Assembly: GCA_021774695.1 (NCBI GenBank)
Contig: JAJFIU010000160.1
Coordinates: forward strand, 1 to 50,551
Direction of reading: 5' to 3'
Length of the DNA stretch: 50,551 nt
From: Alphaproteobacteria bacterium
Lineage (GTDB): Bacteria; Pseudomonadota; Alphaproteobacteria; Sphingomonadales; Kordiimonadaceae
The translations under genes and the position numbers were made by a program. Below are positions 1 to 50,551 of the stretch, piece by piece. Each line of letters opens with the position of its first letter. Position 1 is the first letter of the stretch. The notes under the pieces were generated by a model, which ran no database searches, had not been told where the DNA came from, and saw only the letters and a list, made by a program, of their open reading frames with translations.

Positions 1-1164
1 GCCTGCGATCATTATAATCGCTGGGAGGAAGACGTCGACCTTATCGAACATTTGGGCGTTGACGCCTACCGATTCTCTGTGTCCTGGACACGGGTGATCA
101 ATCAAAACGGCAGTTTAAATAAAACAGGGCTTTCCTTTTACTTAAAGCTACTGGACCAGCTGAACGCCAAAGACATTAAACCTTTTGTCACTTTTTATCA
201 TTGGGATTTACCGCAATACCTTCAAGATGAAGGTGGCTGGTTAAACCGCGATACAGCAATCAAATTCAGGGATTATGTCGACTTGGTGTCGAGGGAGTTT
301 GGCGACAGGGTGTTTTCCTATGCCACCCTTAACGAACCCTATTGTTCTGCTTATCTTGGTTATGAAGTTGGTATTCACGCACCGGGCATATTCGGTCCAG
401 AGTATGGCAAGAAGGCTGCTCACCATTTACTTCTCGCACACGGCATGGCGATGGATGTATTGGCCCATAATAGCCCTAATTCACTCAATGGAATCGTTCT
501 GAATTTCAGTCCTTGCTATAGCAAAACCGAAAAAGCTGAAGACATTGAAGCGGCGAGATTAGCGGATATTAACGTCAATCGGTGGTACATTGAGCCTATT
601 CTCAACGGGCGTTACCCCGACCAATTAGCAACATTACCCGATGATCATAAACCCGACATTCAAAGTGGTGATATGGCGTTGATATCCCACGCAATCGACT
701 TTATTGGCGTCAATTATTATACCCGTGAATTTTATAAAAAAGGTTCGCCTTCCGGGTTTCAGGCGGCAGAGAGCCCTGTAGGACAAAAAACTGATATGGG
801 ATGGGAAGTCTTTCCCAAAGGTCTAACCGACTTGCTGGTTTCCATGACTAAAGAATATGACCTGCCGCCGGTCTATATCACTGAAAATGGCGCTGCTACA
901 CGTGACACGATAAAAAACGGTGTGGTTATGGATACTGAGCGGCTAGCCTATTATCAGAGCCACTTGCAAGCTGTCGATAATGCCATCAAGCAAGGTGTTG
1001 ATATTCGCGGGTATTTCGCCTGGAGTTTGCTTGATAACTTTGAATGGGCAGAAGGCTATGCAAAGCGGTTCGGTATTGTCCATGTAGATTATGAAACCCA
1101 GAAACGAACGATTAAAGCCAGCGGCAAAGCATTTGGTGAATTTCTAAAACAAAGAGCCGCGTAA
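1..1164 (+). CDS. GH1 family beta-glucosidase, 5'-truncated by the window edge
   Basis: The reading frame is open from base 1, and the first codons already match the conserved GH1 N-terminal region (HYNRW, then AYRFS about 10 residues later), so the true start lies before the window. The acid/base motif TLNEP (Glu about codon 112) and the nucleophile motif ITENG (Glu about codon 295) are both present with normal spacing. The family hydrolyses terminal beta-linked glucose from cello- or laminari-oligosaccharides, usually in the cytoplasm. The gene sits 26 bp upstream of a sugar symporter and a LacI regulator on the same strand. That fits a role in splitting imported oligosaccharides released by the GH3 and GH16 enzymes encoded opposite. 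Exact substrate preference is inferred from context. Confidence 0.95.
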   Translation, partial: ACDHYNRWEEDVDLIEHLGVDAYRFSVSWTRVINQNGSLNKTGLSFYLKLLDQLNAKDIKPFVTFYHWDLPQYLQDEGGWLNRDTAIKFRDYVDLVSREFGDRVFSYATLNEPYCSAYLGYEVGIHAPGIFGPEYGKKAAHHLLLAHGMAMDVLAHNSPNSLNGIVLNFSPCYSKTEKAEDIEAARLADINVNRWYIEPILNGRYPDQLATLPDDHKPDIQSGDMALISHAIDFIGVNYYTREFYKKGSPSGFQAAESPVGQKTDMGWEVFPKGLTDLLVSMTKEYDLPPVYITENGAATRDTIKNGVVMDTERLAYYQSHLQAVDNAIKQGVDIRGYFAWSLLDNFEWAEGYAKRFGIVHVDYETQKRTIKASGKAFGEFLKQRAA

Positions 1165-1190
1165 AAAATAACAATGTACCGGGGGATAGA

Positions 1191-2570
1191 ATGTTAAGCG
1201 TGAAAGAGAAGATTGCCTACGGCCTCGGCGACACGGCAAGTAATATAGTCTTTCAGACTGTTATGATGTTTCTCGCTTTCTTCTATACCGATATATATGG
1301 CATCTCGCCCGCCGTAGTTGGAACGCTTTTTCTGGCGGTGCGGGTTTTTGATGCGGTGACCGACCCATTAATGGGCGCACTGACCGACCGCACCCAAACA
1401 AAACACGGAAAATTCCGGCCCTATATCCTGTGGCTTGCGGTTCCCTTCGGCGTCATCAGTGTTGCAGCCTTTACCACGCCCGACTTTTCGGAAAACGGTA
1501 AAATCATCTATGCCTTCGTAACCTACGGATTGCTGATGGCTGCCTACACCGCTATCAACATTCCCTATTCAGCCTTGGGCGGCGTATTAACAGACAAACC
1601 CGAAGAGCGGGTTTCGGTACAGTCGTACCGGTTTGTTTTCGGCATGCTTGGCGGCCTGATTGTGGCTAGCCTGACGCTTCCGCTTGTGGAATATTTCGGG
1701 GACGGCGACCAAGCCAAGGGGTATCAGTATACTATTGGTGCCATGAGCCTGTTCGGCATTGTCATGTTTTTCCTTTGTTTTGCAGGCACAAAAGAACGCG
1801 TGGTGCCACCGCCGGTAGCGGGCAGAAAAATGCGCGAGGATTTCAAATCCCTTTGGCAAAATGACCAGTGGCGCATCTTGTGTATGGCTGTGCTTTTCCT
1901 GTTAACAGGTATGGTGTTGCGCTCAACACTCGCAATTTTTTACGTCAAATATTATATGGGCATACCCGATTTCATCACCACGTTTGTTACCGTGGGCATG
2001 ATCGGTAACATTATCGGCACGTCCCTTTCTGCGCCGCTGGCACGGCGTGTCTGCAAAGTAAAAGCCTATATCTGGCTACAAATAATTTCGGCAATCCTCT
2101 GCGCCGTCAGTTTCTTCATTCCAGGTGAAATGGTCTTTCTCACCACAGCCATGTTCTTTATCTGGAGCTTATTGTTGCAGATGGCCACGCCGCTCCTTTG
2201 GGCAAAAATGGCTGACGTTGTGGATTACGGTCACTGGAAAACCGGGATTCGCATCACAGGATCAGTTTATTCAAGTGTTGTCTTTTTCATCAAAATGGGC
2301 ATCGCCGTTGGCGGCGCACTCGCGGGTTGGTTACTAGCCTATTATGGCTTTGAGGCTGGCACTGTCGCAAGCGAAGAAACACGCGAGGGCTTGCGCATGT
2401 CTTTCACTCTTATGCCGATCATTCCCTTCTTGATAGTAGCCGCGGTAATGCGGAAGTACCGCCTCACGGACACTCTTGTAAAAAGCATCCATGACGAGTT
2501 AAAAGAAAGAGAGAAAAAGTCTGACTCTGAATCTCTATCTGATTCTGAACCTCAAACGGAAAATGCTTAA
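1191..2570 (+). CDS. GPH-family (MelB-like) sugar:cation symporter
   Basis: The 459-residue protein has about 12 hydrophobic segments and the glycoside-pentoside-hexuronide symporter signatures: an N-terminal EKIAYGLGD-type motif, the DAVTDP segment, and an R/K-rich loop (HGKFRPY) after TM2. The family imports glycosides with Na+ or H+ across the inner membrane. A GGGGGA ribosome site precedes the ATG. It lies between the GH1 gene and the LacI gene with short gaps, so the three are probably one operon bringing in beta-glucan oligosaccharides. The C-terminal tail is Ser/Asp/Glu-rich and hydrophilic, probably cytoplasmic. The specific sugar cannot be read from sequence. Confidence 0.93.
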   Translation: MLSVKEKIAYGLGDTASNIVFQTVMMFLAFFYTDIYGISPAVVGTLFLAVRVFDAVTDPLMGALTDRTQTKHGKFRPYILWLAVPFGVISVAAFTTPDFSENGKIIYAFVTYGLLMAAYTAINIPYSALGGVLTDKPEERVSVQSYRFVFGMLGGLIVASLTLPLVEYFGDGDQAKGYQYTIGAMSLFGIVMFFLCFAGTKERVVPPPVAGRKMREDFKSLWQNDQWRILCMAVLFLLTGMVLRSTLAIFYVKYYMGIPDFITTFVTVGMIGNIIGTSLSAPLARRVCKVKAYIWLQIISAILCAVSFFIPGEMVFLTTAMFFIWSLLLQMATPLLWAKMADVVDYGHWKTGIRITGSVYSSVVFFIKMGIAVGGALAGWLLAYYGFEAGTVASEETREGLRMSFTLMPIIPFLIVAAVMRKYRLTDTLVKSIHDELKEREKKSDSESLSDSEPQTENA

Positions 2571-2576
2571 CCCTCC

Positions 2577-3578
2577 ATGGCTACGATTTATGAAGTTTCT
2601 GCACTCGCTGGCGTTTCGCTTGCAACAGTGTCGCGAGTCATCAATGGCTCCGGCCGTGTCAGCGAGAAAACCAGCAAAAAGGTAAGGGCCGCAATCCAAA
2701 CCTTGGATTATCGCCCCAGTTCGGCCGCCAAATCGCTGGCGTCAAACCGAACTGACAGCGTGGGTGTTCTGGTATCTGAATTTCACGGGCCATTCTACGG
2801 CGCCATGATGAGTGGTATCGAATCTGAACTGCGTGCCAAGAGCAAGCACGGTATATTCGCCGCCGGCCACAGCGACGAGATCAGCGAAAAAGAAGGCATT
2901 GAATTTCTAATCGACAGAAGCTGTGATGCGTTGATCCTGCATGTGGAGGCCGTTTCTGACGCTTATTTGATCGAACTCAGCAAAGGCAAGACACCTTTTG
3001 TACTTATTAACCGTTTTATTCCCGAGCTTGCCGACATCTGTATCAGCTTGAACAACGACCTGGGCGGCCATATGGCAGCCCATGCAATGCTTGATGCGGG
3101 CCACACACATATTGCCTATATCTCGGGGCCTTTGTGGAAAAATGACAGTAGAGACCGGCTTCACGGCTTCAAAAACGCCTTGGAAAAAGCGTTGGTTCCG
3201 TTTGATGAAGGCCTGCTTTTTGAGGGCGACTACCACGAAGAAAGCGGCCGACAAGGCTTGTTAAATTTCGTTAAAAACAAGAAAAAATTCACAGCTGTGG
3301 CCTGTGCAAATGATGAAATGGCATCGGGCGTTTATAAAGCCGCTCGTGAATTAGGCCTTACTCTGCCGGAGGATCTATCTGTCGTCGGTTTTGACCACTC
3401 AATTTTTGCAAGCTATCTTTACCCGCAATTATCTTCGGTCAATTATCCAATTGGCAGAATGGGGAAAATGGCTGCGCGCCTTGTCCTTCGAAATATATAT
3501 AAAGCGCTCATCAAAGACATCAAACATGAGTTTGAACCGGAACTGATCTCGCACGATTCAATCGCCCAGCCGAAATAA
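2577..3578 (+). CDS. LacI-family transcriptional repressor
   Basis: The 333-residue protein has an N-terminal LacI helix-turn-helix (IYEVSALAGVSLATVSRVIN), a hinge helix with the usual KSLAS-type sequence near residue 55, and a periplasmic-binding-like effector domain. It follows the symporter by 6 bp and is probably co-transcribed. LacI proteins with this layout repress sugar operons until a mono- or disaccharide inducer binds. The likely target in this window is the large palindrome at 7238-7279 upstream of GH3, whose centre TGTAAGCGCTTACA is a typical LacI-family operator core. A second operator before the GH1 gene would lie outside the window. The stop is only 13 bp from the convergent GH16 stop, and no clear terminator is visible between them. 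Confidence 0.93.
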   Translation: MATIYEVSALAGVSLATVSRVINGSGRVSEKTSKKVRAAIQTLDYRPSSAAKSLASNRTDSVGVLVSEFHGPFYGAMMSGIESELRAKSKHGIFAAGHSDEISEKEGIEFLIDRSCDALILHVEAVSDAYLIELSKGKTPFVLINRFIPELADICISLNNDLGGHMAAHAMLDAGHTHIAYISGPLWKNDSRDRLHGFKNALEKALVPFDEGLLFEGDYHEESGRQGLLNFVKNKKKFTAVACANDEMASGVYKAARELGLTLPEDLSVVGFDHSIFASYLYPQLSSVNYPIGRMGKMAARLVLRNIYKALIKDIKHEFEPELISHDSIAQPK

Positions 3579-3591
3579 ACACACGGACCGC

Positions 3592-4422
3592 CTACTTTTG
3601 CTGCCAGACCCTAACCCAGTCTATTTCATACTGTGTTGGAAACGCAGTTTCGTCGACACCTTTCTGGCCGCCCCAGTCACCACCAACAGCAAGATTCAAA
3701 ATGACATAAAAGGGCTGATCAAAAGGCCATTCAGCGGTTCCATCCGTTTTTTCTCGCAGAATTTCGAAATACTGTTCGCCGTCAATAAACCAACGTAAGC
3801 TATCCTCTGTCCACTCAACCGCAAAGTCGTGAAACTCGCTGCTGATAGTGGGCACATAGATTTCGCCGCCCTTTTGTGTGCCCAGCATGCCATTGAACGC
3901 TTCGGTATGAATGGTGCCGTGCAAGTAGCCAAGCCGGTGACCCACATGCTCCATAATATCGATCTCGCCTGACTTCGGCCAGGGGCCAAAACTGTTGGTG
4001 TCTGGTAGCATCCAAAAGGCGGGCCAGGTGCCTACGCCGCTTGGAATTTTGGCTCGCATCGCTATTTTACCGGTTTGCCATCCCGGCATTTTCTGCGACG
4101 TGATTTTTGCTGACGTATAGACTTCGTCGAATTGCGCTTCGATAATCAACTTGCCGTCTTCAATGCGCAGGTTTTGCTGTTCCCCGGTATAGGTTTGAAG
4201 TTCATTGTTGCCGAACCCACATAAGGCGGGACAGCCATTTCCCTTAACTATTTCCCATGCATTGGGATCAGGTGTTTTGCCAGCATCAAACTCATCAGCC
4301 CAAACCAACGTCCAATCCTTATCGTCAGCATGAACAGCATTTGTAACGCCAAAACCCAAACTGGCAGGCAGCAGGCTGGTAAACAAGATGATAATTCCTG
4401 GAACAATTCTGCTGATTTGCAT
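3592..4422 (-). CDS. GH16 family endo-beta-1,3-glucanase (laminarinase), secreted
   Basis: The 276-residue protein starts with a Sec signal peptide (hydrophobic stretch to about residue 29, cleavage near VHA-DD). The catalytic GH16 motif EIDIME is complete, with the nucleophile Glu at about 153, Asp155 and acid/base Glu158. Its spacing (E-x-D-x-x-E) is the laminarinase-type form with the extra residue. The family cuts internal beta-1,3-glucosidic bonds in laminarin and similar glucans outside the cytoplasm. A GAGGGG ribosome site precedes the ATG. The gene follows GH3 by 72 bp on the same strand, suggesting an operon. No carbohydrate-binding module is visible, so this is a single-domain enzyme. 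Confidence 0.93.
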   Translation of the reverse strand: MQISRIVPGIIILFTSLLPASLGFGVTNAVHADDKDWTLVWADEFDAGKTPDPNAWEIVKGNGCPALCGFGNNELQTYTGEQQNLRIEDGKLIIEAQFDEVYTSAKITSQKMPGWQTGKIAMRAKIPSGVGTWPAFWMLPDTNSFGPWPKSGEIDIMEHVGHRLGYLHGTIHTEAFNGMLGTQKGGEIYVPTISSEFHDFAVEWTEDSLRWFIDGEQYFEILREKTDGTAEWPFDQPFYVILNLAVGGDWGGQKGVDETAFPTQYEIDWVRVWQQK

Positions 4423-4494
4423 CGTTTTAACCCCTCTTCTTAAGTTATTTTACCTTTGATTACGGTGCAGGCCATCCATCAATCAAGTCCCGGC

Positions 4495-7086
4495 TCAGGG
4501 ACATTGATGTGTCGTATCGGTCTGTTTACTAACGGTGATATTTGCGACAGAAAGTGCCGCTTTGTTGCTGGACTTCAGCATAAAAGGGCGGGAAATAACA
4601 TCAAATGTGTCGTCTTCCCGCGCAAAACATGAAAGTTTGAGTGCATAAGCCTGCCATCCTTTGTCCGCCATTGTTCCAAGCTGGGCGGCAATATCGATCG
4701 TTCGCTCGCAGTTTTGCCCGCACGCTATTTTCAATAACATTTCTCCGCGGGGTGGTTGCTCCACATTCACGTCAAAACGAAGCGTGCCGCCGGCTTTTAA
4801 AATAGTTGAAAAATCATAGTTGGTTTCACTACCACCAGCCTGAATGAACATCGATGCACTTTTTTGGCCTGACCAGGAAATGTTGAGCGCATCCTCCTGA
4901 ACTGTCATGTCCGCGGTTGTAACAACCGCAGCTTTGCTCGGCAATGCCGCGTAGGCACCACTTAATAGTATGGTGGATTGCTCGTCGCTTACCCATACCT
5001 GCCAAGGCGCCTGAGGCCTTCCAGCATAAATAGCATAATTGTCGGCGCCTGCCTTGGCTACACCTTCAACATCCTCTAATAGCTTCTCGACGATGCCGCC
5101 GGCTGATGCATAGGAAAGCCCGTATCCAAGCTTAAACAATGGATCATACCCGGAATGGTGGGGATTCAATACATCTTGCAATGGTGTTTTCGGCCAGGAA
5201 AATGACAGGGTACCCCTGAAGTCATGACGCGGCTCGTTTTGCCCATCAGCAACCAGCACGTCGGCGATGCCGCCACCTTCGCTGCCCGGCAACCAAGCTG
5301 CAACAAAGGCGTCAGAAGCATTTATTTCTGGATTTACCCACATTGGCCGACCGGACAAAAACACACTGACTACAGGGATGTTTTCAGCCTTTAATTTTTG
5401 CAGCAGCTTGAGCGACGTCTTGTGGATTGGTTGAAATTCCAGCGTGTCTCGGTCGCCAAGATACTCGGCGTAGGGGTCTTCACCAAAAACCACTATAGCA
5501 ACATCTGGTCGGGCCGTGTATGAGCCGTCCACCGACAATTCCGTCTGGCCGCCTGCATCACTTACTGCTCTATTCAACCCATCAAATATGGAAGTGCCAC
5601 CGGGGAAATCTGTATTCACATTGCCCGTACCCTGCCAAGTGATGGTCCAGCCACCGGATTGTTTGCCAATATTGTCGGCGCCGTCACCCGTAATCAAAAT
5701 ATTTTGCCCGGCTTTGAGCGGCAGGATGTCGTCGTTATTTTTCAAAAGCACAAGGGATTGCTGCACCGCCCGACGGGCAACATCGCGGTGCTCAGGGCTA
5801 CCAATTATGTCTGGTTTGCCCGCGATACCACGTTCGGAAGGCCGACCCTTATCAAAAAGACCCGCCCGCATTTTCACCCGCACAATGCGGCTTACTGCGT
5901 CATCCAGGCGCGCCATCGGAATTTCACCGGAAACCACCTGCGCCACAGTATTGTGGTAGAATTGTTTCCAGTCGGTCGGCACCATGATCATGTCGACGCC
6001 TGCATTAATTGAAGCCGCGCACGATTGGTTGGTGCAACCCGGCAGTTGGCCGTGCCCGTTCCAGTCACCAACCACAAAACCGTCCAGCGCCATCCGACCC
6101 TTCAATACGTCGGTCAACAAATAGCGACTGCCATGTAATTTCTCATCATTCCAGCTGGAAAAGCTCGCCATCGCCGTTTGCACACCAGCAGCTATTGCTG
6201 GCGCATATCCGGCGCCGTGAATATCTCGCAGTTCAGCTTCAGAAACCTTAGCATTGCCCTGGTCATCGCCGTTTTCCGTACCGCCGTCGCCGAGGAAATG
6301 CTTGGCGGTTGCAATAACATGATTGGCGTCCAGAAATTCGTCAGTACCCGGCACACCCTGAAGGCCGTACACCATCTCCTTGGCATAGGCGGTTATCAGC
6401 GACGGGTCTTCGCTGTAACTTTCATAGGTTCTGCCCCACCGATCATTTTGAACAACCGCCAGCGTTGGGGCAAAAGTCCAATCAATGCCGGTAACGCGGG
6501 TTTCGCGCGCTGTCACATTACCTATCTCGCGCATCAAACCCGGATTATGCGCTGCACCCAGGCCAATATTGTGCGGGAATATGGTAGCGCCGATAACATT
6601 ATTGTGGCCGTGAACCGCATCGCTGCCCCAAATGATGGGAATGGCGGCCTTTCCGTCGGATGTATCCATTGACGCATCATAGTAAGCATCAGCCAGGTCC
6701 AGCCATTCTTGGGGTGTGGCGTGCTTGTTGCGGTTTGGCATCGACCCACCGCCATTTAAAACCGAACCAAGATGATAGTTTCTAACATCCTCGGGCGTGG
6801 TTTCTTTAATCTCGCCCTGAATAAGCTGGCCAACCTTTTCCTCTATGGTCATTTGCGCGACAAAAGCTTTTATTTTCTTTTCCATAGCGGCATTCAGCGG
6901 AAGCGGACTCTGCGCCGCTGGCCACGCATCAGCCCCAAGATAAGTGGTTTGAGTTTGTGTTTTTCCAGACGGAACAGCGGGCGACGAATTATCAGCGGCC
7001 TGCTCAACGGCGGAGTTGTCTGCACAAGCAACCAACAGCAAAAGGGCGGTCAGCGCAGCGTTTTTAAAATTAGGGCGAATTATCAT
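4495..7086 (-). CDS. GH3 family exo-beta-glucosidase/glucanase lipoprotein (ExoP-like)
   Basis: The 863-residue protein has a lipoprotein signal ending in LLVAC, with the lipidated Cys at 21, so it is probably anchored to the outer membrane facing the periplasm or cell surface. The GH3 nucleophile motif VVGDWNG is present with Asp at about 341. The alpha/beta sandwich domain follows. A C-terminal region of about 200 residues resembles the extra beta domain of marine exo-1,3/1,4-beta-glucanases of the ExoP type. It would remove terminal glucose from beta-glucan oligosaccharides made by the GH16 enzyme encoded next. The start codon lacks a strong ribosome site. Expression is probably LacI-controlled through the palindrome about 150 bp upstream. 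Confidence 0.94.
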   Translation of the reverse strand: MIIRPNFKNAALTALLLLVACADNSAVEQAADNSSPAVPSGKTQTQTTYLGADAWPAAQSPLPLNAAMEKKIKAFVAQMTIEEKVGQLIQGEIKETTPEDVRNYHLGSVLNGGGSMPNRNKHATPQEWLDLADAYYDASMDTSDGKAAIPIIWGSDAVHGHNNVIGATIFPHNIGLGAAHNPGLMREIGNVTARETRVTGIDWTFAPTLAVVQNDRWGRTYESYSEDPSLITAYAKEMVYGLQGVPGTDEFLDANHVIATAKHFLGDGGTENGDDQGNAKVSEAELRDIHGAGYAPAIAAGVQTAMASFSSWNDEKLHGSRYLLTDVLKGRMALDGFVVGDWNGHGQLPGCTNQSCAASINAGVDMIMVPTDWKQFYHNTVAQVVSGEIPMARLDDAVSRIVRVKMRAGLFDKGRPSERGIAGKPDIIGSPEHRDVARRAVQQSLVLLKNNDDILPLKAGQNILITGDGADNIGKQSGGWTITWQGTGNVNTDFPGGTSIFDGLNRAVSDAGGQTELSVDGSYTARPDVAIVVFGEDPYAEYLGDRDTLEFQPIHKTSLKLLQKLKAENIPVVSVFLSGRPMWVNPEINASDAFVAAWLPGSEGGGIADVLVADGQNEPRHDFRGTLSFSWPKTPLQDVLNPHHSGYDPLFKLGYGLSYASAGGIVEKLLEDVEGVAKAGADNYAIYAGRPQAPWQVWVSDEQSTILLSGAYAALPSKAAVVTTADMTVQEDALNISWSGQKSASMFIQAGGSETNYDFSTILKAGGTLRFDVNVEQPPRGEMLLKIACGQNCERTIDIAAQLGTMADKGWQAYALKLSCFAREDDTFDVISRPFMLKSSNKAALSVANITVSKQTDTTHQCP

Positions 7087-7545
7087 TTTTTATCTATACT
7101 TTCATAGTCCGATACAGGTCAGCGTAATAATCTGCTCAAATCAACAGGCCAAACATATGTTAGCCGTCCGTCGACATGGTTCGCTGATGTCGAAGTATCG
7201 ATTTGCTTCCATCACAGTATCCATGATTTTCAAAGCATGTTCAACATAAAATGTAAGCGCTTACATTTTATGTTGAACAAATCTTGGCTTGAAGTATTTG
7301 TCAAACGCCAAGAAAAAGCCTGAAGCCTAATTGATCAACTGTATTATGCCAACACACCTAGTGTGCCGCGGGAATAAAGCCTTAAAATAAGGCTACCGTT
7401 TTAGAATAAAGTCCGAAAATAAGACAGCTTTCGCCACTTAATATCAATTGGAACGCACCAAACACCACCTAAATTGACGGTCGTCAAAACCGGAAGGCCC
7501 TGTCTATGCAACTGTGGGTGGATAGAACCTGACAGGAGGAACACC
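7087..7545. other. 459-bp intergenic region between divergent GH3 and DUF4136-like lipoprotein genes
   Basis: No convincing gene is present. It holds the 42-bp palindrome annotated separately. It also holds a perfect 7-bp hairpin with a 3-base loop (AGCCTTA-AAA-TAAGGCT, 7378-7394) followed by a short T stretch, which could be a weak terminator or structural element. No FNR-type box is found here, in contrast to the intergenic regions after 8600. Confidence 0.6.
7238..7279. promoter_or_regulatory. 42-bp perfect palindrome with LacI-type operator core
   Basis: Bases 7238-7258 are exactly the reverse complement of 7259-7279, with no loop. The centre is TGTAAGCGCTTACA, a LacI-family operator pattern with the central CG step. 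It lies about 150 bp upstream of the GH3 start, facing the GH3-GH16 pair. A LacI gene is encoded nearby at 2577-3578. The symmetry is much longer than a single LacI dimer footprint (about 18-20 bp), so the arms may serve another purpose. Operator function is inferred. Confidence 0.72.
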
Positions 7546-8163
7546 ATGCTGCAGAAATACAAACTATGGTTTCTAGTTGCGATATTTGGACTATTGACGG
7601 GCTGTAGTTCCACAGTGGACTGTGATGTAATTTCGTATCACACACTCGGCGAGCCTATGGGAGAGACGGTCAAAATTGTCCATCAGGACAGCGAGTTAAC
7701 CGGCTCGCCAGAGTTCGCTTTTTTCGCCGCTCAAATCGAGGAACAATTGAACAGAATCGGATATGCAACTAAGGAAAACGGCGCATCAGACCTGCTTTTT
7801 GCCATAAAGTACGGCACCGGCGAAGGCCAAGAAGAGGTCGCACGACTCCCCAAATGCTATACACGATACCGGTATTTATATGAAGACTATGGTTCGCCCT
7901 ACTACCGCGGACTTGAGTGCTATGATGGTCTAATCGATTTGCACTCAAGATACGTCCATTTTCTTGCGCTCAATGTGTATAAGCCTACGGAGCCAGGCGA
8001 CCCGGGCGAGGTTATATATCAAGGGATAGCTAACAGTGTTAGCCTGAACAATAGTATCGGCCCCATTATGCCTTATCTGGTGGCTGCGCTATTTGATGGC
8101 TTCCCCGGCAAGAGTGGCGAAGTAAGAAATGTGGCGGTTGACCGAACAGCAGTAAAAAAATAG
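7546..8163 (+). CDS. DUF4136-like lipoprotein of unknown function
   Basis: The ATG at 7546 is chosen because a strong AGGAGG ribosome site ends 6 bp before it and a lipoprotein signal follows directly (hydrophobic run, lipobox LLTGC, Cys20). An upstream in-frame start at 7474 would bury the signal. The mature part, about 185 residues, has a closing segment (FPGKSGEVRNVAV) like DUF4136 proteins, which are small periplasmic lipoproteins without known activity. It carries several Tyr- and Cys-rich stretches in the middle. It stands alone between the glucan locus and the stress island. Assignment to DUF4136 is by resemblance and is moderate. Confidence 0.75.
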   Translation: MLQKYKLWFLVAIFGLLTGCSSTVDCDVISYHTLGEPMGETVKIVHQDSELTGSPEFAFFAAQIEEQLNRIGYATKENGASDLLFAIKYGTGEGQEEVARLPKCYTRYRYLYEDYGSPYYRGLECYDGLIDLHSRYVHFLALNVYKPTEPGDPGEVIYQGIANSVSLNNSIGPIMPYLVAALFDGFPGKSGEVRNVAVDRTAVKK

Positions 8164-8665
8164 ATGGAAAATACTATTTGTTAATCGCAATCAGTAAGCG
8201 ATATTTCAAAAACTACTGTTAACTCGGCACGGTGAGGCGCAGCACGAACGTCATACAGGCGAATGCATTCCTTCTGGAGCGTGCTTGTTTGTGACGAGGA
8301 ACGATGAAACGATAACGCACTGCGTAAAGCCCACAGTCGCCTGATTTGTCTCTTTGGGATTGACCTGAATGAAACAATATAGATGGCTGCGGGCTTTATT
8401 GTTTTCCGATCAACTCAGGTTTTGACAGATGATAAATATTCGAAATAAGACCGCTAACGACAATAAGAAACCCGCGGTTATCTTTTATCCTATTCAAGAC
8501 CTAAGCCTCTTTCAGATATCCGATAGCCACGGGCCCCGGTTCGATTGATCTTCACAAAATATAGGGTCCAAATTCCAGTAGGCTCAAAGAGCTGTCCCAG
8601 AAAGAGCTGCTATATCCTGCTCCTCACCGAACAATGTCATCATGCCACGATCTCCGGGACATTTA

Positions 8666-8679
8666 TTGATTACAATCAA
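8666..8679. promoter_or_regulatory. FNR/FixK box (perfect), distal site upstream of ftsH
   Basis: TTGATTACAATCAA matches the FNR/FixK/Anr consensus TTGAT-N4-ATCAA at all ten defined positions. It lies 97 bp upstream of a second perfect box, and no -10 element is seen at the expected distance from this copy. It may be an auxiliary or repressing site for the ftsH promoter. Confidence 0.8.
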
Positions 8680-8762
8680 TGTTCGGTCGTTTTCCCGGTT
8701 TTTTTGCCTATTGAATAGCTTTTCCTGAAAAGAGTGATCTCCGCACAATGCCTGCATTGCCT

Positions 8763-8776
8763 TTGATCAAAATCAA
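8763..8776 (+). promoter_or_regulatory. FNR/FixK box (perfect) and promoter of ftsH
   Basis: TTGATCAAAATCAA matches the consensus at all ten positions. A box centred at -41.5 predicts transcription from about 8811. The hexamer GATAGT at 8798-8803 is within one base of the expected -10 position. The start codon of ftsH at 8855 then follows a short leader. This is the architecture of a class II FNR-activated promoter. Confidence 0.85.
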
Positions 8777-8854
8777 AGTGCCGATGCCTCTTAGGTTGAT
8801 AGTGTGCGGAGCGGAACGCCTTTATCTTGCCTGTGCACAGGAGAAACATGTGTC

Positions 8855-10720
8855 ATGAAAATCTCTCCGTTTACCTATATTTTGCTAATATCATCGATGA
8901 TATTGCTTTTTTCCTTCGTCAATCGTCAGTCAGCTAATGCGCCAGCATCGCAAGTTATTTCTTATAGCGAATTTAAGGAGTTGGTTCAAAACGGCCAAAT
9001 AAACGAAGCCTACTTTGAAGGAAACCAGGTTGTCGGGACGACTGTGTTATCAACCGCTGCCGGTGATACCGCTGAGACCATTACGCGAATGATTACATAT
9101 TTGCCGGGCCTTGATGATCCCGACTTCTTACCTTTATTGGAGGAAATGAACGTCAAGATTACCAGCGCGGCCCTTACCGAAAATAGTACAGGCGGTTGGT
9201 TTTCTTATATTCTTCCTTGGCTCGCCATTATGCTCTTTTATTGGTGGTTCTGGTCGCGCATGTCCGGCGGCGGCGGACTTGGGGGTCAATTAGGCGACAA
9301 GAAACTCAACCGATTTCTTGCTGGATCATCTACTGAGCAGGAAAAAGATCGCCCAAAGGTTACTTTCGATGATGTGGCCGGGCAAGAAAGCGCAAAACAA
9401 GAAGTCGAGGAGTTGGTTACCTTCCTCAAACACCCTGAACAGTACCGCATACTTGGTGCTGAATCGCCTCACGGCGTCCTGCTTGTTGGTCCCCCAGGCA
9501 CAGGTAAAACGTTACTTGCACGTGCGCTCGCCGGCGAGGCTGGTGTGCCATTTTTCGACATTTCTGCCTCCGAATTCATAGAAGTGTTCGTTGGTGTTGG
9601 CGCATCCCGGGTACGCAAAATGTTTGAAGAGGCAAAAAAACGCGCGCCGAGTATTATTTTTATCGACGAGCTGGATGCGGTTGGTCGAATGCGCGGAACC
9701 GGTGTTGGTGGTGGGCACGATGAGCGAGAGCAAACGCTTAATCAAATTCTGTCGGAAATGGACGGCTTTTCCGGCCACGAAGCTGTCATTGTTTTGTCCG
9801 CAACCAATCGTCCCGACGTATTGGATCCAGCCCTGCTGCGCCCCGGTCGTTTTGATCGCCATGTAACATTGGAACTTCCTGACCGCAAAGCTCGTGAAGC
9901 CATCCTGAAAGTTCACAGTCGAAAAGTGCCGCTCGACGCCACAGCTGATCTCGCAGTAATCGCCGCAGGAACACCCGGGTTTTCCGGTGCCGACCTGAAA
10001 AACCTGATCAACGAAGCGGCCATCGCAGCAGCCCGCGACGGCGCTGACGTCGTTGCAATGCACCATCTGGAAGACATGAAAGACAAAGTCATGATGGGCA
10101 GCGTTCGTACCCTTGCCATTCAACCAGATGAGCGGCACAGACTGGCAGTTCATGAGGCGGGTCATGCTGCGACAGCCTGGTACCTGCCGAACACCGATCC
10201 GCTCTATAAGGTTACAATCATTCCGCGCGGACATTCGCTGGGCAGTACCCATATGTTGCCGCAAGAAGAGCGACACACTCTGCCCGAAGAATATCTGACG
10301 GACAGACTAGCCGTAATGCTTGGTGGGCGCATTGCAGAAAAAATGTTCCTTGGTTCATTTTCTTCAGGTGCCGACGAAGACATTAAAGAGGCAACAAAAC
10401 TTGCCCGTGCGATGGTTGCCCGTTGGGGGATGAGCGAAGAAATAGGCCCGATCGACCTTAGGCAGTCGGAAGACCACCCCTTCCTCGGCCGAGAAATGGC
10501 AATGCCACAACATTTTTCTGAAGAAACCGCCTACCGGGTTGATCAGGCGGTTCAAACACTGCTTAAAGAGGCGTCAAGCGCGGCACAACAATGTCTGGAA
10601 TCTCATAAAAACGCAGTTGAAGATTTGATTTCAGAGCTTGAAAAACACGAACTATTGGACGAGCCCGCCATCAGGCGCAGCTTGGACAAAACGCCCGTTA
10701 AATTGGCCCCCATTAAATGA
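8855..10720 (+). CDS. ftsH: FtsH-type ATP-dependent zinc metalloprotease (accessory copy)
   Basis: Start 8855 is chosen because AGGAGA lies just upstream and the first residues form TM1; an earlier in-frame start at 8804 lies within the predicted promoter. The 621-residue protein has two N-terminal membrane segments flanking a periplasmic loop, an AAA domain with Walker A GPPGTGKT near residue 211 and Walker [12 protein letters not shown], and the protease motif HEAGH near residue 432. FtsH degrades misfolded membrane proteins and some regulators at the inner membrane. The glycine-rich linker after TM2 and the short C-terminus are normal. Placement in an FNR-box island away from the usual tilS/folP neighbours suggests a second, hypoxia-induced FtsH rather than the housekeeping one. 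That last point is inference. Confidence 0.95.
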
Positions 10721-10740
10721 CACAATCGAGCGACCTGTTA

Positions 10741-10754
10741 TTGATTAATATCGC
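10741..10754. promoter_or_regulatory. Weak FNR-like box upstream of the VIT1-like gene
   Basis: TTGATTAATATCGC matches 8 of 10 consensus positions. The predicted start of transcription (about 10789) would fall inside the coding sequence, so this site is not placed like the others. Read-through from ftsH (66 bp upstream) is a simpler explanation for co-expression. Confidence 0.25.
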
Positions 10755-10786
10755 AGCAATTGGATTATTCGAAAGGCTAGCAGTTG

Positions 10787-11506
10787 ATGGAACTTGAACA
10801 CGGGCACAATCAAGCTGCAATTGCCACACGCATCGCGAAAGGCCAGAGATCGTCCTACGTTCGAGATTATGTCTACGGTGGAATTGATGGTGCAATAACG
10901 ACATTTGCAATAGTTGCGGGCGTTTTCGGCGCTGCACTATCGTCAAATATCATCCTGATTCTAGGACTTGCCAACCTGCTGGCCGACGGTTTTTCAATGG
11001 CGGCGAGCAACTATAGCGGCACTAAAACTCTTATAGATGATGTCGACAGAGTTCGTAAAATTGAAGAAAAACACATTCGCTTCAAACCTGATGGAGAGAG
11101 AGAAGAGGTCCGGCAACTTCTAAAACGGAAAGGTTTTAAAGGAGAGACCCTTGACGAAACGGTCGCCGTAATTACATCAAATAAGGCGGTCTGGATTGAT
11201 TTTATGTTGGTTGAAGAATACGGGCTTTCGCTCAATCAACCTTCACCTTTTCTGTCGGGCTTGGCAACATTTGTAGCGTTTGTGATTTGTGGGTCCGTTC
11301 CAATATTACCGTTTGTGTTCGATATGAAATCAGCAATTTATGGTTCAGCAATACTAACTGGCATGATGTTTTTCGTAATTGGCGCAGCAAAAAGCAACTG
11401 GACAATGTCACCGTGGTGGCGTTCTGGGTTTGAAACCGTTCTCATTGGAGGATTTGCAGCGACTGTAGCATTCGCAGTGGGTCGCTTTTTGAATGGTTTA
11501 GTATAA
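10787..11506 (+). CDS. VIT1/CCC1-family transporter (predicted Fe2+/Mn2+)
   Basis: The 239-residue protein begins at the ATG at 10787, directly preceded by an in-frame TTG, with GAAAGG about 10 bp upstream. It shows the family pattern: an N-terminal segment VRDYVYGGIDGAITTFAIVAG, a second helix ending LADGFSMAASNY, a hydrophilic cytoplasmic loop rich in Glu/Lys/Arg, and three C-terminal membrane segments. VIT1/CCC1 proteins move ferrous iron or manganese across membranes, in bacteria probably outward. The last 167 coding bases are repeated almost exactly at 12793-12959. It lies 66 bp after ftsH on the same strand. Metal specificity is not visible. Confidence 0.9.
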   Translation: MELEHGHNQAAIATRIAKGQRSSYVRDYVYGGIDGAITTFAIVAGVFGAALSSNIILILGLANLLADGFSMAASNYSGTKTLIDDVDRVRKIEEKHIRFKPDGEREEVRQLLKRKGFKGETLDETVAVITSNKAVWIDFMLVEEYGLSLNQPSPFLSGLATFVAFVICGSVPILPFVFDMKSAIYGSAILTGMMFFVIGAAKSNWTMSPWWRSGFETVLIGGFAATVAFAVGRFLNGLV

Positions 11507-11535
11507 CTAGCGCTCGGCCATCAACGCAGAGAAAT
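11340..11535 (+). repeat. 196-bp direct repeat, copy A (end of the VIT1-like gene plus 29 bp)
   Basis: This segment is repeated at 12793-12988 in the same orientation with a constant offset of 1453 bp, no gaps and only three differences by eye, all transitions. It covers the last 167 coding bases of the VIT1-like gene and 29 bp of downstream DNA. The two copies flank the polymer-forming protein gene. Confidence 0.95.
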
Positions 11536-11578
11536 TTGCGATCATAAGTGGATTATATAGCTGTTTACTTCACTGAGT

Positions 11579-11592
11579 TTGATCACGGTCAA
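11579..11592 (+). promoter_or_regulatory. FNR/FixK box and promoter of the polymer-forming protein gene
   Basis: TTGATCACGGTCAA matches 9 of 10 positions. A centre at -41.5 predicts a start at about 11627, and TAGACT occupies exactly the -10 position (11615-11620). The gene begins at 11651. Confidence 0.78.
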
Positions 11593-11650
11593 AAGCCTGA
11601 AGAACCGCATCCTTTAGACTTATTCAATACTCAACATATAGGTGAACGTC

Positions 11651-12772
11651 ATGAATAGGTATTTGCTAATCGTAATCATGTTCATATTCGCAGCTCCTAC
11701 ATTGGCGGCGGATGAGAAAAGCGGTGTCTTTGAAATCAACAATGATCTCTTTTTAACTGGGGCGATAGCGGTTCAGGATAAAACGAACGTGGACGATCTT
11801 TTCATGTTTGGCGAAACCGTTCGTATTGAGAAGGGTATTGCAGGTTCAGCGCATCTATTCGGACGCAAAGTAATCTCCATGGGCACTATTGGCGCTGATG
11901 TCTATGCGGCAGGGATGGACGTTACGCTCAGTGGAAAAACTACAGGTGATGTCACCGTCAGCGGTTACAATGTCCAAGTGGGAGAAGTGGGCGGTGATTT
12001 GAGGGTTTCTGGAGCAAACCTCACCTTATCAGCACCTGTCTCCGGATATGCGCTCATTGCCGGGGATGAGGTAAAGATAAAATCGATAATTAAAGGCGAC
12101 GTTCACTTGAACGCCAGAGAAGTGGACTTTGCCGAAGGTGCCCGAGTTGAAGGAACTTTGACTATCTATGAAGAACAAGCCGACGATATTAAAATACCGG
12201 CTCAGGTGGTTCCTGAAGATCGGATCAAAAGGCTCAATATTTCAGAATGGTCGGAAGCAAATGCCGACATCGAAATTTGGAACTGGCAAAACTCACTGAA
12301 GCAACTTTTAACCTGGATACTCATTATCATGGGTATAGCCATATTAATTGCTGCGATAATACCGCAAAAACTTGCCAATCTACGCCGAAGCATTCTCGAC
12401 CAGCCATTTCGCAGTCTCCTATTCGGATTTCTTGCGCTTTCAGTGGCTCTGGGGTCCACGATTACGCTTATGTTGACCGGTATTGGGTTATTGCTGGCAC
12501 CTGCAACCCTGTTAATAGCGATTGCTACGGCGTTTGCAGGCTATGTGGTGGGGGCCTACGCCTTAGGGGTAGGACTATTGCTGATGATCAAACAACCTGA
12601 ACCCCGCAATATTGTTACGAGAGCCCTGGCAGCAGGCATCGGTGCACTTGTTGTTGCGCTTATTGCGTTAATACCTTTCCTTGGTTGGCTTTTTGTTATG
12701 GCCACAGCACTTGTCGGTTTGGGGGCGATTACTATTTGGCTTTTTCAACCAAGGTTTTTCGCTACTGCATAA
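11651..12772 (+). CDS. Exported polymer-forming (bactofilin-like repeat) protein with C-terminal membrane domain
   Basis: Start 11651 is preferred over the GTG at 11642 because AGGTGA lies at normal spacing before it and a signal peptide follows at once (hydrophobic run ending PTLA-AD). Residues of about 30-175 are a series of short beta-strand repeats (patterns such as GDVTVSGYNV and GDLRVSGANL), as in bactofilin-like polymer-forming domains. The C-terminal half has about four to five membrane helices. Related proteins are usually hypothetical and proposed to form an envelope-associated beta-helix. It has its own FNR box and is bracketed by the 196-bp direct repeats, suggesting it entered as a unit. 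The function is unknown. Confidence 0.85.
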   Translation: MNRYLLIVIMFIFAAPTLAADEKSGVFEINNDLFLTGAIAVQDKTNVDDLFMFGETVRIEKGIAGSAHLFGRKVISMGTIGADVYAAGMDVTLSGKTTGDVTVSGYNVQVGEVGGDLRVSGANLTLSAPVSGYALIAGDEVKIKSIIKGDVHLNAREVDFAEGARVEGTLTIYEEQADDIKIPAQVVPEDRIKRLNISEWSEANADIEIWNWQNSLKQLLTWILIIMGIAILIAAIIPQKLANLRRSILDQPFRSLLFGFLALSVALGSTITLMLTGIGLLLAPATLLIAIATAFAGYVVGAYALGVGLLLMIKQPEPRNIVTRALAAGIGALVVALIALIPFLGWLFVMATALVGLGAITIWLFQPRFFATA

Positions 12773-12792
12773 ACAAAGCCCAATTGGCGTTG

Positions 12793-12959
12793 ATGGTTCA
12801 GCAATACTAACTGGCATGATATTTTTCGTAATTGGCGCAGCAAAAAGCAACTGGACAATGTCACCGTGGTGGCGTTCTGGGTTTGAAACCGTTCTCATTG
12901 GAGGATTTGCAGCGACTGTAGCATTCGCAGCGGGTCGTTTTTTGAATGGTTTAGTATAA
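12793..12959 (+). pseudogene. 3' fragment of the VIT1-like transporter gene
   Basis: The frame encodes the last 55 residues of the VIT1-like protein (from GSAILTGM to FLNGLV and the same stop), with a Met-to-Ile and a Val-to-Ala change relative to the intact gene. It has no start or ribosome site of its own. An overlapping open frame from 12681 is only a fusion of out-of-frame sequence from the preceding gene to this fragment. It is a non-functional remnant made by the duplication. Confidence 0.88.
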
Positions 12960-12988
12960 CTAGCGCTCGGCCATCAACGCAGAGAAAT
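12793..12988 (+). repeat. 196-bp direct repeat, copy B
   Basis: This is a near-identical copy of 11340-11535, with three transitions by eye. It begins 20 bp after the stop of the polymer-forming gene. Its last 15 bp form the end and stop codon of the leftward CBS gene, so the junction has shaped a neighbouring coding sequence. Together with copy A it could support RecA-dependent loss or amplification of the intervening segment. Confidence 0.95.
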
Positions 12989-13423
12989 AAGGGTCGGCAG
13001 CAAGCTTTTGGGGCTACTGACAGCTGCAATAACTTCGCCGAACAAATGGTGTGAAAGATGGTGGGACATATCGCCGAGCGATAGAACGCCGACCAGGTGG
13101 CCATCTTCTCCAGCTATCACGGGCAAGCGTCTCACTTTATTTTTTTCCATCAAACGAACGGCGTCTTCAACATGTTCTTCCTCGGCGCACCAAATTATGT
13201 CTCGGGACATCACGTCTTCCACAGTCATGTCCTTGATATCAAGACCAGACACAAGGCCCCGGCACGTGATGTCACGGTCAGTGACAATGCCAAGTAGCTT
13301 TTCATCATTTTCGATTAGGAGACACCCAATATCATTGTCTCGCATTTTACGCGCCGCTGCGATAAGCGATGTGTCGGAAGAAACGGATATTTTACGGTCA
13401 GACATTATTTCTTTCACTAACAT
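12974..13423 (-). CDS. CBS-domain pair protein
   Basis: The 149-residue protein starts at the ATG at 13423 (AGAAGG upstream). The longer frame to 13492 only reads through a tandem repeat. Two CBS motifs are clear: VKEIMSDRKISVSSDTSL...GCLLIENDEKLLGIVTDRDI and VEDVMSRDIIW...RRLPVIAGEDGHLVGVLSLGD. Stand-alone CBS pairs bind adenine nucleotides and act as energy sensors, often in stress and hypoxia gene sets. The last five residues and stop lie inside repeat copy B, so the C-terminus was probably altered when the duplication arose. It is convergent with the upstream genes. No good FNR box was found before it; a weak 8/10 match at 13520-13533 lacks a -10. Confidence 0.88.
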   Translation of the reverse strand: MLVKEIMSDRKISVSSDTSLIAAARKMRDNDIGCLLIENDEKLLGIVTDRDITCRGLVSGLDIKDMTVEDVMSRDIIWCAEEEHVEDAVRLMEKNKVRRLPVIAGEDGHLVGVLSLGDMSHHLSHHLFGEVIAAVSSPKSLLPTLISLR

Positions 13424-13433
13424 GGGCTTCTTT

Positions 13434-13481
13434 CCTTCTTGGAGTATTATGATTAAACCTTCTTGGAGTATTATGATTAAA
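13434..13481 (-). repeat. Exact 24-bp tandem duplication in the CBS gene leader
   Basis: Bases 13434-13457 and 13458-13481 are identical. On the minus strand each copy carries an AGAAGG Shine-Dalgarno-like sequence, so the leader of the CBS gene has two possible ribosome sites, the second at normal distance from the ATG at 13423. Exact identity suggests recent slippage or a selected regulatory change. Confidence 0.93.
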
Positions 13482-13561
13482 AATGAAACCAAGGTTGACA
13501 GAAATTGTCTCGCTCCGCTGTGATTGCACTCAATAAGATGGGTGATAAATTGCGCCCCTAT

Positions 13562-14020
13562 TCAGGGCAACTCCTCCATCGTAGCCAATCGTTCTTTAAG
13601 TTTGATTTCCGGCATATTGGTCAGGTTTTTTGCGTATTCCGCGGTTACTTTTTTTATCGTTTTTTTACTGAATTCTGATTTTATCATCGCCATTGTTTTG
13701 GGTAGCGCCACGAGAATGAGTTTGTCCAGTTCATCGTTTTCCGCCGCATGGTTAATCTCGCGGCTCACTTCTTTCAGGAAAGCCGCGCTTTCCTGCTCGG
13801 GAAAGTCAGCGTGATCTTCATAGGCGTGGCGGCTGTCTGATCCCGCAACATGGCCGCGGCCTGGCTTGTCAGTACCCTGATCATGCTGAAATTTGCGTGC
13901 TTCAGGGTGCTCGAGCACAAAATGCTCCTGCATGGCACCGTTGACATAATGACGTGTATAAATTTTAACGTGGGCGCGATCAGCGAATAAAATCCATTCA
14001 CGATTTTTGCGATTAAGCAT
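13562..14020 (-). CDS. Host-attachment / baeRF-like family protein
   Basis: The 152-residue protein has a GGAGAAAAG ribosome site before its ATG. It resembles the family annotated as 'protein required for attachment to host cells' (Host_attach), related to bacterial-archaeal eRF1-like domains. Visible features are the N-terminal strand WILFADRAHVKIY, a charged Gly/His/Asp-rich central loop with an RHAYEDHAD-type segment, the helix FLKEVSREINHA, and the strand LDKLILVALPKTM. The family name comes from a plant-associated phenotype and says little about biochemistry; a ribosome- or RNA-related role has been proposed for baeRF proteins. It has its own FNR box with a strong -10, so it is probably made under low oxygen. 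Confidence 0.85.
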   Translation of the reverse strand: MLNRKNREWILFADRAHVKIYTRHYVNGAMQEHFVLEHPEARKFQHDQGTDKPGRGHVAGSDSRHAYEDHADFPEQESAAFLKEVSREINHAAENDELDKLILVALPKTMAMIKSEFSKKTIKKVTAEYAKNLTNMPEIKLKERLATMEELP

Positions 14021-14083
14021 ATGCTTTTCTCCAATAGTGGTAATTTACATCCTCCTTTATAAAACACTCATCAATTCCAGACA

Positions 14084-14097
14084 TTGATCCCTGTCAA
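14084..14097 (-). promoter_or_regulatory. FNR/FixK box and promoter of the host-attachment-like gene
   Basis: TTGATCCCTGTCAA matches 9 of 10 positions. On the minus strand a centre at -41.5 predicts a start at about 14049, and TATAAA lies exactly at -10 (14061-14056). On the plus strand no -10 is seen at the matching place, so the site probably serves the leftward gene and not the response regulator at 14204. Confidence 0.8.
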
Positions 14098-14203
14098 ATA
14101 TCAACTGTAATATCTGAGCTCACCTACTTGCAGCTAGTTACGGCATATGGAGTATGGTACCGTCACCTCTTACGATTGGGTTTTTACTACTTATTGGTGA
14201 AAG

Positions 14204-14944
14204 ATGAGTCGAGTATTAGTTTTAGATGATGATCCTCGCATTCGTCAGATGCTGCAACGCTATCTGACCGGCGAAGGCTTTACTGTTGCTTTGGCTGGTA
14301 CGCTCCAGCAGGCACAGCAGGCTTTTACGCAGCAATCTATCAACCTTGTACTTCTTGATCTTAAACTTGGTGCTGAAAACGGGCTGGATTTCGCGCGGGC
14401 AATCAGAGCAACGGATAAACGAACCCCCATCATTATTCTTTCCAGCAAAGATGATGTTGTTGATAAGGTTGTTGGTCTTGAAGTTGGTGCTGATGATTAC
14501 ATTGCCAAACCGTTTCATTTGCGTGAATTGCTGGCGCGGATAAGGGCGGCAATGCGCCGCGCGGAAACAACTCTTGTCGACGAAAGCCTTTTGCCTGCAG
14601 GGCCACCGCGCAGCGAAAATATATCTTTTGGAAATTGGCGTATGGCGCGCGCCAGTCGCCTAGTGACCAACCACCTTGGGCAAGAGCTACCCCTCACGTC
14701 AAAAGAGTATAAACTTTTGGGTGTGTTTGTAGAGCACCCGCGACGCGTTCTAAGCCGAGATCAACTGACAAACAAAGTCTCCGGTCGCGCCTGGAATGCC
14801 TATGACCGCAGTATTGATACGCAAATCCGGCGTTTGCGCAAAAAAATTGAGGATGACCCCGGCAATCCAAAACTCATTAAAACGGTTCGCGGTGAAGGCT
14901 ATATATTTTCTGTAGACGTTCACGTTGAGACAGATTTTTCATGA
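14204..14944 (+). CDS. OmpR-family response regulator
   Basis: The 246-residue protein has a receiver domain (acidic LDDD near residues 7-10, phospho-acceptor Asp52 in LLDLKLG, and the conserved Lys in YIAKPF) followed by a winged-helix DNA-binding domain (PLTSKEYKLLGVF through TVRGEGYIF). A GGTGAAAG sequence precedes the ATG. It lies 141 bp upstream of the hybrid kinase gene, which has its own promoter, so the pair may be only loosely coupled. The regulator would receive phosphate from that kinase or another. Target genes are unknown; the FNR boxes in this island are not OmpR-type sites. Confidence 0.93.
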   Translation: MSRVLVLDDDPRIRQMLQRYLTGEGFTVALAGTLQQAQQAFTQQSINLVLLDLKLGAENGLDFARAIRATDKRTPIIILSSKDDVVDKVVGLEVGADDYIAKPFHLRELLARIRAAMRRAETTLVDESLLPAGPPRSENISFGNWRMARASRLVTNHLGQELPLTSKEYKLLGVFVEHPRRVLSRDQLTNKVSGRAWNAYDRSIDTQIRRLRKKIEDDPGNPKLIKTVRGEGYIFSVDVHVETDFS

Positions 14945-14963
14945 GGATTTTATTGTTCGTATA

Positions 14964-14977
14964 TTGATTGGAATCAA
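14964..14977 (+). promoter_or_regulatory. FNR/FixK box (perfect) and consensus -10 of the sensor kinase gene
   Basis: TTGATTGGAATCAA matches all ten consensus positions. A perfect TATAAT occurs at 14999-15004, within one base of where a class II FNR promoter with the box at -41.5 needs it. The kinase starts at 15086. This is the clearest promoter in the window and implies that oxygen limitation controls its own sensor. Confidence 0.9.
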
Positions 14978-15085
14978 GCGTTTCTGGATGAAAAATTGTA
15001 TAATCTTGAATAAGTTCAATTAATTGCCACCCCAAAAGATGGCGGCGAAACGAGTTAGGCTTTCATTGGGACAGGAGGTAACAGC

Positions 15086-16660
15086 GTGTCTGGTGAAACA
15101 AAAACCTCTTCAAACCAAGAGGAAAGTCTCTATCAACATGACAGTGCGGTAAAAGAGGCTAAATGGCGCGCCTTAATTGATGAAGTGCCAGATGCTGTCA
15201 TAATCATCAATGAGACAGGCATTATTCAAGAAGCCAACCCGGCAACATTAAAATTATTTGGCTATGTGCCAGAGGAACTCATCAATCAAAGTGTCTCCAT
15301 TTTGATGCCTGAACCTTTTCGCACTAAGCACGGTGATTATCTAAAGCGTTATCTGGAAACTGGTGAGAAACATATTATTGGTCGCAGGCGCGAAGAGATC
15401 GCCGTTGGCAAAGACGGCAAAGCTTTCCCGGTTACCCTTTCGGTTAGCGAAGCAAGGTATGATGGTGTAAGGCTTTTTGTCGGCATCATCCATGACCTTA
15501 GCAACATAAAGACAAACGAAGAAAAACTGTTTCAGGCACAAAAGTACGAGGCAATTGCTCAACTGACGGCAGGCATTGCGCATGATTTCAACAACTTATT
15601 AACAGTTGTTCAAGGCAATCTGGAAATGTTGAGTGCCCAGGTTTCCAGCGATGCCGGCCACGAAATTTTGGCGGAAGTATTAGACGCCATTGACGACGGC
15701 AGCCATCTGGTAAAGCAACTGCTGGCGTTTGGTCGCAAACAGGTATTGAAGCCTGATGTCATTAATATCAACCAACTGGTTCGAGATACGCTGCGACTGC
15801 TTCGGCGGACCATAACCGAAACCATAGAAATTCACGATACTCTTGCTAGAGAACTTCCTTTGGTGAAAGTGGATCCTATCCAACTCGAAAACGCTTTGAT
15901 GAATCTGGTGATTAATTCCCGCGATGCGATCGCTGAACATGGTCAGATATTTATTGAAACAAGTGTGGTTTCCGCAGCAGATTTACCACCGAACATACCA
16001 ATAGATAGCCTGCATGAATTATATGTTTACATAGCGGTGCGAGACAATGGATTAGGTATACCCCAAGACGTATTGGATCATGTTTTTGAACCATTCTTTT
16101 CAACCAAAAAAACCAGTAAAGGTTCTGGCCTCGGCCTCAGTATGGTACAGGGTTTTATCAAGCAATCCGGCGGCGAAATATCAATTGAAAGTGAGCTTGA
16201 TCGCGGCACGATAGTATCGCTTTATCTGCCATGCCTTGATGATAGCGGCACAGTTTCCTCTGATACTTCCTCTGACAACAAAGGGTATGAAAGCGGCAAC
16301 GGCGAATTGATCCTGCTCGTTGAAGATGACGCAAGGGTCAGGCGCGTAAATTCACGGCGCCTTGCAAAAATAGGCTATGAAGTCCTAGAGGCTAAAAACG
16401 GCAAACAAGCGCTGGAAATTCTGGCTGCGAATCCCGCCGTAAATCTGCTATTTTCAGACATTGCAATGCCCGGCGGCATGCGCGGCCATGAACTGGCAGA
16501 TCAGGCGTGCCGCCTATTGCCCCATCTTAAAGTTCTTTTGACCACAGGTTATGCTGAAGAACATGCCACCTCAAACCTGCCCCGCTATAGAGTTTTAACA
16601 AAACCCTACAGCGTGGAACAGCTTGCCAAATATCTGCGAGAGGTGCTGGGCGAGCAATAG
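15086..16660 (+). CDS. Hybrid sensor histidine kinase with FixL-like PAS domain
   Basis: The GTG start follows AGGAGGTAACAGC. The 524 residues read PAS (about 25-140), HisKA with phospho-acceptor His166 in AHDFNN, HATPase (about 265-385, with N, G1 and G2 boxes) and a C-terminal receiver with Asp458. The PAS domain matches the FixL heme-PAS pattern. MPEPFRTKHGDYLKRY places His82 at the proximal heme-ligand position, Arg88 at the FixL Arg206-equivalent, and Arg102 (20 residues after His82) at the distal Arg220-equivalent. FixL kinases are inhibited by bound O2. No membrane segment is seen, so it is probably cytoplasmic. Heme binding is inferred; some relatives of this PAS group do not bind heme. 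The fused receiver suggests a phosphorelay or self-regulation. Confidence 0.9.
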   Translation: MSGETKTSSNQEESLYQHDSAVKEAKWRALIDEVPDAVIIINETGIIQEANPATLKLFGYVPEELINQSVSILMPEPFRTKHGDYLKRYLETGEKHIIGRRREEIAVGKDGKAFPVTLSVSEARYDGVRLFVGIIHDLSNIKTNEEKLFQAQKYEAIAQLTAGIAHDFNNLLTVVQGNLEMLSAQVSSDAGHEILAEVLDAIDDGSHLVKQLLAFGRKQVLKPDVININQLVRDTLRLLRRTITETIEIHDTLARELPLVKVDPIQLENALMNLVINSRDAIAEHGQIFIETSVVSAADLPPNIPIDSLHELYVYIAVRDNGLGIPQDVLDHVFEPFFSTKKTSKGSGLGLSMVQGFIKQSGGEISIESELDRGTIVSLYLPCLDDSGTVSSDTSSDNKGYESGNGELILLVEDDARVRRVNSRRLAKIGYEVLEAKNGKQALEILAANPAVNLLFSDIAMPGGMRGHELADQACRLLPHLKVLLTTGYAEEHATSNLPRYRVLTKPYSVEQLAKYLREVLGEQ

Positions 16661-16675
16661 GCAAGAAGCTGGTAC

Positions 16676-17386
16676 TTAATGAAGTACGCTCGATTGCGCC
16701 ATGCGTTCCAGCGACGGCAGATCCAAAATGGTGATCTCGTGGCTATTTCTAGACGTAATGATTGCCCGACGCTTGAAGAAGCTGAGAACACGGCACACGG
16801 TTTCCTGTGTCAGTCCCATGTAATCGGAAATATCAACACGAGACATTGGCAATTCAATAACCTGGTCAGCAAAGCCCATATCAACGCGTTTATTGTAAAA
16901 ATCTAATAGGAAACTTGCTATCCGTTCCTTGGGGCGTTTTCGTCCCAGAGAAATCATATGATCTATTTGTTTTTCCTGCTCATTATGAACACAGCTGAAT
17001 ACAAATTTCGTCAGCTCTGGTGATTGCCCCATGACAGCATGCAGTTGCGAAATTGGGTAACATAATATGGTGGTCTGAGTGACGGCTTCTACTGAATAGA
17101 AAGAGGCAAATTCAAAGGGTAGACCAATTATATCACCAGCGCCAAAAAACCCAATGACCTGACGTCTGCCATCAGCGAGAAGTTTTGATGTTTTCACGGT
17201 GCCTGAAACAATCTCATACACATGCTTCACGTCGTCTTCTTCATGCAGGATAGTGCTGCCTTTAGAAAGTTTTCGCTTTATGCCTGTAAGTGCCAGCATT
17301 TGTTTCGAGTTTGCCACATGTGCAGCAGAAGCCAATATACCTTCAGGTTGACCGAAGTAATTTGACGTTGGACTAGCAATATTCAT
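16676..17386 (-). CDS. FixK/FNR-type Crp-family transcription regulator
   Basis: The 236-residue protein has a cyclic-nucleotide-binding-like domain (about 30-145) and a C-terminal HTH. The recognition helix TQETVCRVL keeps the Glu and Arg (E195, R199) that read TTGAT half-sites in FNR and FixK. The N-terminus lacks the Cys cluster that holds the FNR iron-sulfur cluster, so it is FixK-like and would not sense O2 that way. A Cys (C198) replaces the usual Ser inside the recognition helix, a possible redox switch. Its stop is 15 bp from the convergent kinase stop. It is the best candidate to bind the boxes spread across 8.6-46 kb. No FNR box was seen before the gene; instead there is a tandem repeat and a separate palindrome. 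Confidence 0.9.
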   Translation of the reverse strand: MNIASPTSNYFGQPEGILASAAHVANSKQMLALTGIKRKLSKGSTILHEEDDVKHVYEIVSGTVKTSKLLADGRRQVIGFFGAGDIIGLPFEFASFYSVEAVTQTTILCYPISQLHAVMGQSPELTKFVFSCVHNEQEKQIDHMISLGRKRPKERIASFLLDFYNKRVDMGFADQVIELPMSRVDISDYMGLTQETVCRVLSFFKRRAIITSRNSHEITILDLPSLERMAQSSVLH

Positions 17387-17398
17387 GAAATGACCCCT

Positions 17399-17442
17399 AT
17401 CGTTACAGTTGCCTGTGTGAATCGTTACAGTTGCCTGTGTGA
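17399..17442 (-). repeat. Exact 22-bp tandem duplication just upstream of the FixK-like gene
   Basis: Bases 17399-17420 and 17421-17442 are identical. The repeat ends 13 bp before the start codon, with the AGGGG ribosome site between. Each copy contains GTTACAG, sharing TTACA with the palindrome at 17512-17528. It could be a duplicated operator or a leader element affecting translation. Confidence 0.93.
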
Positions 17443-17511
17443 AAAAGAACTCGGCAATGAGGGGATACTGTCAGGCTATTGTAGCCATGATATGCCAAGC
17501 GTATGACAGTT

Positions 17512-17528
17512 TGTGACAAATTGTTACA
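17512..17528. promoter_or_regulatory. 17-bp imperfect palindrome (TGTNACAANTTGTNACA) upstream of the FixK-like gene
   Basis: TGTGACAAATTGTTACA is symmetric except at the three variable positions. It lies about 130 bp upstream of the FixK-like start. It resembles a Crp-superfamily site but has one base too many between the half-sites for classical CRP, and it is not an FNR box. The binding protein is unknown. Confidence 0.45.
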
Positions 17529-17552
17529 CTGTACGACGACTTCATTTTAATC

Positions 17553-17584
17553 TTGGGCAAGAATGCGAACCCAGCCTTGCCCAA
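17553..17584 (-). terminator. Hairpin after uspA, probable terminator
   Basis: TTGGGCAAG (17553-17561) pairs perfectly with CTTGCCCAA (17576-17584) around a 14-base loop. It lies about 30 bp beyond the uspA stop on the minus strand. The U-tract on that strand is poor (GATTAAAATG), while a six-T run lies on the other side, so efficiency is uncertain. Confidence 0.5.
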
Positions 17585-17612
17585 AGCTGATATTTTTTGG
17601 TGCTGACGGCCA

Positions 17613-18434
17613 TTAGTTACAAATGAAAAGCGGAATATCAGATTTCTGCAATATCTCTCGTGTCACACCGCCAAAAATAAATTCCCGCAACCGCATGTGC
17701 CCGTATGCACCCATCACGATAAACTCGGCTCTGTTTGAATGTGCAACATTCAGCAGCTCTTGAGCAATAGTACCCTCCGGTATACGGCTGAGGGCATCAA
17801 CCTGGAGACCGTGTCTCACAAGGAAAGGCGCTATATCCAAGCCGGGAAGTTCTTTTGGGTTATCTTCCCCCACTTCAACAACAATAATTTTGGGCGCCGC
17901 TTTTAACATGGGTAGCGCGTGCCTGACAGCATGCGCCGCCTCCTGAGAACCGTCCCATGCAATGAGCGCAGCGTCAGTACCAAGTGGGGCCGAACATTTG
18001 GTTGGCAATGCGAGAACCGGCAAACCGTTTGCAATCGTTAAATCGCTGGCAAGGGCCCATGCATTCTTTCCGCTCGGTAGCTCACGGTTATCGATGCTGA
18101 TAATTGTCACATCGGCTATACGAGCCTGTTCACCTAATATGGTAACGGCGTCACCAATTTCTCCTGTCCATTCCCACGGCGGGCCCGGATCAGGCCAATG
18201 AGTTTCAAATGTATGTCGGGCTTCTTTCGAAATATCAGTCCATTGTTCTACCACCGTATTAATGAAACCATCAGCTACAAAATAGCCTTGAGAATAAGGC
18301 AGATAATTGCTCAAAAGCGGTGTGATGTGACTTGCTATCACATGTGACCCATATTTCTCAGCAAGCGCCAGCACTGTCGCAATATGATTGCTGAGATGTT
18401 CACCCTGTTCCACATTAAAAAGAAGCGTTTTCAT
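17613..18434 (-). CDS. Universal stress protein, UspA family (two-domain length)
   Basis: The 273-residue protein is about twice the size of a single Usp domain. The C-terminal domain has the ATP-binding signature G-x2-G-x9-G (GAYGHMRLREFIFGG then VT). The N-terminal half is more degenerate, with HITPLLSN after the first strand. Two-domain Usp proteins bind ATP and support survival during growth arrest and oxygen limitation. An AGGA ribosome site precedes the ATG. An FNR-like box lies upstream on the right side of the gene. Usp genes are frequent FNR/Anr targets in proteobacteria, which supports the island's theme. Confidence 0.92.
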   Translation of the reverse strand: MKTLLFNVEQGEHLSNHIATVLALAEKYGSHVIASHITPLLSNYLPYSQGYFVADGFINTVVEQWTDISKEARHTFETHWPDPGPPWEWTGEIGDAVTILGEQARIADVTIISIDNRELPSGKNAWALASDLTIANGLPVLALPTKCSAPLGTDAALIAWDGSQEAAHAVRHALPMLKAAPKIIVVEVGEDNPKELPGLDIAPFLVRHGLQVDALSRIPEGTIAQELLNVAHSNRAEFIVMGAYGHMRLREFIFGGVTREILQKSDIPLFICN

Positions 18435-18494
18435 TAGCCAATCCTTTCTTTTACTTCCGCATACTGTCTATGAACCTTCTGGATTTGCGTTGTT

Positions 18495-18508
18495 TTGATC
18501 AAAGTCAT
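18495..18508 (-). promoter_or_regulatory. FNR/FixK-like box upstream of uspA
   Basis: TTGATCAAAGTCAT matches 8 of 10 positions. Leftward transcription from about 18460 would give a 26-base leader to the uspA start. The -10 (CATAGA or TAGACA near 18470) is weak. The same site could also face the rightward cassette starting at 18651. Confidence 0.6.
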
Positions 18509-18650
18509 AAATGATCGTAAATGTCGGCTCGTGAAGAAGCCTCAGACGATCTGTGCATCTCCTTTAGCAGTAACGACGTTGATTGCGCGCAATATAAAGC
18601 GCTGGGTGTTTGGCATAATGGAGGATAGCTAATTAGGGACAATCACCGGG

Positions 18651-19469
18651 ATGCAGCGAGAGAGCAAAAGTTGGGAGTGGCATGACGGCAATGGGCCGGT
18701 TATCGGAATTGCTTTGCATGCAGGCCACGAAATACGCGGTGATTTGCGGCCGATTCTGGCCATTGATGAAGAAACGAGACTGCGTGAGGAAGACCCATAT
18801 ACAGACCAATGGGCTCGGTCTTGTGGCGCTTGGCTTGTTGTAAACCGTTCACGTTTTGAATTGGATTTAAACCGGCCACAAGATCAAGCAATATATTGCA
18901 CGCCGGACCAAAGCTGGGGTCTCAAGGTTTGGTCCTCTTCTTACCCAGCTCAATTATTCGCCAAAATTTACAAAGAACATACGCGTTTTTATCATGAATT
19001 AGACAATTATCTGGAACGTTTTGTCCGACGTTTCGGCGCCTTCGTCATTCTGGATGTGCACAGCTATAATCATCGGCGGGAAGGGCCAAACACTGCTCCT
19101 GAAAACCCTGCGTTCAACCCGGGTCTTAATGTTGGCACAGGCAGCCTGGATCGTAGCTATTGGGCGCCGCTCATCGATGGATTCATCGACGACATGCGTG
19201 GCTCAAACTATCGCGGAAAGCCTATGGACGTGCGGGAGAATATAAAATTCCGCGGCCGGTATCTGGCGGAACATGTTCACCGCAAGTTTCCGGGTGTGGG
19301 TTGCGTACTCGCGCTTGAGTTCAAGAAAACCTTTATGGATGAATGGACCGGCATACCCGACATGGACGCCGTCGCTGAAATAGAAAGCGCACTCCGCTTT
19401 TCGATCGCTGGCCTTCAAAATAGTCTGATCACACATTACGGCTGCATTAGGCATAAAAATGCCGGATAA
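18651..19469 (+). CDS. N-formylglutamate amidohydrolase family protein
   Basis: The 272-residue protein shows the FGase family pattern: HAGHEIRGDLRP near the N-terminus, EEDPYTDQW, the NRSRFELDLNRP segment, and LDVHSYNHRR in the middle. The classical enzyme releases formate from N-formyl-glutamate in histidine breakdown, but no hut genes are present. Here it overlaps a DUF1704 peptidase gene by 11 bp and is followed by an ATP-grasp ligase, so it more likely acts on an amide made or trimmed by those partners. Zinc-binding residues are presumed among the conserved His/Asp/Glu. The ribosome site is weak. Substrate is unknown. Confidence 0.88.
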   Translation: MQRESKSWEWHDGNGPVIGIALHAGHEIRGDLRPILAIDEETRLREEDPYTDQWARSCGAWLVVNRSRFELDLNRPQDQAIYCTPDQSWGLKVWSSSYPAQLFAKIYKEHTRFYHELDNYLERFVRRFGAFVILDVHSYNHRREGPNTAPENPAFNPGLNVGTGSLDRSYWAPLIDGFIDDMRGSNYRGKPMDVRENIKFRGRYLAEHVHRKFPGVGCVLALEFKKTFMDEWTGIPDMDAVAEIESALRFSIAGLQNSLITHYGCIRHKNAG

Positions 19470-21351
19470 TCACATGGAAAGCACCAAACCAGACCGGATA
19501 GATGAATTGCTGTCCAATCTGGTATCGGGCGTTGCCATTGACGAAATCGTTGGTGAGACCGGTTCTCTACACCTGGATAAACCTCATCCTTATCTCTGTG
19601 TGCACAGACGCACTTCAGAAGACCAAACTCACGGTGCATACCGCTTGCTTGCGGGTATGGGCTCGGTTTTTCTTATGCCTGAAACCGCAGATGGCATGGA
19701 CGCAAGAGTATCTTGGGTTCACCATATTGCAGCGATGATGGTTGATACTTTCGGAGCATTTCTGCTGGTAGAAATATGGCCCAAAAAAGCGCAAATGCCA
19801 GCCGAAGCAATAGAAAAAAAGATTAATTTCCACATCCATACTTCCGACCGCAGCGTCGAAAATACCGTTCTCCAAGCTTTGGAAGAAGCAATACTTAGTC
19901 ATGGTTGGGGCGGTTTTATACCTCGCTGCACTGTTAGCTATGAACTGTGTCCAGCGCCTGACGGACAGGAATCGCTCATGTCGGTCGTCAATGTCGATAA
20001 CAAGCGTCGTTTTTACATAGGAATTGAAGTTGATGCGGTTTATCTGGAACCCGGAACGGATACTATTAGGCCGGAGGTTTTACGGTCTGTCGGTACTAAC
20101 TTTTCATATTGTCTGAAACAAGCCATCTTTGCGTTTGCACAAAGTAAAAGCACGCACAAACCCCAGCACTATCACCAACTGGGATCGCGAATTTTTACTG
20201 ACTCGGCTGTGCAGTCAGACATCGTTCTTACCGAAATTGGTAAGTCGGTAGATCTCGTTTTATACGCGACACCTGTCAACACGGCGCAAGCGTGGAATAT
20301 TTTTCAGCACACTGGTTACAAAAAAGAGCCTGAGTTTCACTATCGACCATTGACCGCGCATGAAGGAAAGCTCAAGCGGGCGTTATATAATGCGCCGATA
20401 GACGATGTGGAAGATCCGGCGTTGCATTTTGTCTTTGCCGAAAGGCGCATCGAGCTTGATCGCCAAATTACCATGCTCAGCGATAGAGGAAGACCCGAGT
20501 TTCTATTGGGAAGTCAGCAAATCTTCCCTTGGCCCGCACTCCCATTGCTGGAAAACGCCAAGGCGTTGATACGGGACATCGAACCTACGCCTTCCTTGGA
20601 GGCGCATGAGATTTTCATCTCCGCTGAAACATTGGCAATTCATGCACATAAAATGTTGCGAGACATGGGGACCGAACGCTCACTTGAAGCAAAAGTAGAC
20701 TTACGCGACGACCTGCCCGGAATTATGGTTTCCGACGGTAATTTATTGATTGGCCGCGATGCAAAATTTTCGGAAAAACGAATTGAAGCGGTTCTCAATC
20801 ATGAAATTGGCACCCATATTTTGACACACCACAATGGTGCCGCACAACCGTTCACAAGCCTTCAAGTGGGTTTCGCCGGATATCAGGCACTTCAGGAAGG
20901 ATTAGCGATTATTGCTGAATATTTATCTGGCGGTCTGAGCCAAACCCGCATCAGGCAGATAGCCGGTCGCGTGGTGGCCGTACATTCGGTAATCCACGGC
21001 GCGACCTTTCTGGATACGTTTAACCAATTACATGATCAACACGGTTTTGCCGCTTACTCGGCATTCATAACTACTATGCGCGCCCATCGCAGCGGCGGCT
21101 TCACAAAAGACATTGTATATTTGCAGGGTGTGACAGAAGTGTTGGATCTATTGGGCACTGGGCATCAATTGGAAGACTTGCTTGTGGGAAAATTTGCCGC
21201 TTCTCATGTCGATATTATTGAGGAACTGAAGTGGCGGGAAATTTTGCGCCCCTGCAGTATTTTGCCGCCTTATTTAAATGACGCTCTAGCGCGTGACAGG
21301 TTGAAAGATTTAACCAAAGGGCGGTCTCTTATTGAATTACTTGGAGATTAG
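19459..21351 (+). CDS. DUF1704 (QEGLA motif, MATCAP-like) zinc metallopeptidase
   Basis: The 630-residue protein has the metal motif HEIGTH (H448, E449, H453), an HExxxH form, followed by QEGLA (Q479-A483) whose Glu is the probable third ligand. This is DUF1704, often named 'flavohemoglobin expression-modulating QEGLA motif protein'. The eukaryotic members (MATCAP) remove C-terminal tyrosine from tubulin, so a carboxypeptidase-type activity is plausible. The first 350 residues or so are a separate domain without a clear match by eye. The start overlaps the FGase gene by 11 bp, though an ATG at 19474 is also possible. The ATP-grasp gene begins 2 bp after the stop, so the three genes are tightly coupled. 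Confidence 0.9.
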   Translation: MPDNHMESTKPDRIDELLSNLVSGVAIDEIVGETGSLHLDKPHPYLCVHRRTSEDQTHGAYRLLAGMGSVFLMPETADGMDARVSWVHHIAAMMVDTFGAFLLVEIWPKKAQMPAEAIEKKINFHIHTSDRSVENTVLQALEEAILSHGWGGFIPRCTVSYELCPAPDGQESLMSVVNVDNKRRFYIGIEVDAVYLEPGTDTIRPEVLRSVGTNFSYCLKQAIFAFAQSKSTHKPQHYHQLGSRIFTDSAVQSDIVLTEIGKSVDLVLYATPVNTAQAWNIFQHTGYKKEPEFHYRPLTAHEGKLKRALYNAPIDDVEDPALHFVFAERRIELDRQITMLSDRGRPEFLLGSQQIFPWPALPLLENAKALIRDIEPTPSLEAHEIFISAETLAIHAHKMLRDMGTERSLEAKVDLRDDLPGIMVSDGNLLIGRDAKFSEKRIEAVLNHEIGTHILTHHNGAAQPFTSLQVGFAGYQALQEGLAIIAEYLSGGLSQTRIRQIAGRVVAVHSVIHGATFLDTFNQLHDQHGFAAYSAFITTMRAHRSGGFTKDIVYLQGVTEVLDLLGTGHQLEDLLVGKFAASHVDIIEELKWREILRPCSILPPYLNDALARDRLKDLTKGRSLIELLGD

Positions 21352-21353
21352 CA

Positions 21354-22397
21354 GTGGAATTGGCTTTTGTTATAAACAGTGTGGCACAGGAACTGACAGG
21401 ATACACAACTACACACTTGGCTCTAGCAGCCATAAAGCGCGGCCACCGTGTTTGGTATATTGAACTGGGATCATTCACCCTTGACCGGGACGAAATGGTG
21501 CACACTGTCGCGACAAGGCCGCCGCGCGCGAATTACCGTTCTGCAAAAACACTGCTTGAAGACCTCAAATCGCCCAAAGCAATACGAGAGCGTATCACAA
21601 TCGATACACTTGATGTTCTCATGTTGCGCTACGACCCTGCGCAGGAGATAGCGGCTCATCCATGGGTATCCGCGGCGCCGCTTTTTTTTGCACGGTTAGC
21701 TCTGCGGCACAAAGTCATTGTACTCAATGACCCCAAAGGGTTGCGGCAAGCCGCCAATAAACTGTATCTGGAATTATTCCCCCGTTGGTTGAGGCCCCGC
21801 GCCCTGGTTACCCGGGACCATAAAGACATTCTAAGCTTTCTGGAGCAAGAAGGCGGCACAATGGTCATCAAACCACTTATGGGGTCTGGTGGTCATAATG
21901 TGTTTTTGGTGCGGCCTGAAGATGCGCCTAATCTTCATCAAATAATTGATGCTGTGTTGAGCGACGGATATGCTTTGGCGCAAGAATATCTTCCCGACGC
22001 GCAGCGCGGCGACATTCGATTATTTCTAATGAACGGCCAGCTTTTGGAGCAGGACGGTAAGGTTGCAGCACTCTACCGACATCAAAGCGGCGGCGATATG
22101 CGCGCAAATCTAACTGCCGGCGGTTTTGCGTCAAAAGCGCATCTTGAGGATATCGTGCTGGATATGGCAAATGCAGTGCGATCACGTTTGGTAAAAGACG
22201 GGATGTTTCTTGTCGGGCTTGATATAGCAGGCAGTAAACTGATGGAAATTAATGTCTTCAGCCCAGGCGGTCTTGTTGGGGCTAGCAAACTCATGAAGGT
22301 AAACTTCATGGAGACCGTTCTTGATGCATTAGAATATAAGGTGAGCTTGGCACAGCGAGACCACAATCTCGCAAACTGGGAGTTAGCTACTCTGTAA
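21354..22397 (+). CDS. ATP-grasp ligase, glutathione-synthetase/RimK-like
   Basis: The GTG start is preceded by GGAG at 7 bp and lies 2 bp after the DUF1704 stop. The 347-residue protein has an N-terminal Rossmann-like domain, the segment LNDPKGLRQAANKLY, a nucleotide-binding GTMVIKPLMGSGGHNV, and the metal/acidic segment MEINVFSPGG typical of GshB (EIN-x-SP-G). Such enzymes join a carboxylate, activated as acylphosphate, to an amine. A true GshB would normally sit with gshA or be about 315 residues, so this is more likely a specialised amino-acid or peptide ligase acting with the upstream peptidase and amidohydrolase. Substrates are not visible. Confidence 0.9.
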   Translation: MELAFVINSVAQELTGYTTTHLALAAIKRGHRVWYIELGSFTLDRDEMVHTVATRPPRANYRSAKTLLEDLKSPKAIRERITIDTLDVLMLRYDPAQEIAAHPWVSAAPLFFARLALRHKVIVLNDPKGLRQAANKLYLELFPRWLRPRALVTRDHKDILSFLEQEGGTMVIKPLMGSGGHNVFLVRPEDAPNLHQIIDAVLSDGYALAQEYLPDAQRGDIRLFLMNGQLLEQDGKVAALYRHQSGGDMRANLTAGGFASKAHLEDIVLDMANAVRSRLVKDGMFLVGLDIAGSKLMEINVFSPGGLVGASKLMKVNFMETVLDALEYKVSLAQRDHNLANWELATL

Positions 22398-22418
22398 TGC
22401 TCACATCCTAAGGGGTAG

Positions 22419-23369
22419 TTAACCGACCACTGCGCCGCCAAACCGTATCAATACATATAGCCCATACGTAGCCAGTAGTGTTCCGGCATGCCATTTCTGG
22501 AGGCCTTTTGGTGACGACCACAGGTAGAATAAGGCCAGTAGCGTAATACCCAATAGAACCGGTAAATCGATCCAAAGCGTTGTCGAATGGACCGCTAATG
22601 GCCCTATTAAGGCAGCCAGACCAGGGACCAGAAGTGTATCGAGGATATTACTTCCCATAAGGTTGCCAAGCGATAGCCCAGCTTTTTTACGCAGAAGCGC
22701 CCAACTGGATAACGATAACTCAGGCAAGCTGCTACCGATACCCAAAATGACAACTGAAACAACCGCTTCACTGATCTGAAATTGATGCGCGAGTGCAAGG
22801 GAAGTGCTGACGGTCAGTTCTGCGTTGCCGAGCAACAGAACAAATCCAAACACAAGATAAAACCATGGCTTGTGCGACGGTATTGGCAAAGCCGCAGGTG
22901 GTGTAGCGTCAGCACTACGCCTGTTTAAAATAAGGACACCGAAAAAACTGACATAAAATAGCACTAAAATTGCACCTTCCAACCGGTGCAGCGTACCGTC
23001 TACAAGCGTCAAGAAAAGCAGGATTATCGAACTAAGAAGACCCGCTCCATATAAATAAAGCGTTCGCCGGGCAATTCGAAGCGTGCCTATCATGGCGACG
23101 ATGCCAAGGATGAGGCTGATTTGGGCTATGGAACTGCCAATGGCACTGCCAATAGCTATACTACCGCCGACGTCTCCCAAAACATTGCGCACGGAGGCGT
23201 CTATGGCAATTGAGATCTCCGGGAGGTTAGTACCTACAGAGAGGATGCCCAAGCCAACAAAAGCCTCACTGAGACGAAAGCGTTTTGCAAGCGACGTTGC
23301 ACCGCGAACAATCAGCTCCGCGCCCACGCCGAGGCCAACAAGGCCAACAAGAAGCAGAAAAACTTGCAT
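22419..23369 (-). CDS. Na+/Ca2+ exchanger family protein (CaCA, YrbG-like)
   Basis: The 316-residue protein has about ten membrane helices and both alpha-repeats: SVGTNLPEISIAID with GSAIGSSIAQI in the first half, and GIGSSLPELSLSSW with GNLMGSNILDT in the second. The Glu residues in the GTNLPE and GSSLPE motifs bind the cation. The family exports Ca2+ in exchange for Na+ at the inner membrane. It is convergent with the ATP-grasp gene (21 bp between stops). A 9/10 FNR box precedes it, so calcium or sodium homeostasis appears tied to the hypoxia response. Confidence 0.92.
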   Translation of the reverse strand: MQVFLLLVGLVGLGVGAELIVRGATSLAKRFRLSEAFVGLGILSVGTNLPEISIAIDASVRNVLGDVGGSIAIGSAIGSSIAQISLILGIVAMIGTLRIARRTLYLYGAGLLSSIILLFLTLVDGTLHRLEGAILVLFYVSFFGVLILNRRSADATPPAALPIPSHKPWFYLVFGFVLLLGNAELTVSTSLALAHQFQISEAVVSVVILGIGSSLPELSLSSWALLRKKAGLSLGNLMGSNILDTLLVPGLAALIGPLAVHSTTLWIDLPVLLGITLLALFYLWSSPKGLQKWHAGTLLATYGLYVLIRFGGAVVG

Positions 23370-23454
23370 GGGTTCGCCCTACCTCCTTGCTAGATTATTA
23401 AATACCAGCGAGATTATCGCACCGCCAAGAATACCGAAGTTGCAACGACGTGCT

Positions 23455-23468
23455 TTGACCGTGATCAA
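23455..23468 (-). promoter_or_regulatory. FNR/FixK box and promoter of the CaCA exchanger gene
   Basis: TTGACCGTGATCAA matches 9 of 10 positions. Leftward transcription from about 23420 is predicted, with TATTCT (23433-23428) within one base of the -10 position. It forms a divergent pair with the perfect box at 23528. Confidence 0.78.
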
Positions 23469-23527
23469 GGCTAGACGCGAGATTAAGGTCTTGCTTGTTT
23501 TCATGCATGCTTCTCCACGGCGACATA

Positions 23528-23541
23528 TTGATCGTGATCAA
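23528..23541 (+). promoter_or_regulatory. FNR/FixK box (perfect) upstream of nfeD
   Basis: TTGATCGTGATCAA matches all ten positions. It predicts transcription from about 23576, though the -10 (TAGTGT near 23563) is weak. Because the box lies inside the longest open frame of the nfeD gene (from 23495), it argues that translation starts downstream of it. Confidence 0.82.
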
Positions 23542-23581
23542 CATCCTGCCTTTGGAAATCGTTAGTGTTTCAAGAAAGGGA

Positions 23582-25006
23582 ATGATGTTTTACCCGCTTG
23601 AGGGGCATGGGCGATTTCTGATGGTGCAAACAATAGGTTTAGATCGAGGCTTTTGGTGGCACATTTGGGCCATGGCAGCAATTTTGTTCTGCGCCTCAAT
23701 GCTTTCAGCGCGGCTGCAGGCACAGGAAGCAGACGGTGCCTTGCTTATTGAGATCGAGGGACCAATCGGACCCGCAGTTGAAGATCACGTCGCTCGAGGT
23801 TTCGAACAGGCTAATGCTGCAGCGGCACCTCTTATCATTCTGCGGATCGACACGCCAGGTGGATTGGCTTGCTCCACGCGCGGATTAGTCAAGACGATTC
23901 TTGCGTCCCAGCGTTCTGTTGCCTGTTATGTTTCCCCGTCTGGCGCGCGGGCGGCCAGCGCTGGTGCCTATATCCTGCTTGCATGCCATATTGCCGTGAT
24001 GGCACCCGGTACAAACGTCGGATCTGCAACGCCGATAATGATTGGTGGCACACCGGGCAGTACGGAACCAGAGACAGAAAAATCCGACCACCCCGACCTG
24101 ACCGACAAAGTAATTAACGACTCCAAAGCCTATATGCGATCCCTTGCCGAGATACGTGGACGTCCAGGCGACGTTGCTGAGAAATTTGTTAGCGAGGCTT
24201 TGAATTTGACTGCGCTGGAAGCCAAGGAACTGGGGTTAATTGATATGATTGCCGTCAGTATTCGCGACATGCTCGGCCAATTAAATGGCAGGGTCGTCAG
24301 TATTGACGGCCAACAAACAGAACTTGATACCGATTTGCTCGACGTGACGCTATTTGAGCGCACATGGCGGGACGAGCTTCTGGCATTCATCACCAACCCC
24401 AATACTGCGTATCTGTTGTTGATGGCAGGCATATACGGCCTGTTCATCGAAGCGACGAACCCGGGACTGCTTGCGCCTGGAATTCTTGGGGGTGTCTGCC
24501 TTATTCTCGGGCTTTATGCGTTGCAAATGCTCCCGATCAATTACGCTGGCGTTGCGCTGATTGTCCTCGGACTTGCTTTAATGACTACGGAAACCTTTGT
24601 TCCTGCCTTCGGCATCTTGGGAATTGGCGGAATTATAAGTTTTCTGCTGGGTTCGATCATGCTGATCGACAGCGATGTACCAGAGTTTACCATCTCTCCG
24701 ATATTGATCGGCACTGTTTCAGCCACCACGGCCGGGTTATTTCTTTTTGTTTTGTCGTTTGCGGTACGGGCTTGGCGGCAACCTGCAGTCAGCGGCAACG
24801 CCGCAATGCTCGGGTCCACCGCGCGTATCCTGCGGTGGCAGAGTGGCGCTGGTGCGGTGAAGACGCACGGCGAGGTTTGGTCTGCGGTTGGAATTGACGA
24901 TGCCAAACCCGGCGACAGCGTAAAAATTATGGGAATTGACGGCCTGACTGTGACCGTTTCGCCGCTGAAAACCACCGACAATAAGGAGAAAGACGATGCC
25001 ATTTGA
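23582..25006 (+). CDS. nfeD: NfeD-type membrane serine protease (ClpP-like)
   Basis: The ATG at 23582 has a near-adjacent AAGAAAGGG. The ATG at 23621 is also possible and fits a predicted transcription start near 23576 better. The first start at 23495 is rejected because the FNR box lies inside it. The protein has a signal peptide (hydrophobic run ending RLQAQEA), a ClpP-class protease domain with the Ser motif [13 protein letters not shown], four membrane helices, and a C-terminal OB-like NfeD domain (GSTARILRW to GLTVTVSPL). NfeD proteins partner with stomatin/slipin membrane proteins and cut their C-terminal region. The slipin gene overlaps by 11 bp, as is usual for this pair. Confidence 0.92.
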
Positions 25007-25766
25007 ACTGTTGTATTCGGTATACAGCCTTACACTGCTCGGACTGTTAATTGTTTTGTCCGCCATCAAAATACTGCGGGAGTATGAACGCGGTGTGATT
25101 TTTCTGCTGGGTCGGTTTTGGCGGGTAAAAGGGCCAGGCCTGATCATCGTCATTCCAATCATTCAGAAAATGGTTCGAGTTGACCTTCGCACGATGGTCA
25201 TGGATGTGCCGGAACAAGACGTCATCTCCAAGGACAATGTTTCTGTCAAGGTAAATGCAGTGGTTTATTACCGTGTTGTAGAGGCCAAACGGGCGATTAT
25301 TGAGGTGGAAAATTATGAATACGCTACCAGTCAACTGGCTCAGACTACCCTGCGCTCGGTACTTGGCCAGCATGCGCTCGATGAAATGTTGTCGGAGAGG
25401 GATCGTCTAAACGACGATATCAGACAAATTCTCGACGACCAAACGGATGCATGGGGCATCAAGGTTTTGAACGTTGAGCTTAAGCATGTTGACCTCGATC
25501 CCACCATGGTAAGGGCAATCGCAAAGGAGGCAGAAGCAGAACGTTTACGCCGAGCCAAAGTCATTTCTGCCAAAGGCGAGGCTCAAGCCGCCAGCGACAT
25601 ATACGAAGCCGCAAAAATATTGCACCAGCAGCCAGAGGCGATGCAAATTCGCTATCTGACCGCACTACCGGAAATCGTTGGCGAACGCTCCTCTACAATT
25701 ATTTTTCCGCTGCCAATGGATCTGATAAACGCGTGGTCATCACGCCCACCAAAAGAGGAAACATAA
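24996..25766 (+). CDS. Slipin / stomatin-family membrane protein (SPFH domain)
   Basis: The 256-residue protein has one N-terminal membrane segment ([17 protein letters not shown]) followed by the SPFH domain: [36 protein letters not shown], the [19 protein letters not shown] helix, and the coiled-coil segment [20 protein letters not shown]. Slipins form membrane oligomers tied to lipid microdomains and stress tolerance. The C-terminal hydrophobic tail ([16 protein letters not shown]) is the region NfeD partners cleave. Its start overlaps the nfeD stop by 11 bp, indicating translational coupling. Confidence 0.95.
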
Positions 25767-25832
25767 TCCAAACCACCAAGTATACTCCCAGCTTCTCTAA
25801 GGTGCAGATGGCGCTTGTAACGTGAAGTGCGA

Positions 25833-26696
25833 TCAAGGCGACCGGTCCGTCAAATTATTGGTTTTACTGCGATTGGGACTATAAACGAGCCAATAAACAA
25901 GAGCGACAAACCCCCCGCCGCCAACGATGTTGCCGGCTGTCACGACGCCAAGATTACGCAGAAAGCCGCCAATTTGCCATTCGATCCCCTCAGCCATCAT
26001 TGCAACCGGGATCGTATACATGTTAGCAACCGAGTGCTCAAAGCCGAGACCAACAAAAGCAGAAATTGGCAACAAAATGGCAACGATCTTGTCAGTCACG
26101 CTACGCGCAGAAAAACAAAGCCAGACGGAGAGACAAACCAAAACATTGCACAAAATACCGCGAAAAAACGCCTCCATAAAGGTCAATTCCAGTTTTGCGG
26201 CGGCAATTGAATTTGCTGTCTCACCAACCATCCCATCCGCGAGGTTGAGAACACCTGAAAGCACAACTAAAATGGCAGTTCCAAGAGCGCCGACCAGGTT
26301 GCCCAAATAAACGATGACCCAGTTACGCAGGAGTTGTAAGCCGCTAATTTTGCGATCAGCCCATGCCATAACAATAAGATTGTTACCGGTGAACAATTCG
26401 CCGCCGCCAACCACCACAAGAACAAGTCCTAGAGAGAATGCTATGCCACCAACAAACCGGCTGGGTCCAAAACCCAAGCCACTGTTCGTTAGAACTAATG
26501 TGTAGAATATCGCGCCGAAAGCGATAAAAGCGCCAGCAAGGATGCCCAGTGTAAATGTTTGACCGCCTGGCTGCGCTACCTTCGCAACAGCAGCCTCTTC
26601 AACCCGCCGGGCGATTTGCGTCGGCGTATATGCTTCAAAGCCGAATTCTGATGGCTCAACGTTTTTTTTTACCTCCGACTCTAAATGAACAGGCAT
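25833..26696 (-). CDS. Formate/nitrite transporter (FNT) family channel
   Basis: The 287-residue protein has six membrane segments with FNT signatures: the amphipathic entry helix AYTPTQIARRVEEAAVAK, GGELFTGNNLIV, CNVLVCLSVWLC, and GFEHSVANMY with the central His of the pore. A GAGGAAG ribosome site precedes the ATG. The family passes formate, nitrite or hydrosulfide. A formate dehydrogenase is encoded 5.5 kb away, with pyruvate and acetate genes between, so formate is the most likely cargo (inference). The nearest FNR box (26847-26860) is about 150 bp upstream, but its -10 on this strand is poor. Confidence 0.92.
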   Translation of the reverse strand: MPVHLESEVKKNVEPSEFGFEAYTPTQIARRVEEAAVAKVAQPGGQTFTLGILAGAFIAFGAIFYTLVLTNSGLGFGPSRFVGGIAFSLGLVLVVVGGGELFTGNNLIVMAWADRKISGLQLLRNWVIVYLGNLVGALGTAILVVLSGVLNLADGMVGETANSIAAAKLELTFMEAFFRGILCNVLVCLSVWLCFSARSVTDKIVAILLPISAFVGLGFEHSVANMYTIPVAMMAEGIEWQIGGFLRNLGVVTAGNIVGGGGFVALVYWLVYSPNRSKTNNLTDRSP

Positions 26697-27051
26697 CTCA
26701 CTTCCTCCAAGGCTTGTTTTTGGTGAATAATCTACTCAACCGAACGACCCAACAGTGAATGCAAACATAGCATCACCACTATGGCCGCGCTGAATGGACT
26801 TCGTCAAAGCAGCGGTATGGTTGTAAGCGGTGTAACAATCGGGACATTGACCGAAATCAACCCACCTGTGCGTAGACGATAGTAGAGTGGCAAATGATAT
26901 CAATTAGGCAAACTGCCGTTAACAGATAAGCATCGTTTATGAAGACGAAACATGAAGTTGTTCTATTCTTCTGCGATATCATGCTCAGGGCCGTCCCGGT
27001 CATTGGCAACGGGAAAATTGCACCAAAATCTGTCCACCAGAGAATGAGAGC
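26697..27051. other. 355-bp divergent intergenic region between the FNT gene and the acs-pdh operon
   Basis: No gene is supported; short frames here lack ribosome sites. The only clear element is the FNR box at 26847-26860. The leader of the acs gene would be about 157 bases if transcription starts at the position that box predicts. No strong hairpin or repeat was noticed. Confidence 0.6.
26847..26860 (+). promoter_or_regulatory. FNR/FixK box of the acs-pdhABC-acp operon (may also serve the FNT gene)
   Basis: TTGACCGAAATCAA matches 9 of 10 positions. Rightward, TAGAGT at 26883-26888 is exactly at the -10 position of a promoter with the box at -41.5. Leftward the matching position lacks a usable -10. 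Confidence 0.7.
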
Positions 27052-28836
27052 ATGACAGTTCCAACCAAAAGTTTCCCCAGTGAGGAGTTGATCAAAAAGC
27101 CGTCGCTCTTCGGAGCAGTTCCGCCAAATATGCGCAACTACGATAACCTTTGCGCGTCCTTTTGCTGGGAGACTGCACGGAACCAGATTGACGGCTTGTC
27201 CGGCGGAGCCCTCAATATCGCCCATGAGGCAGTTGATAGGCATGTGTTGAGCGGTCGCGGGCAACACTGCGCGCTGCGTTGTCTCGCCAAATCAGGCGCG
27301 TGTCGCGATATTTCTTATACCGATCTCAAGCGCGCCACCGACCGTTTTGCCCACGTACTTGCCGACCTTGGGGCGAAGCCCGGCGATACGGTATTTTCGC
27401 TTCTTGGGCGGGTGCCCGAGCTATATATTACGGCGCTTGGTGCCCTCAAGGCCGGAGCGGTCTTCTGTCCCCTGTTCTCGGCGTTCGGTCCCGAGCCAGT
27501 GCAATCTCGCATGACGATCGGCAAAGCAAAAATACTCATAACCACAACAAACTACTATCAGCGCAAGGTGGCTCCTTGGCGCACAAAGCTGCAAAGCCTG
27601 CAACATGTTCTTATCATCGATGCACACGGAGCACCCCCAGAAGGCACCCTCGATTTAGATGTTTTACTCGCGAGCGCGCCAGCCGTTTTCGAAATCGTGC
27701 ACACTCAGCCAGAGGACCCGGCGCTCCTGCATTTTACCAGCGGCACTACTGGCAAACCCAAAGGCGCGCTCCATGTCCACGAAGCGGTAGTTGCGCATCA
27801 TATGACTGCCCGGTACGCCCTTGATCTCCATCCGGACGATATTTATTGGTGCACCGCCGACCCAGGCTGGGTAACCGGCACCTCATACGGCATCGTGGCG
27901 CCGCTTACCAACGGTGTCACCATGATTGTCGATGAAGCCGAATTTGATCCCGGTCGCTGGTACGAAATTCTCGAACGAGAAAGAGTTACTGTTTGGTATA
28001 CTGCCCCCACTGCTATCCGCATGCTCATGAAAGCAGGGCCTGAACTGGCACAGCAGCGCGATCTCAGCCGCCTGCGTTTCATGGCGAGTGTCGGCGAGCC
28101 CCTTAACCCCGAGGCCATTTTGTGGTCGAAGCACGCCTTCGGCGAGCCGTTTCACGACAACTGGTGGCAGACCGAAACCGGCGGTATCATGATTGCCAAT
28201 TATGCCGTTATGGACATCAAACCCGGTTCCATGGGCAAGCCACTGCCAGGGATAACAGCAGCAATTGTGGAACGCGCCAACGGCGAGGGTGTGAAAATTG
28301 TTAACACCCCTATGATGGTAGGGGAGCTGGCCCTGCGTGCTGGATGGCCTTCCATGTTTCGCGGCTATCTGGGCGAAGAGACGCGGTATAAAGCGTGTTT
28401 CGCCGACGGTTGGTATTTAAGCGGCGACCTCGCCATGTGTGACGCCGACGGCTATTTCTGGTTTGTTGGGCGCGCGGACGATGTGATCAAGTCTGCCGGG
28501 CATTTGATCGGTCCATTTGAAGTTGAAAGCACATTGCTGAAACACTCTGCAGTTGCCGAAGCTGCCGTTATTGGCATTCCCGACGAACGCGCTGGCGAGG
28601 TTGTTAAGGCCTTTGTCGCCCTGAAACCGGAATATGAAGCATCGGAAGAGCTGCGACGGGATATCCTGGGACACGCCCGTAAACACCTGGGGCCTGCCGT
28701 TGCGCCCCGCACCGTCGCATTTGCAGACGACTTGCCGAAAACCCGGTCAGGCAAAATCATGCGCCGCCTTTTGAAAGCGCACGAACTGGGGCTGCCCGAG
28801 GGCGACACCTCTACGCTGGAGAAGATGACATCATGA
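27052..28836 (+). CDS. acs: Acetyl-CoA synthetase (AMP-forming acyl-CoA ligase)
   Basis: The 594-residue protein has the AMP-binding signature [10 protein letters not shown], the acetyl-CoA synthetase segment [12 protein letters not shown], the WWQTETGG motif, and the catalytic Lys in [10 protein letters not shown], whose acetylation silences Acs in many bacteria. It makes acetyl-CoA from acetate, CoA and ATP. It is shorter than classical Acs (about 650 residues) and closer to the AcsA form. Its stop overlaps the start of the E1-alpha gene (ATGA), so acetate activation and pyruvate oxidation are translated together. That is an unusual pairing, because both supply acetyl-CoA. The operon has an upstream FNR box. 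Confidence 0.93.
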
Positions 28837-29828
28837 CCCCCGCAAAAAAAGCCAAGCTCCACCTGAATCGCGGCAATGCACTTGACCGGCTCAAAATGAT
28901 GATCCGCATCCGCCGGTTCGAGGAAAAGTGCGCCGAACTCTACACGCAAGAAAAAATTCGTGGCTTCCTGCATCTTTATGTCGGCGAGGAGGCGATTGCC
29001 ACCGGTGTAATGCCTGCGCTCAATACGGATGACGCCGTCGTTGCAACCTACCGCGAACATGGTCATGCACTCGCTCGCGGCCTACCGATGAATGCAGTGA
29101 TGGCCGAGATGTATGGCAAGCATGAAGGTTGCAGCCGTGGCCGCGGCGGCTCAATGCACCTGTTTCATGAGCCCACCCGTTTTTATGGTGGGAATGCTAT
29201 TGTCGGTGGTGGTTTGCCCATAGCTGTTGGTTTGGCGCTGGCCGACAAGATGCTTGGTCATCAAAGGGTAACAGCCTGTTTCTTCGGTGAAGGTGCGGCT
29301 GCAGAAGGTGAGTTCCATGAAAGCCTTAATCTGGCAGCTTTGTGGAAACTGCCGGTACTTTTCATTTGCGAAAATAATCTCTATGCGATGGGAACTGCGC
29401 TGGCTCGTTCTGAATCCGAAACTGACATTCATACGAAGGCCGCTAGCTACAAGTTGCCGTCCGAATCGATTGACGGAATGAATGTGGTAAACGTTGAAGC
29501 CGCCGCCCGCCGCGCGGTCGCCGCCATCCGCGCCGACCAGGGGCCCTATTTTCTCGAATATCGCACCTACCGATTTCGGGCGCACTCGATGTTTGATGCC
29601 CAGCTTTACCGCGGGGCAGACGAAACCAAAGAATGGGAGGCCAAAGGTCCCATCGTCCGCTTCCGGGACTGGGCAGTGACCGCAGGTCTGATCCATGCCG
29701 CCGACGTTGAAGCGATCGAACAGGAAGTATCTGGTGAGATTGCCAAGGCCGTCGCTTTTGCCGAGGCCGGGACCTGGGAACCGGTCAGAGAGTTGACCCG
29801 CGACGTGATCGCCGGAGGAAAATTATGA
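28833..29828 (+). CDS. pdhA: Pyruvate dehydrogenase E1 component, alpha subunit
   Basis: The 331-residue protein is a typical E1-alpha: [37 protein letters not shown] at the N-terminus, the segment [11 protein letters not shown], and the thiamine diphosphate motif [31 protein letters not shown] (GDG-type with NN end, here starting GEG). It decarboxylates pyruvate with the beta subunit encoded next, in an alpha2-beta2 arrangement. It overlaps both neighbours by 4 bp. A closely related 2-oxoacid or acetoin dehydrogenase cannot be excluded by eye. Confidence 0.9.
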
Positions 29829-30802
29829 CCGAATTGTCATACCGTGATGCCGTTCGCCAAGCGCTAATTGATGCGCTGAACGCAGACGAGCGCGTCTTCC
29901 TGATGGGCGAAGATGTCGGCAGCTACGGCGGCTGTTATGCGGTCAGTAAGGGCTTACTTGAAGAGTTTGGGCCTGAGCGCATCCGCGATACACCGCTTTC
30001 GGAATCAGGATTTACGGGTGCCGGCATCGGTGCAGCCCTTGGCGGGCTGCGGCCCATCGTCGAGATCATGACGGTTAATTTTTCGCTCCTCGCGCTTGAC
30101 CAGATTATGAACAATGCTGCCACCATCCGGCATATGTCAGGCGGCCAGTTCAATGTCCCCTTGGTTATTAGAATGGCAACCGGCGCAGGGCGGCAGCTTG
30201 CTGCACAGCATTCTCACAGCTTAGAAGGTTGGTATGCCCATATCCCGGGCATAAAGGTGCTAGCCCCCGCGACCATCGACGATGCTTACGGCATGCTGGG
30301 CGCTGCGCTTGCTGACCCCGATCCAGTGCTTATTTTTGAGAATGTCATGCTGTACAATCGCGCTGGCACACGGAGCGACACAACTGTTGATATTACGTCG
30401 GCCGCAGTGCGCCGGGCCGGGAAAGACATAACACTCATCACATACGGCGGGTCGTTATGGAAAACACTGGAGGCCGCAGAGGTTTTGGCCAGCGAGGGGA
30501 TTGATGCCGAAGTGATCGACCTCAGGGTTCTGCGGCCATTGGATGACGCCACGATCCTCGGATCGGTCGCGAATACCCGCCGTGCTGTCATTATCGATGA
30601 GGGTTGGCGCTCCGGCAGTCTAGCTGCCGAGATCAGTGCGCGGATCATGGAAAGCGTATTTTGGGAACTGGATGCGCCCGTGGGCCGTGTCTGTACAGCG
30701 GAGGTGCCGATCCCCTATCCCAAACACCTTGAAGATGCTGCCCTGCCGCAAGTGCCGGGGATTGTCGCTGCCGCCAAAGCAACTTTTGGTACGACAAAAT
30801 GA
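29825..30802 (+). CDS. pdhB: Pyruvate dehydrogenase E1 component, beta subunit
   Basis: The 325-residue protein has the E1-beta pattern: [31 protein letters not shown], the segment [23 protein letters not shown], a [18 protein letters not shown] stretch, and the C-terminal [13 protein letters not shown] with [15 protein letters not shown]. It completes the thiamine-dependent E1 with the alpha subunit. Start and stop overlap neighbouring genes by 4 bp. No E3 (lipoamide dehydrogenase) gene is in the window, so this complex must share E3 from elsewhere. Confidence 0.92.
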
Positions 30803-31959
30803 GCATGTTTTGCATGCCGTCCCTGGGTGCCGACATGGAAGCAGGCACGCTCGTTGAATGGCTCAAAGCACCCGGCGACACGATCACACGCGGCGACATT
30901 ATTGCCGTGATCGAAACGCAAAAAGGCGCGATCGAGATTGAGGTATTTGAAGACGGCGAGCTTACGGCCCTTCTGGTAGAGCCCGGCATGAAGGTACCTG
31001 TTGGCACACCGATCGCTGTTATCAACGGTGAACCGGAACCGGCGGCCGAAGCATCCTCTGCAGCACCCTCGAGCACTGAACCTTCCGTCGAGCCATCCCC
31101 GGTGCCAGTATCTCGCGCGCCGTCAAAACCCGATGTACGGTTAGCGAGGACACAAGCAAGAATCTCTCCAGCAGCGCGGCGCATCGCGGCGGAACAAGGA
31201 ATCGACCTCACCGGGATGACAGGTACTGGTCCGGAAGGCGCGGTCATTTCAGCAGATGTCCCAAGCCATGCGCCGACACATTCGCGCGGCCTTGATCTCG
31301 TCGAAATGCGCAAGGCGATCGCGGCGGCGATGGCGCGGTCAAAGCGTGAAATTCCCCACTATTATCTCAGTCATACGATCGACCTGACACACGCGCAGAT
31401 CTGGCTGGAACAAACCAACGCCGAACGACGTCCTGCCGAGCGGCTTCTAATGGGCGCGCTATTTCTCAAGGCTTCTGCCCTTGCTGTGGCCGAACGGCCA
31501 GGATTCAACGGGTTTTATACAGAAGACCGTTTTCAACCAAGCGACGCCGTTCACACCGGTGTCGCCGTATCGATCCGCGGAGGCGGTCTGGTATCACCCG
31601 CTCTACGTGATGCGAACATACTGTCACTAACCGATTTGATGGCCAAAATGCGCGATCTGGTGAACCGTGCGCGCAAAGGCCAGCTGCGCAGTTCGGAGCT
31701 TACCGACGCGACCGTGACCATCTCCAGCCTGGGCGAACGCGGGGTCGAGCAGCTCTACGGCGTTATTTACCCGCCCCAGGTTGCGCTCATTGGATTTGGC
31801 GCGGTTATCCAAAAACCAATGGTCATAGAGGGTACAGTGCTGCCCCGCTCGACGGTTGCCATTACTCTTGCCGCTGACCACCGTGTCAGCGACGGCCAGG
31901 CCGGTGCGCGACTGCTCAACGATATAAATAAACTTTTGCAAAGGCCGGAGACGTTATGA
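30799..31959 (+). CDS. pdhC: Dihydrolipoamide acetyltransferase (E2), single lipoyl domain
   Basis: The 386-residue protein has one N-terminal lipoyl domain with the lipoylated Lys42 ([10 protein letters not shown]), an Ala/Pro/Ser-rich linker (about 77-112), a peripheral-subunit-binding domain ([17 protein letters not shown]), and the catalytic domain with DHRVSDG (His361, Asp365) near its end. It passes acetyl groups from E1 to CoA. The domain order is complete but the protein is short, as in E2s of the E1-alpha/beta type. Its stop overlaps the start of an acyl carrier protein gene by 4 bp, an unusual companion for an E2. Confidence 0.92.
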
Positions 31960-32201
31960 CCGTAGATGAAATCAAAGCCGCCTTTCTTGAGGCTCTAAAC
32001 CGGGTTGCACCCGAGATAGACGTGAATGACCTGGATCCCATCGAGGACCTTCGGGATGCATTCGATCTGGATTCCATGGACATCCTCAATCTGACGATTG
32101 AGCTTCATGACACACTCGGCGCCGACATCCCCGAAGCCGATGTGCGCAAGCTGACAACAATGGCTAGCGCCATTGATTATCTGGAAAAGCTTTTGGGTTG
32201 A
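31956..32201 (+). CDS. Acyl carrier protein-like protein
   Basis: The 81-residue acidic protein has the phosphopantetheine attachment site in FDLDSMDIL (Ser40), in the DSM form seen in specialised carrier proteins in place of the DSL of fatty-acid ACP. The helix pattern fits the four-helix ACP fold. It is the last gene of the acs-pdhABC operon and overlaps E2 by 4 bp. It could accept acetyl or another acyl group from E2 or Acs, or modulate the complex; neither is known. It is not next to fatty-acid synthesis genes, so it is probably not the housekeeping ACP. Its stop is 4 bp from the convergent formate dehydrogenase stop. Confidence 0.9.
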   Translation: MTVDEIKAAFLEALNRVAPEIDVNDLDPIEDLRDAFDLDSMDILNLTIELHDTLGADIPEADVRKLTTMASAIDYLEKLLG

Positions 32202-32205
32202 CGCT

Positions 32206-34866
32206 TTATGTCAGCTTCTGAACGCGCACCGCCGTCAGCTTGTATTCCGGCGCCCCAACCATCCTGTCACGATGCGGGCTCGTTACCCTGTTGATATGGC
32301 GTTCAGGGTCATGGAATGTTGAAAAAACCCGGCCTTTCGGCAAACGCTCATCAATATGAACAGGCAGGTCCGCCGAACCGTATCGGCTTACCAACTGCAC
32401 TATTTCACCTTCAGACAAGTTCATATCACCTGCATCCTTGGGCGAAATATCGAGTGTGTCAGTCGGTCGCAGCGCAAGGTTTGCCGACCGCCGCGTCATC
32501 GTGCCCACATTGAACTGATACAAGTTCCGCCCGGTAGTCAGAATAAGGGGGAAAGCTTCATCGGTGATTTCCGGGGACGGATGATAGGAAAGACGGCGCA
32601 GTTTGGTTTTCACACCGTGCCCAAATGCCGTTTGATGTAATATTTCGGTACCTGCGTGACCTTCATCCGGGCACGGCCACTGCATGCCGCCGTTTTCCAT
32701 GCGGGCATAACTTATGCCTCCAGCGGCAGGCCAAACGTCGCGAATTTCATCCCATATATCCTCGGGCGACGCATAATCGAAGGAATCTGCAAACCCCATA
32801 TGGGCGGCTAGCGCGCAAACGATATCCCAGTCCGCCCGGGCCGCGCCCGGCGGGCCAATTATTTTCCGAACGCGCTGGATACGCCGCTCGGCATTCATGA
32901 ACGTGCCGTCTTTTTCCAGCGCCGAGACCGCCGGCAGAAAGACATGGCCAAACTGGCTAGCAGTTTCCGTCATGAATAGATCAAGGACAATGATATGATC
33001 GATCTTTTCAAGGGCCTGCTTAACAGCGGTTTCGTTCGCTAACGTTGCCGCGATATCATACCCAACCACGATCAGCGCCTTCAGCTTGCCCTCGGCAGCG
33101 GCGTCAATCATTTCCATCAGATGAAGGCCGCGCCCTGTGGGAAGAGGGGAACCCCATGCCTGTTCAAACGCCGGGCGGGCATCTTTTACCGGCTGCGCGC
33201 CCGCCATAATGCCAGGGTCGCAGCCCATGTGGGCGGTACCCTGAACATTGTTCTGGCCGCGCAAGGGGTTAATTCCGGCGCCGGGCACGCCAATGTTGCC
33301 GGTAATCAGCGCGAGATTAACAAGACCCATCACCCCTTCGGTGCCTTGCACATGTTCGGTAATCCCAAGCCCATGCGCGCAGTATCCCGGCTTTGCAGTG
33401 GCATACAGCCGAGCAGCGGCGCGGATGTCTTCTGCCGAAACCTCGCAGATATCCGCCGCGCGTTCCGGCGTCCAATCCGCAACATGCGCAGAATATTCTT
33501 CAAACTCTTCTATCCGGGCATTCACAAAACGCTGGTCGTGCAAGCCTTCAGAGATGATGGTGTTGGCAATCGCATTCTGTAGTGGAATATCAGTGCCGGG
33601 CTTGAGTGCGAGATGGATCGTAGCGATTTCTGCCAACCCGGTCTTTCGGGGGTCGATGACGATCAACTTGGCACCGCCCCTTAGCACATGTTGGCGAATA
33701 CGGGCACCCACAACCGGGTGACATTCGAGCGGGTTGGCGCCTGCAACGAGAATGGTTGACGCAAGCTCGATATCGTCAAAACTGTTGGTGGCGGCTCCTG
33801 CCCCAAGAGTCATTTTCATCGCGGCGGCGGTCGGTGTGTGACACACGCGGGCACAGCAATCGATATTGTTGGTGCCGATGACCAGCCGGGCGAATTTCTG
33901 GACCAGGTAGCTGTCTTCATTTGTCGACCGGGATGATGCAAGCACACCCACCGCGTCCGGGCCGTGTGTCTCGATCACATTGTTCAGCGCGTCCGCACAC
34001 ATGCCGAGCGCAGCATCCCAATCCACTGGCTTGTACCCCTGTGTACACCGGACTTGCGGCTGCACTATCCGGTCTGGACTGTGCACAAAATCCAGCGCAT
34101 AGCGACCTTTGGCACAAGCATGTCCCTTGTTCACAGGTGCCCCGCGTGCTGGCCGAGTGGCGACTATCTGCCCTGCCGCTTCGCCGACATCAATCTCACA
34201 GCCCACACCACAGTAAGTACATGTCGTTCGTGTCCAACGTTCAGGATTGCCTGAACGAACGTCAACTAGCGCCGCGGTGGGGCAGGTATCGACACAGGCA
34301 CCGCATGCAACACAGCCACCCTCGGCAAGGAGTGCACCGTGTTTGGGCACAATTCGGCTTTCTTCTCCCCGCGCGATTTCGTGCCAGACGGATTCACCCT
34401 GGACTTCCTCGCATATGCTCACGCAGCGACGGCAATCGATACACTGATCCATGTCGACACGAATTTGCGGCATTGAGACATCAAATCGTTCAGGTGCGGG
34501 GGCCGCACCGCCTGGCACAACGTTATAGCGGCGCATCAAACGGTGCAGCGCCTTGTCTGGATACCTGTCGAAATCCTCCGGCGCAACATGCTGTGCGTAC
34601 CAGCCAATTTCGGTTTTGCGGTATTGCTCCAGCTCTGGGTTTATAGCGGTCACTGTCATGCCATCCCGGGCAGGCGTCTGGCACGCCGGCAAAAGGCCGG
34701 GCCGGTCACGAATTTCTACCAGACACATGCGGCAGGTTCCGATTGGCTCGCAACGACTATCATGGCAGATGGCGGGGATTTCTATGCCTGCCTGCAGCGC
34801 TACGGCTAGAATACTCATCCCGTCATCAGCGATGACAGTTTCTTCATCTATTTTGAATTTTACCAA
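32206..34866 (-). CDS. Molybdopterin formate dehydrogenase, catalytic subunit (Cys type)
   Basis: The 886-residue protein starts with a TTG (GGAG upstream). In order it has a [2Fe-2S] domain (CHDSRCEPIGTCRMC), a His/Cys [4Fe-4S] region, two further [4Fe-4S] clusters (CIDCRRCVSIC and CVACGACVDTCP), the MopB Fe4S motif CTYCGVGC, and the molybdopterin domains. The active-site motif CCARVCHTP matches formate dehydrogenases with Cys342 in place of selenocysteine and His343. It oxidises formate to CO2. The flavin/NAD subunits usual for the soluble NAD-dependent enzyme are not encoded next to it, so its electron acceptor is unknown. An FNR box and a good -10 precede it. Confidence 0.93.
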   Translation of the reverse strand: MVKFKIDEETVIADDGMSILAVALQAGIEIPAICHDSRCEPIGTCRMCLVEIRDRPGLLPACQTPARDGMTVTAINPELEQYRKTEIGWYAQHVAPEDFDRYPDKALHRLMRRYNVVPGGAAPAPERFDVSMPQIRVDMDQCIDCRRCVSICEEVQGESVWHEIARGEESRIVPKHGALLAEGGCVACGACVDTCPTAALVDVRSGNPERWTRTTCTYCGVGCEIDVGEAAGQIVATRPARGAPVNKGHACAKGRYALDFVHSPDRIVQPQVRCTQGYKPVDWDAALGMCADALNNVIETHGPDAVGVLASSRSTNEDSYLVQKFARLVIGTNNIDCCARVCHTPTAAAMKMTLGAGAATNSFDDIELASTILVAGANPLECHPVVGARIRQHVLRGGAKLIVIDPRKTGLAEIATIHLALKPGTDIPLQNAIANTIISEGLHDQRFVNARIEEFEEYSAHVADWTPERAADICEVSAEDIRAAARLYATAKPGYCAHGLGITEHVQGTEGVMGLVNLALITGNIGVPGAGINPLRGQNNVQGTAHMGCDPGIMAGAQPVKDARPAFEQAWGSPLPTGRGLHLMEMIDAAAEGKLKALIVVGYDIAATLANETAVKQALEKIDHIIVLDLFMTETASQFGHVFLPAVSALEKDGTFMNAERRIQRVRKIIGPPGAARADWDIVCALAAHMGFADSFDYASPEDIWDEIRDVWPAAGGISYARMENGGMQWPCPDEGHAGTEILHQTAFGHGVKTKLRRLSYHPSPEITDEAFPLILTTGRNLYQFNVGTMTRRSANLALRPTDTLDISPKDAGDMNLSEGEIVQLVSRYGSADLPVHIDERLPKGRVFSTFHDPERHINRVTSPHRDRMVGAPEYKLTAVRVQKLT

Positions 34867-34919
34867 TATAAATACTCCAGCGTATGAAAAGGATTAAACC
34901 ACACGTCGCCAAAGGTTCG

Positions 34920-34933
34920 TTGACCAACGTCAA
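34920..34933 (-). promoter_or_regulatory. FNR/FixK box and promoter of the formate dehydrogenase gene
   Basis: TTGACCAACGTCAA is a symmetric variant with 8 of 10 consensus positions. Leftward transcription from about 34885 is predicted, with TTTAAT (34898-34893) within one base of the -10 position. The leader would contain the GGAG of the TTG start. Confidence 0.72.
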
Positions 34934-35173
34934 GCACAACCCAATTGCTTGATACAAAGAGTTAAAACTGCCCTGTGCCTGTCGTTTGCAGCGAACATGT
35001 GGCAGCGTTCAGTTTGACGAGAAACCCTTCGGCCATCGTTTACCCCTCTGTTCAAATCAATTTACACAAAGCGTCCACAGTCTCATGCACGCCTGCAGAC
35101 CCTATATTAGGGCCTGTTACATCTCTTTGGAGCAGGCCAGAAGCTCCAAAGGAATCGAGGAAATAGTACCGAA

Positions 35174-35187
35174 TTGATGGTGATCAA
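35174..35187 (+). promoter_or_regulatory. FNR/FixK box (perfect) and promoter of the coiled-coil protein gene
   Basis: TTGATGGTGATCAA matches all ten positions. TAAGAT at 35210-35215 is exactly at the expected -10, giving transcription from about 35222. The gene starts at 35303. Confidence 0.85.
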
Positions 35188-35302
35188 GGATACAGTTATT
35201 GGGTAGGCTTAAGATTGCAAGAGTGCTGGAGGTTTTATCAGCACTGAGAAAAAATAGCAGCCACCATCAGGGTTAGATTTTTTGATCGAAGGAGATGACA
35301 AA

Positions 35303-35593
35303 ATGGCCGAGTTGAGCGACGAAATACATAAAATCAAGGAAACTTTTGAAACCTCCATGGAAGAACTGAGACAAAAACGTGAAGAGCTTGCTTTGCAGGT
35401 CAAGCTTGGTTCTATGGAGGCAAGAGAAGATTGGGAAGCGTTGGAACATAAAATGCGAGACCTTGAAACCAAGTGGCATCAGTTCCAGTCCAAGGCCGGG
35501 TTGCACGAAAGCGCGGAAAATTTGGGCGCCGCCATGAAGATTCTTGGGACAGAGTTGAAAAACGGCTATCAACGATTAAAAGGGGCGCTTTGA
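35303..35593 (+). CDS. Small coiled-coil protein of unknown function
   Basis: The ATG at 35303 has AGGAG 8 bp upstream; an upstream TTG at 35282 is less likely. The 96-residue protein is almost entirely charged helix with heptad-like spacing (IHKIKETFETSMEELRQKREELALQVKLG and LEHKMRDLETKWHQFQSKAG). It has no signal peptide or Cys. No family is recognised; the heptads suggest a dimer or a binder to a larger partner. It stands alone between formate dehydrogenase and the exporter operon and has one of the five perfect FNR boxes, so it is likely strongly induced by oxygen limitation. Confidence 0.85.
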   Translation: MAELSDEIHKIKETFETSMEELRQKREELALQVKLGSMEAREDWEALEHKMRDLETKWHQFQSKAGLHESAENLGAAMKILGTELKNGYQRLKGAL

Positions 35594-35843
35594 TCTTAGG
35601 CTGTTGTTGCTTGATAGAGCGCGGAAGCCAGCTACCGTAACAAGGACGGTGTTATTGATCACAGCATTGCTACAGCGACCATGATTAATGAATGGGTCGC
35701 ACAGCATACAGTCGACATTACATCGCTGCAGCGCGCATGGTACCTAGACGGCGCGACTGATTTTTTACGCTCCAAAATAAAAATCGGCGTGCGTCTGATT
35801 TTGCCACGAGAAACTCATAGCCGACTATACAAAGGAACACGTC

Positions 35844-37007
35844 ATGAGAAAACGTTTTTTCCGGTATCTTTTGCCCCCGCTAGGGGTCGGCGTTGTCGGT
35901 GCCGCCGTATTCCTGTTTCTCTTTATCCGCCCGTTGCCGGTAGAGGTCACGCGGCCCGCCGAGAACGTGCCGATACAGGTCTTCGGCCTCGGGACGGTGG
36001 AAGCGCGCATCCTGTCAAAAATCGGCTTCGAGGCCGGTGCCGCACTTGTTGAGCTGAATGCTGATCATGGCGACCGGGTAAAAGAAGATGATGTCTTGGC
36101 GCGTCTATACAGCGCCGAACAGGAAGCCCGCACCGCCAAAGGTAGAGCCGGCATGGTCAATGCAGCGGCAGCGGTAAAGATGGCCGAGGCCGCCGTCGGT
36201 AAGGCGCGTGCCGTACTCGCCCAGAAAAAACAGGCGAACATACGCAGGCAGGCGCTGGTCGCCCGGAAGACAGTGTCGGAAGCATCAGCCGAGGAAGCGC
36301 AGATGGAGGAGGAAGTGGCTGCCGCCGAGTTGGCCGTGGCGATCAGCGACGTCGATGTCGCCAAGGCCGCTGTTGAGGATGCCAAGGCTCAATTTGCGGT
36401 GGAAGAAGTGCTTCTGGATCATCACGTGCTCAGAGCTCCCTATGATGCCATCGTTGTTCAGCGTCACAAGGAGCTGGGTTCGGTGCTGAGCCCCGGTGAG
36501 GCACTGTTCACGCTGGTGGCTCCGGGAACAATTTGGGCACTGGCTTATATTGATGAAGCGCGCGCTGGTGATATCCGGGTTGGTCAGCCCGCCGAGGTGC
36601 GGTTGCGCTCACTACCACGACAAATGTTCGCCGGCCATGTGACCCGCATCGGCATTGAAAGCGACCGGGTGAGTGAAGAGCGCCGCGTCTATATCGCCTG
36701 CGACCGCTGCCCGGAGAGCTTCCATCTGGGCGAACAGGCCGAGGTCTACATCACGACCGGCATGGTCGACAAAGCGCTTCTAGTTCCCGAGACAGCAATC
36801 GCAGGTTTCGACGGAATGCGCGGGACGGTCTGGACGGTGGAGGACGGCGAACTGCGTCGCCGCGAGGTCGTGCTCGGCCATAGAACACTCGATTCCCGAC
36901 TTGAAATAACCGATGGCCTGCCGGAACACGCGCGCATCGTCAGTGTACTTCGTCCGGGGCTGCGGGAAGGCCGCGCGGCCAAAGTGCTGGAGGAAACTTC
37001 GCCGTGA
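35844..37007 (+). CDS. HlyD/DevB-type membrane fusion protein of an ABC exporter
   Basis: The 387-residue protein has an AAAGGA ribosome site, an N-terminal membrane anchor (PPLGVGVVGAAVFLFLF), a biotinyl-lipoyl-like half, a long Ala/Lys/Glu coiled-coil hairpin (about 95-180), and the second half-domain VLRAPYDAIVVQRHKELGSVLSPG. It would bridge the inner-membrane transporter to the outer membrane. The stop overlaps the permease GTG start by 4 bp. The order adaptor-permease-ATPase is that of DevBCA-type exporters. No FNR box precedes it, unlike most nearby genes. The 250 bp before it holds no recognisable gene. Confidence 0.9.
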   Translation: MRKRFFRYLLPPLGVGVVGAAVFLFLFIRPLPVEVTRPAENVPIQVFGLGTVEARILSKIGFEAGAALVELNADHGDRVKEDDVLARLYSAEQEARTAKGRAGMVNAAAAVKMAEAAVGKARAVLAQKKQANIRRQALVARKTVSEASAEEAQMEEEVAAAELAVAISDVDVAKAAVEDAKAQFAVEEVLLDHHVLRAPYDAIVVQRHKELGSVLSPGEALFTLVAPGTIWALAYIDEARAGDIRVGQPAEVRLRSLPRQMFAGHVTRIGIESDRVSEERRVYIACDRCPESFHLGEQAEVYITTGMVDKALLVPETAIAGFDGMRGTVWTVEDGELRRREVVLGHRTLDSRLEITDGLPEHARIVSVLRPGLREGRAAKVLEETSP

Positions 37008-38137
37008 ATCTAGCTTATCGCGATATCCGGCATAATCTGGGGCGTTTTCTGCTCACCTGTTTTGGACTGAGCCTGTTGCTGGGCGTCGTCCTGTCCATGA
37101 TCGGGATTTACCGCGGCCTGGTTGAGGACGCACTGACGCTGGTCCGCACCCCCGCCGTTGATGTCTGGGTCGTGGAATCCGGCACACGCGGACCTTTTGC
37201 TGAAGCCTCTCGTATTCCGGGCGATACACGAGAGGCCATTGCCCGTCTTCAGGGCGTCAGCGCGGCAGGAAGCGTGACTTACCAAACCATTGAGGCACCA
37301 CACGCCGGGCGAAAGCTCCGACTTTATGTCGTCGGCTTCGAGCCGGGTCGCCCTGGTGGTCCAGACCGGATCGCAACCGGCCGATCAATTGGCCGGAGCC
37401 ACTATGAAATGGTCGCAGACAGACGCTCCGGGCTATTGCTTGGTGATCGCCTGGAGTTGGGCCGCGACACTTTCACGGTCGTCGGCCTGACCGATGGCCA
37501 GGTTTCCTCTGGAGGCGATCCCATTATCTACATTACTCTGCTAGACTCTCAAGAGCTTCAATTTGAACTCGCTCCACCTGCGGCGCGGCGCGAAATTGCC
37601 CGAGGCACCGGCTCTGGCAACACAGACACGATCAACGCCGTCGTCGCACGGGTCTCGGCGAACGCTTCAGCCGAAAGCATTGCAGAGGCCGCGCGGCGCT
37701 GGAAACACCTTTCGACGATGACCCAGGCCGGACAGGAAACCATCCTGACCCGCTCTGTTGTCGAGCGGGCGCGCAAGCAGATCGGTCTGTTCACCACCTT
37801 GCTCCTGATTGTCTCCGCCGTGATCATCGCGCTGATTCTCTACACCATGACGATGGATAAACTGCGGGAGATTGCCACTCTCAAGCTCATTGGCGCATCG
37901 GACCGAACGATCATTGGTCTGATCTTGCAACAGGCCCTTGCCATGGGGGTGATCGGTTTCGGCTTTGGGGCGCTTCTGATCACCACCATCAAGGACTATT
38001 TCCCGCGCCGCGTGTTGCTTCTGCCGGAAGATGGACTCGCGCTCGGGGCAGCGGTAATTCTTGTATGCATCCTCTCGAGCGCCCTCGGCGTGCGGCTGGC
38101 ACTCAAGGTCGATCCTGCGACGGCGTTGGGAGGCTAA
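37004..38137 (+). CDS. ABC transporter permease, DevC/FtsX family
   Basis: The 377-residue protein (GTG start, 4-bp overlap with the adaptor gene) has one N-terminal membrane helix, a large periplasmic MacB-like domain, and three C-terminal helices with FtsX signatures (VVIIALILYTMTMDKLREIATLKLIGASDRTI). It forms the inner-membrane part of a MacB/DevC-like exporter. Substrates of such systems range from glycolipids to peptides and cannot be told here. The ATPase gene starts 2 bp after the stop. Confidence 0.92.
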   Translation: MNLAYRDIRHNLGRFLLTCFGLSLLLGVVLSMIGIYRGLVEDALTLVRTPAVDVWVVESGTRGPFAEASRIPGDTREAIARLQGVSAAGSVTYQTIEAPHAGRKLRLYVVGFEPGRPGGPDRIATGRSIGRSHYEMVADRRSGLLLGDRLELGRDTFTVVGLTDGQVSSGGDPIIYITLLDSQELQFELAPPAARREIARGTGSGNTDTINAVVARVSANASAESIAEAARRWKHLSTMTQAGQETILTRSVVERARKQIGLFTTLLLIVSAVIIALILYTMTMDKLREIATLKLIGASDRTIIGLILQQALAMGVIGFGFGALLITTIKDYFPRRVLLLPEDGLALGAAVILVCILSSALGVRLALKVDPATALGG

Positions 38138-38139
38138 CG

Positions 38140-38904
38140 ATGAACAATCCGGGTGAGAAAATCCCGCTGGTCCACGTGCGGAACATATCTAAACATTTCG
38201 GCGAAGGCGAAACCCGCGTCGATGCCCTGCGCGATGTCAGCTTGAAGGTCCATCCCGGCGAGGTGATCGCACTTCTCGGACCGAGCGGGTCAGGTAAAAC
38301 CACGCTGCTCAACGTCATCGGCTGTATCCTTGAACCCAGCAGTGGCTGGATCAGTTTGGACGGCGAGGTTGTTTATGATGGACGCTGGCTGCGATCCGAT
38401 TTGCGCAAGCTGCGGCTTGAAAAAGTGGGTTTTATCTTCCAATTTCATAATCTTCTTCCCTTCCTCAGCAGTAGCGATAACGTCGCCGTAGTGCTCAGCT
38501 TGGCCGGATTTAGTGCGGCGGAATCCAAAAAACGCGCAGTCGAACTTCTGGACTATCTGGAAGTTGGACACCGCAAGGACGCGATGCCCGCTAATTTGTC
38601 CGGCGGTGAGGCCCAGCGAGTTGCAATTGCCCGTGCGCTTGCTAACCGACCCCGGATCATCCTTGCCGATGAGCCGACAGCGGCTCTCGATTCCCAGCGG
38701 GCAGGAATCGTGATGGACCTGTTGCGTAAAGTAGCTATCGAGCAAGAGGCAGCGATCCTCGCCGTCACACATGACGAGAAAATATTCGACCGTTTTGACC
38801 ATATTTTTCAACTGAGGGACGGTTGTCTTGAAGCTCAATCAATGGATATGGATATTGACCGCGATGGAATAAGAACCAGGAAGGCGAACAAACCTTCAGC
38901 ATAG
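38140..38904 (+). CDS. ABC transporter ATP-binding protein (LolD/DevA/MacB-like)
   Basis: Start 38140 is chosen because GGGAGG lies 6 bp before it; a longer frame from 38065 overlaps the permease gene. The 254-residue protein has Walker A GPSGSGKTT, a Q-loop (IFQFHNLLPFL), the signature LSGGEAQR, Walker B IILADEPTAALD and the switch His (VTHDE). It powers the exporter encoded upstream. The last 30 residues or so after the normal end are hydrophilic and not conserved by eye. Confidence 0.93.
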   Translation: MNNPGEKIPLVHVRNISKHFGEGETRVDALRDVSLKVHPGEVIALLGPSGSGKTTLLNVIGCILEPSSGWISLDGEVVYDGRWLRSDLRKLRLEKVGFIFQFHNLLPFLSSSDNVAVVLSLAGFSAAESKKRAVELLDYLEVGHRKDAMPANLSGGEAQRVAIARALANRPRIILADEPTAALDSQRAGIVMDLLRKVAIEQEAAILAVTHDEKIFDRFDHIFQLRDGCLEAQSMDMDIDRDGIRTRKANKPSA

Positions 38905-39264
38905 AAAAATGCCTCATATTCTCCAGGCTCATACCGATTTAGAACACGAAAAGTCAGCTCATTGGCAAGACTCACCTTCGTGTTGAGCCTTGGCGGTTTT
39001 ATCGGTATTATTCTCCAGTTGAACCTTACATGGGTCCCGGTCAAATTCCTTGACGTACCTTTTATCTTTGAGACGAATATTGTGATAATTGCCTTTGTGT
39101 TCGTCGCCTTTGTCGGTGTGGCCTTCGGTTTCCCCCTGCGAAGAACGCCGCGCGCGATCGACCTGTTCGGTTATGCGGTGAGATAAGCTCTTGGTTTTTG
39201 AAAACAGTTAAGGTTTCGGATACCAACCAATTCTCTGCTTCAAAGGCAAATATCTTCACACTAG
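38905..39264. other. 360-bp stretch between the ABC exporter and ppsA
   Basis: The only candidate gene is the small membrane frame at 38962-39186. No FNR box, clear terminator or repeat was seen in the rest. Confidence 0.45.
38962..39186 (+). CDS. Possible small two-helix membrane protein
   Basis: A 74-residue frame with a TTG start encodes two hydrophobic segments (about 5-20 and 36-57) separated by a short loop and ending in a basic tail (PLRRTPRAIDLFGYAVR). The pattern looks like a real membrane protein and not a shadow, because no gene lies opposite. The start codon is weak and no ribosome site stands out, so it may instead be the remnant of a larger gene. No family is recognised. Confidence 0.4.
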   Translation: MARLTFVLSLGGFIGIILQLNLTWVPVKFLDVPFIFETNIVIIAFVFVAFVGVAFGFPLRRTPRAIDLFGYAVR

Positions 39265-41694
39265 TTACACTGAAACAGTTGAAAGGCGATTAAAAGCTTT
39301 TTCAGCCTCAACTGTAGTTGCCAGCGTATCAAAGAAACTGTCGGGTGTTACACTGATCGAATCAATATTTTGTTCCACAAGGAATTGCGTAAAATCCGGA
39401 TAATCGGAAGGAGCCTGTCCACAAATTCCAATGGGTTTACCATTGCGCCGCGCGCCTTCAATTGCCATCGTTATCGCTTTAAGAACAGCAGGGTCGCGTT
39501 CATTAAATGCACCAGCGAGTCGGGACGAATCGCGGTCAACGCCAAGAACCAGCTGCGTAAGGTCGTTTGAACCAATCGAAAATCCGTCAAAAAACTCTGA
39601 AAATCCATCTATGGACAACACATTGCTTGGTATTTCACACATCATATAAATTTCCAGGCCTTGCTCGCCTCGCTTCAGGCCGTTGTGGCCCATAACGTCC
39701 AGCACAGCTTTTGCTTCCACAATTGTCCGACAGAAGGGAACCATTAGTTTGATATTATCAAAACCCAATGTCTCCCTCGCCGTTTTAAGAGCCGCGCACT
39801 CAAGAGCGAAAGCGTCTTCATAGTCAGAGTGAATATATCTTGATGCGCCGCGAAAGCCGATCATCGGGTTGTCTTCTTTGGTTTCGTATATTGAACCACC
39901 AACAAGAGCAGCATATTCGTTCGACTTGAAATCAGATGTCCGCACAATAACCGGTCTGGGATAAAATGCCGCAGCAATAGTCGCCACGCCTTCTGCCAAA
40001 GAATGGATGAAAAAGGATTTCCCGTCCTTGTAGGGTTTTATCAGTTCGTTGAGCTGATCATGGATTTGCTTGTCGGCAAGGCTATTCATATGCAACAGCG
40101 CCATCGGGTGCGCCTTGATGGTGTTGGCAATGATAAACTCCATCCGCGCAAGCCCTACACCGTCGCTTGGTAGCAGCCCCACCTCAGACGCTTGTTCCGG
40201 ATTTGCAATATTGACCATGATGTTCGTTTTAGGGTGTGCCAGCGCGCTAACATCAGTTTTGGTAATGACAATCGGCAATATTCCGTCCATCACCTGGCCG
40301 GTTTCACCGCTGGCACAAGAGACCGTTATAGGCGCGCCATCTGCAATTTTCTGTGTCCCGTCGCCGGTTCCAACAATTGCTGGAATACCAAGCTCGCGCG
40401 CAACAATGGCACTGTGGCACGTGCGCCCGCCGTGATCAGTAACAATTGCTGCTGCGCGTTTCATAATGGGTTCCCAGTCCGGGCTTGTTGTCTCGGCAAT
40501 AAGAACATCGCCCGTCCGAAAATTGGCAAGCTTGTTAACGTTTTTTATGTGCCGCGCGGTGCCACCAGCTATTTTCTTGCCAATGGCCGAACCAGTTGCA
40601 AGCACAGGCCCCAATTGCTCAACAGAATACCGAATAATTTCGGAAGTGTTTGCCAAAGCTTGCACAGTTTCTGGCCGCGCTTGCAAGATATACAGTTGCC
40701 CATCACGAGCATCCTTTGCCCATTCAATATCCATAGGTGTTTCGTGTCCGTATCGCTCAGAATAATGTTGCTCAATCCGAATTGCGGCCTCAGCGAGCTC
40801 AAGTATTTCAGTATCACTGAGGCAAAAAGTGCGTTGTTCCTGCGGTGGTACGGGCACCGCTTTGAATGGAACTGAGGGGTCACCGTCCCCCGCTACCATT
40901 CTCAGGTGTTTTTCTCCCATTTTGTGCCGGTAAACACACTTATTGCCCTTGGCGAATGTCTGTTTGTCTACATAATATTCATCCGGCTCAACCATGCCTT
41001 GGACGATAGCTTCGCCAGTGCCAAAGACAGCGCTAATCAACACACTATGCCGAGATCCTGTTTCAGGATCGAGCGTGAAGATAACCCCTGCGCTCGCGCT
41101 GTCTGACTGGACCATTGCTTGAACGCCCACGGACAGGGCGACAGACATATGATCAATGCCCTGGTCAATGCGGTAAGATAAAGCCCGATCATTATAGAGC
41201 GAAGCATAGCAGCGCCTGCATGCATCAATTAAATCTGCCTCATTCTCAATGAACAAAAAGCTGTCATGTTGGCCGGCAAACGACAGCCCTGGCAAATCTT
41301 CTGCTGTCGCACTGGAACGAGCCGCTACCTTAATTCGCCCACCAATGGTTTCTGACAAGTCAGCATACGCCGACTTGATTGCATCCTCTACATCAGTTGG
41401 AAACTTTGTAGCCAACACAGCTTTACGAAGCGCCGCACCCCTTTGTTGGAAAACAGCCATGTCAGATTTATCAATACCATCAAGCAAGCGAGCTATTTTT
41501 TCCCTCAAGCCGTCCTGATCCAGAAAATGTTGAAATGCAGCAGTAGTAACAGCAAAGCCAGCTGGAACATTGATCTCGCCCTTGCCCAGGCTTCTTGTCA
41601 TTTCACCGAGAGAGGCATTTTTTCCACCGACAAGCTCCAGATCATCAAGCGAAACCTGGTCAAATTGCAGGATGAGCGAAGCGGTGTTAGGCAA
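39265..41694 (-). CDS. ppsA: Phosphoenolpyruvate synthase
   Basis: The 809-residue protein starts at a TTG with GGAGA upstream. It has the N-terminal ATP-grasp domain (LVGGKNASLGEM), the phospho-His motif GGRTCHSAIVARE (His427, near the His421 of E. coli PpsA), and the C-terminal PEP/pyruvate barrel (FSIGSNDLTQLVLGVDRDS, CGQAPSDYPDF). It converts pyruvate, ATP and water to PEP, AMP and phosphate. With PDH, Acs and formate dehydrogenase nearby, it would control pyruvate fate when oxygen is low. An FNR box with a good -10 lies directly upstream. Confidence 0.96.
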   Translation of the reverse strand: MPNTASLILQFDQVSLDDLELVGGKNASLGEMTRSLGKGEINVPAGFAVTTAAFQHFLDQDGLREKIARLLDGIDKSDMAVFQQRGAALRKAVLATKFPTDVEDAIKSAYADLSETIGGRIKVAARSSATAEDLPGLSFAGQHDSFLFIENEADLIDACRRCYASLYNDRALSYRIDQGIDHMSVALSVGVQAMVQSDSASAGVIFTLDPETGSRHSVLISAVFGTGEAIVQGMVEPDEYYVDKQTFAKGNKCVYRHKMGEKHLRMVAGDGDPSVPFKAVPVPPQEQRTFCLSDTEILELAEAAIRIEQHYSERYGHETPMDIEWAKDARDGQLYILQARPETVQALANTSEIIRYSVEQLGPVLATGSAIGKKIAGGTARHIKNVNKLANFRTGDVLIAETTSPDWEPIMKRAAAIVTDHGGRTCHSAIVARELGIPAIVGTGDGTQKIADGAPITVSCASGETGQVMDGILPIVITKTDVSALAHPKTNIMVNIANPEQASEVGLLPSDGVGLARMEFIIANTIKAHPMALLHMNSLADKQIHDQLNELIKPYKDGKSFFIHSLAEGVATIAAAFYPRPVIVRTSDFKSNEYAALVGGSIYETKEDNPMIGFRGASRYIHSDYEDAFALECAALKTARETLGFDNIKLMVPFCRTIVEAKAVLDVMGHNGLKRGEQGLEIYMMCEIPSNVLSIDGFSEFFDGFSIGSNDLTQLVLGVDRDSSRLAGAFNERDPAVLKAITMAIEGARRNGKPIGICGQAPSDYPDFTQFLVEQNIDSISVTPDSFFDTLATTVEAEKAFNRLSTVSV

Positions 41695-41761
41695 AGCTGT
41701 TCTCCATAGGTCATCTATCTATAGCTAGTTGATAACTATAGGCAGATCAGCGTATGCCTCC

Positions 41762-41775
41762 TTGACGCCGATCAA
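41762..41775 (-). promoter_or_regulatory. FNR/FixK box and promoter of ppsA
   Basis: TTGACGCCGATCAA matches 9 of 10 positions. Leftward, TATAGT (41740-41735) lies within one base of the -10 position for a box at -41.5, giving transcription from about 41727 and a 33-base leader. Confidence 0.82.
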
Positions 41776-41816
41776 GACTGTGGGGCGCCCAAGCGCCGCC
41801 TACTTATAGTATGTGG

Positions 41817-44432
41817 TTAGGTCTTGTGACGCTTTAGGGAGATCACTTTAGCTACTTGCCCAACTATCACTGGCGTCAAGCTTGCCAAGGCAATCACAAA
41901 CCAGCCAGTTCTATCCAAAATAGCAATGTGCAGGACGTTAGATAGGGGAGCCCAATATACTGCCAACCCCAAAAGGCCAAGGCATAGTAAAAGCGCACCC
42001 CAAACAAACGGGTTACTTACTATTTGGTTATTGAGACAAGTGGTTTTTCTATTGCGCATATTAAAAACATGCCAGAGTTGACCCAGCGCAAGGCTCATAA
42101 AGGCAACTGTATTTGCATATTCAATATTCTGAGGAACGTGAGCCAGGGCCCAGCCAAAAGCAACCAACACAGGTATGGTCATCAAACATGCATACGCTAT
42201 TATTGCACGCCAATGTTGTGGCTCTATGAGACCTTCTGACGTTGGGCGAGGTGGTCGGTTGAGGATTTCTTTATCTGCATCACCAAAACCAAGTGCGAGA
42301 GCCGGGAAAACATCTGTTACCAAATTTAAGAACAATATCTGCAAGGGCAAAAGCGGCAATGGCAGGCCAGCCAATATAGCCAACGTAACAACCAAGACTT
42401 CACTTATATTGCAAGACATCAGGTAGATGACGAACTTTCGAATATTGGCGAAAATGACCCTACCTTGCTGGATGGCCACGATGATTGAAGCAAAAGAATC
42501 GTCTTTGAGGATCATATCGGCAGCTTCCTTGGCAACCTCGGTGCCTCGCTGCCCCATGGCTATACCAACGTCCGCTTTCTTTAAGGCCGGCGCATCATTA
42601 ACCCCGTCTCCTGTCATGGCGACAACAGCGCCGCCTTGTTGATAAAAGCTGATTAACTCTAATTTGTGTTTTGGGCTCATGCGGGCGAACACATCAATGT
42701 CCAGCATTTGCTTTTTTGCTTTGGCCGCTAGATTTTCGAAGGGAACTAAATCGCCGCCCTCCATCGCATGCGCTTTTGAGGATTGGGCAGAAATACCCAC
42801 AGCGGCCGCTACGTTATTTGCTGTAGCAACATTATCACCGGTTGCCATAACGACCCGAATACCAGCTTTTTGAGCTGCTTTTACTGCAAACGCTGCGTCA
42901 GTGCGCGGCGGGTCTTCCAAACATACAAGCCCCAAAAATGTTAAATCTCTAAAGGGCGTTTCGTTTTGATGGTCGGCGATTTTTTCCGCAAGAGCCAAAA
43001 CCCGCAAGCCACTACTGGCGAGTGCGTTCATTTTATCCAACCATTTGTTACGCATGTCTTGATCAAACGGCGCATCTGGCGGGCCGTTAGCTATATGTGT
43101 CACGTTAGCAAGCACTGCTTCAGCCGCGCCTTTTACGGTGTATAGATAACAATCAGGCCCTTTATGTACCGTCGCCATCATGCGAACATTGGGATCGAAC
43201 GGTTCCTCATATACTCTAGGATAGTCATGTTCACATATTGAGGGCTCACACTCTGCCATTGTGGCGGCATTCACCAATGCCGCCTCCATCGGGTCGGTCA
43301 AATCTGTGCTAACGGAACCACTGTAACAAAGCGCGCAGACACGAAGTGCTCTTGTCGCGGCACCACTGGTTTCAACTAAACCCTCTTTGTCTGGGCAGTC
43401 CGCAGCCACAAGCCGAGTAACAGTCATTTTATTTTCGGTGATTGTCCCTGTTTTATCCGTGAGAATAACACTAACAGATCCAAGGGTTTCAACCGCAGAG
43501 AGGCGTTCTATCAAGGCGCTTCGCGCAGCAAGTTTTAACATACCGCGGGCCAGTGCACGGGTCGCACCAATGGGCAATCCTTCGGGAATGGCAGCAACCG
43601 CCAGCGCGATCCCGGTCTTAATCATCAACAGAGTGTCTTGTCCGCTCAAAATCCCAATGAATATCAATATGATGGTCAGTATCAGCACTGCCACCAGCAA
43701 TTGCTCAGATAACTTTTGAAGGCGTTTCTCGAGCGGGGATGCGGACGCTGTTGCTTCACTTGTGAGTGTAGCTATGTTTCCGAGTTCCGTTTGCCTTCCC
43801 GTTTTTATGGCAACGCCTGTTGCAGACCCTCGTGTAACAGCTGTGCCTTTATAGGCCGAAACGGCGGTTGTTAGCTTCTGTGTTGCACTAACAGCCTTTT
43901 TATCTACGGGCACAGATTCTCCCGTAAGCAAAGACTCGTCAATTTGCAGTCTTACGCTATGAATCAATTGAATATCGGCAGTAACGATATCGCCTGCCTC
44001 TAGAAACACGATATCTCCCGGCACCAGTTCTTCCGCCGGTATGGTTTGCAATTTGCCGTCGCGCCTGACGCGGGTGGTAGTGCGCCCCATTTGCCTGAGA
44101 GCCGACATTGACCAAGTAGCTTTGCGTTCGGCCCAAAACCCTATACCTGCATTGAGTATTATGACGACGCCAATTGCGATGGCTTCAACTTTATCTTCGA
44201 ATAGAAAAGACAAAATGGCTGCAACCATTAACAGAAGCGTTAACAGGCTCTTGAATTGAGCGGCAAGAATTTGCCAGCTTGACTTTGTTTTCGCGGGATC
44301 AAGTTTGTTTAGACCGTATGAGGCCCGGCGCTTCAGCACGTCACTTGCAGAGAGCCCCTGCCGGATGTCTATGGTGGTGCCTAGAGTTGAAATCTCCGAC
44401 AATGAGTCCAGACCGTCAACTTGACTATCCAC
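41817..44432 (-). CDS. P-type cation-transporting ATPase (P2 type)
   Basis: The 871-residue protein (GTG start) has the P-type motifs: TGES in the actuator domain, the phosphorylated Asp326 in DKTGT, KGAAE and TGDGVNDAPAL, with about ten membrane helices. The M4 motif AAIPEGLP (Glu) and M6 segment NLVTDVFPALALGFGDAD resemble Ca2+-ATPase-like and related P2 pumps, so Ca2+ or another cation is probable. The exact ion is not certain from sequence. It lies 122 bp before ppsA on the same strand, with its own FNR-like box. Together with the CaCA exchanger, the island has two candidate calcium efflux routes. Confidence 0.93.
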   Translation of the reverse strand: MDSQVDGLDSLSEISTLGTTIDIRQGLSASDVLKRRASYGLNKLDPAKTKSSWQILAAQFKSLLTLLLMVAAILSFLFEDKVEAIAIGVVIILNAGIGFWAERKATWSMSALRQMGRTTTRVRRDGKLQTIPAEELVPGDIVFLEAGDIVTADIQLIHSVRLQIDESLLTGESVPVDKKAVSATQKLTTAVSAYKGTAVTRGSATGVAIKTGRQTELGNIATLTSEATASASPLEKRLQKLSEQLLVAVLILTIILIFIGILSGQDTLLMIKTGIALAVAAIPEGLPIGATRALARGMLKLAARSALIERLSAVETLGSVSVILTDKTGTITENKMTVTRLVAADCPDKEGLVETSGAATRALRVCALCYSGSVSTDLTDPMEAALVNAATMAECEPSICEHDYPRVYEEPFDPNVRMMATVHKGPDCYLYTVKGAAEAVLANVTHIANGPPDAPFDQDMRNKWLDKMNALASSGLRVLALAEKIADHQNETPFRDLTFLGLVCLEDPPRTDAAFAVKAAQKAGIRVVMATGDNVATANNVAAAVGISAQSSKAHAMEGGDLVPFENLAAKAKKQMLDIDVFARMSPKHKLELISFYQQGGAVVAMTGDGVNDAPALKKADVGIAMGQRGTEVAKEAADMILKDDSFASIIVAIQQGRVIFANIRKFVIYLMSCNISEVLVVTLAILAGLPLPLLPLQILFLNLVTDVFPALALGFGDADKEILNRPPRPTSEGLIEPQHWRAIIAYACLMTIPVLVAFGWALAHVPQNIEYANTVAFMSLALGQLWHVFNMRNRKTTCLNNQIVSNPFVWGALLLCLGLLGLAVYWAPLSNVLHIAILDRTGWFVIALASLTPVIVGQVAKVISLKRHKT

Positions 44433-44521
44433 GTGGTTCCACCTCGACTATTCTCCGCATGTAACCTCACCATCGTTTCAATATACTATAGATAAGCATG
44501 ATCAAATGTAGCGATATGTAA

Positions 44522-44535
44522 TTGACACCGACCAA
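44522..44535 (-). promoter_or_regulatory. FNR/FixK-like box upstream of the P-type ATPase gene
   Basis: TTGACACCGACCAA matches 8 of 10 positions. A -10 at the -41.5 geometry is weak; TATAGT at 44490-44485 would put the box nearer -50. Assigned by position and similarity to the other boxes. Confidence 0.5.
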
Positions 44536-44611
44536 AACCCTATACCCAAGCTTCATCTGGTGAAGTTCAGGTTTTCTCTTGAACAGAGGAAAATCTGTTT
44601 TAATAGAGCTA

Positions 44612-44947
44612 TCATTTCTGTTTCTGATTACTTTCCATTGTTTGCAAAATTACCTGCTGTATATCCTCTGGCTGCTCACCAACGGCTTCGGCCAAAGAGC
44701 GCAGTTTATGTCGCAAACCATGAAGTTGATCAATCAACGACAATATTATGGGAATTGATTCAGCATTGATTGAAAGATCAATTTGCAGGTTGAGGATAAG
44801 CTGCAAGCGCACGATATCAATGTCTGCAAAATAAGCGCGGCCCTCTGTCTGTTTCGGGTTTATCCACCCTTCGTCGATACACATATAGAGATGCTCTGGG
44901 CTAAGCCCTTCAACTTTGGCAATAACGTCAGCTTCAGTAAAAACCAT
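44612..44947 (-). CDS. cbpM: Chaperone modulator CbpM-like (MerR-type HTH)
   Basis: The protein is about 111 residues. The ATG at 44947 overlaps the last base of the CbpA stop (TGATG); a GTG 3 bp earlier is equally possible. It has an N-terminal helix-turn-helix-like part (FTEADVIAKVEGLSPEHLYMCIDEGWI) and a helical C-terminus, matching CbpM, which binds the J-domain of CbpA and inhibits it. Position directly after cbpA is the usual arrangement. There is no DNA-binding evidence beyond the fold resemblance. Confidence 0.88.
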   Translation of the reverse strand: MVFTEADVIAKVEGLSPEHLYMCIDEGWINPKQTEGRAYFADIDIVRLQLILNLQIDLSINAESIPIILSLIDQLHGLRHKLRSLAEAVGEQPEDIQQVILQTMESNQKQK

Positions 44948-45885
44948 CACTGGCCTCCTTCGAATTTTTGCCGCACGTCATGAGAGTGCTTTTCTCGCCA
45001 AGACTTGAAAAAGTTTTTGATATCGTCATCCAAAGTTTCCGGTAGCACAATCTTGAGCGTGACCCGTTGGTCTCCAGCCGCCTGGTTTTTACCAGCTTTG
45101 ATACCTTTACCTTTTAGCCGCAAGGTCTGGCCGCTGCTGGAACCAGCAGGAATATTCATCGATACCTTGCCGTATAGTGTTGGCACATCTATCTTTCCGC
45201 CGAGCACGGCCTCGTCCAACGTGATCGGCAGCTCAAGTAAAATATTTTTCTTGTCGCGGCTAAAATAGGGATGCGCGCCGATTGTTACCTTGATAAGAGC
45301 ATCACCGTTCGGACTGTCAGCATGACCCGGCAGACCTTTTCCTTTAAGGCGTAGTATTTGATTGTCATTGATGCCAGCAGGAATGGAAACATCAAGAGTA
45401 ACACCATCTGGCATGGTAACTCGTTTTTTCGCCCCCAACGCAGCGTCAAGGAAATCAACCTGAAGGCTGTATTGTATGTCTGCGCCTTTTAACGGTCGGT
45501 TAGCGCCTCCATACCCTTGTCTCCCACTTTTAGCATGGCCAAAAAGCTGCTCAAAAAGGTCGCTTTCGTTGGCAAAATCGGAAAAGCCGCCCGTATTATA
45601 ATACTGGTGCTGCGCGCCGGCCCCTGCGTGAGAGCGATAAGTTTGATGCGGCTGTTTTTCAGCGCCGGACATATCTATTTCTCCCCGATCAAATCGGGCG
45701 CGCTGTTCACTATCTTTCAGAAAGTTGTAAGCTGCCGAAACAGTCTTAAAACGTTTCTCCGCACCGCTGTCACCAGGATTGAGGTCAGGATGCAGTTTTT
45801 TGGCAAGGCGGCGATACGCAGCTTTGATTTCTTTGTCTGAGGCATCTGGTTTGACGCCTAAGGTTTCATATGGATTTTCGCTCAC
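44947..45885 (-). CDS. cbpA: DnaJ-class co-chaperone CbpA
   Basis: The 312-residue protein starts at GTG with GGAGAAAAG. It has a J domain with the HPD motif (KKLHPDLNPGD), a Gly-poor linker, and two C-terminal substrate-binding domains (VDFLDAALGAKKRVTMPDG; ILLELPITLDEAVLGGKIDVPTLYG), without the zinc-finger region of DnaJ. That makes it the CbpA type. It stimulates DnaK ATPase and handles misfolded proteins in stress or stationary phase. Its partner cbpM overlaps at the 3' end. An FNR-like box with a good -10 lies upstream. Confidence 0.94.
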   Translation of the reverse strand: MSENPYETLGVKPDASDKEIKAAYRRLAKKLHPDLNPGDSGAEKRFKTVSAAYNFLKDSEQRARFDRGEIDMSGAEKQPHQTYRSHAGAGAQHQYYNTGGFSDFANESDLFEQLFGHAKSGRQGYGGANRPLKGADIQYSLQVDFLDAALGAKKRVTMPDGVTLDVSIPAGINDNQILRLKGKGLPGHADSPNGDALIKVTIGAHPYFSRDKKNILLELPITLDEAVLGGKIDVPTLYGKVSMNIPAGSSSGQTLRLKGKGIKAGKNQAAGDQRVTLKIVLPETLDDDIKNFFKSWREKHSHDVRQKFEGGQ

Positions 45886-45966
45886 CTTTTCTCCAATCTA
45901 CATAACCAGAGCGCACGTTGAGCGCACTGAAGTAGCGCTAGTTTACGAAACTACGGACTGGCGGCC

Positions 45967-45980
45967 TTGACTTTGCTCAA
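45967..45980 (-). promoter_or_regulatory. FNR/FixK-like box and promoter of cbpA-cbpM
   Basis: TTGACTTTGCTCAA matches 8 of 10 positions. Leftward, TAAACT (45945-45940) lies within one base of the expected -10. It is paired with a rightward box 85 bp away in the same intergenic region. Confidence 0.65.
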
Positions 45981-46051
45981 AACTCCTCTCGCCAATCCGC
46001 ACTACTATAGGCCTCAGGTTTGCAGCAGGATGCCAAAAGGAAGGCTGGTTA

Positions 46052-46065
46052 TTGACGAGGGTCAA
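46052..46065 (+). promoter_or_regulatory. FNR/FixK-like box and promoter of the nucleotide-recycling operon
   Basis: TTGACGAGGGTCAA is a symmetric variant with 8 of 10 positions. GAGAAT (46087-46092) is within one base of the -10 for a box at -41.5, giving transcription from about 46100. The first gene starts at 46127. Confidence 0.7.
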
Positions 46066-46126
46066 GGTGAACGGGCAATTTGTATTGAGAATGAACAATA
46101 GCACATTTCAACACTGAGAGTTCTAT

Positions 46127-47620
46127 ATGCTCAAGCTAAAACGGATCGCAATCGATACATACGGTGAAAACGTCGCTTTTTTAGCGCGCAATTGCATCAT
46201 ATACCGACCTGAGGAATATCAAGCTTTCAAGAAAATTGAAGTTGTGTACCAAGGTAATATACTGTTGGCATCACTACTTATTGTTGACGACGAAAACATT
46301 GTTGGCGCCAACGAACTTGGCTTATCTGAACAGGCGTTTGCTCGCATCGGTCTGTCAGAGAATGATCCGGTAAGCATTGCGCCAGCTGAACCGCCGCGCA
46401 GTCTTGACCATCTTCGCAAAAAAATCCACGGCCACACACTCGACGCGCCGCAAATTGAAGAAATTATCTCCGATATTGCAAGCCACCGCTATTCTGAAAT
46501 GGAAATTGCTGCGTTTCTTGTTTCCTCTGCGGGTTTCATGACAACAACGGAGATGTTGGCCTTAACCCGGGCAATGGCAAAGGTTGGAAACCAGCTTACC
46601 TGGCCTGCCCCAATCATGGTAGACAAGCACTGTATTGGAGGCATTCCCGGCAATCGAACCTCTATGATCGTGGTGCCTATTTTGGCCGCACACGGCTTGC
46701 CAATCGCTAAAACCTCGTCGCGCGCAATCACGTCTCCGGCCGGCACTGCCGACACGATGGAAGTATTGGCGCGGGTAGACCTTTCCATGCATGAAATGCA
46801 AAAGGTTGTGAATGACTGTGGTGGTTGTTTGGTATGGGGTGGGCACGTTAACCTGTCACCCGCTGATGACATCCTGATTTCCGTTGAGCGACCACTTTCA
46901 ATCGATACACGAGAGCAGATGGTTGCTTCGATTATGTCAAAAAAAATGTCGGCAGGTTCAACCCATCTGCTTATCGACATACCCATCGGGCCTACTGCAA
47001 AAGTTCGTGGTCACGGTGACGCCATGCGTCTTAGAAAGTTGTTTGAATATGTTGGGCGAGAAATCGGCCTGCACGTTGAAGTGATTCAAACGGAAGGTAT
47101 CCAGCCAATAGGCCGGGGTATCGGCCCGGTTTTAGAGGCGCGCGATGTTATGGCTGTTTTATCTGGCAATCACGACGCGCCAGCAGACCTCCGTGAGAAA
47201 TCTCTGCAGTTGGCAGGGGCGCTTCTGGAGGCTGATCCAGCACTTGAAGGCGGATCAGGATATGCGCGAGCACGTCACTTGCTGGAATCAGGAGAAGCCC
47301 TTGCAGCAATGAACCGCATTATTGATGCGCAAGGTCGGCAAACTGAAGCTTTCTGCTCCGGCAAACTCACCGATGATGTGTTGGCACCAAAGACCGGTAC
47401 CATAACGGCCATCGATTGTTTTCGTATTAGTCGCATGGCGCGCTTGGCGGGTGCCCCCATGGATAAAGGGGCTGGTATTGATCTTTTTAAAAAAGTTGGC
47501 GATGTGGTCGAAATCGGCGAGCCACTATACCGCATTCATGCTTGCTTCCAATCTGATTTCAAATTCACCAAAGCTTTCGCCGATGAAGCGACCGGGTATC
47601 AGATCGGAAATAATCTGTGA
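46127..47620 (+). CDS. deoA: AMP phosphorylase / archaeal-type thymidine phosphorylase
   Basis: The 497-residue protein is longer than bacterial thymidine phosphorylase (about 440) because of an N-terminal domain of about 85 residues, as in archaeal AMP phosphorylases. The core shows [20 protein letters not shown], the [19 protein letters not shown] segment, and [15 protein letters not shown] with the phosphate- and base-binding residues. Archaeal members split AMP, CMP or UMP with phosphate to the base and ribose-1,5-bisphosphate. Bacterial copies are usually named putative thymidine phosphorylase. Its stop overlaps the PRPP synthetase start (GTGA), coupling the two. It has an FNR-like box. 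Confidence 0.92.
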
Positions 47621-48507
47621 GTAATTGCACGCTCCATATCTATCCCGGTTACGAACAACCCGGTTCTGCGTTGGCCAAGTTACTTGGCTGTGACAGCAGC
47701 GCTATCGCACTTCATACGTTCCCCGACGGCGAAAGCCGAATTCGGGTTGGCGCAACAAATAACACAGCGCTTGTGTATGCGAGCCTTGATCATCCGAACG
47801 AAAAATTGGTCAATTTGATTTTTGTGGCCCAGGCACTGCGAGATATGGGTGCAAAGCGGGTTGTCCTCATATGTCCCTACCTTTGTTATATGCGCCAAGA
47901 TAAGGCGTTTCATAGCGGCGAAGCGGTTAGCCAACATGTGATCGGCGCTTTGCTGCCTCAGTCTTTCGACAGGATCCTTACCGTTGATCCGCATCTACAC
48001 CGCGTATCATCTCTTGATGAAATATTCCCCACCATCGAAGCCGATGCTTTGTCAGCTACTGGCCCGATTTCGGAAGCGATTAAGGGCGAAACGGCATTCG
48101 ATGGCGCGCTATTGGTTGGGCCTGACAGCGAGTCAGAACAATGGCTTGCAGCAGTGTCCGAGCGCACCGGGCTGGATTATATCATTGCCTCAAAGAAACG
48201 AAGCGGCGACCGAGACGTTATTGTCACTCTAGCAAATGCAGACCGCGCGAATGGTCGGCTTGCCATTATTGTTGACGATATTGTTTCGTCAGGCACGACT
48301 ATACGCCGCTGTGCCAGTCTTCTTCTTGATGCGGGGGCCAGTCGCGTTGAAGTAATAGCCGTGCATGCATTGTGCAACGATGATGACCAGAATCTCATGA
48401 CAGCAAGCGGCATATCCAGATTGCGGTCCTGCAACAGTGTTTTGCATGCAACCAATGCTATCGATTTGGCGTCTCTACTCGCTGATGCTCTGAAGAAAGA
48501 ACTATAA
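47617..48507 (+). CDS. prs: Ribose-phosphate pyrophosphokinase (archaeal-like, short)
   Basis: The 296-residue protein starts at a GTG overlapping the AMP phosphorylase stop. It has the PRPP-binding loop [12 protein letters not shown], the catalytic flexible-loop KKRSGDRDV, and [14 protein letters not shown] near the ATP site, with DPHLHR following. PRPP synthetase makes PRPP from ribose-5-phosphate and ATP. This copy is shorter than the usual bacterial enzyme (about 315) and nearer the archaeal class. It may use or interconvert products of the phosphorylase encoded upstream. The gene is separate from the usual housekeeping prs context, so it is probably an accessory copy. Confidence 0.92.
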
Positions 48508-48508
48508 C

Positions 48509-50128
48509 ATGACTATACAAATAAAATTCTGCGGGGCAGCGGGTACAGTCACCGGCTCCTGTTACTGGATTCACACACCCAATTGTCAGTTCCTTGTAGA
48601 CTGCGGCATGTTTCAGGGCTCGAAAACAATCAAGGCACTGAATTATGAGCCTTTCCCTTTTGATCCTACGGCGATTGATTTCCTGCTGCTAACCCATGCT
48701 CATATTGATCATGCCGGGCTACTGCCCAAACTGGTAAAGCACGGATTTTCGGGTCCGATCTATGCCACGGACGGCACGCGTGACTTATTAAGCTTCATGT
48801 TGCCGGACAGCGCCTATATTCAGGAAATGGAGGTGGACCGGCTAAACCGCCGCAACATGCAACGAGGAAAGCCCAAAGTTGAACCCACCTATACCCGCAA
48901 ACATGTAAACCAATGTCTTACGCAGTTTAGACCAATTGAATATGAATCCTGGGTTGATCTTGAACTGGTGCGAATACAGTTCTGGAACGCTGGTCATATA
49001 TTGGGCGCCGCTTCTATTGAAGTCGAAGTGCCGGGCAACTCTTTAGAGAGTGAGCCTCTAAAGCTATTATTTTCAGGTGATTTAGGACCTGATCATAAAG
49101 CTTTCCACCCAGACCCTGACGCACCAAATGGCTATGACTATCTCATTTGCGAGTCAACATATGGCGGCCGTGAACGTTCAGATGCCTCTCCAAAAGAGCG
49201 TCGCTCTCTCCTCGCTGGCGAAATCAATGAGGCGATGGAGGCTGGTGGCAATTTGGTTATCCCCGCTTTTGCCGTTGAACGCACGCAGGAATTGTTGCTC
49301 GACCTGTCTTACCTATTGAATAGCGGCGATATTCCGTCTGTACCCGTTTTTCTAGATTCTCCCCTTGCAATAAAAGTAACCTCCGTTTTCTCAGCCCACG
49401 CCAGTGAGTTGGAAGATATTGAAGGCAGGCCTGCCGCATTTAATCACCCAAGTTTTCATTTTACGGAAACCGCGGATATGAGTAAGGCAATTGCCCGATT
49501 TACTAGTGGCGCTATTATTTTGGCCGCCTCTGGTATGTGCGACGCGGGACGTATCCGACACCATCTTAAGAACCACCTGTGGCGGTCCCAATCGACCATA
49601 TTATTGGTTGGGTATCAGGCGGAAGGCACACTTGGGCGCATGTTGGAACAAGGAAAAAAACGGATAAAAATCCAAGGCGACGAGATTGAAGTGCGAGCAC
49701 GCATAAGAACGCTGGATACATATTCAGGGCATGCTGACGGGAGCGGTCTTGTCAAATGGATTGAGGAGCGTATGCCTCTAAAGCATCAGCTTTTCCTGAC
49801 TCATGGCTCAGAAGAAGCTATCAATGCGCTGCAAAAAAACCTTGTTGCTAACGGCTTTCCCTCCGGGCAGATCGTTACGCCAAAATTGGACGATGAGTAT
49901 GAACTGAGCGCAGCGGGCAGCAGGCGGGTGCATAAAGAAGCCGTTCGGCGAGTAGATCCAGCGATGATTGATAAACCCGATTGGCATAATGATTTGGCGC
50001 AGCTGACGCTGGATATACGGTCGCGCCTTGATCATGCGGCAAGTGACAAAGAACGCACCGAAATGCTGCTGAAACTCAAACATGCCTTTGACAATTCAAA
50101 GCACCAGAAGAAAAAACGACTACACTGA
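48509..50128 (+). CDS. MBL-fold beta-CASP RNA/nucleic-acid hydrolase
   Basis: The 539-residue protein has the metallo-beta-lactamase motif THAHIDHAGLLP (HxHxDH), the next metal His in NAGHILGA, an Asp in FSGDLG, and the beta-CASP region with VIPAFAVERTQELL and FLDSPLAIKVT. The late motifs YSGHADGSGL and FLTHGSEEA follow. The family includes YSH1/CPSF73-like endo- and exoribonucleases. It begins 1 bp after the PRPP synthetase stop, so RNA breakdown and nucleotide phosphorolysis appear coupled. A Lys-rich C-terminal tail (KHQKKKRLH) could bind nucleic acid. The stop is 32 bp from a convergent efflux gene. Confidence 0.93.
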   Translation: MTIQIKFCGAAGTVTGSCYWIHTPNCQFLVDCGMFQGSKTIKALNYEPFPFDPTAIDFLLLTHAHIDHAGLLPKLVKHGFSGPIYATDGTRDLLSFMLPDSAYIQEMEVDRLNRRNMQRGKPKVEPTYTRKHVNQCLTQFRPIEYESWVDLELVRIQFWNAGHILGAASIEVEVPGNSLESEPLKLLFSGDLGPDHKAFHPDPDAPNGYDYLICESTYGGRERSDASPKERRSLLAGEINEAMEAGGNLVIPAFAVERTQELLLDLSYLLNSGDIPSVPVFLDSPLAIKVTSVFSAHASELEDIEGRPAAFNHPSFHFTETADMSKAIARFTSGAIILAASGMCDAGRIRHHLKNHLWRSQSTILLVGYQAEGTLGRMLEQGKKRIKIQGDEIEVRARIRTLDTYSGHADGSGLVKWIEERMPLKHQLFLTHGSEEAINALQKNLVANGFPSGQIVTPKLDDEYELSAAGSRRVHKEAVRRVDPAMIDKPDWHNDLAQLTLDIRSRLDHAASDKERTEMLLKLKHAFDNSKHQKKKRLH

Positions 50129-50160
50129 TGCGCTAGTCGTCATAGTCTGTATCCGTACAG

Positions 50161-50551
50161 TTATTCCCGAGAAACAACCCGGGTATTATCAAATACTCGG
50201 TCACTTGGATGCAGAACAATAGCTTGCCCAACTTCCAGGCCGCCTACAACTTCAGCGTAACGGTTATTCATATGATCAATTTCAATGAGGGTAATACGTG
50301 CGCGCCCGTCACTGACAGCAAAAACTGCCCATTTTCCATCGTGCCTAAATAATGCCCCAATAGGAATAGTAAGCACATCGTCACTTTGCCAAACTAATAT
50401 ACCTACATCAACGCGGTAACCGTGGCCGAGACGCTGCCATTGTTCATACGGATCAGTAAGATCTATGATCACGTTTACCCGCTGCTCTTCTATGCCCAGA
50501 GTTGATACTTTAGTAAATCCAAACGGTTCTATAAGGCGCACAACGCCTGAT
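50161..50551 (-). CDS. Efflux periplasmic adaptor (HlyD/RND type), 5'-truncated by the window edge
   Basis: The frame is open to the end of the window, and its start lies beyond 50551. The visible C-terminal part (about 130 residues) matches a membrane-fusion protein beta-barrel and membrane-proximal domain: RVNVIIDLTDPYEQW, a GYRVDVGILVW strand, TIPIGALFRHDGKWAVFAVSDGRA, and GGLEVGQAIVLHPSD near the C-terminus. This is the usual end of adaptors of RND or ABC pumps. The transporter partner is probably beyond the window. It is unrelated in detail to the adaptor at 35844. Confidence 0.85.
   Translation of the reverse strand, partial: SGVVRLIEPFGFTKVSTLGIEEQRVNVIIDLTDPYEQWQRLGHGYRVDVGILVWQSDDVLTIPIGALFRHDGKWAVFAVSDGRARITLIEIDHMNNRYAEVVGGLEVGQAIVLHPSDRVFDNTRVVSRE

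What the first reader, a model, noticed from the sequence alone, without database searches (positions are those of the whole stretch)
8666..46065. A dense FNR/FixK-box regulon covers the whole stress island
Seen directly: fifteen boxes of the TTGAT-N4-ATCAA type with at least 8 of 10 positions, at 8666, 8763, 11579, 14084, 14964, 18495, 23455, 23528, 26847, 34920, 35174, 41762, 44522, 45967 and 46052. Five are perfect; with equal base use one perfect match is expected about once per million bases. All but one (23528) lie outside genes, and that one is inside only if an upstream nfeD start is used. Ten or more have a -10-like hexamer within a base of the class II position (box centre -41.5). 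None occurs in the glucan region before 8.6 kb. Known: this is the FNR/FixK/Anr consensus. Inference: nearly the whole 8-50 kb block is one oxygen-responsive regulon encoded with its own candidate sensor and activator.
Basis: partly seen in the sequence, partly recalled or inferred. Interest (0 to 1): 0.87.

Follow-up and report, generated by a model that had tools for sequence, protein, structure and literature searches.

The report
Self-wired low-oxygen stress gene island
A roughly 43-kilobase block of survival genes in a Kordiimonas-type bacterium carries the switch sites, the switch protein and the likely oxygen sensor together, wired much like the oxygen circuit of root-nodule bacteria.

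Summary
The boxes are real and dense. Strict sites (TTGAY-N4-RTCAA): 46 in the 3.8-Mb genome, 13 in this window, 29 times the density elsewhere (P about 3e-14), all 13 outside the genes called. -10-like hexamers peak at the class II distance. Box spacing before several genes is conserved in a sister genome.

The regulon reading holds, with corrections. The activator is FixK-type, without FNR's cysteine cluster. The sensor is a hybrid kinase with a FixL-like PAS. fixK has no good box but a K-box-like element, the FxkR operator of rhizobia. This matches the hFixL-FxkR-FixK cascade (PMC7888657, passages). Similar islands with perfect K-boxes lie on Ensifer and Sinorhizobium plasmids. Several target families are FixK2-dependent in Bradyrhizobium (PMC9104804, passages).

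The K-box pattern is not enriched genome-wide. A sister species' kinase lacks the haem histidine. Three other CRP/FNR proteins could share the boxes. Nothing is expression-tested. New member of a known kind; a recognition-helix cysteine in the activator is a clade oddity.

The parts
7474..7487 (.).
8666..8679 (.). Perfect box, distal, upstream of ftsH-like gene; pair with 8763 kept in sister genome G018 (39013, 39100); poor -10 at class II position
8763..8776. Perfect box, proximal, upstream of ftsH-like gene; likely start ATG 8855, box centre 85.5 nt away, same offset in G018 (counted by hand)
11579..11592 (.). Box upstream of orf376 (11642-12772, no Pfam match)
14084..14097 (.). Box between host-attachment/baeRF12-like gene and response regulator; 70.5, 71.5 and 69.5 nt before the host-attachment gene in window, G018 and G028
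14204..14944 (+). OmpR-type response regulator, candidate FxkR
14964..14977 (.). Perfect box upstream of the kinase gene, with TATAAT at the class II position
15086..16660 (+). Hybrid sensor kinase: FixL-like PAS + HisKA + HATPase + receiver (candidate hFixL)
16676..17386 (-). FixK-type CRP/FNR activator, no N-terminal cysteine cluster, Cys198 in recognition helix (ETVCR)
17399..17442 (.). Perfect 22-bp tandem duplication between the fixK start and the K-box-like element; role unknown
17502..17528 (.). K-box-like element upstream of fixK, GTNACA-like repeats with 10-bp period; candidate FxkR operator
17613..18434 (-). Universal stress protein gene
18495..18508 (.). Weaker box (2 mismatches) before Usp and FGase; box letters identical and Usp spacing within 1 nt in G018
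18651..22397 (+). FGase - MATCAP/QEGLA - glutathione-synthetase-like gene run
23455..23468 (.). Box with a -10-like hexamer at class II spacing towards the Na/Ca exchanger gene
23528..23541 (.). Perfect box before nfeD; 86.5 nt from ATG 23621, the in-frame start shared with G018 (same distance there), or 47.5 nt from ATG 23582, which G018 lacks
26847..26860 (.). Box between FNT transporter gene and acyl-CoA ligase / E1-E2 gene run
34920..34933 (.). Box before formate dehydrogenase alpha gene (32206-34866)
35174..35187 (.). Perfect box in the gap between the formate dehydrogenase gene and the HlyD-MacB-ABC genes; target unclear (663.5 nt from HlyD, 314.5 from FdhA)
41762..41775 (.). Box before PEP-synthase-like gene (39265-41694), TATAGT at class II position
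44522..44535 (.). Weak box (2 mismatches) before Ca-type P-ATPase gene; not conserved in G018
45967..45980 (.). Weak box (2 mismatches) 88.5 nt before cbpA; G018 has a 1-mismatch box at the same distance
46052..46065 (.). Box 68.5 nt before the AMP/thymidine-phosphorylase family gene; same spacing in G018 with a different N4 core
46127..50128 (+). Phosphorylase - PRPP-synthetase-like - beta-CASP MBL gene run; same gene families by name as the FixK2-dependent bll3117-3116-3115 operon of Bradyrhizobium

Best explanation
The block is a self-wired low-oxygen survival regulon of the hFixL-FxkR-FixK type. When oxygen falls, the hybrid kinase with the FixL-like PAS (15086-16660) becomes active and phosphorylates the OmpR-type response regulator (14204-14944). 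That regulator binds the K-box-like repeats at 17502-17528 and switches on fixK. FixK, which has no FNR-type sensor cluster of its own, binds TTGAT-N4-ATCAA boxes centred near -41.5 and activates island genes for chaperones, proteases, stress proteins, ion pumps, formate and fermentation enzymes, PEP synthase and nucleotide salvage, plus targets elsewhere. Boxes before the kinase and response-regulator genes close a feedback loop. Shown by sequence: the boxes, their clustering, geometry and conservation, the domain makeup and the K-box-like site. Inferred: oxygen as the signal, phosphotransfer, DNA binding, activation.
For: Density 29 times background and all 13 strict sites outside called genes. 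Clustering around fixK also in G018 (7 of 32 sites in 26.4 kb) and G028 (7 of 21 in 17.5 kb), intervals chosen after seeing the sites. Class II -10 peak. Box-to-start distance within 1 nt of G018 for HostAttach, RR, hFixL, Usp, CbpA and AMPphos and equal for FtsH and NfeD at shared in-frame ATGs; in G028 within 1 nt for HostAttach and 6 nt for RR. The kinase PAS matches FixL best, with the aligned His and Arg residues. The relaxed K-box GTNACA-N4-GTNACA is at 2 distinct places in the genome, one before fixK, and precedes fixK in the fetched regions of G018, G028 and G051. Perfect K-boxes lie between FixK and RR genes on Ensifer and S. meliloti plasmids. The cascade, K-box and anaerobox are described in PMC7888657 (passages). 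FixK2-dependent genes of Bradyrhizobium include Usp, host attachment, DnaJ, ppsA and the phosphorylase/MBL operon (PMC9104804 and PMC6515984, passages).
Against: G018's kinase has Tyr, and the 1553-aa kinase ORF of G051 has Gly, where the haem His should be. The K-box pattern is not enriched in the genome: its backwards control gives 3 forward and 3 reverse matches against 2 and 1, and loose K-box sites in the window are at chance level, 35 against 28.2; only the position before fixK speaks for it. G051's PPS, Usp and RR genes and G028's PPS lack a good box within 250 nt. Same-genus genomes G004 and G017 have 17 and 16 perfect boxes yet no FixK match at E 1e-25, so total box number does not track FixK. 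The Ca-ATPase box is weak and not conserved. No expression or binding data.
Confidence: 0.82

Rival explanations
1. The boxes are real, but another CRP/FNR protein in the genome (the NIT-domain CRP fusion on C54, the ETFSR-type protein on C60, or the cysteine-bearing one on C26) is the main or a co-regulator, so the signal is nitrate, NO or redox rather than oxygen alone.
For: Three further CRP/FNR proteins were found; their contigs hold 2 (C54), 4 (C60) and 3 (C26) strict sites. They carry ET[FL]SR helices; that DNR-like proteins read nearly the same box is recalled.
Against: The island itself carries FixK, the kinase, the response regulator and the K-box-like site. In G018 and G028 box clusters also surround fixK. 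The other proteins lie on other contigs.
Confidence: 0.15
2. The circuit is FixK-like, but the input is mainly redox or oxidant stress through protein cysteines, not oxygen through haem.
For: FixK carries Cys in the DNA-reading helix; the sister species' kinase lacks the haem His; FixK2 of Bradyrhizobium is inactivated by oxidation of C183 next to DNA (PMC9104804, passages).
Against: The window kinase PAS keeps the His/Arg pattern and matches FixL at E 7e-29. FixK2 C183 is at another position from Cys198 (alignment).
Confidence: 0.1
3. The boxes are chance matches in AT-containing spacers.
For: 60 sites pass the loose 8-of-10 rule against 30 expected, so about half of the loose sites may be chance.
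Against: Strict sites 13 of 46 in 1.3% of the genome, 13 of 13 outside called genes, conserved spacing, class II peak; backwards control 0 in the window.
Confidence: 0.01

Closest known systems
hFixL-FxkR-FixK cascade of Rhizobium leguminosarum / R. etli (PMC7888657, passages; PMC4999443, passages)
   Same: Hybrid FixL-like kinase, non-FixJ response regulator, K-box before fixK, FixK acting on TTGAT-N4-ATCAA boxes, regulator genes clustered.
   Different: Kordiimonas-type host with no nifH match above cut-off in a 90.7% complete genome; the K-box-like site has a mismatch and a third repeat; FixK has Cys in the recognition helix.
FixK2 regulon of Bradyrhizobium diazoefficiens, genes bll4634 to blr4655 and bll3117-3115 (PMC9104804, PMC6515984; passages)
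   Same: FixK2-box genes for Usp, host attachment protein, DnaJ, ppsA, Hsp20, and a phosphorylase/PRPP/MBL operon; the host attachment box is listed at -69 (window centre 70.5; how the paper counts was not checked).
   Different: Bradyrhizobium uses FixLJ, and its redox Cys (C183) is at a different position; in the window these families sit beside the sensor and activator. Match is by gene names, not by alignment.
RR-FixK-PAS kinase stress islands on Ensifer adhaerens and Sinorhizobium meliloti plasmids (L072, L125)
   Same: RR next to a FixK-like gene and a PAS kinase, perfect K-box in the spacer, Usp, P-type ATPase, MBL; L125 also has adaptor-FtsX-ABC and Hsp20 genes and 6 strict boxes in 24.7 kb.
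   Different: FixK there is ETVSR, 32% identical in Ensifer; gene content differs in part. A rhizobial plasmid region without this trio, L126, has 3 strict boxes in 24.7 kb, so the box surplus there is modest.

Membership tests
FixK-type CRP/FNR regulator | CRP fold with cNMP-like domain and Crp HTH | tested here: met
   Pfam PF00027, PF13545; best solved match FixK2 4i2o, E 6e-28
FixK-type CRP/FNR regulator | No N-terminal FNR-type cysteine cluster | tested here: met
   Cys only at 109, 132, 198
FixK-type CRP/FNR regulator | NCBIfam FixK equivalog cut-off (300 bits, Caulobacter type) | tested here: not met
   130.6 bits against cut-off 300: related, not filed as a Caulobacter-type equivalog
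FNR (iron-sulphur oxygen sensor) | Cysteine cluster that holds 4Fe-4S | tested here: not met
   not filed as FNR
hFixL | Haem PAS with proximal His and distal Arg of FixL | tested here: met
   Window kinase aligned to FixL: His, Arg at +6 and +20 (residue roles recalled; haem itself not shown); G018 and G051 lack the His
hFixL | HisKA, HATPase and C-terminal receiver | tested here: met
hFixL | Oxygen-controlled phosphorylation | not testable with these tools
   needs purified protein
FxkR | OmpR-type (recalled), non-FixJ response regulator beside fixK/hfixL | tested here: met
   no record named FxkR was aligned
FxkR | K-box GTTACA-N4-GTTACA before fixK | tested here: met
   17513 with 1 mismatch, the only such site in the window; relaxed form at 2 places in the genome, not above its backwards control
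FxkR | Binds the K-box | not testable with these tools
   needs gel shift
FixK anaerobox regulon | Enriched TTGAT-N4-ATCAA boxes at class II position before target genes | tested here: met
FixK anaerobox regulon | FixK-dependent low-oxygen induction | not testable with these tools
   needs expression data

The most novel reading that the evidence does not exclude
In this clade of the window's order FixK has gained its own thiol switch. A cysteine sits in the DNA-reading helix (ETVCR, where FNR and FixK2 have serine), so oxidants would directly block base reading. In parallel the upstream kinase is losing haem sensing (haem His replaced by Tyr in the sister species). The oxygen circuit would be moving from a haem sensor to a redox-sensing activator.
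Probability: 0.15. Interest if true: 0.62.

Novelty: new member of a known kind. Interest (0 to 1): 0.48.

Why it matters
It carries a wiring plan described in symbiotic nitrogen fixers into a Kordiimonas-type genome with no nifH match above cut-off. That fits the view that hFixL-FxkR-FixK is a general low-oxygen survival module that keeps company with its target genes; one of the two rhizobial plasmids with a similar island is typed conjugative. The regulon can be predicted gene by gene, and the recognition-helix cysteine and the His-to-Tyr change in the sensor are directly testable.

Tried and rejected
My first idea, that Cys198 is the FixK2 redox cysteine C183, was wrong. In the solved-structure alignment FixK2 position 183 falls in the preceding PM-x-R segment and Cys198 aligns with Ser199 (L195 and C183 placement checked in PMC9104804 passages).

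In one search I had typed an nfeD start for G018 (52103) and a kinase start for G028 (42793) that one search shows are not start codons. The nfeD distance of 47.5 in G018 and the G028 kinase distance are therefore withdrawn. The shared in-frame nfeD ATG gives 86.5 nt in both genomes.

Total box number per genome as a proxy for FixK failed: same-genus genomes without FixK reach 16-17 perfect boxes. R. phaseoli and Rhizobium sp. NLR16a plasmid hits of the response regulator are not beside a FixK/PAS-kinase pair. The Azospirillum FixK hit lies beside a short response regulator but has no K-box in the 16.7 kb fetched. Rfam and tRNA scans of the window gave nothing. The genome-contig scan with the FixK alignment gave only two relatives. 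Structure prediction was not run. Paper searches for Kordiimonas with FixK/FixL/FNR (10 of 112 shown) or with oxygen-stress terms (8 of 68 shown) listed no paper that holds the word Kordiimonas (listings only). I did not search further for priority.


Full report
WHERE IT IS. The window is contig C68 of a 3.80-Mb genome in 172 contigs, 90.7% complete. The same-genus relative G018, which has the syntenic island, is the contig titled uncultured Kordiimonas sp. (CANNEK010000007.1, same length 77,848 and same match position). The same-family relative G028 is Pseudokordiimonas caeni. So the host is a Kordiimonas-type bacterium. No nifH match reaches the family cut-off (best 26.3 bits).

THE OBSERVATION. 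All 15 boxes are present and five are perfect. Under the stated 8-of-10 rule there are 60 sites in the window against 30.3 expected, so the list of 15 is a chosen subset, and nine loose sites lie before 8.6 kb. The stricter form TTGAY-N4-RTCAA removes the doubt: 46 in the genome, 13 in the window, backwards control 16 in the genome and 0 in the window. Density is 0.257 per kb against 0.0088, ratio 29, P = 2.8e-14. All 13 lie outside my list of 36 genes, which covers 87.6% of the window, with the NfeD and DUF4136 starts moved downstream. A 99-kb sample holds no strict site, but it was picked after the sites were known and is no independent control.

GEOMETRY. Twenty-two box-gene assignments were made from gene arrangement alone. 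The -10-like score (recalled E. coli weights) peaks at 21 and 22 nt after the box, ranks 1 and 2 of 56 offsets; 0 of 2000 random intergenic sets reach it. Seven of the 22 assignments have only 2 of 6 matches there (7474, 8666, 14084 towards the RR, 18495 towards FGase, 23455 towards NfeD, 35174, 46052 towards CbpA). The negative leader for ftsH comes from a wrong start: ATG 8855 with an AGGAG site is shared with G018.

CONSERVATION. The fetched G018 contig has a shorter island. At tblastn E 1e-20 it shows no match for VIT1, orf376, the Na/Ca exchanger, FNT, the ligase/E1/E2 genes, formate dehydrogenase, HlyD, MacB or PPS, and only a 37% ABC match (the rest of that genome was not searched for them). 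Distances from box centre to start agree between window and G018: HostAttach 70.5/71.5, RR 113.5/113.5, hFixL 115.5/116.5 (aligned GTG), Usp 67.5/66.5, CbpA 88.5/88.5, AMPphos 68.5/68.5, often with different N4 cores. FtsH gives 85.5/85.5 and NfeD 86.5/86.5 at the shared in-frame ATGs (counted by hand). In G028: HostAttach 69.5, RR 107.5. Against this, the Ca-ATPase box is not conserved in G018, and G051 genes and G028's PPS mostly lack good boxes. G018 also has a strict box before an Hsp20 gene. Clustering repeats: 7 of 32 strict sites in 26.4 kb of G018 (P 1e-9) and 7 of 21 in 17.5 kb of G028 (P 9e-12); these intervals were chosen after seeing the sites.

THE CIRCUIT. The protein at 16676-17386 is FixK-like (best solved match FixK2), with Cys109, 132 and 198 only and no N-terminal cluster. 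The kinase at 15086-16660 has PAS, HisKA, HATPase and receiver domains. Its PAS matches FixL at E 7e-29 with His, Arg(+6), His(+14) and Arg(+20) aligned to the FixL pattern (residue roles recalled). The response regulator is OmpR-type. This is the makeup of hFixL-FxkR-FixK (PMC7888657, passages; that FxkR is OmpR-type is recalled), whose operator before fixK is GTTACA-N4-GTTACA. In the window GTGACA-AATT-GTTACA lies at 17513 before fixK and is the only site with at most 1 mismatch. The relaxed form GTNACA-N4-GTNACA occurs at two distinct places in the genome. That count is no enrichment: the backwards control gives 3 and 3, and loose K-box sites in the window are at chance level. The weight lies in its place: it also lies before fixK in the fetched regions of G018, G028 and G051, with one more elsewhere in G051. 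fixK itself has no good FixK box within 250 nt. Perfect K-boxes lie in the FixK/RR spacers of Ensifer adhaerens (L072) and S. meliloti (L125) plasmid islands, which also hold Usp, P-type ATPase and MBL genes, and in L125 an adaptor-FtsX-ABC run and Hsp20. L072 and L125 were found through the response regulator, so their RR neighbourhood is not independent. L125 has 6 strict boxes in 24.7 kb; L126, a rhizobial region without the trio, has 3.

TARGETS. In Bradyrhizobium, FixK2-dependent genes include Usp bll4644 (-72), host attachment bll4645 (-69), DnaJ blr4653, ppsA blr4655 (-47) and thymidine phosphorylase/MBL bll3117-3115 (-74) (PMC9104804 table, passages); several are in the microoxia tables of PMC6515984 (passages). 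The match is by gene family names; I did not align those proteins. Outside the window 33 strict sites remain: 19 overlap an ORF of at least 60 aa and 14 do not. Sites near gene starts precede Usp (2), PPK2 (2), a DsbD-like gene just before ccoN, OmpW, a radical-SAM gene and an S30AE (HPF-type) gene, among others (20 of 29 candidate genes were scanned).

THE CYSTEINE. One search examined 61 loci, the best-ranked ones of two capped searches plus three others; L069 and L070 (duplicates) and L026 (motif not readable) were dropped, leaving 58. Seven have Cys in the helix (ET[VL]CR). All 7 have an RR or kinase match in the locus (L122 only a 28% kinase hit), against 2 of 51 with Ser (L072, fetched through its RR, and L124). 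Most loci reach about 1.5 kb each side and some are cut by contig ends, so absence is weak evidence. The window and six relatives from four families lie on one side of a branch with 99/96 support; L122 lies apart (bootstrap not settled, root at midpoint). A relaxed K-box is found before 5 of these 7 (window included); L039 and L048 have none, and one Ser-type, L046, has one. The Cys is mostly one lineage's trait, role unknown. The kinase haem His is Tyr in G018; in G051 the aligned residue is Gly, but that ORF is 1553 aa long and lies about 10 kb from fixK. Haem sensing cannot be assumed for all.

VERDICT. The regulon stands up to the sequence tests I ran and is a new member of the hFixL-FxkR-FixK kind. 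It is accessory in its genus: 17 of 18 other same-genus genomes, some incomplete, have no such FixK at E 1e-25. Oxygen control, FixK binding and phosphotransfer remain inference. The mends after one search did not change my odds.

Noticed in passing
G000:C54:46772-48418 (L066:8773-10419, - strand): A CRP/FNR regulator fused to an N-terminal NIT (nitrate/nitrite sensing) domain, with a strict box upstream and one overlapping its 3' end, beside MoaA-like and MFS transporter genes.
   Followed up: partly
G018:C7:43232-44806 (L051): Sister-species hybrid kinase has Tyr in place of the FixL haem His while keeping the Arg at +20.
   Followed up: partly
window 17399-17442: Perfect 22-bp tandem duplication containing GTTACAG between the fixK start and the K-box-like site; G018 shows one diverged copy.
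   Followed up: no
L125 (NZ_CP021796.1 50619-75302): S. meliloti plasmid typed conjugative carries a stress island with RR, FixK-like, PAS kinase, a perfect K-box and 6 strict boxes.
   Followed up: partly
window 46127-50128: Gene run of archaeal-type phosphorylase, PRPP-synthetase-like protein and beta-CASP MBL protein; nucleotide salvage or RNA turnover at low oxygen is a guess.
   Followed up: no
G000:C26:8606 and C115:17925: Two PPK2 polyphosphate kinase ORFs each have a perfect box with its centre 24.5-35.5 nt before the longest ORF start.
   Followed up: no
window 11642-12772: 376-aa ORF with a strict box upstream and no Pfam or NCBIfam match at E 0.001.
   Followed up: no
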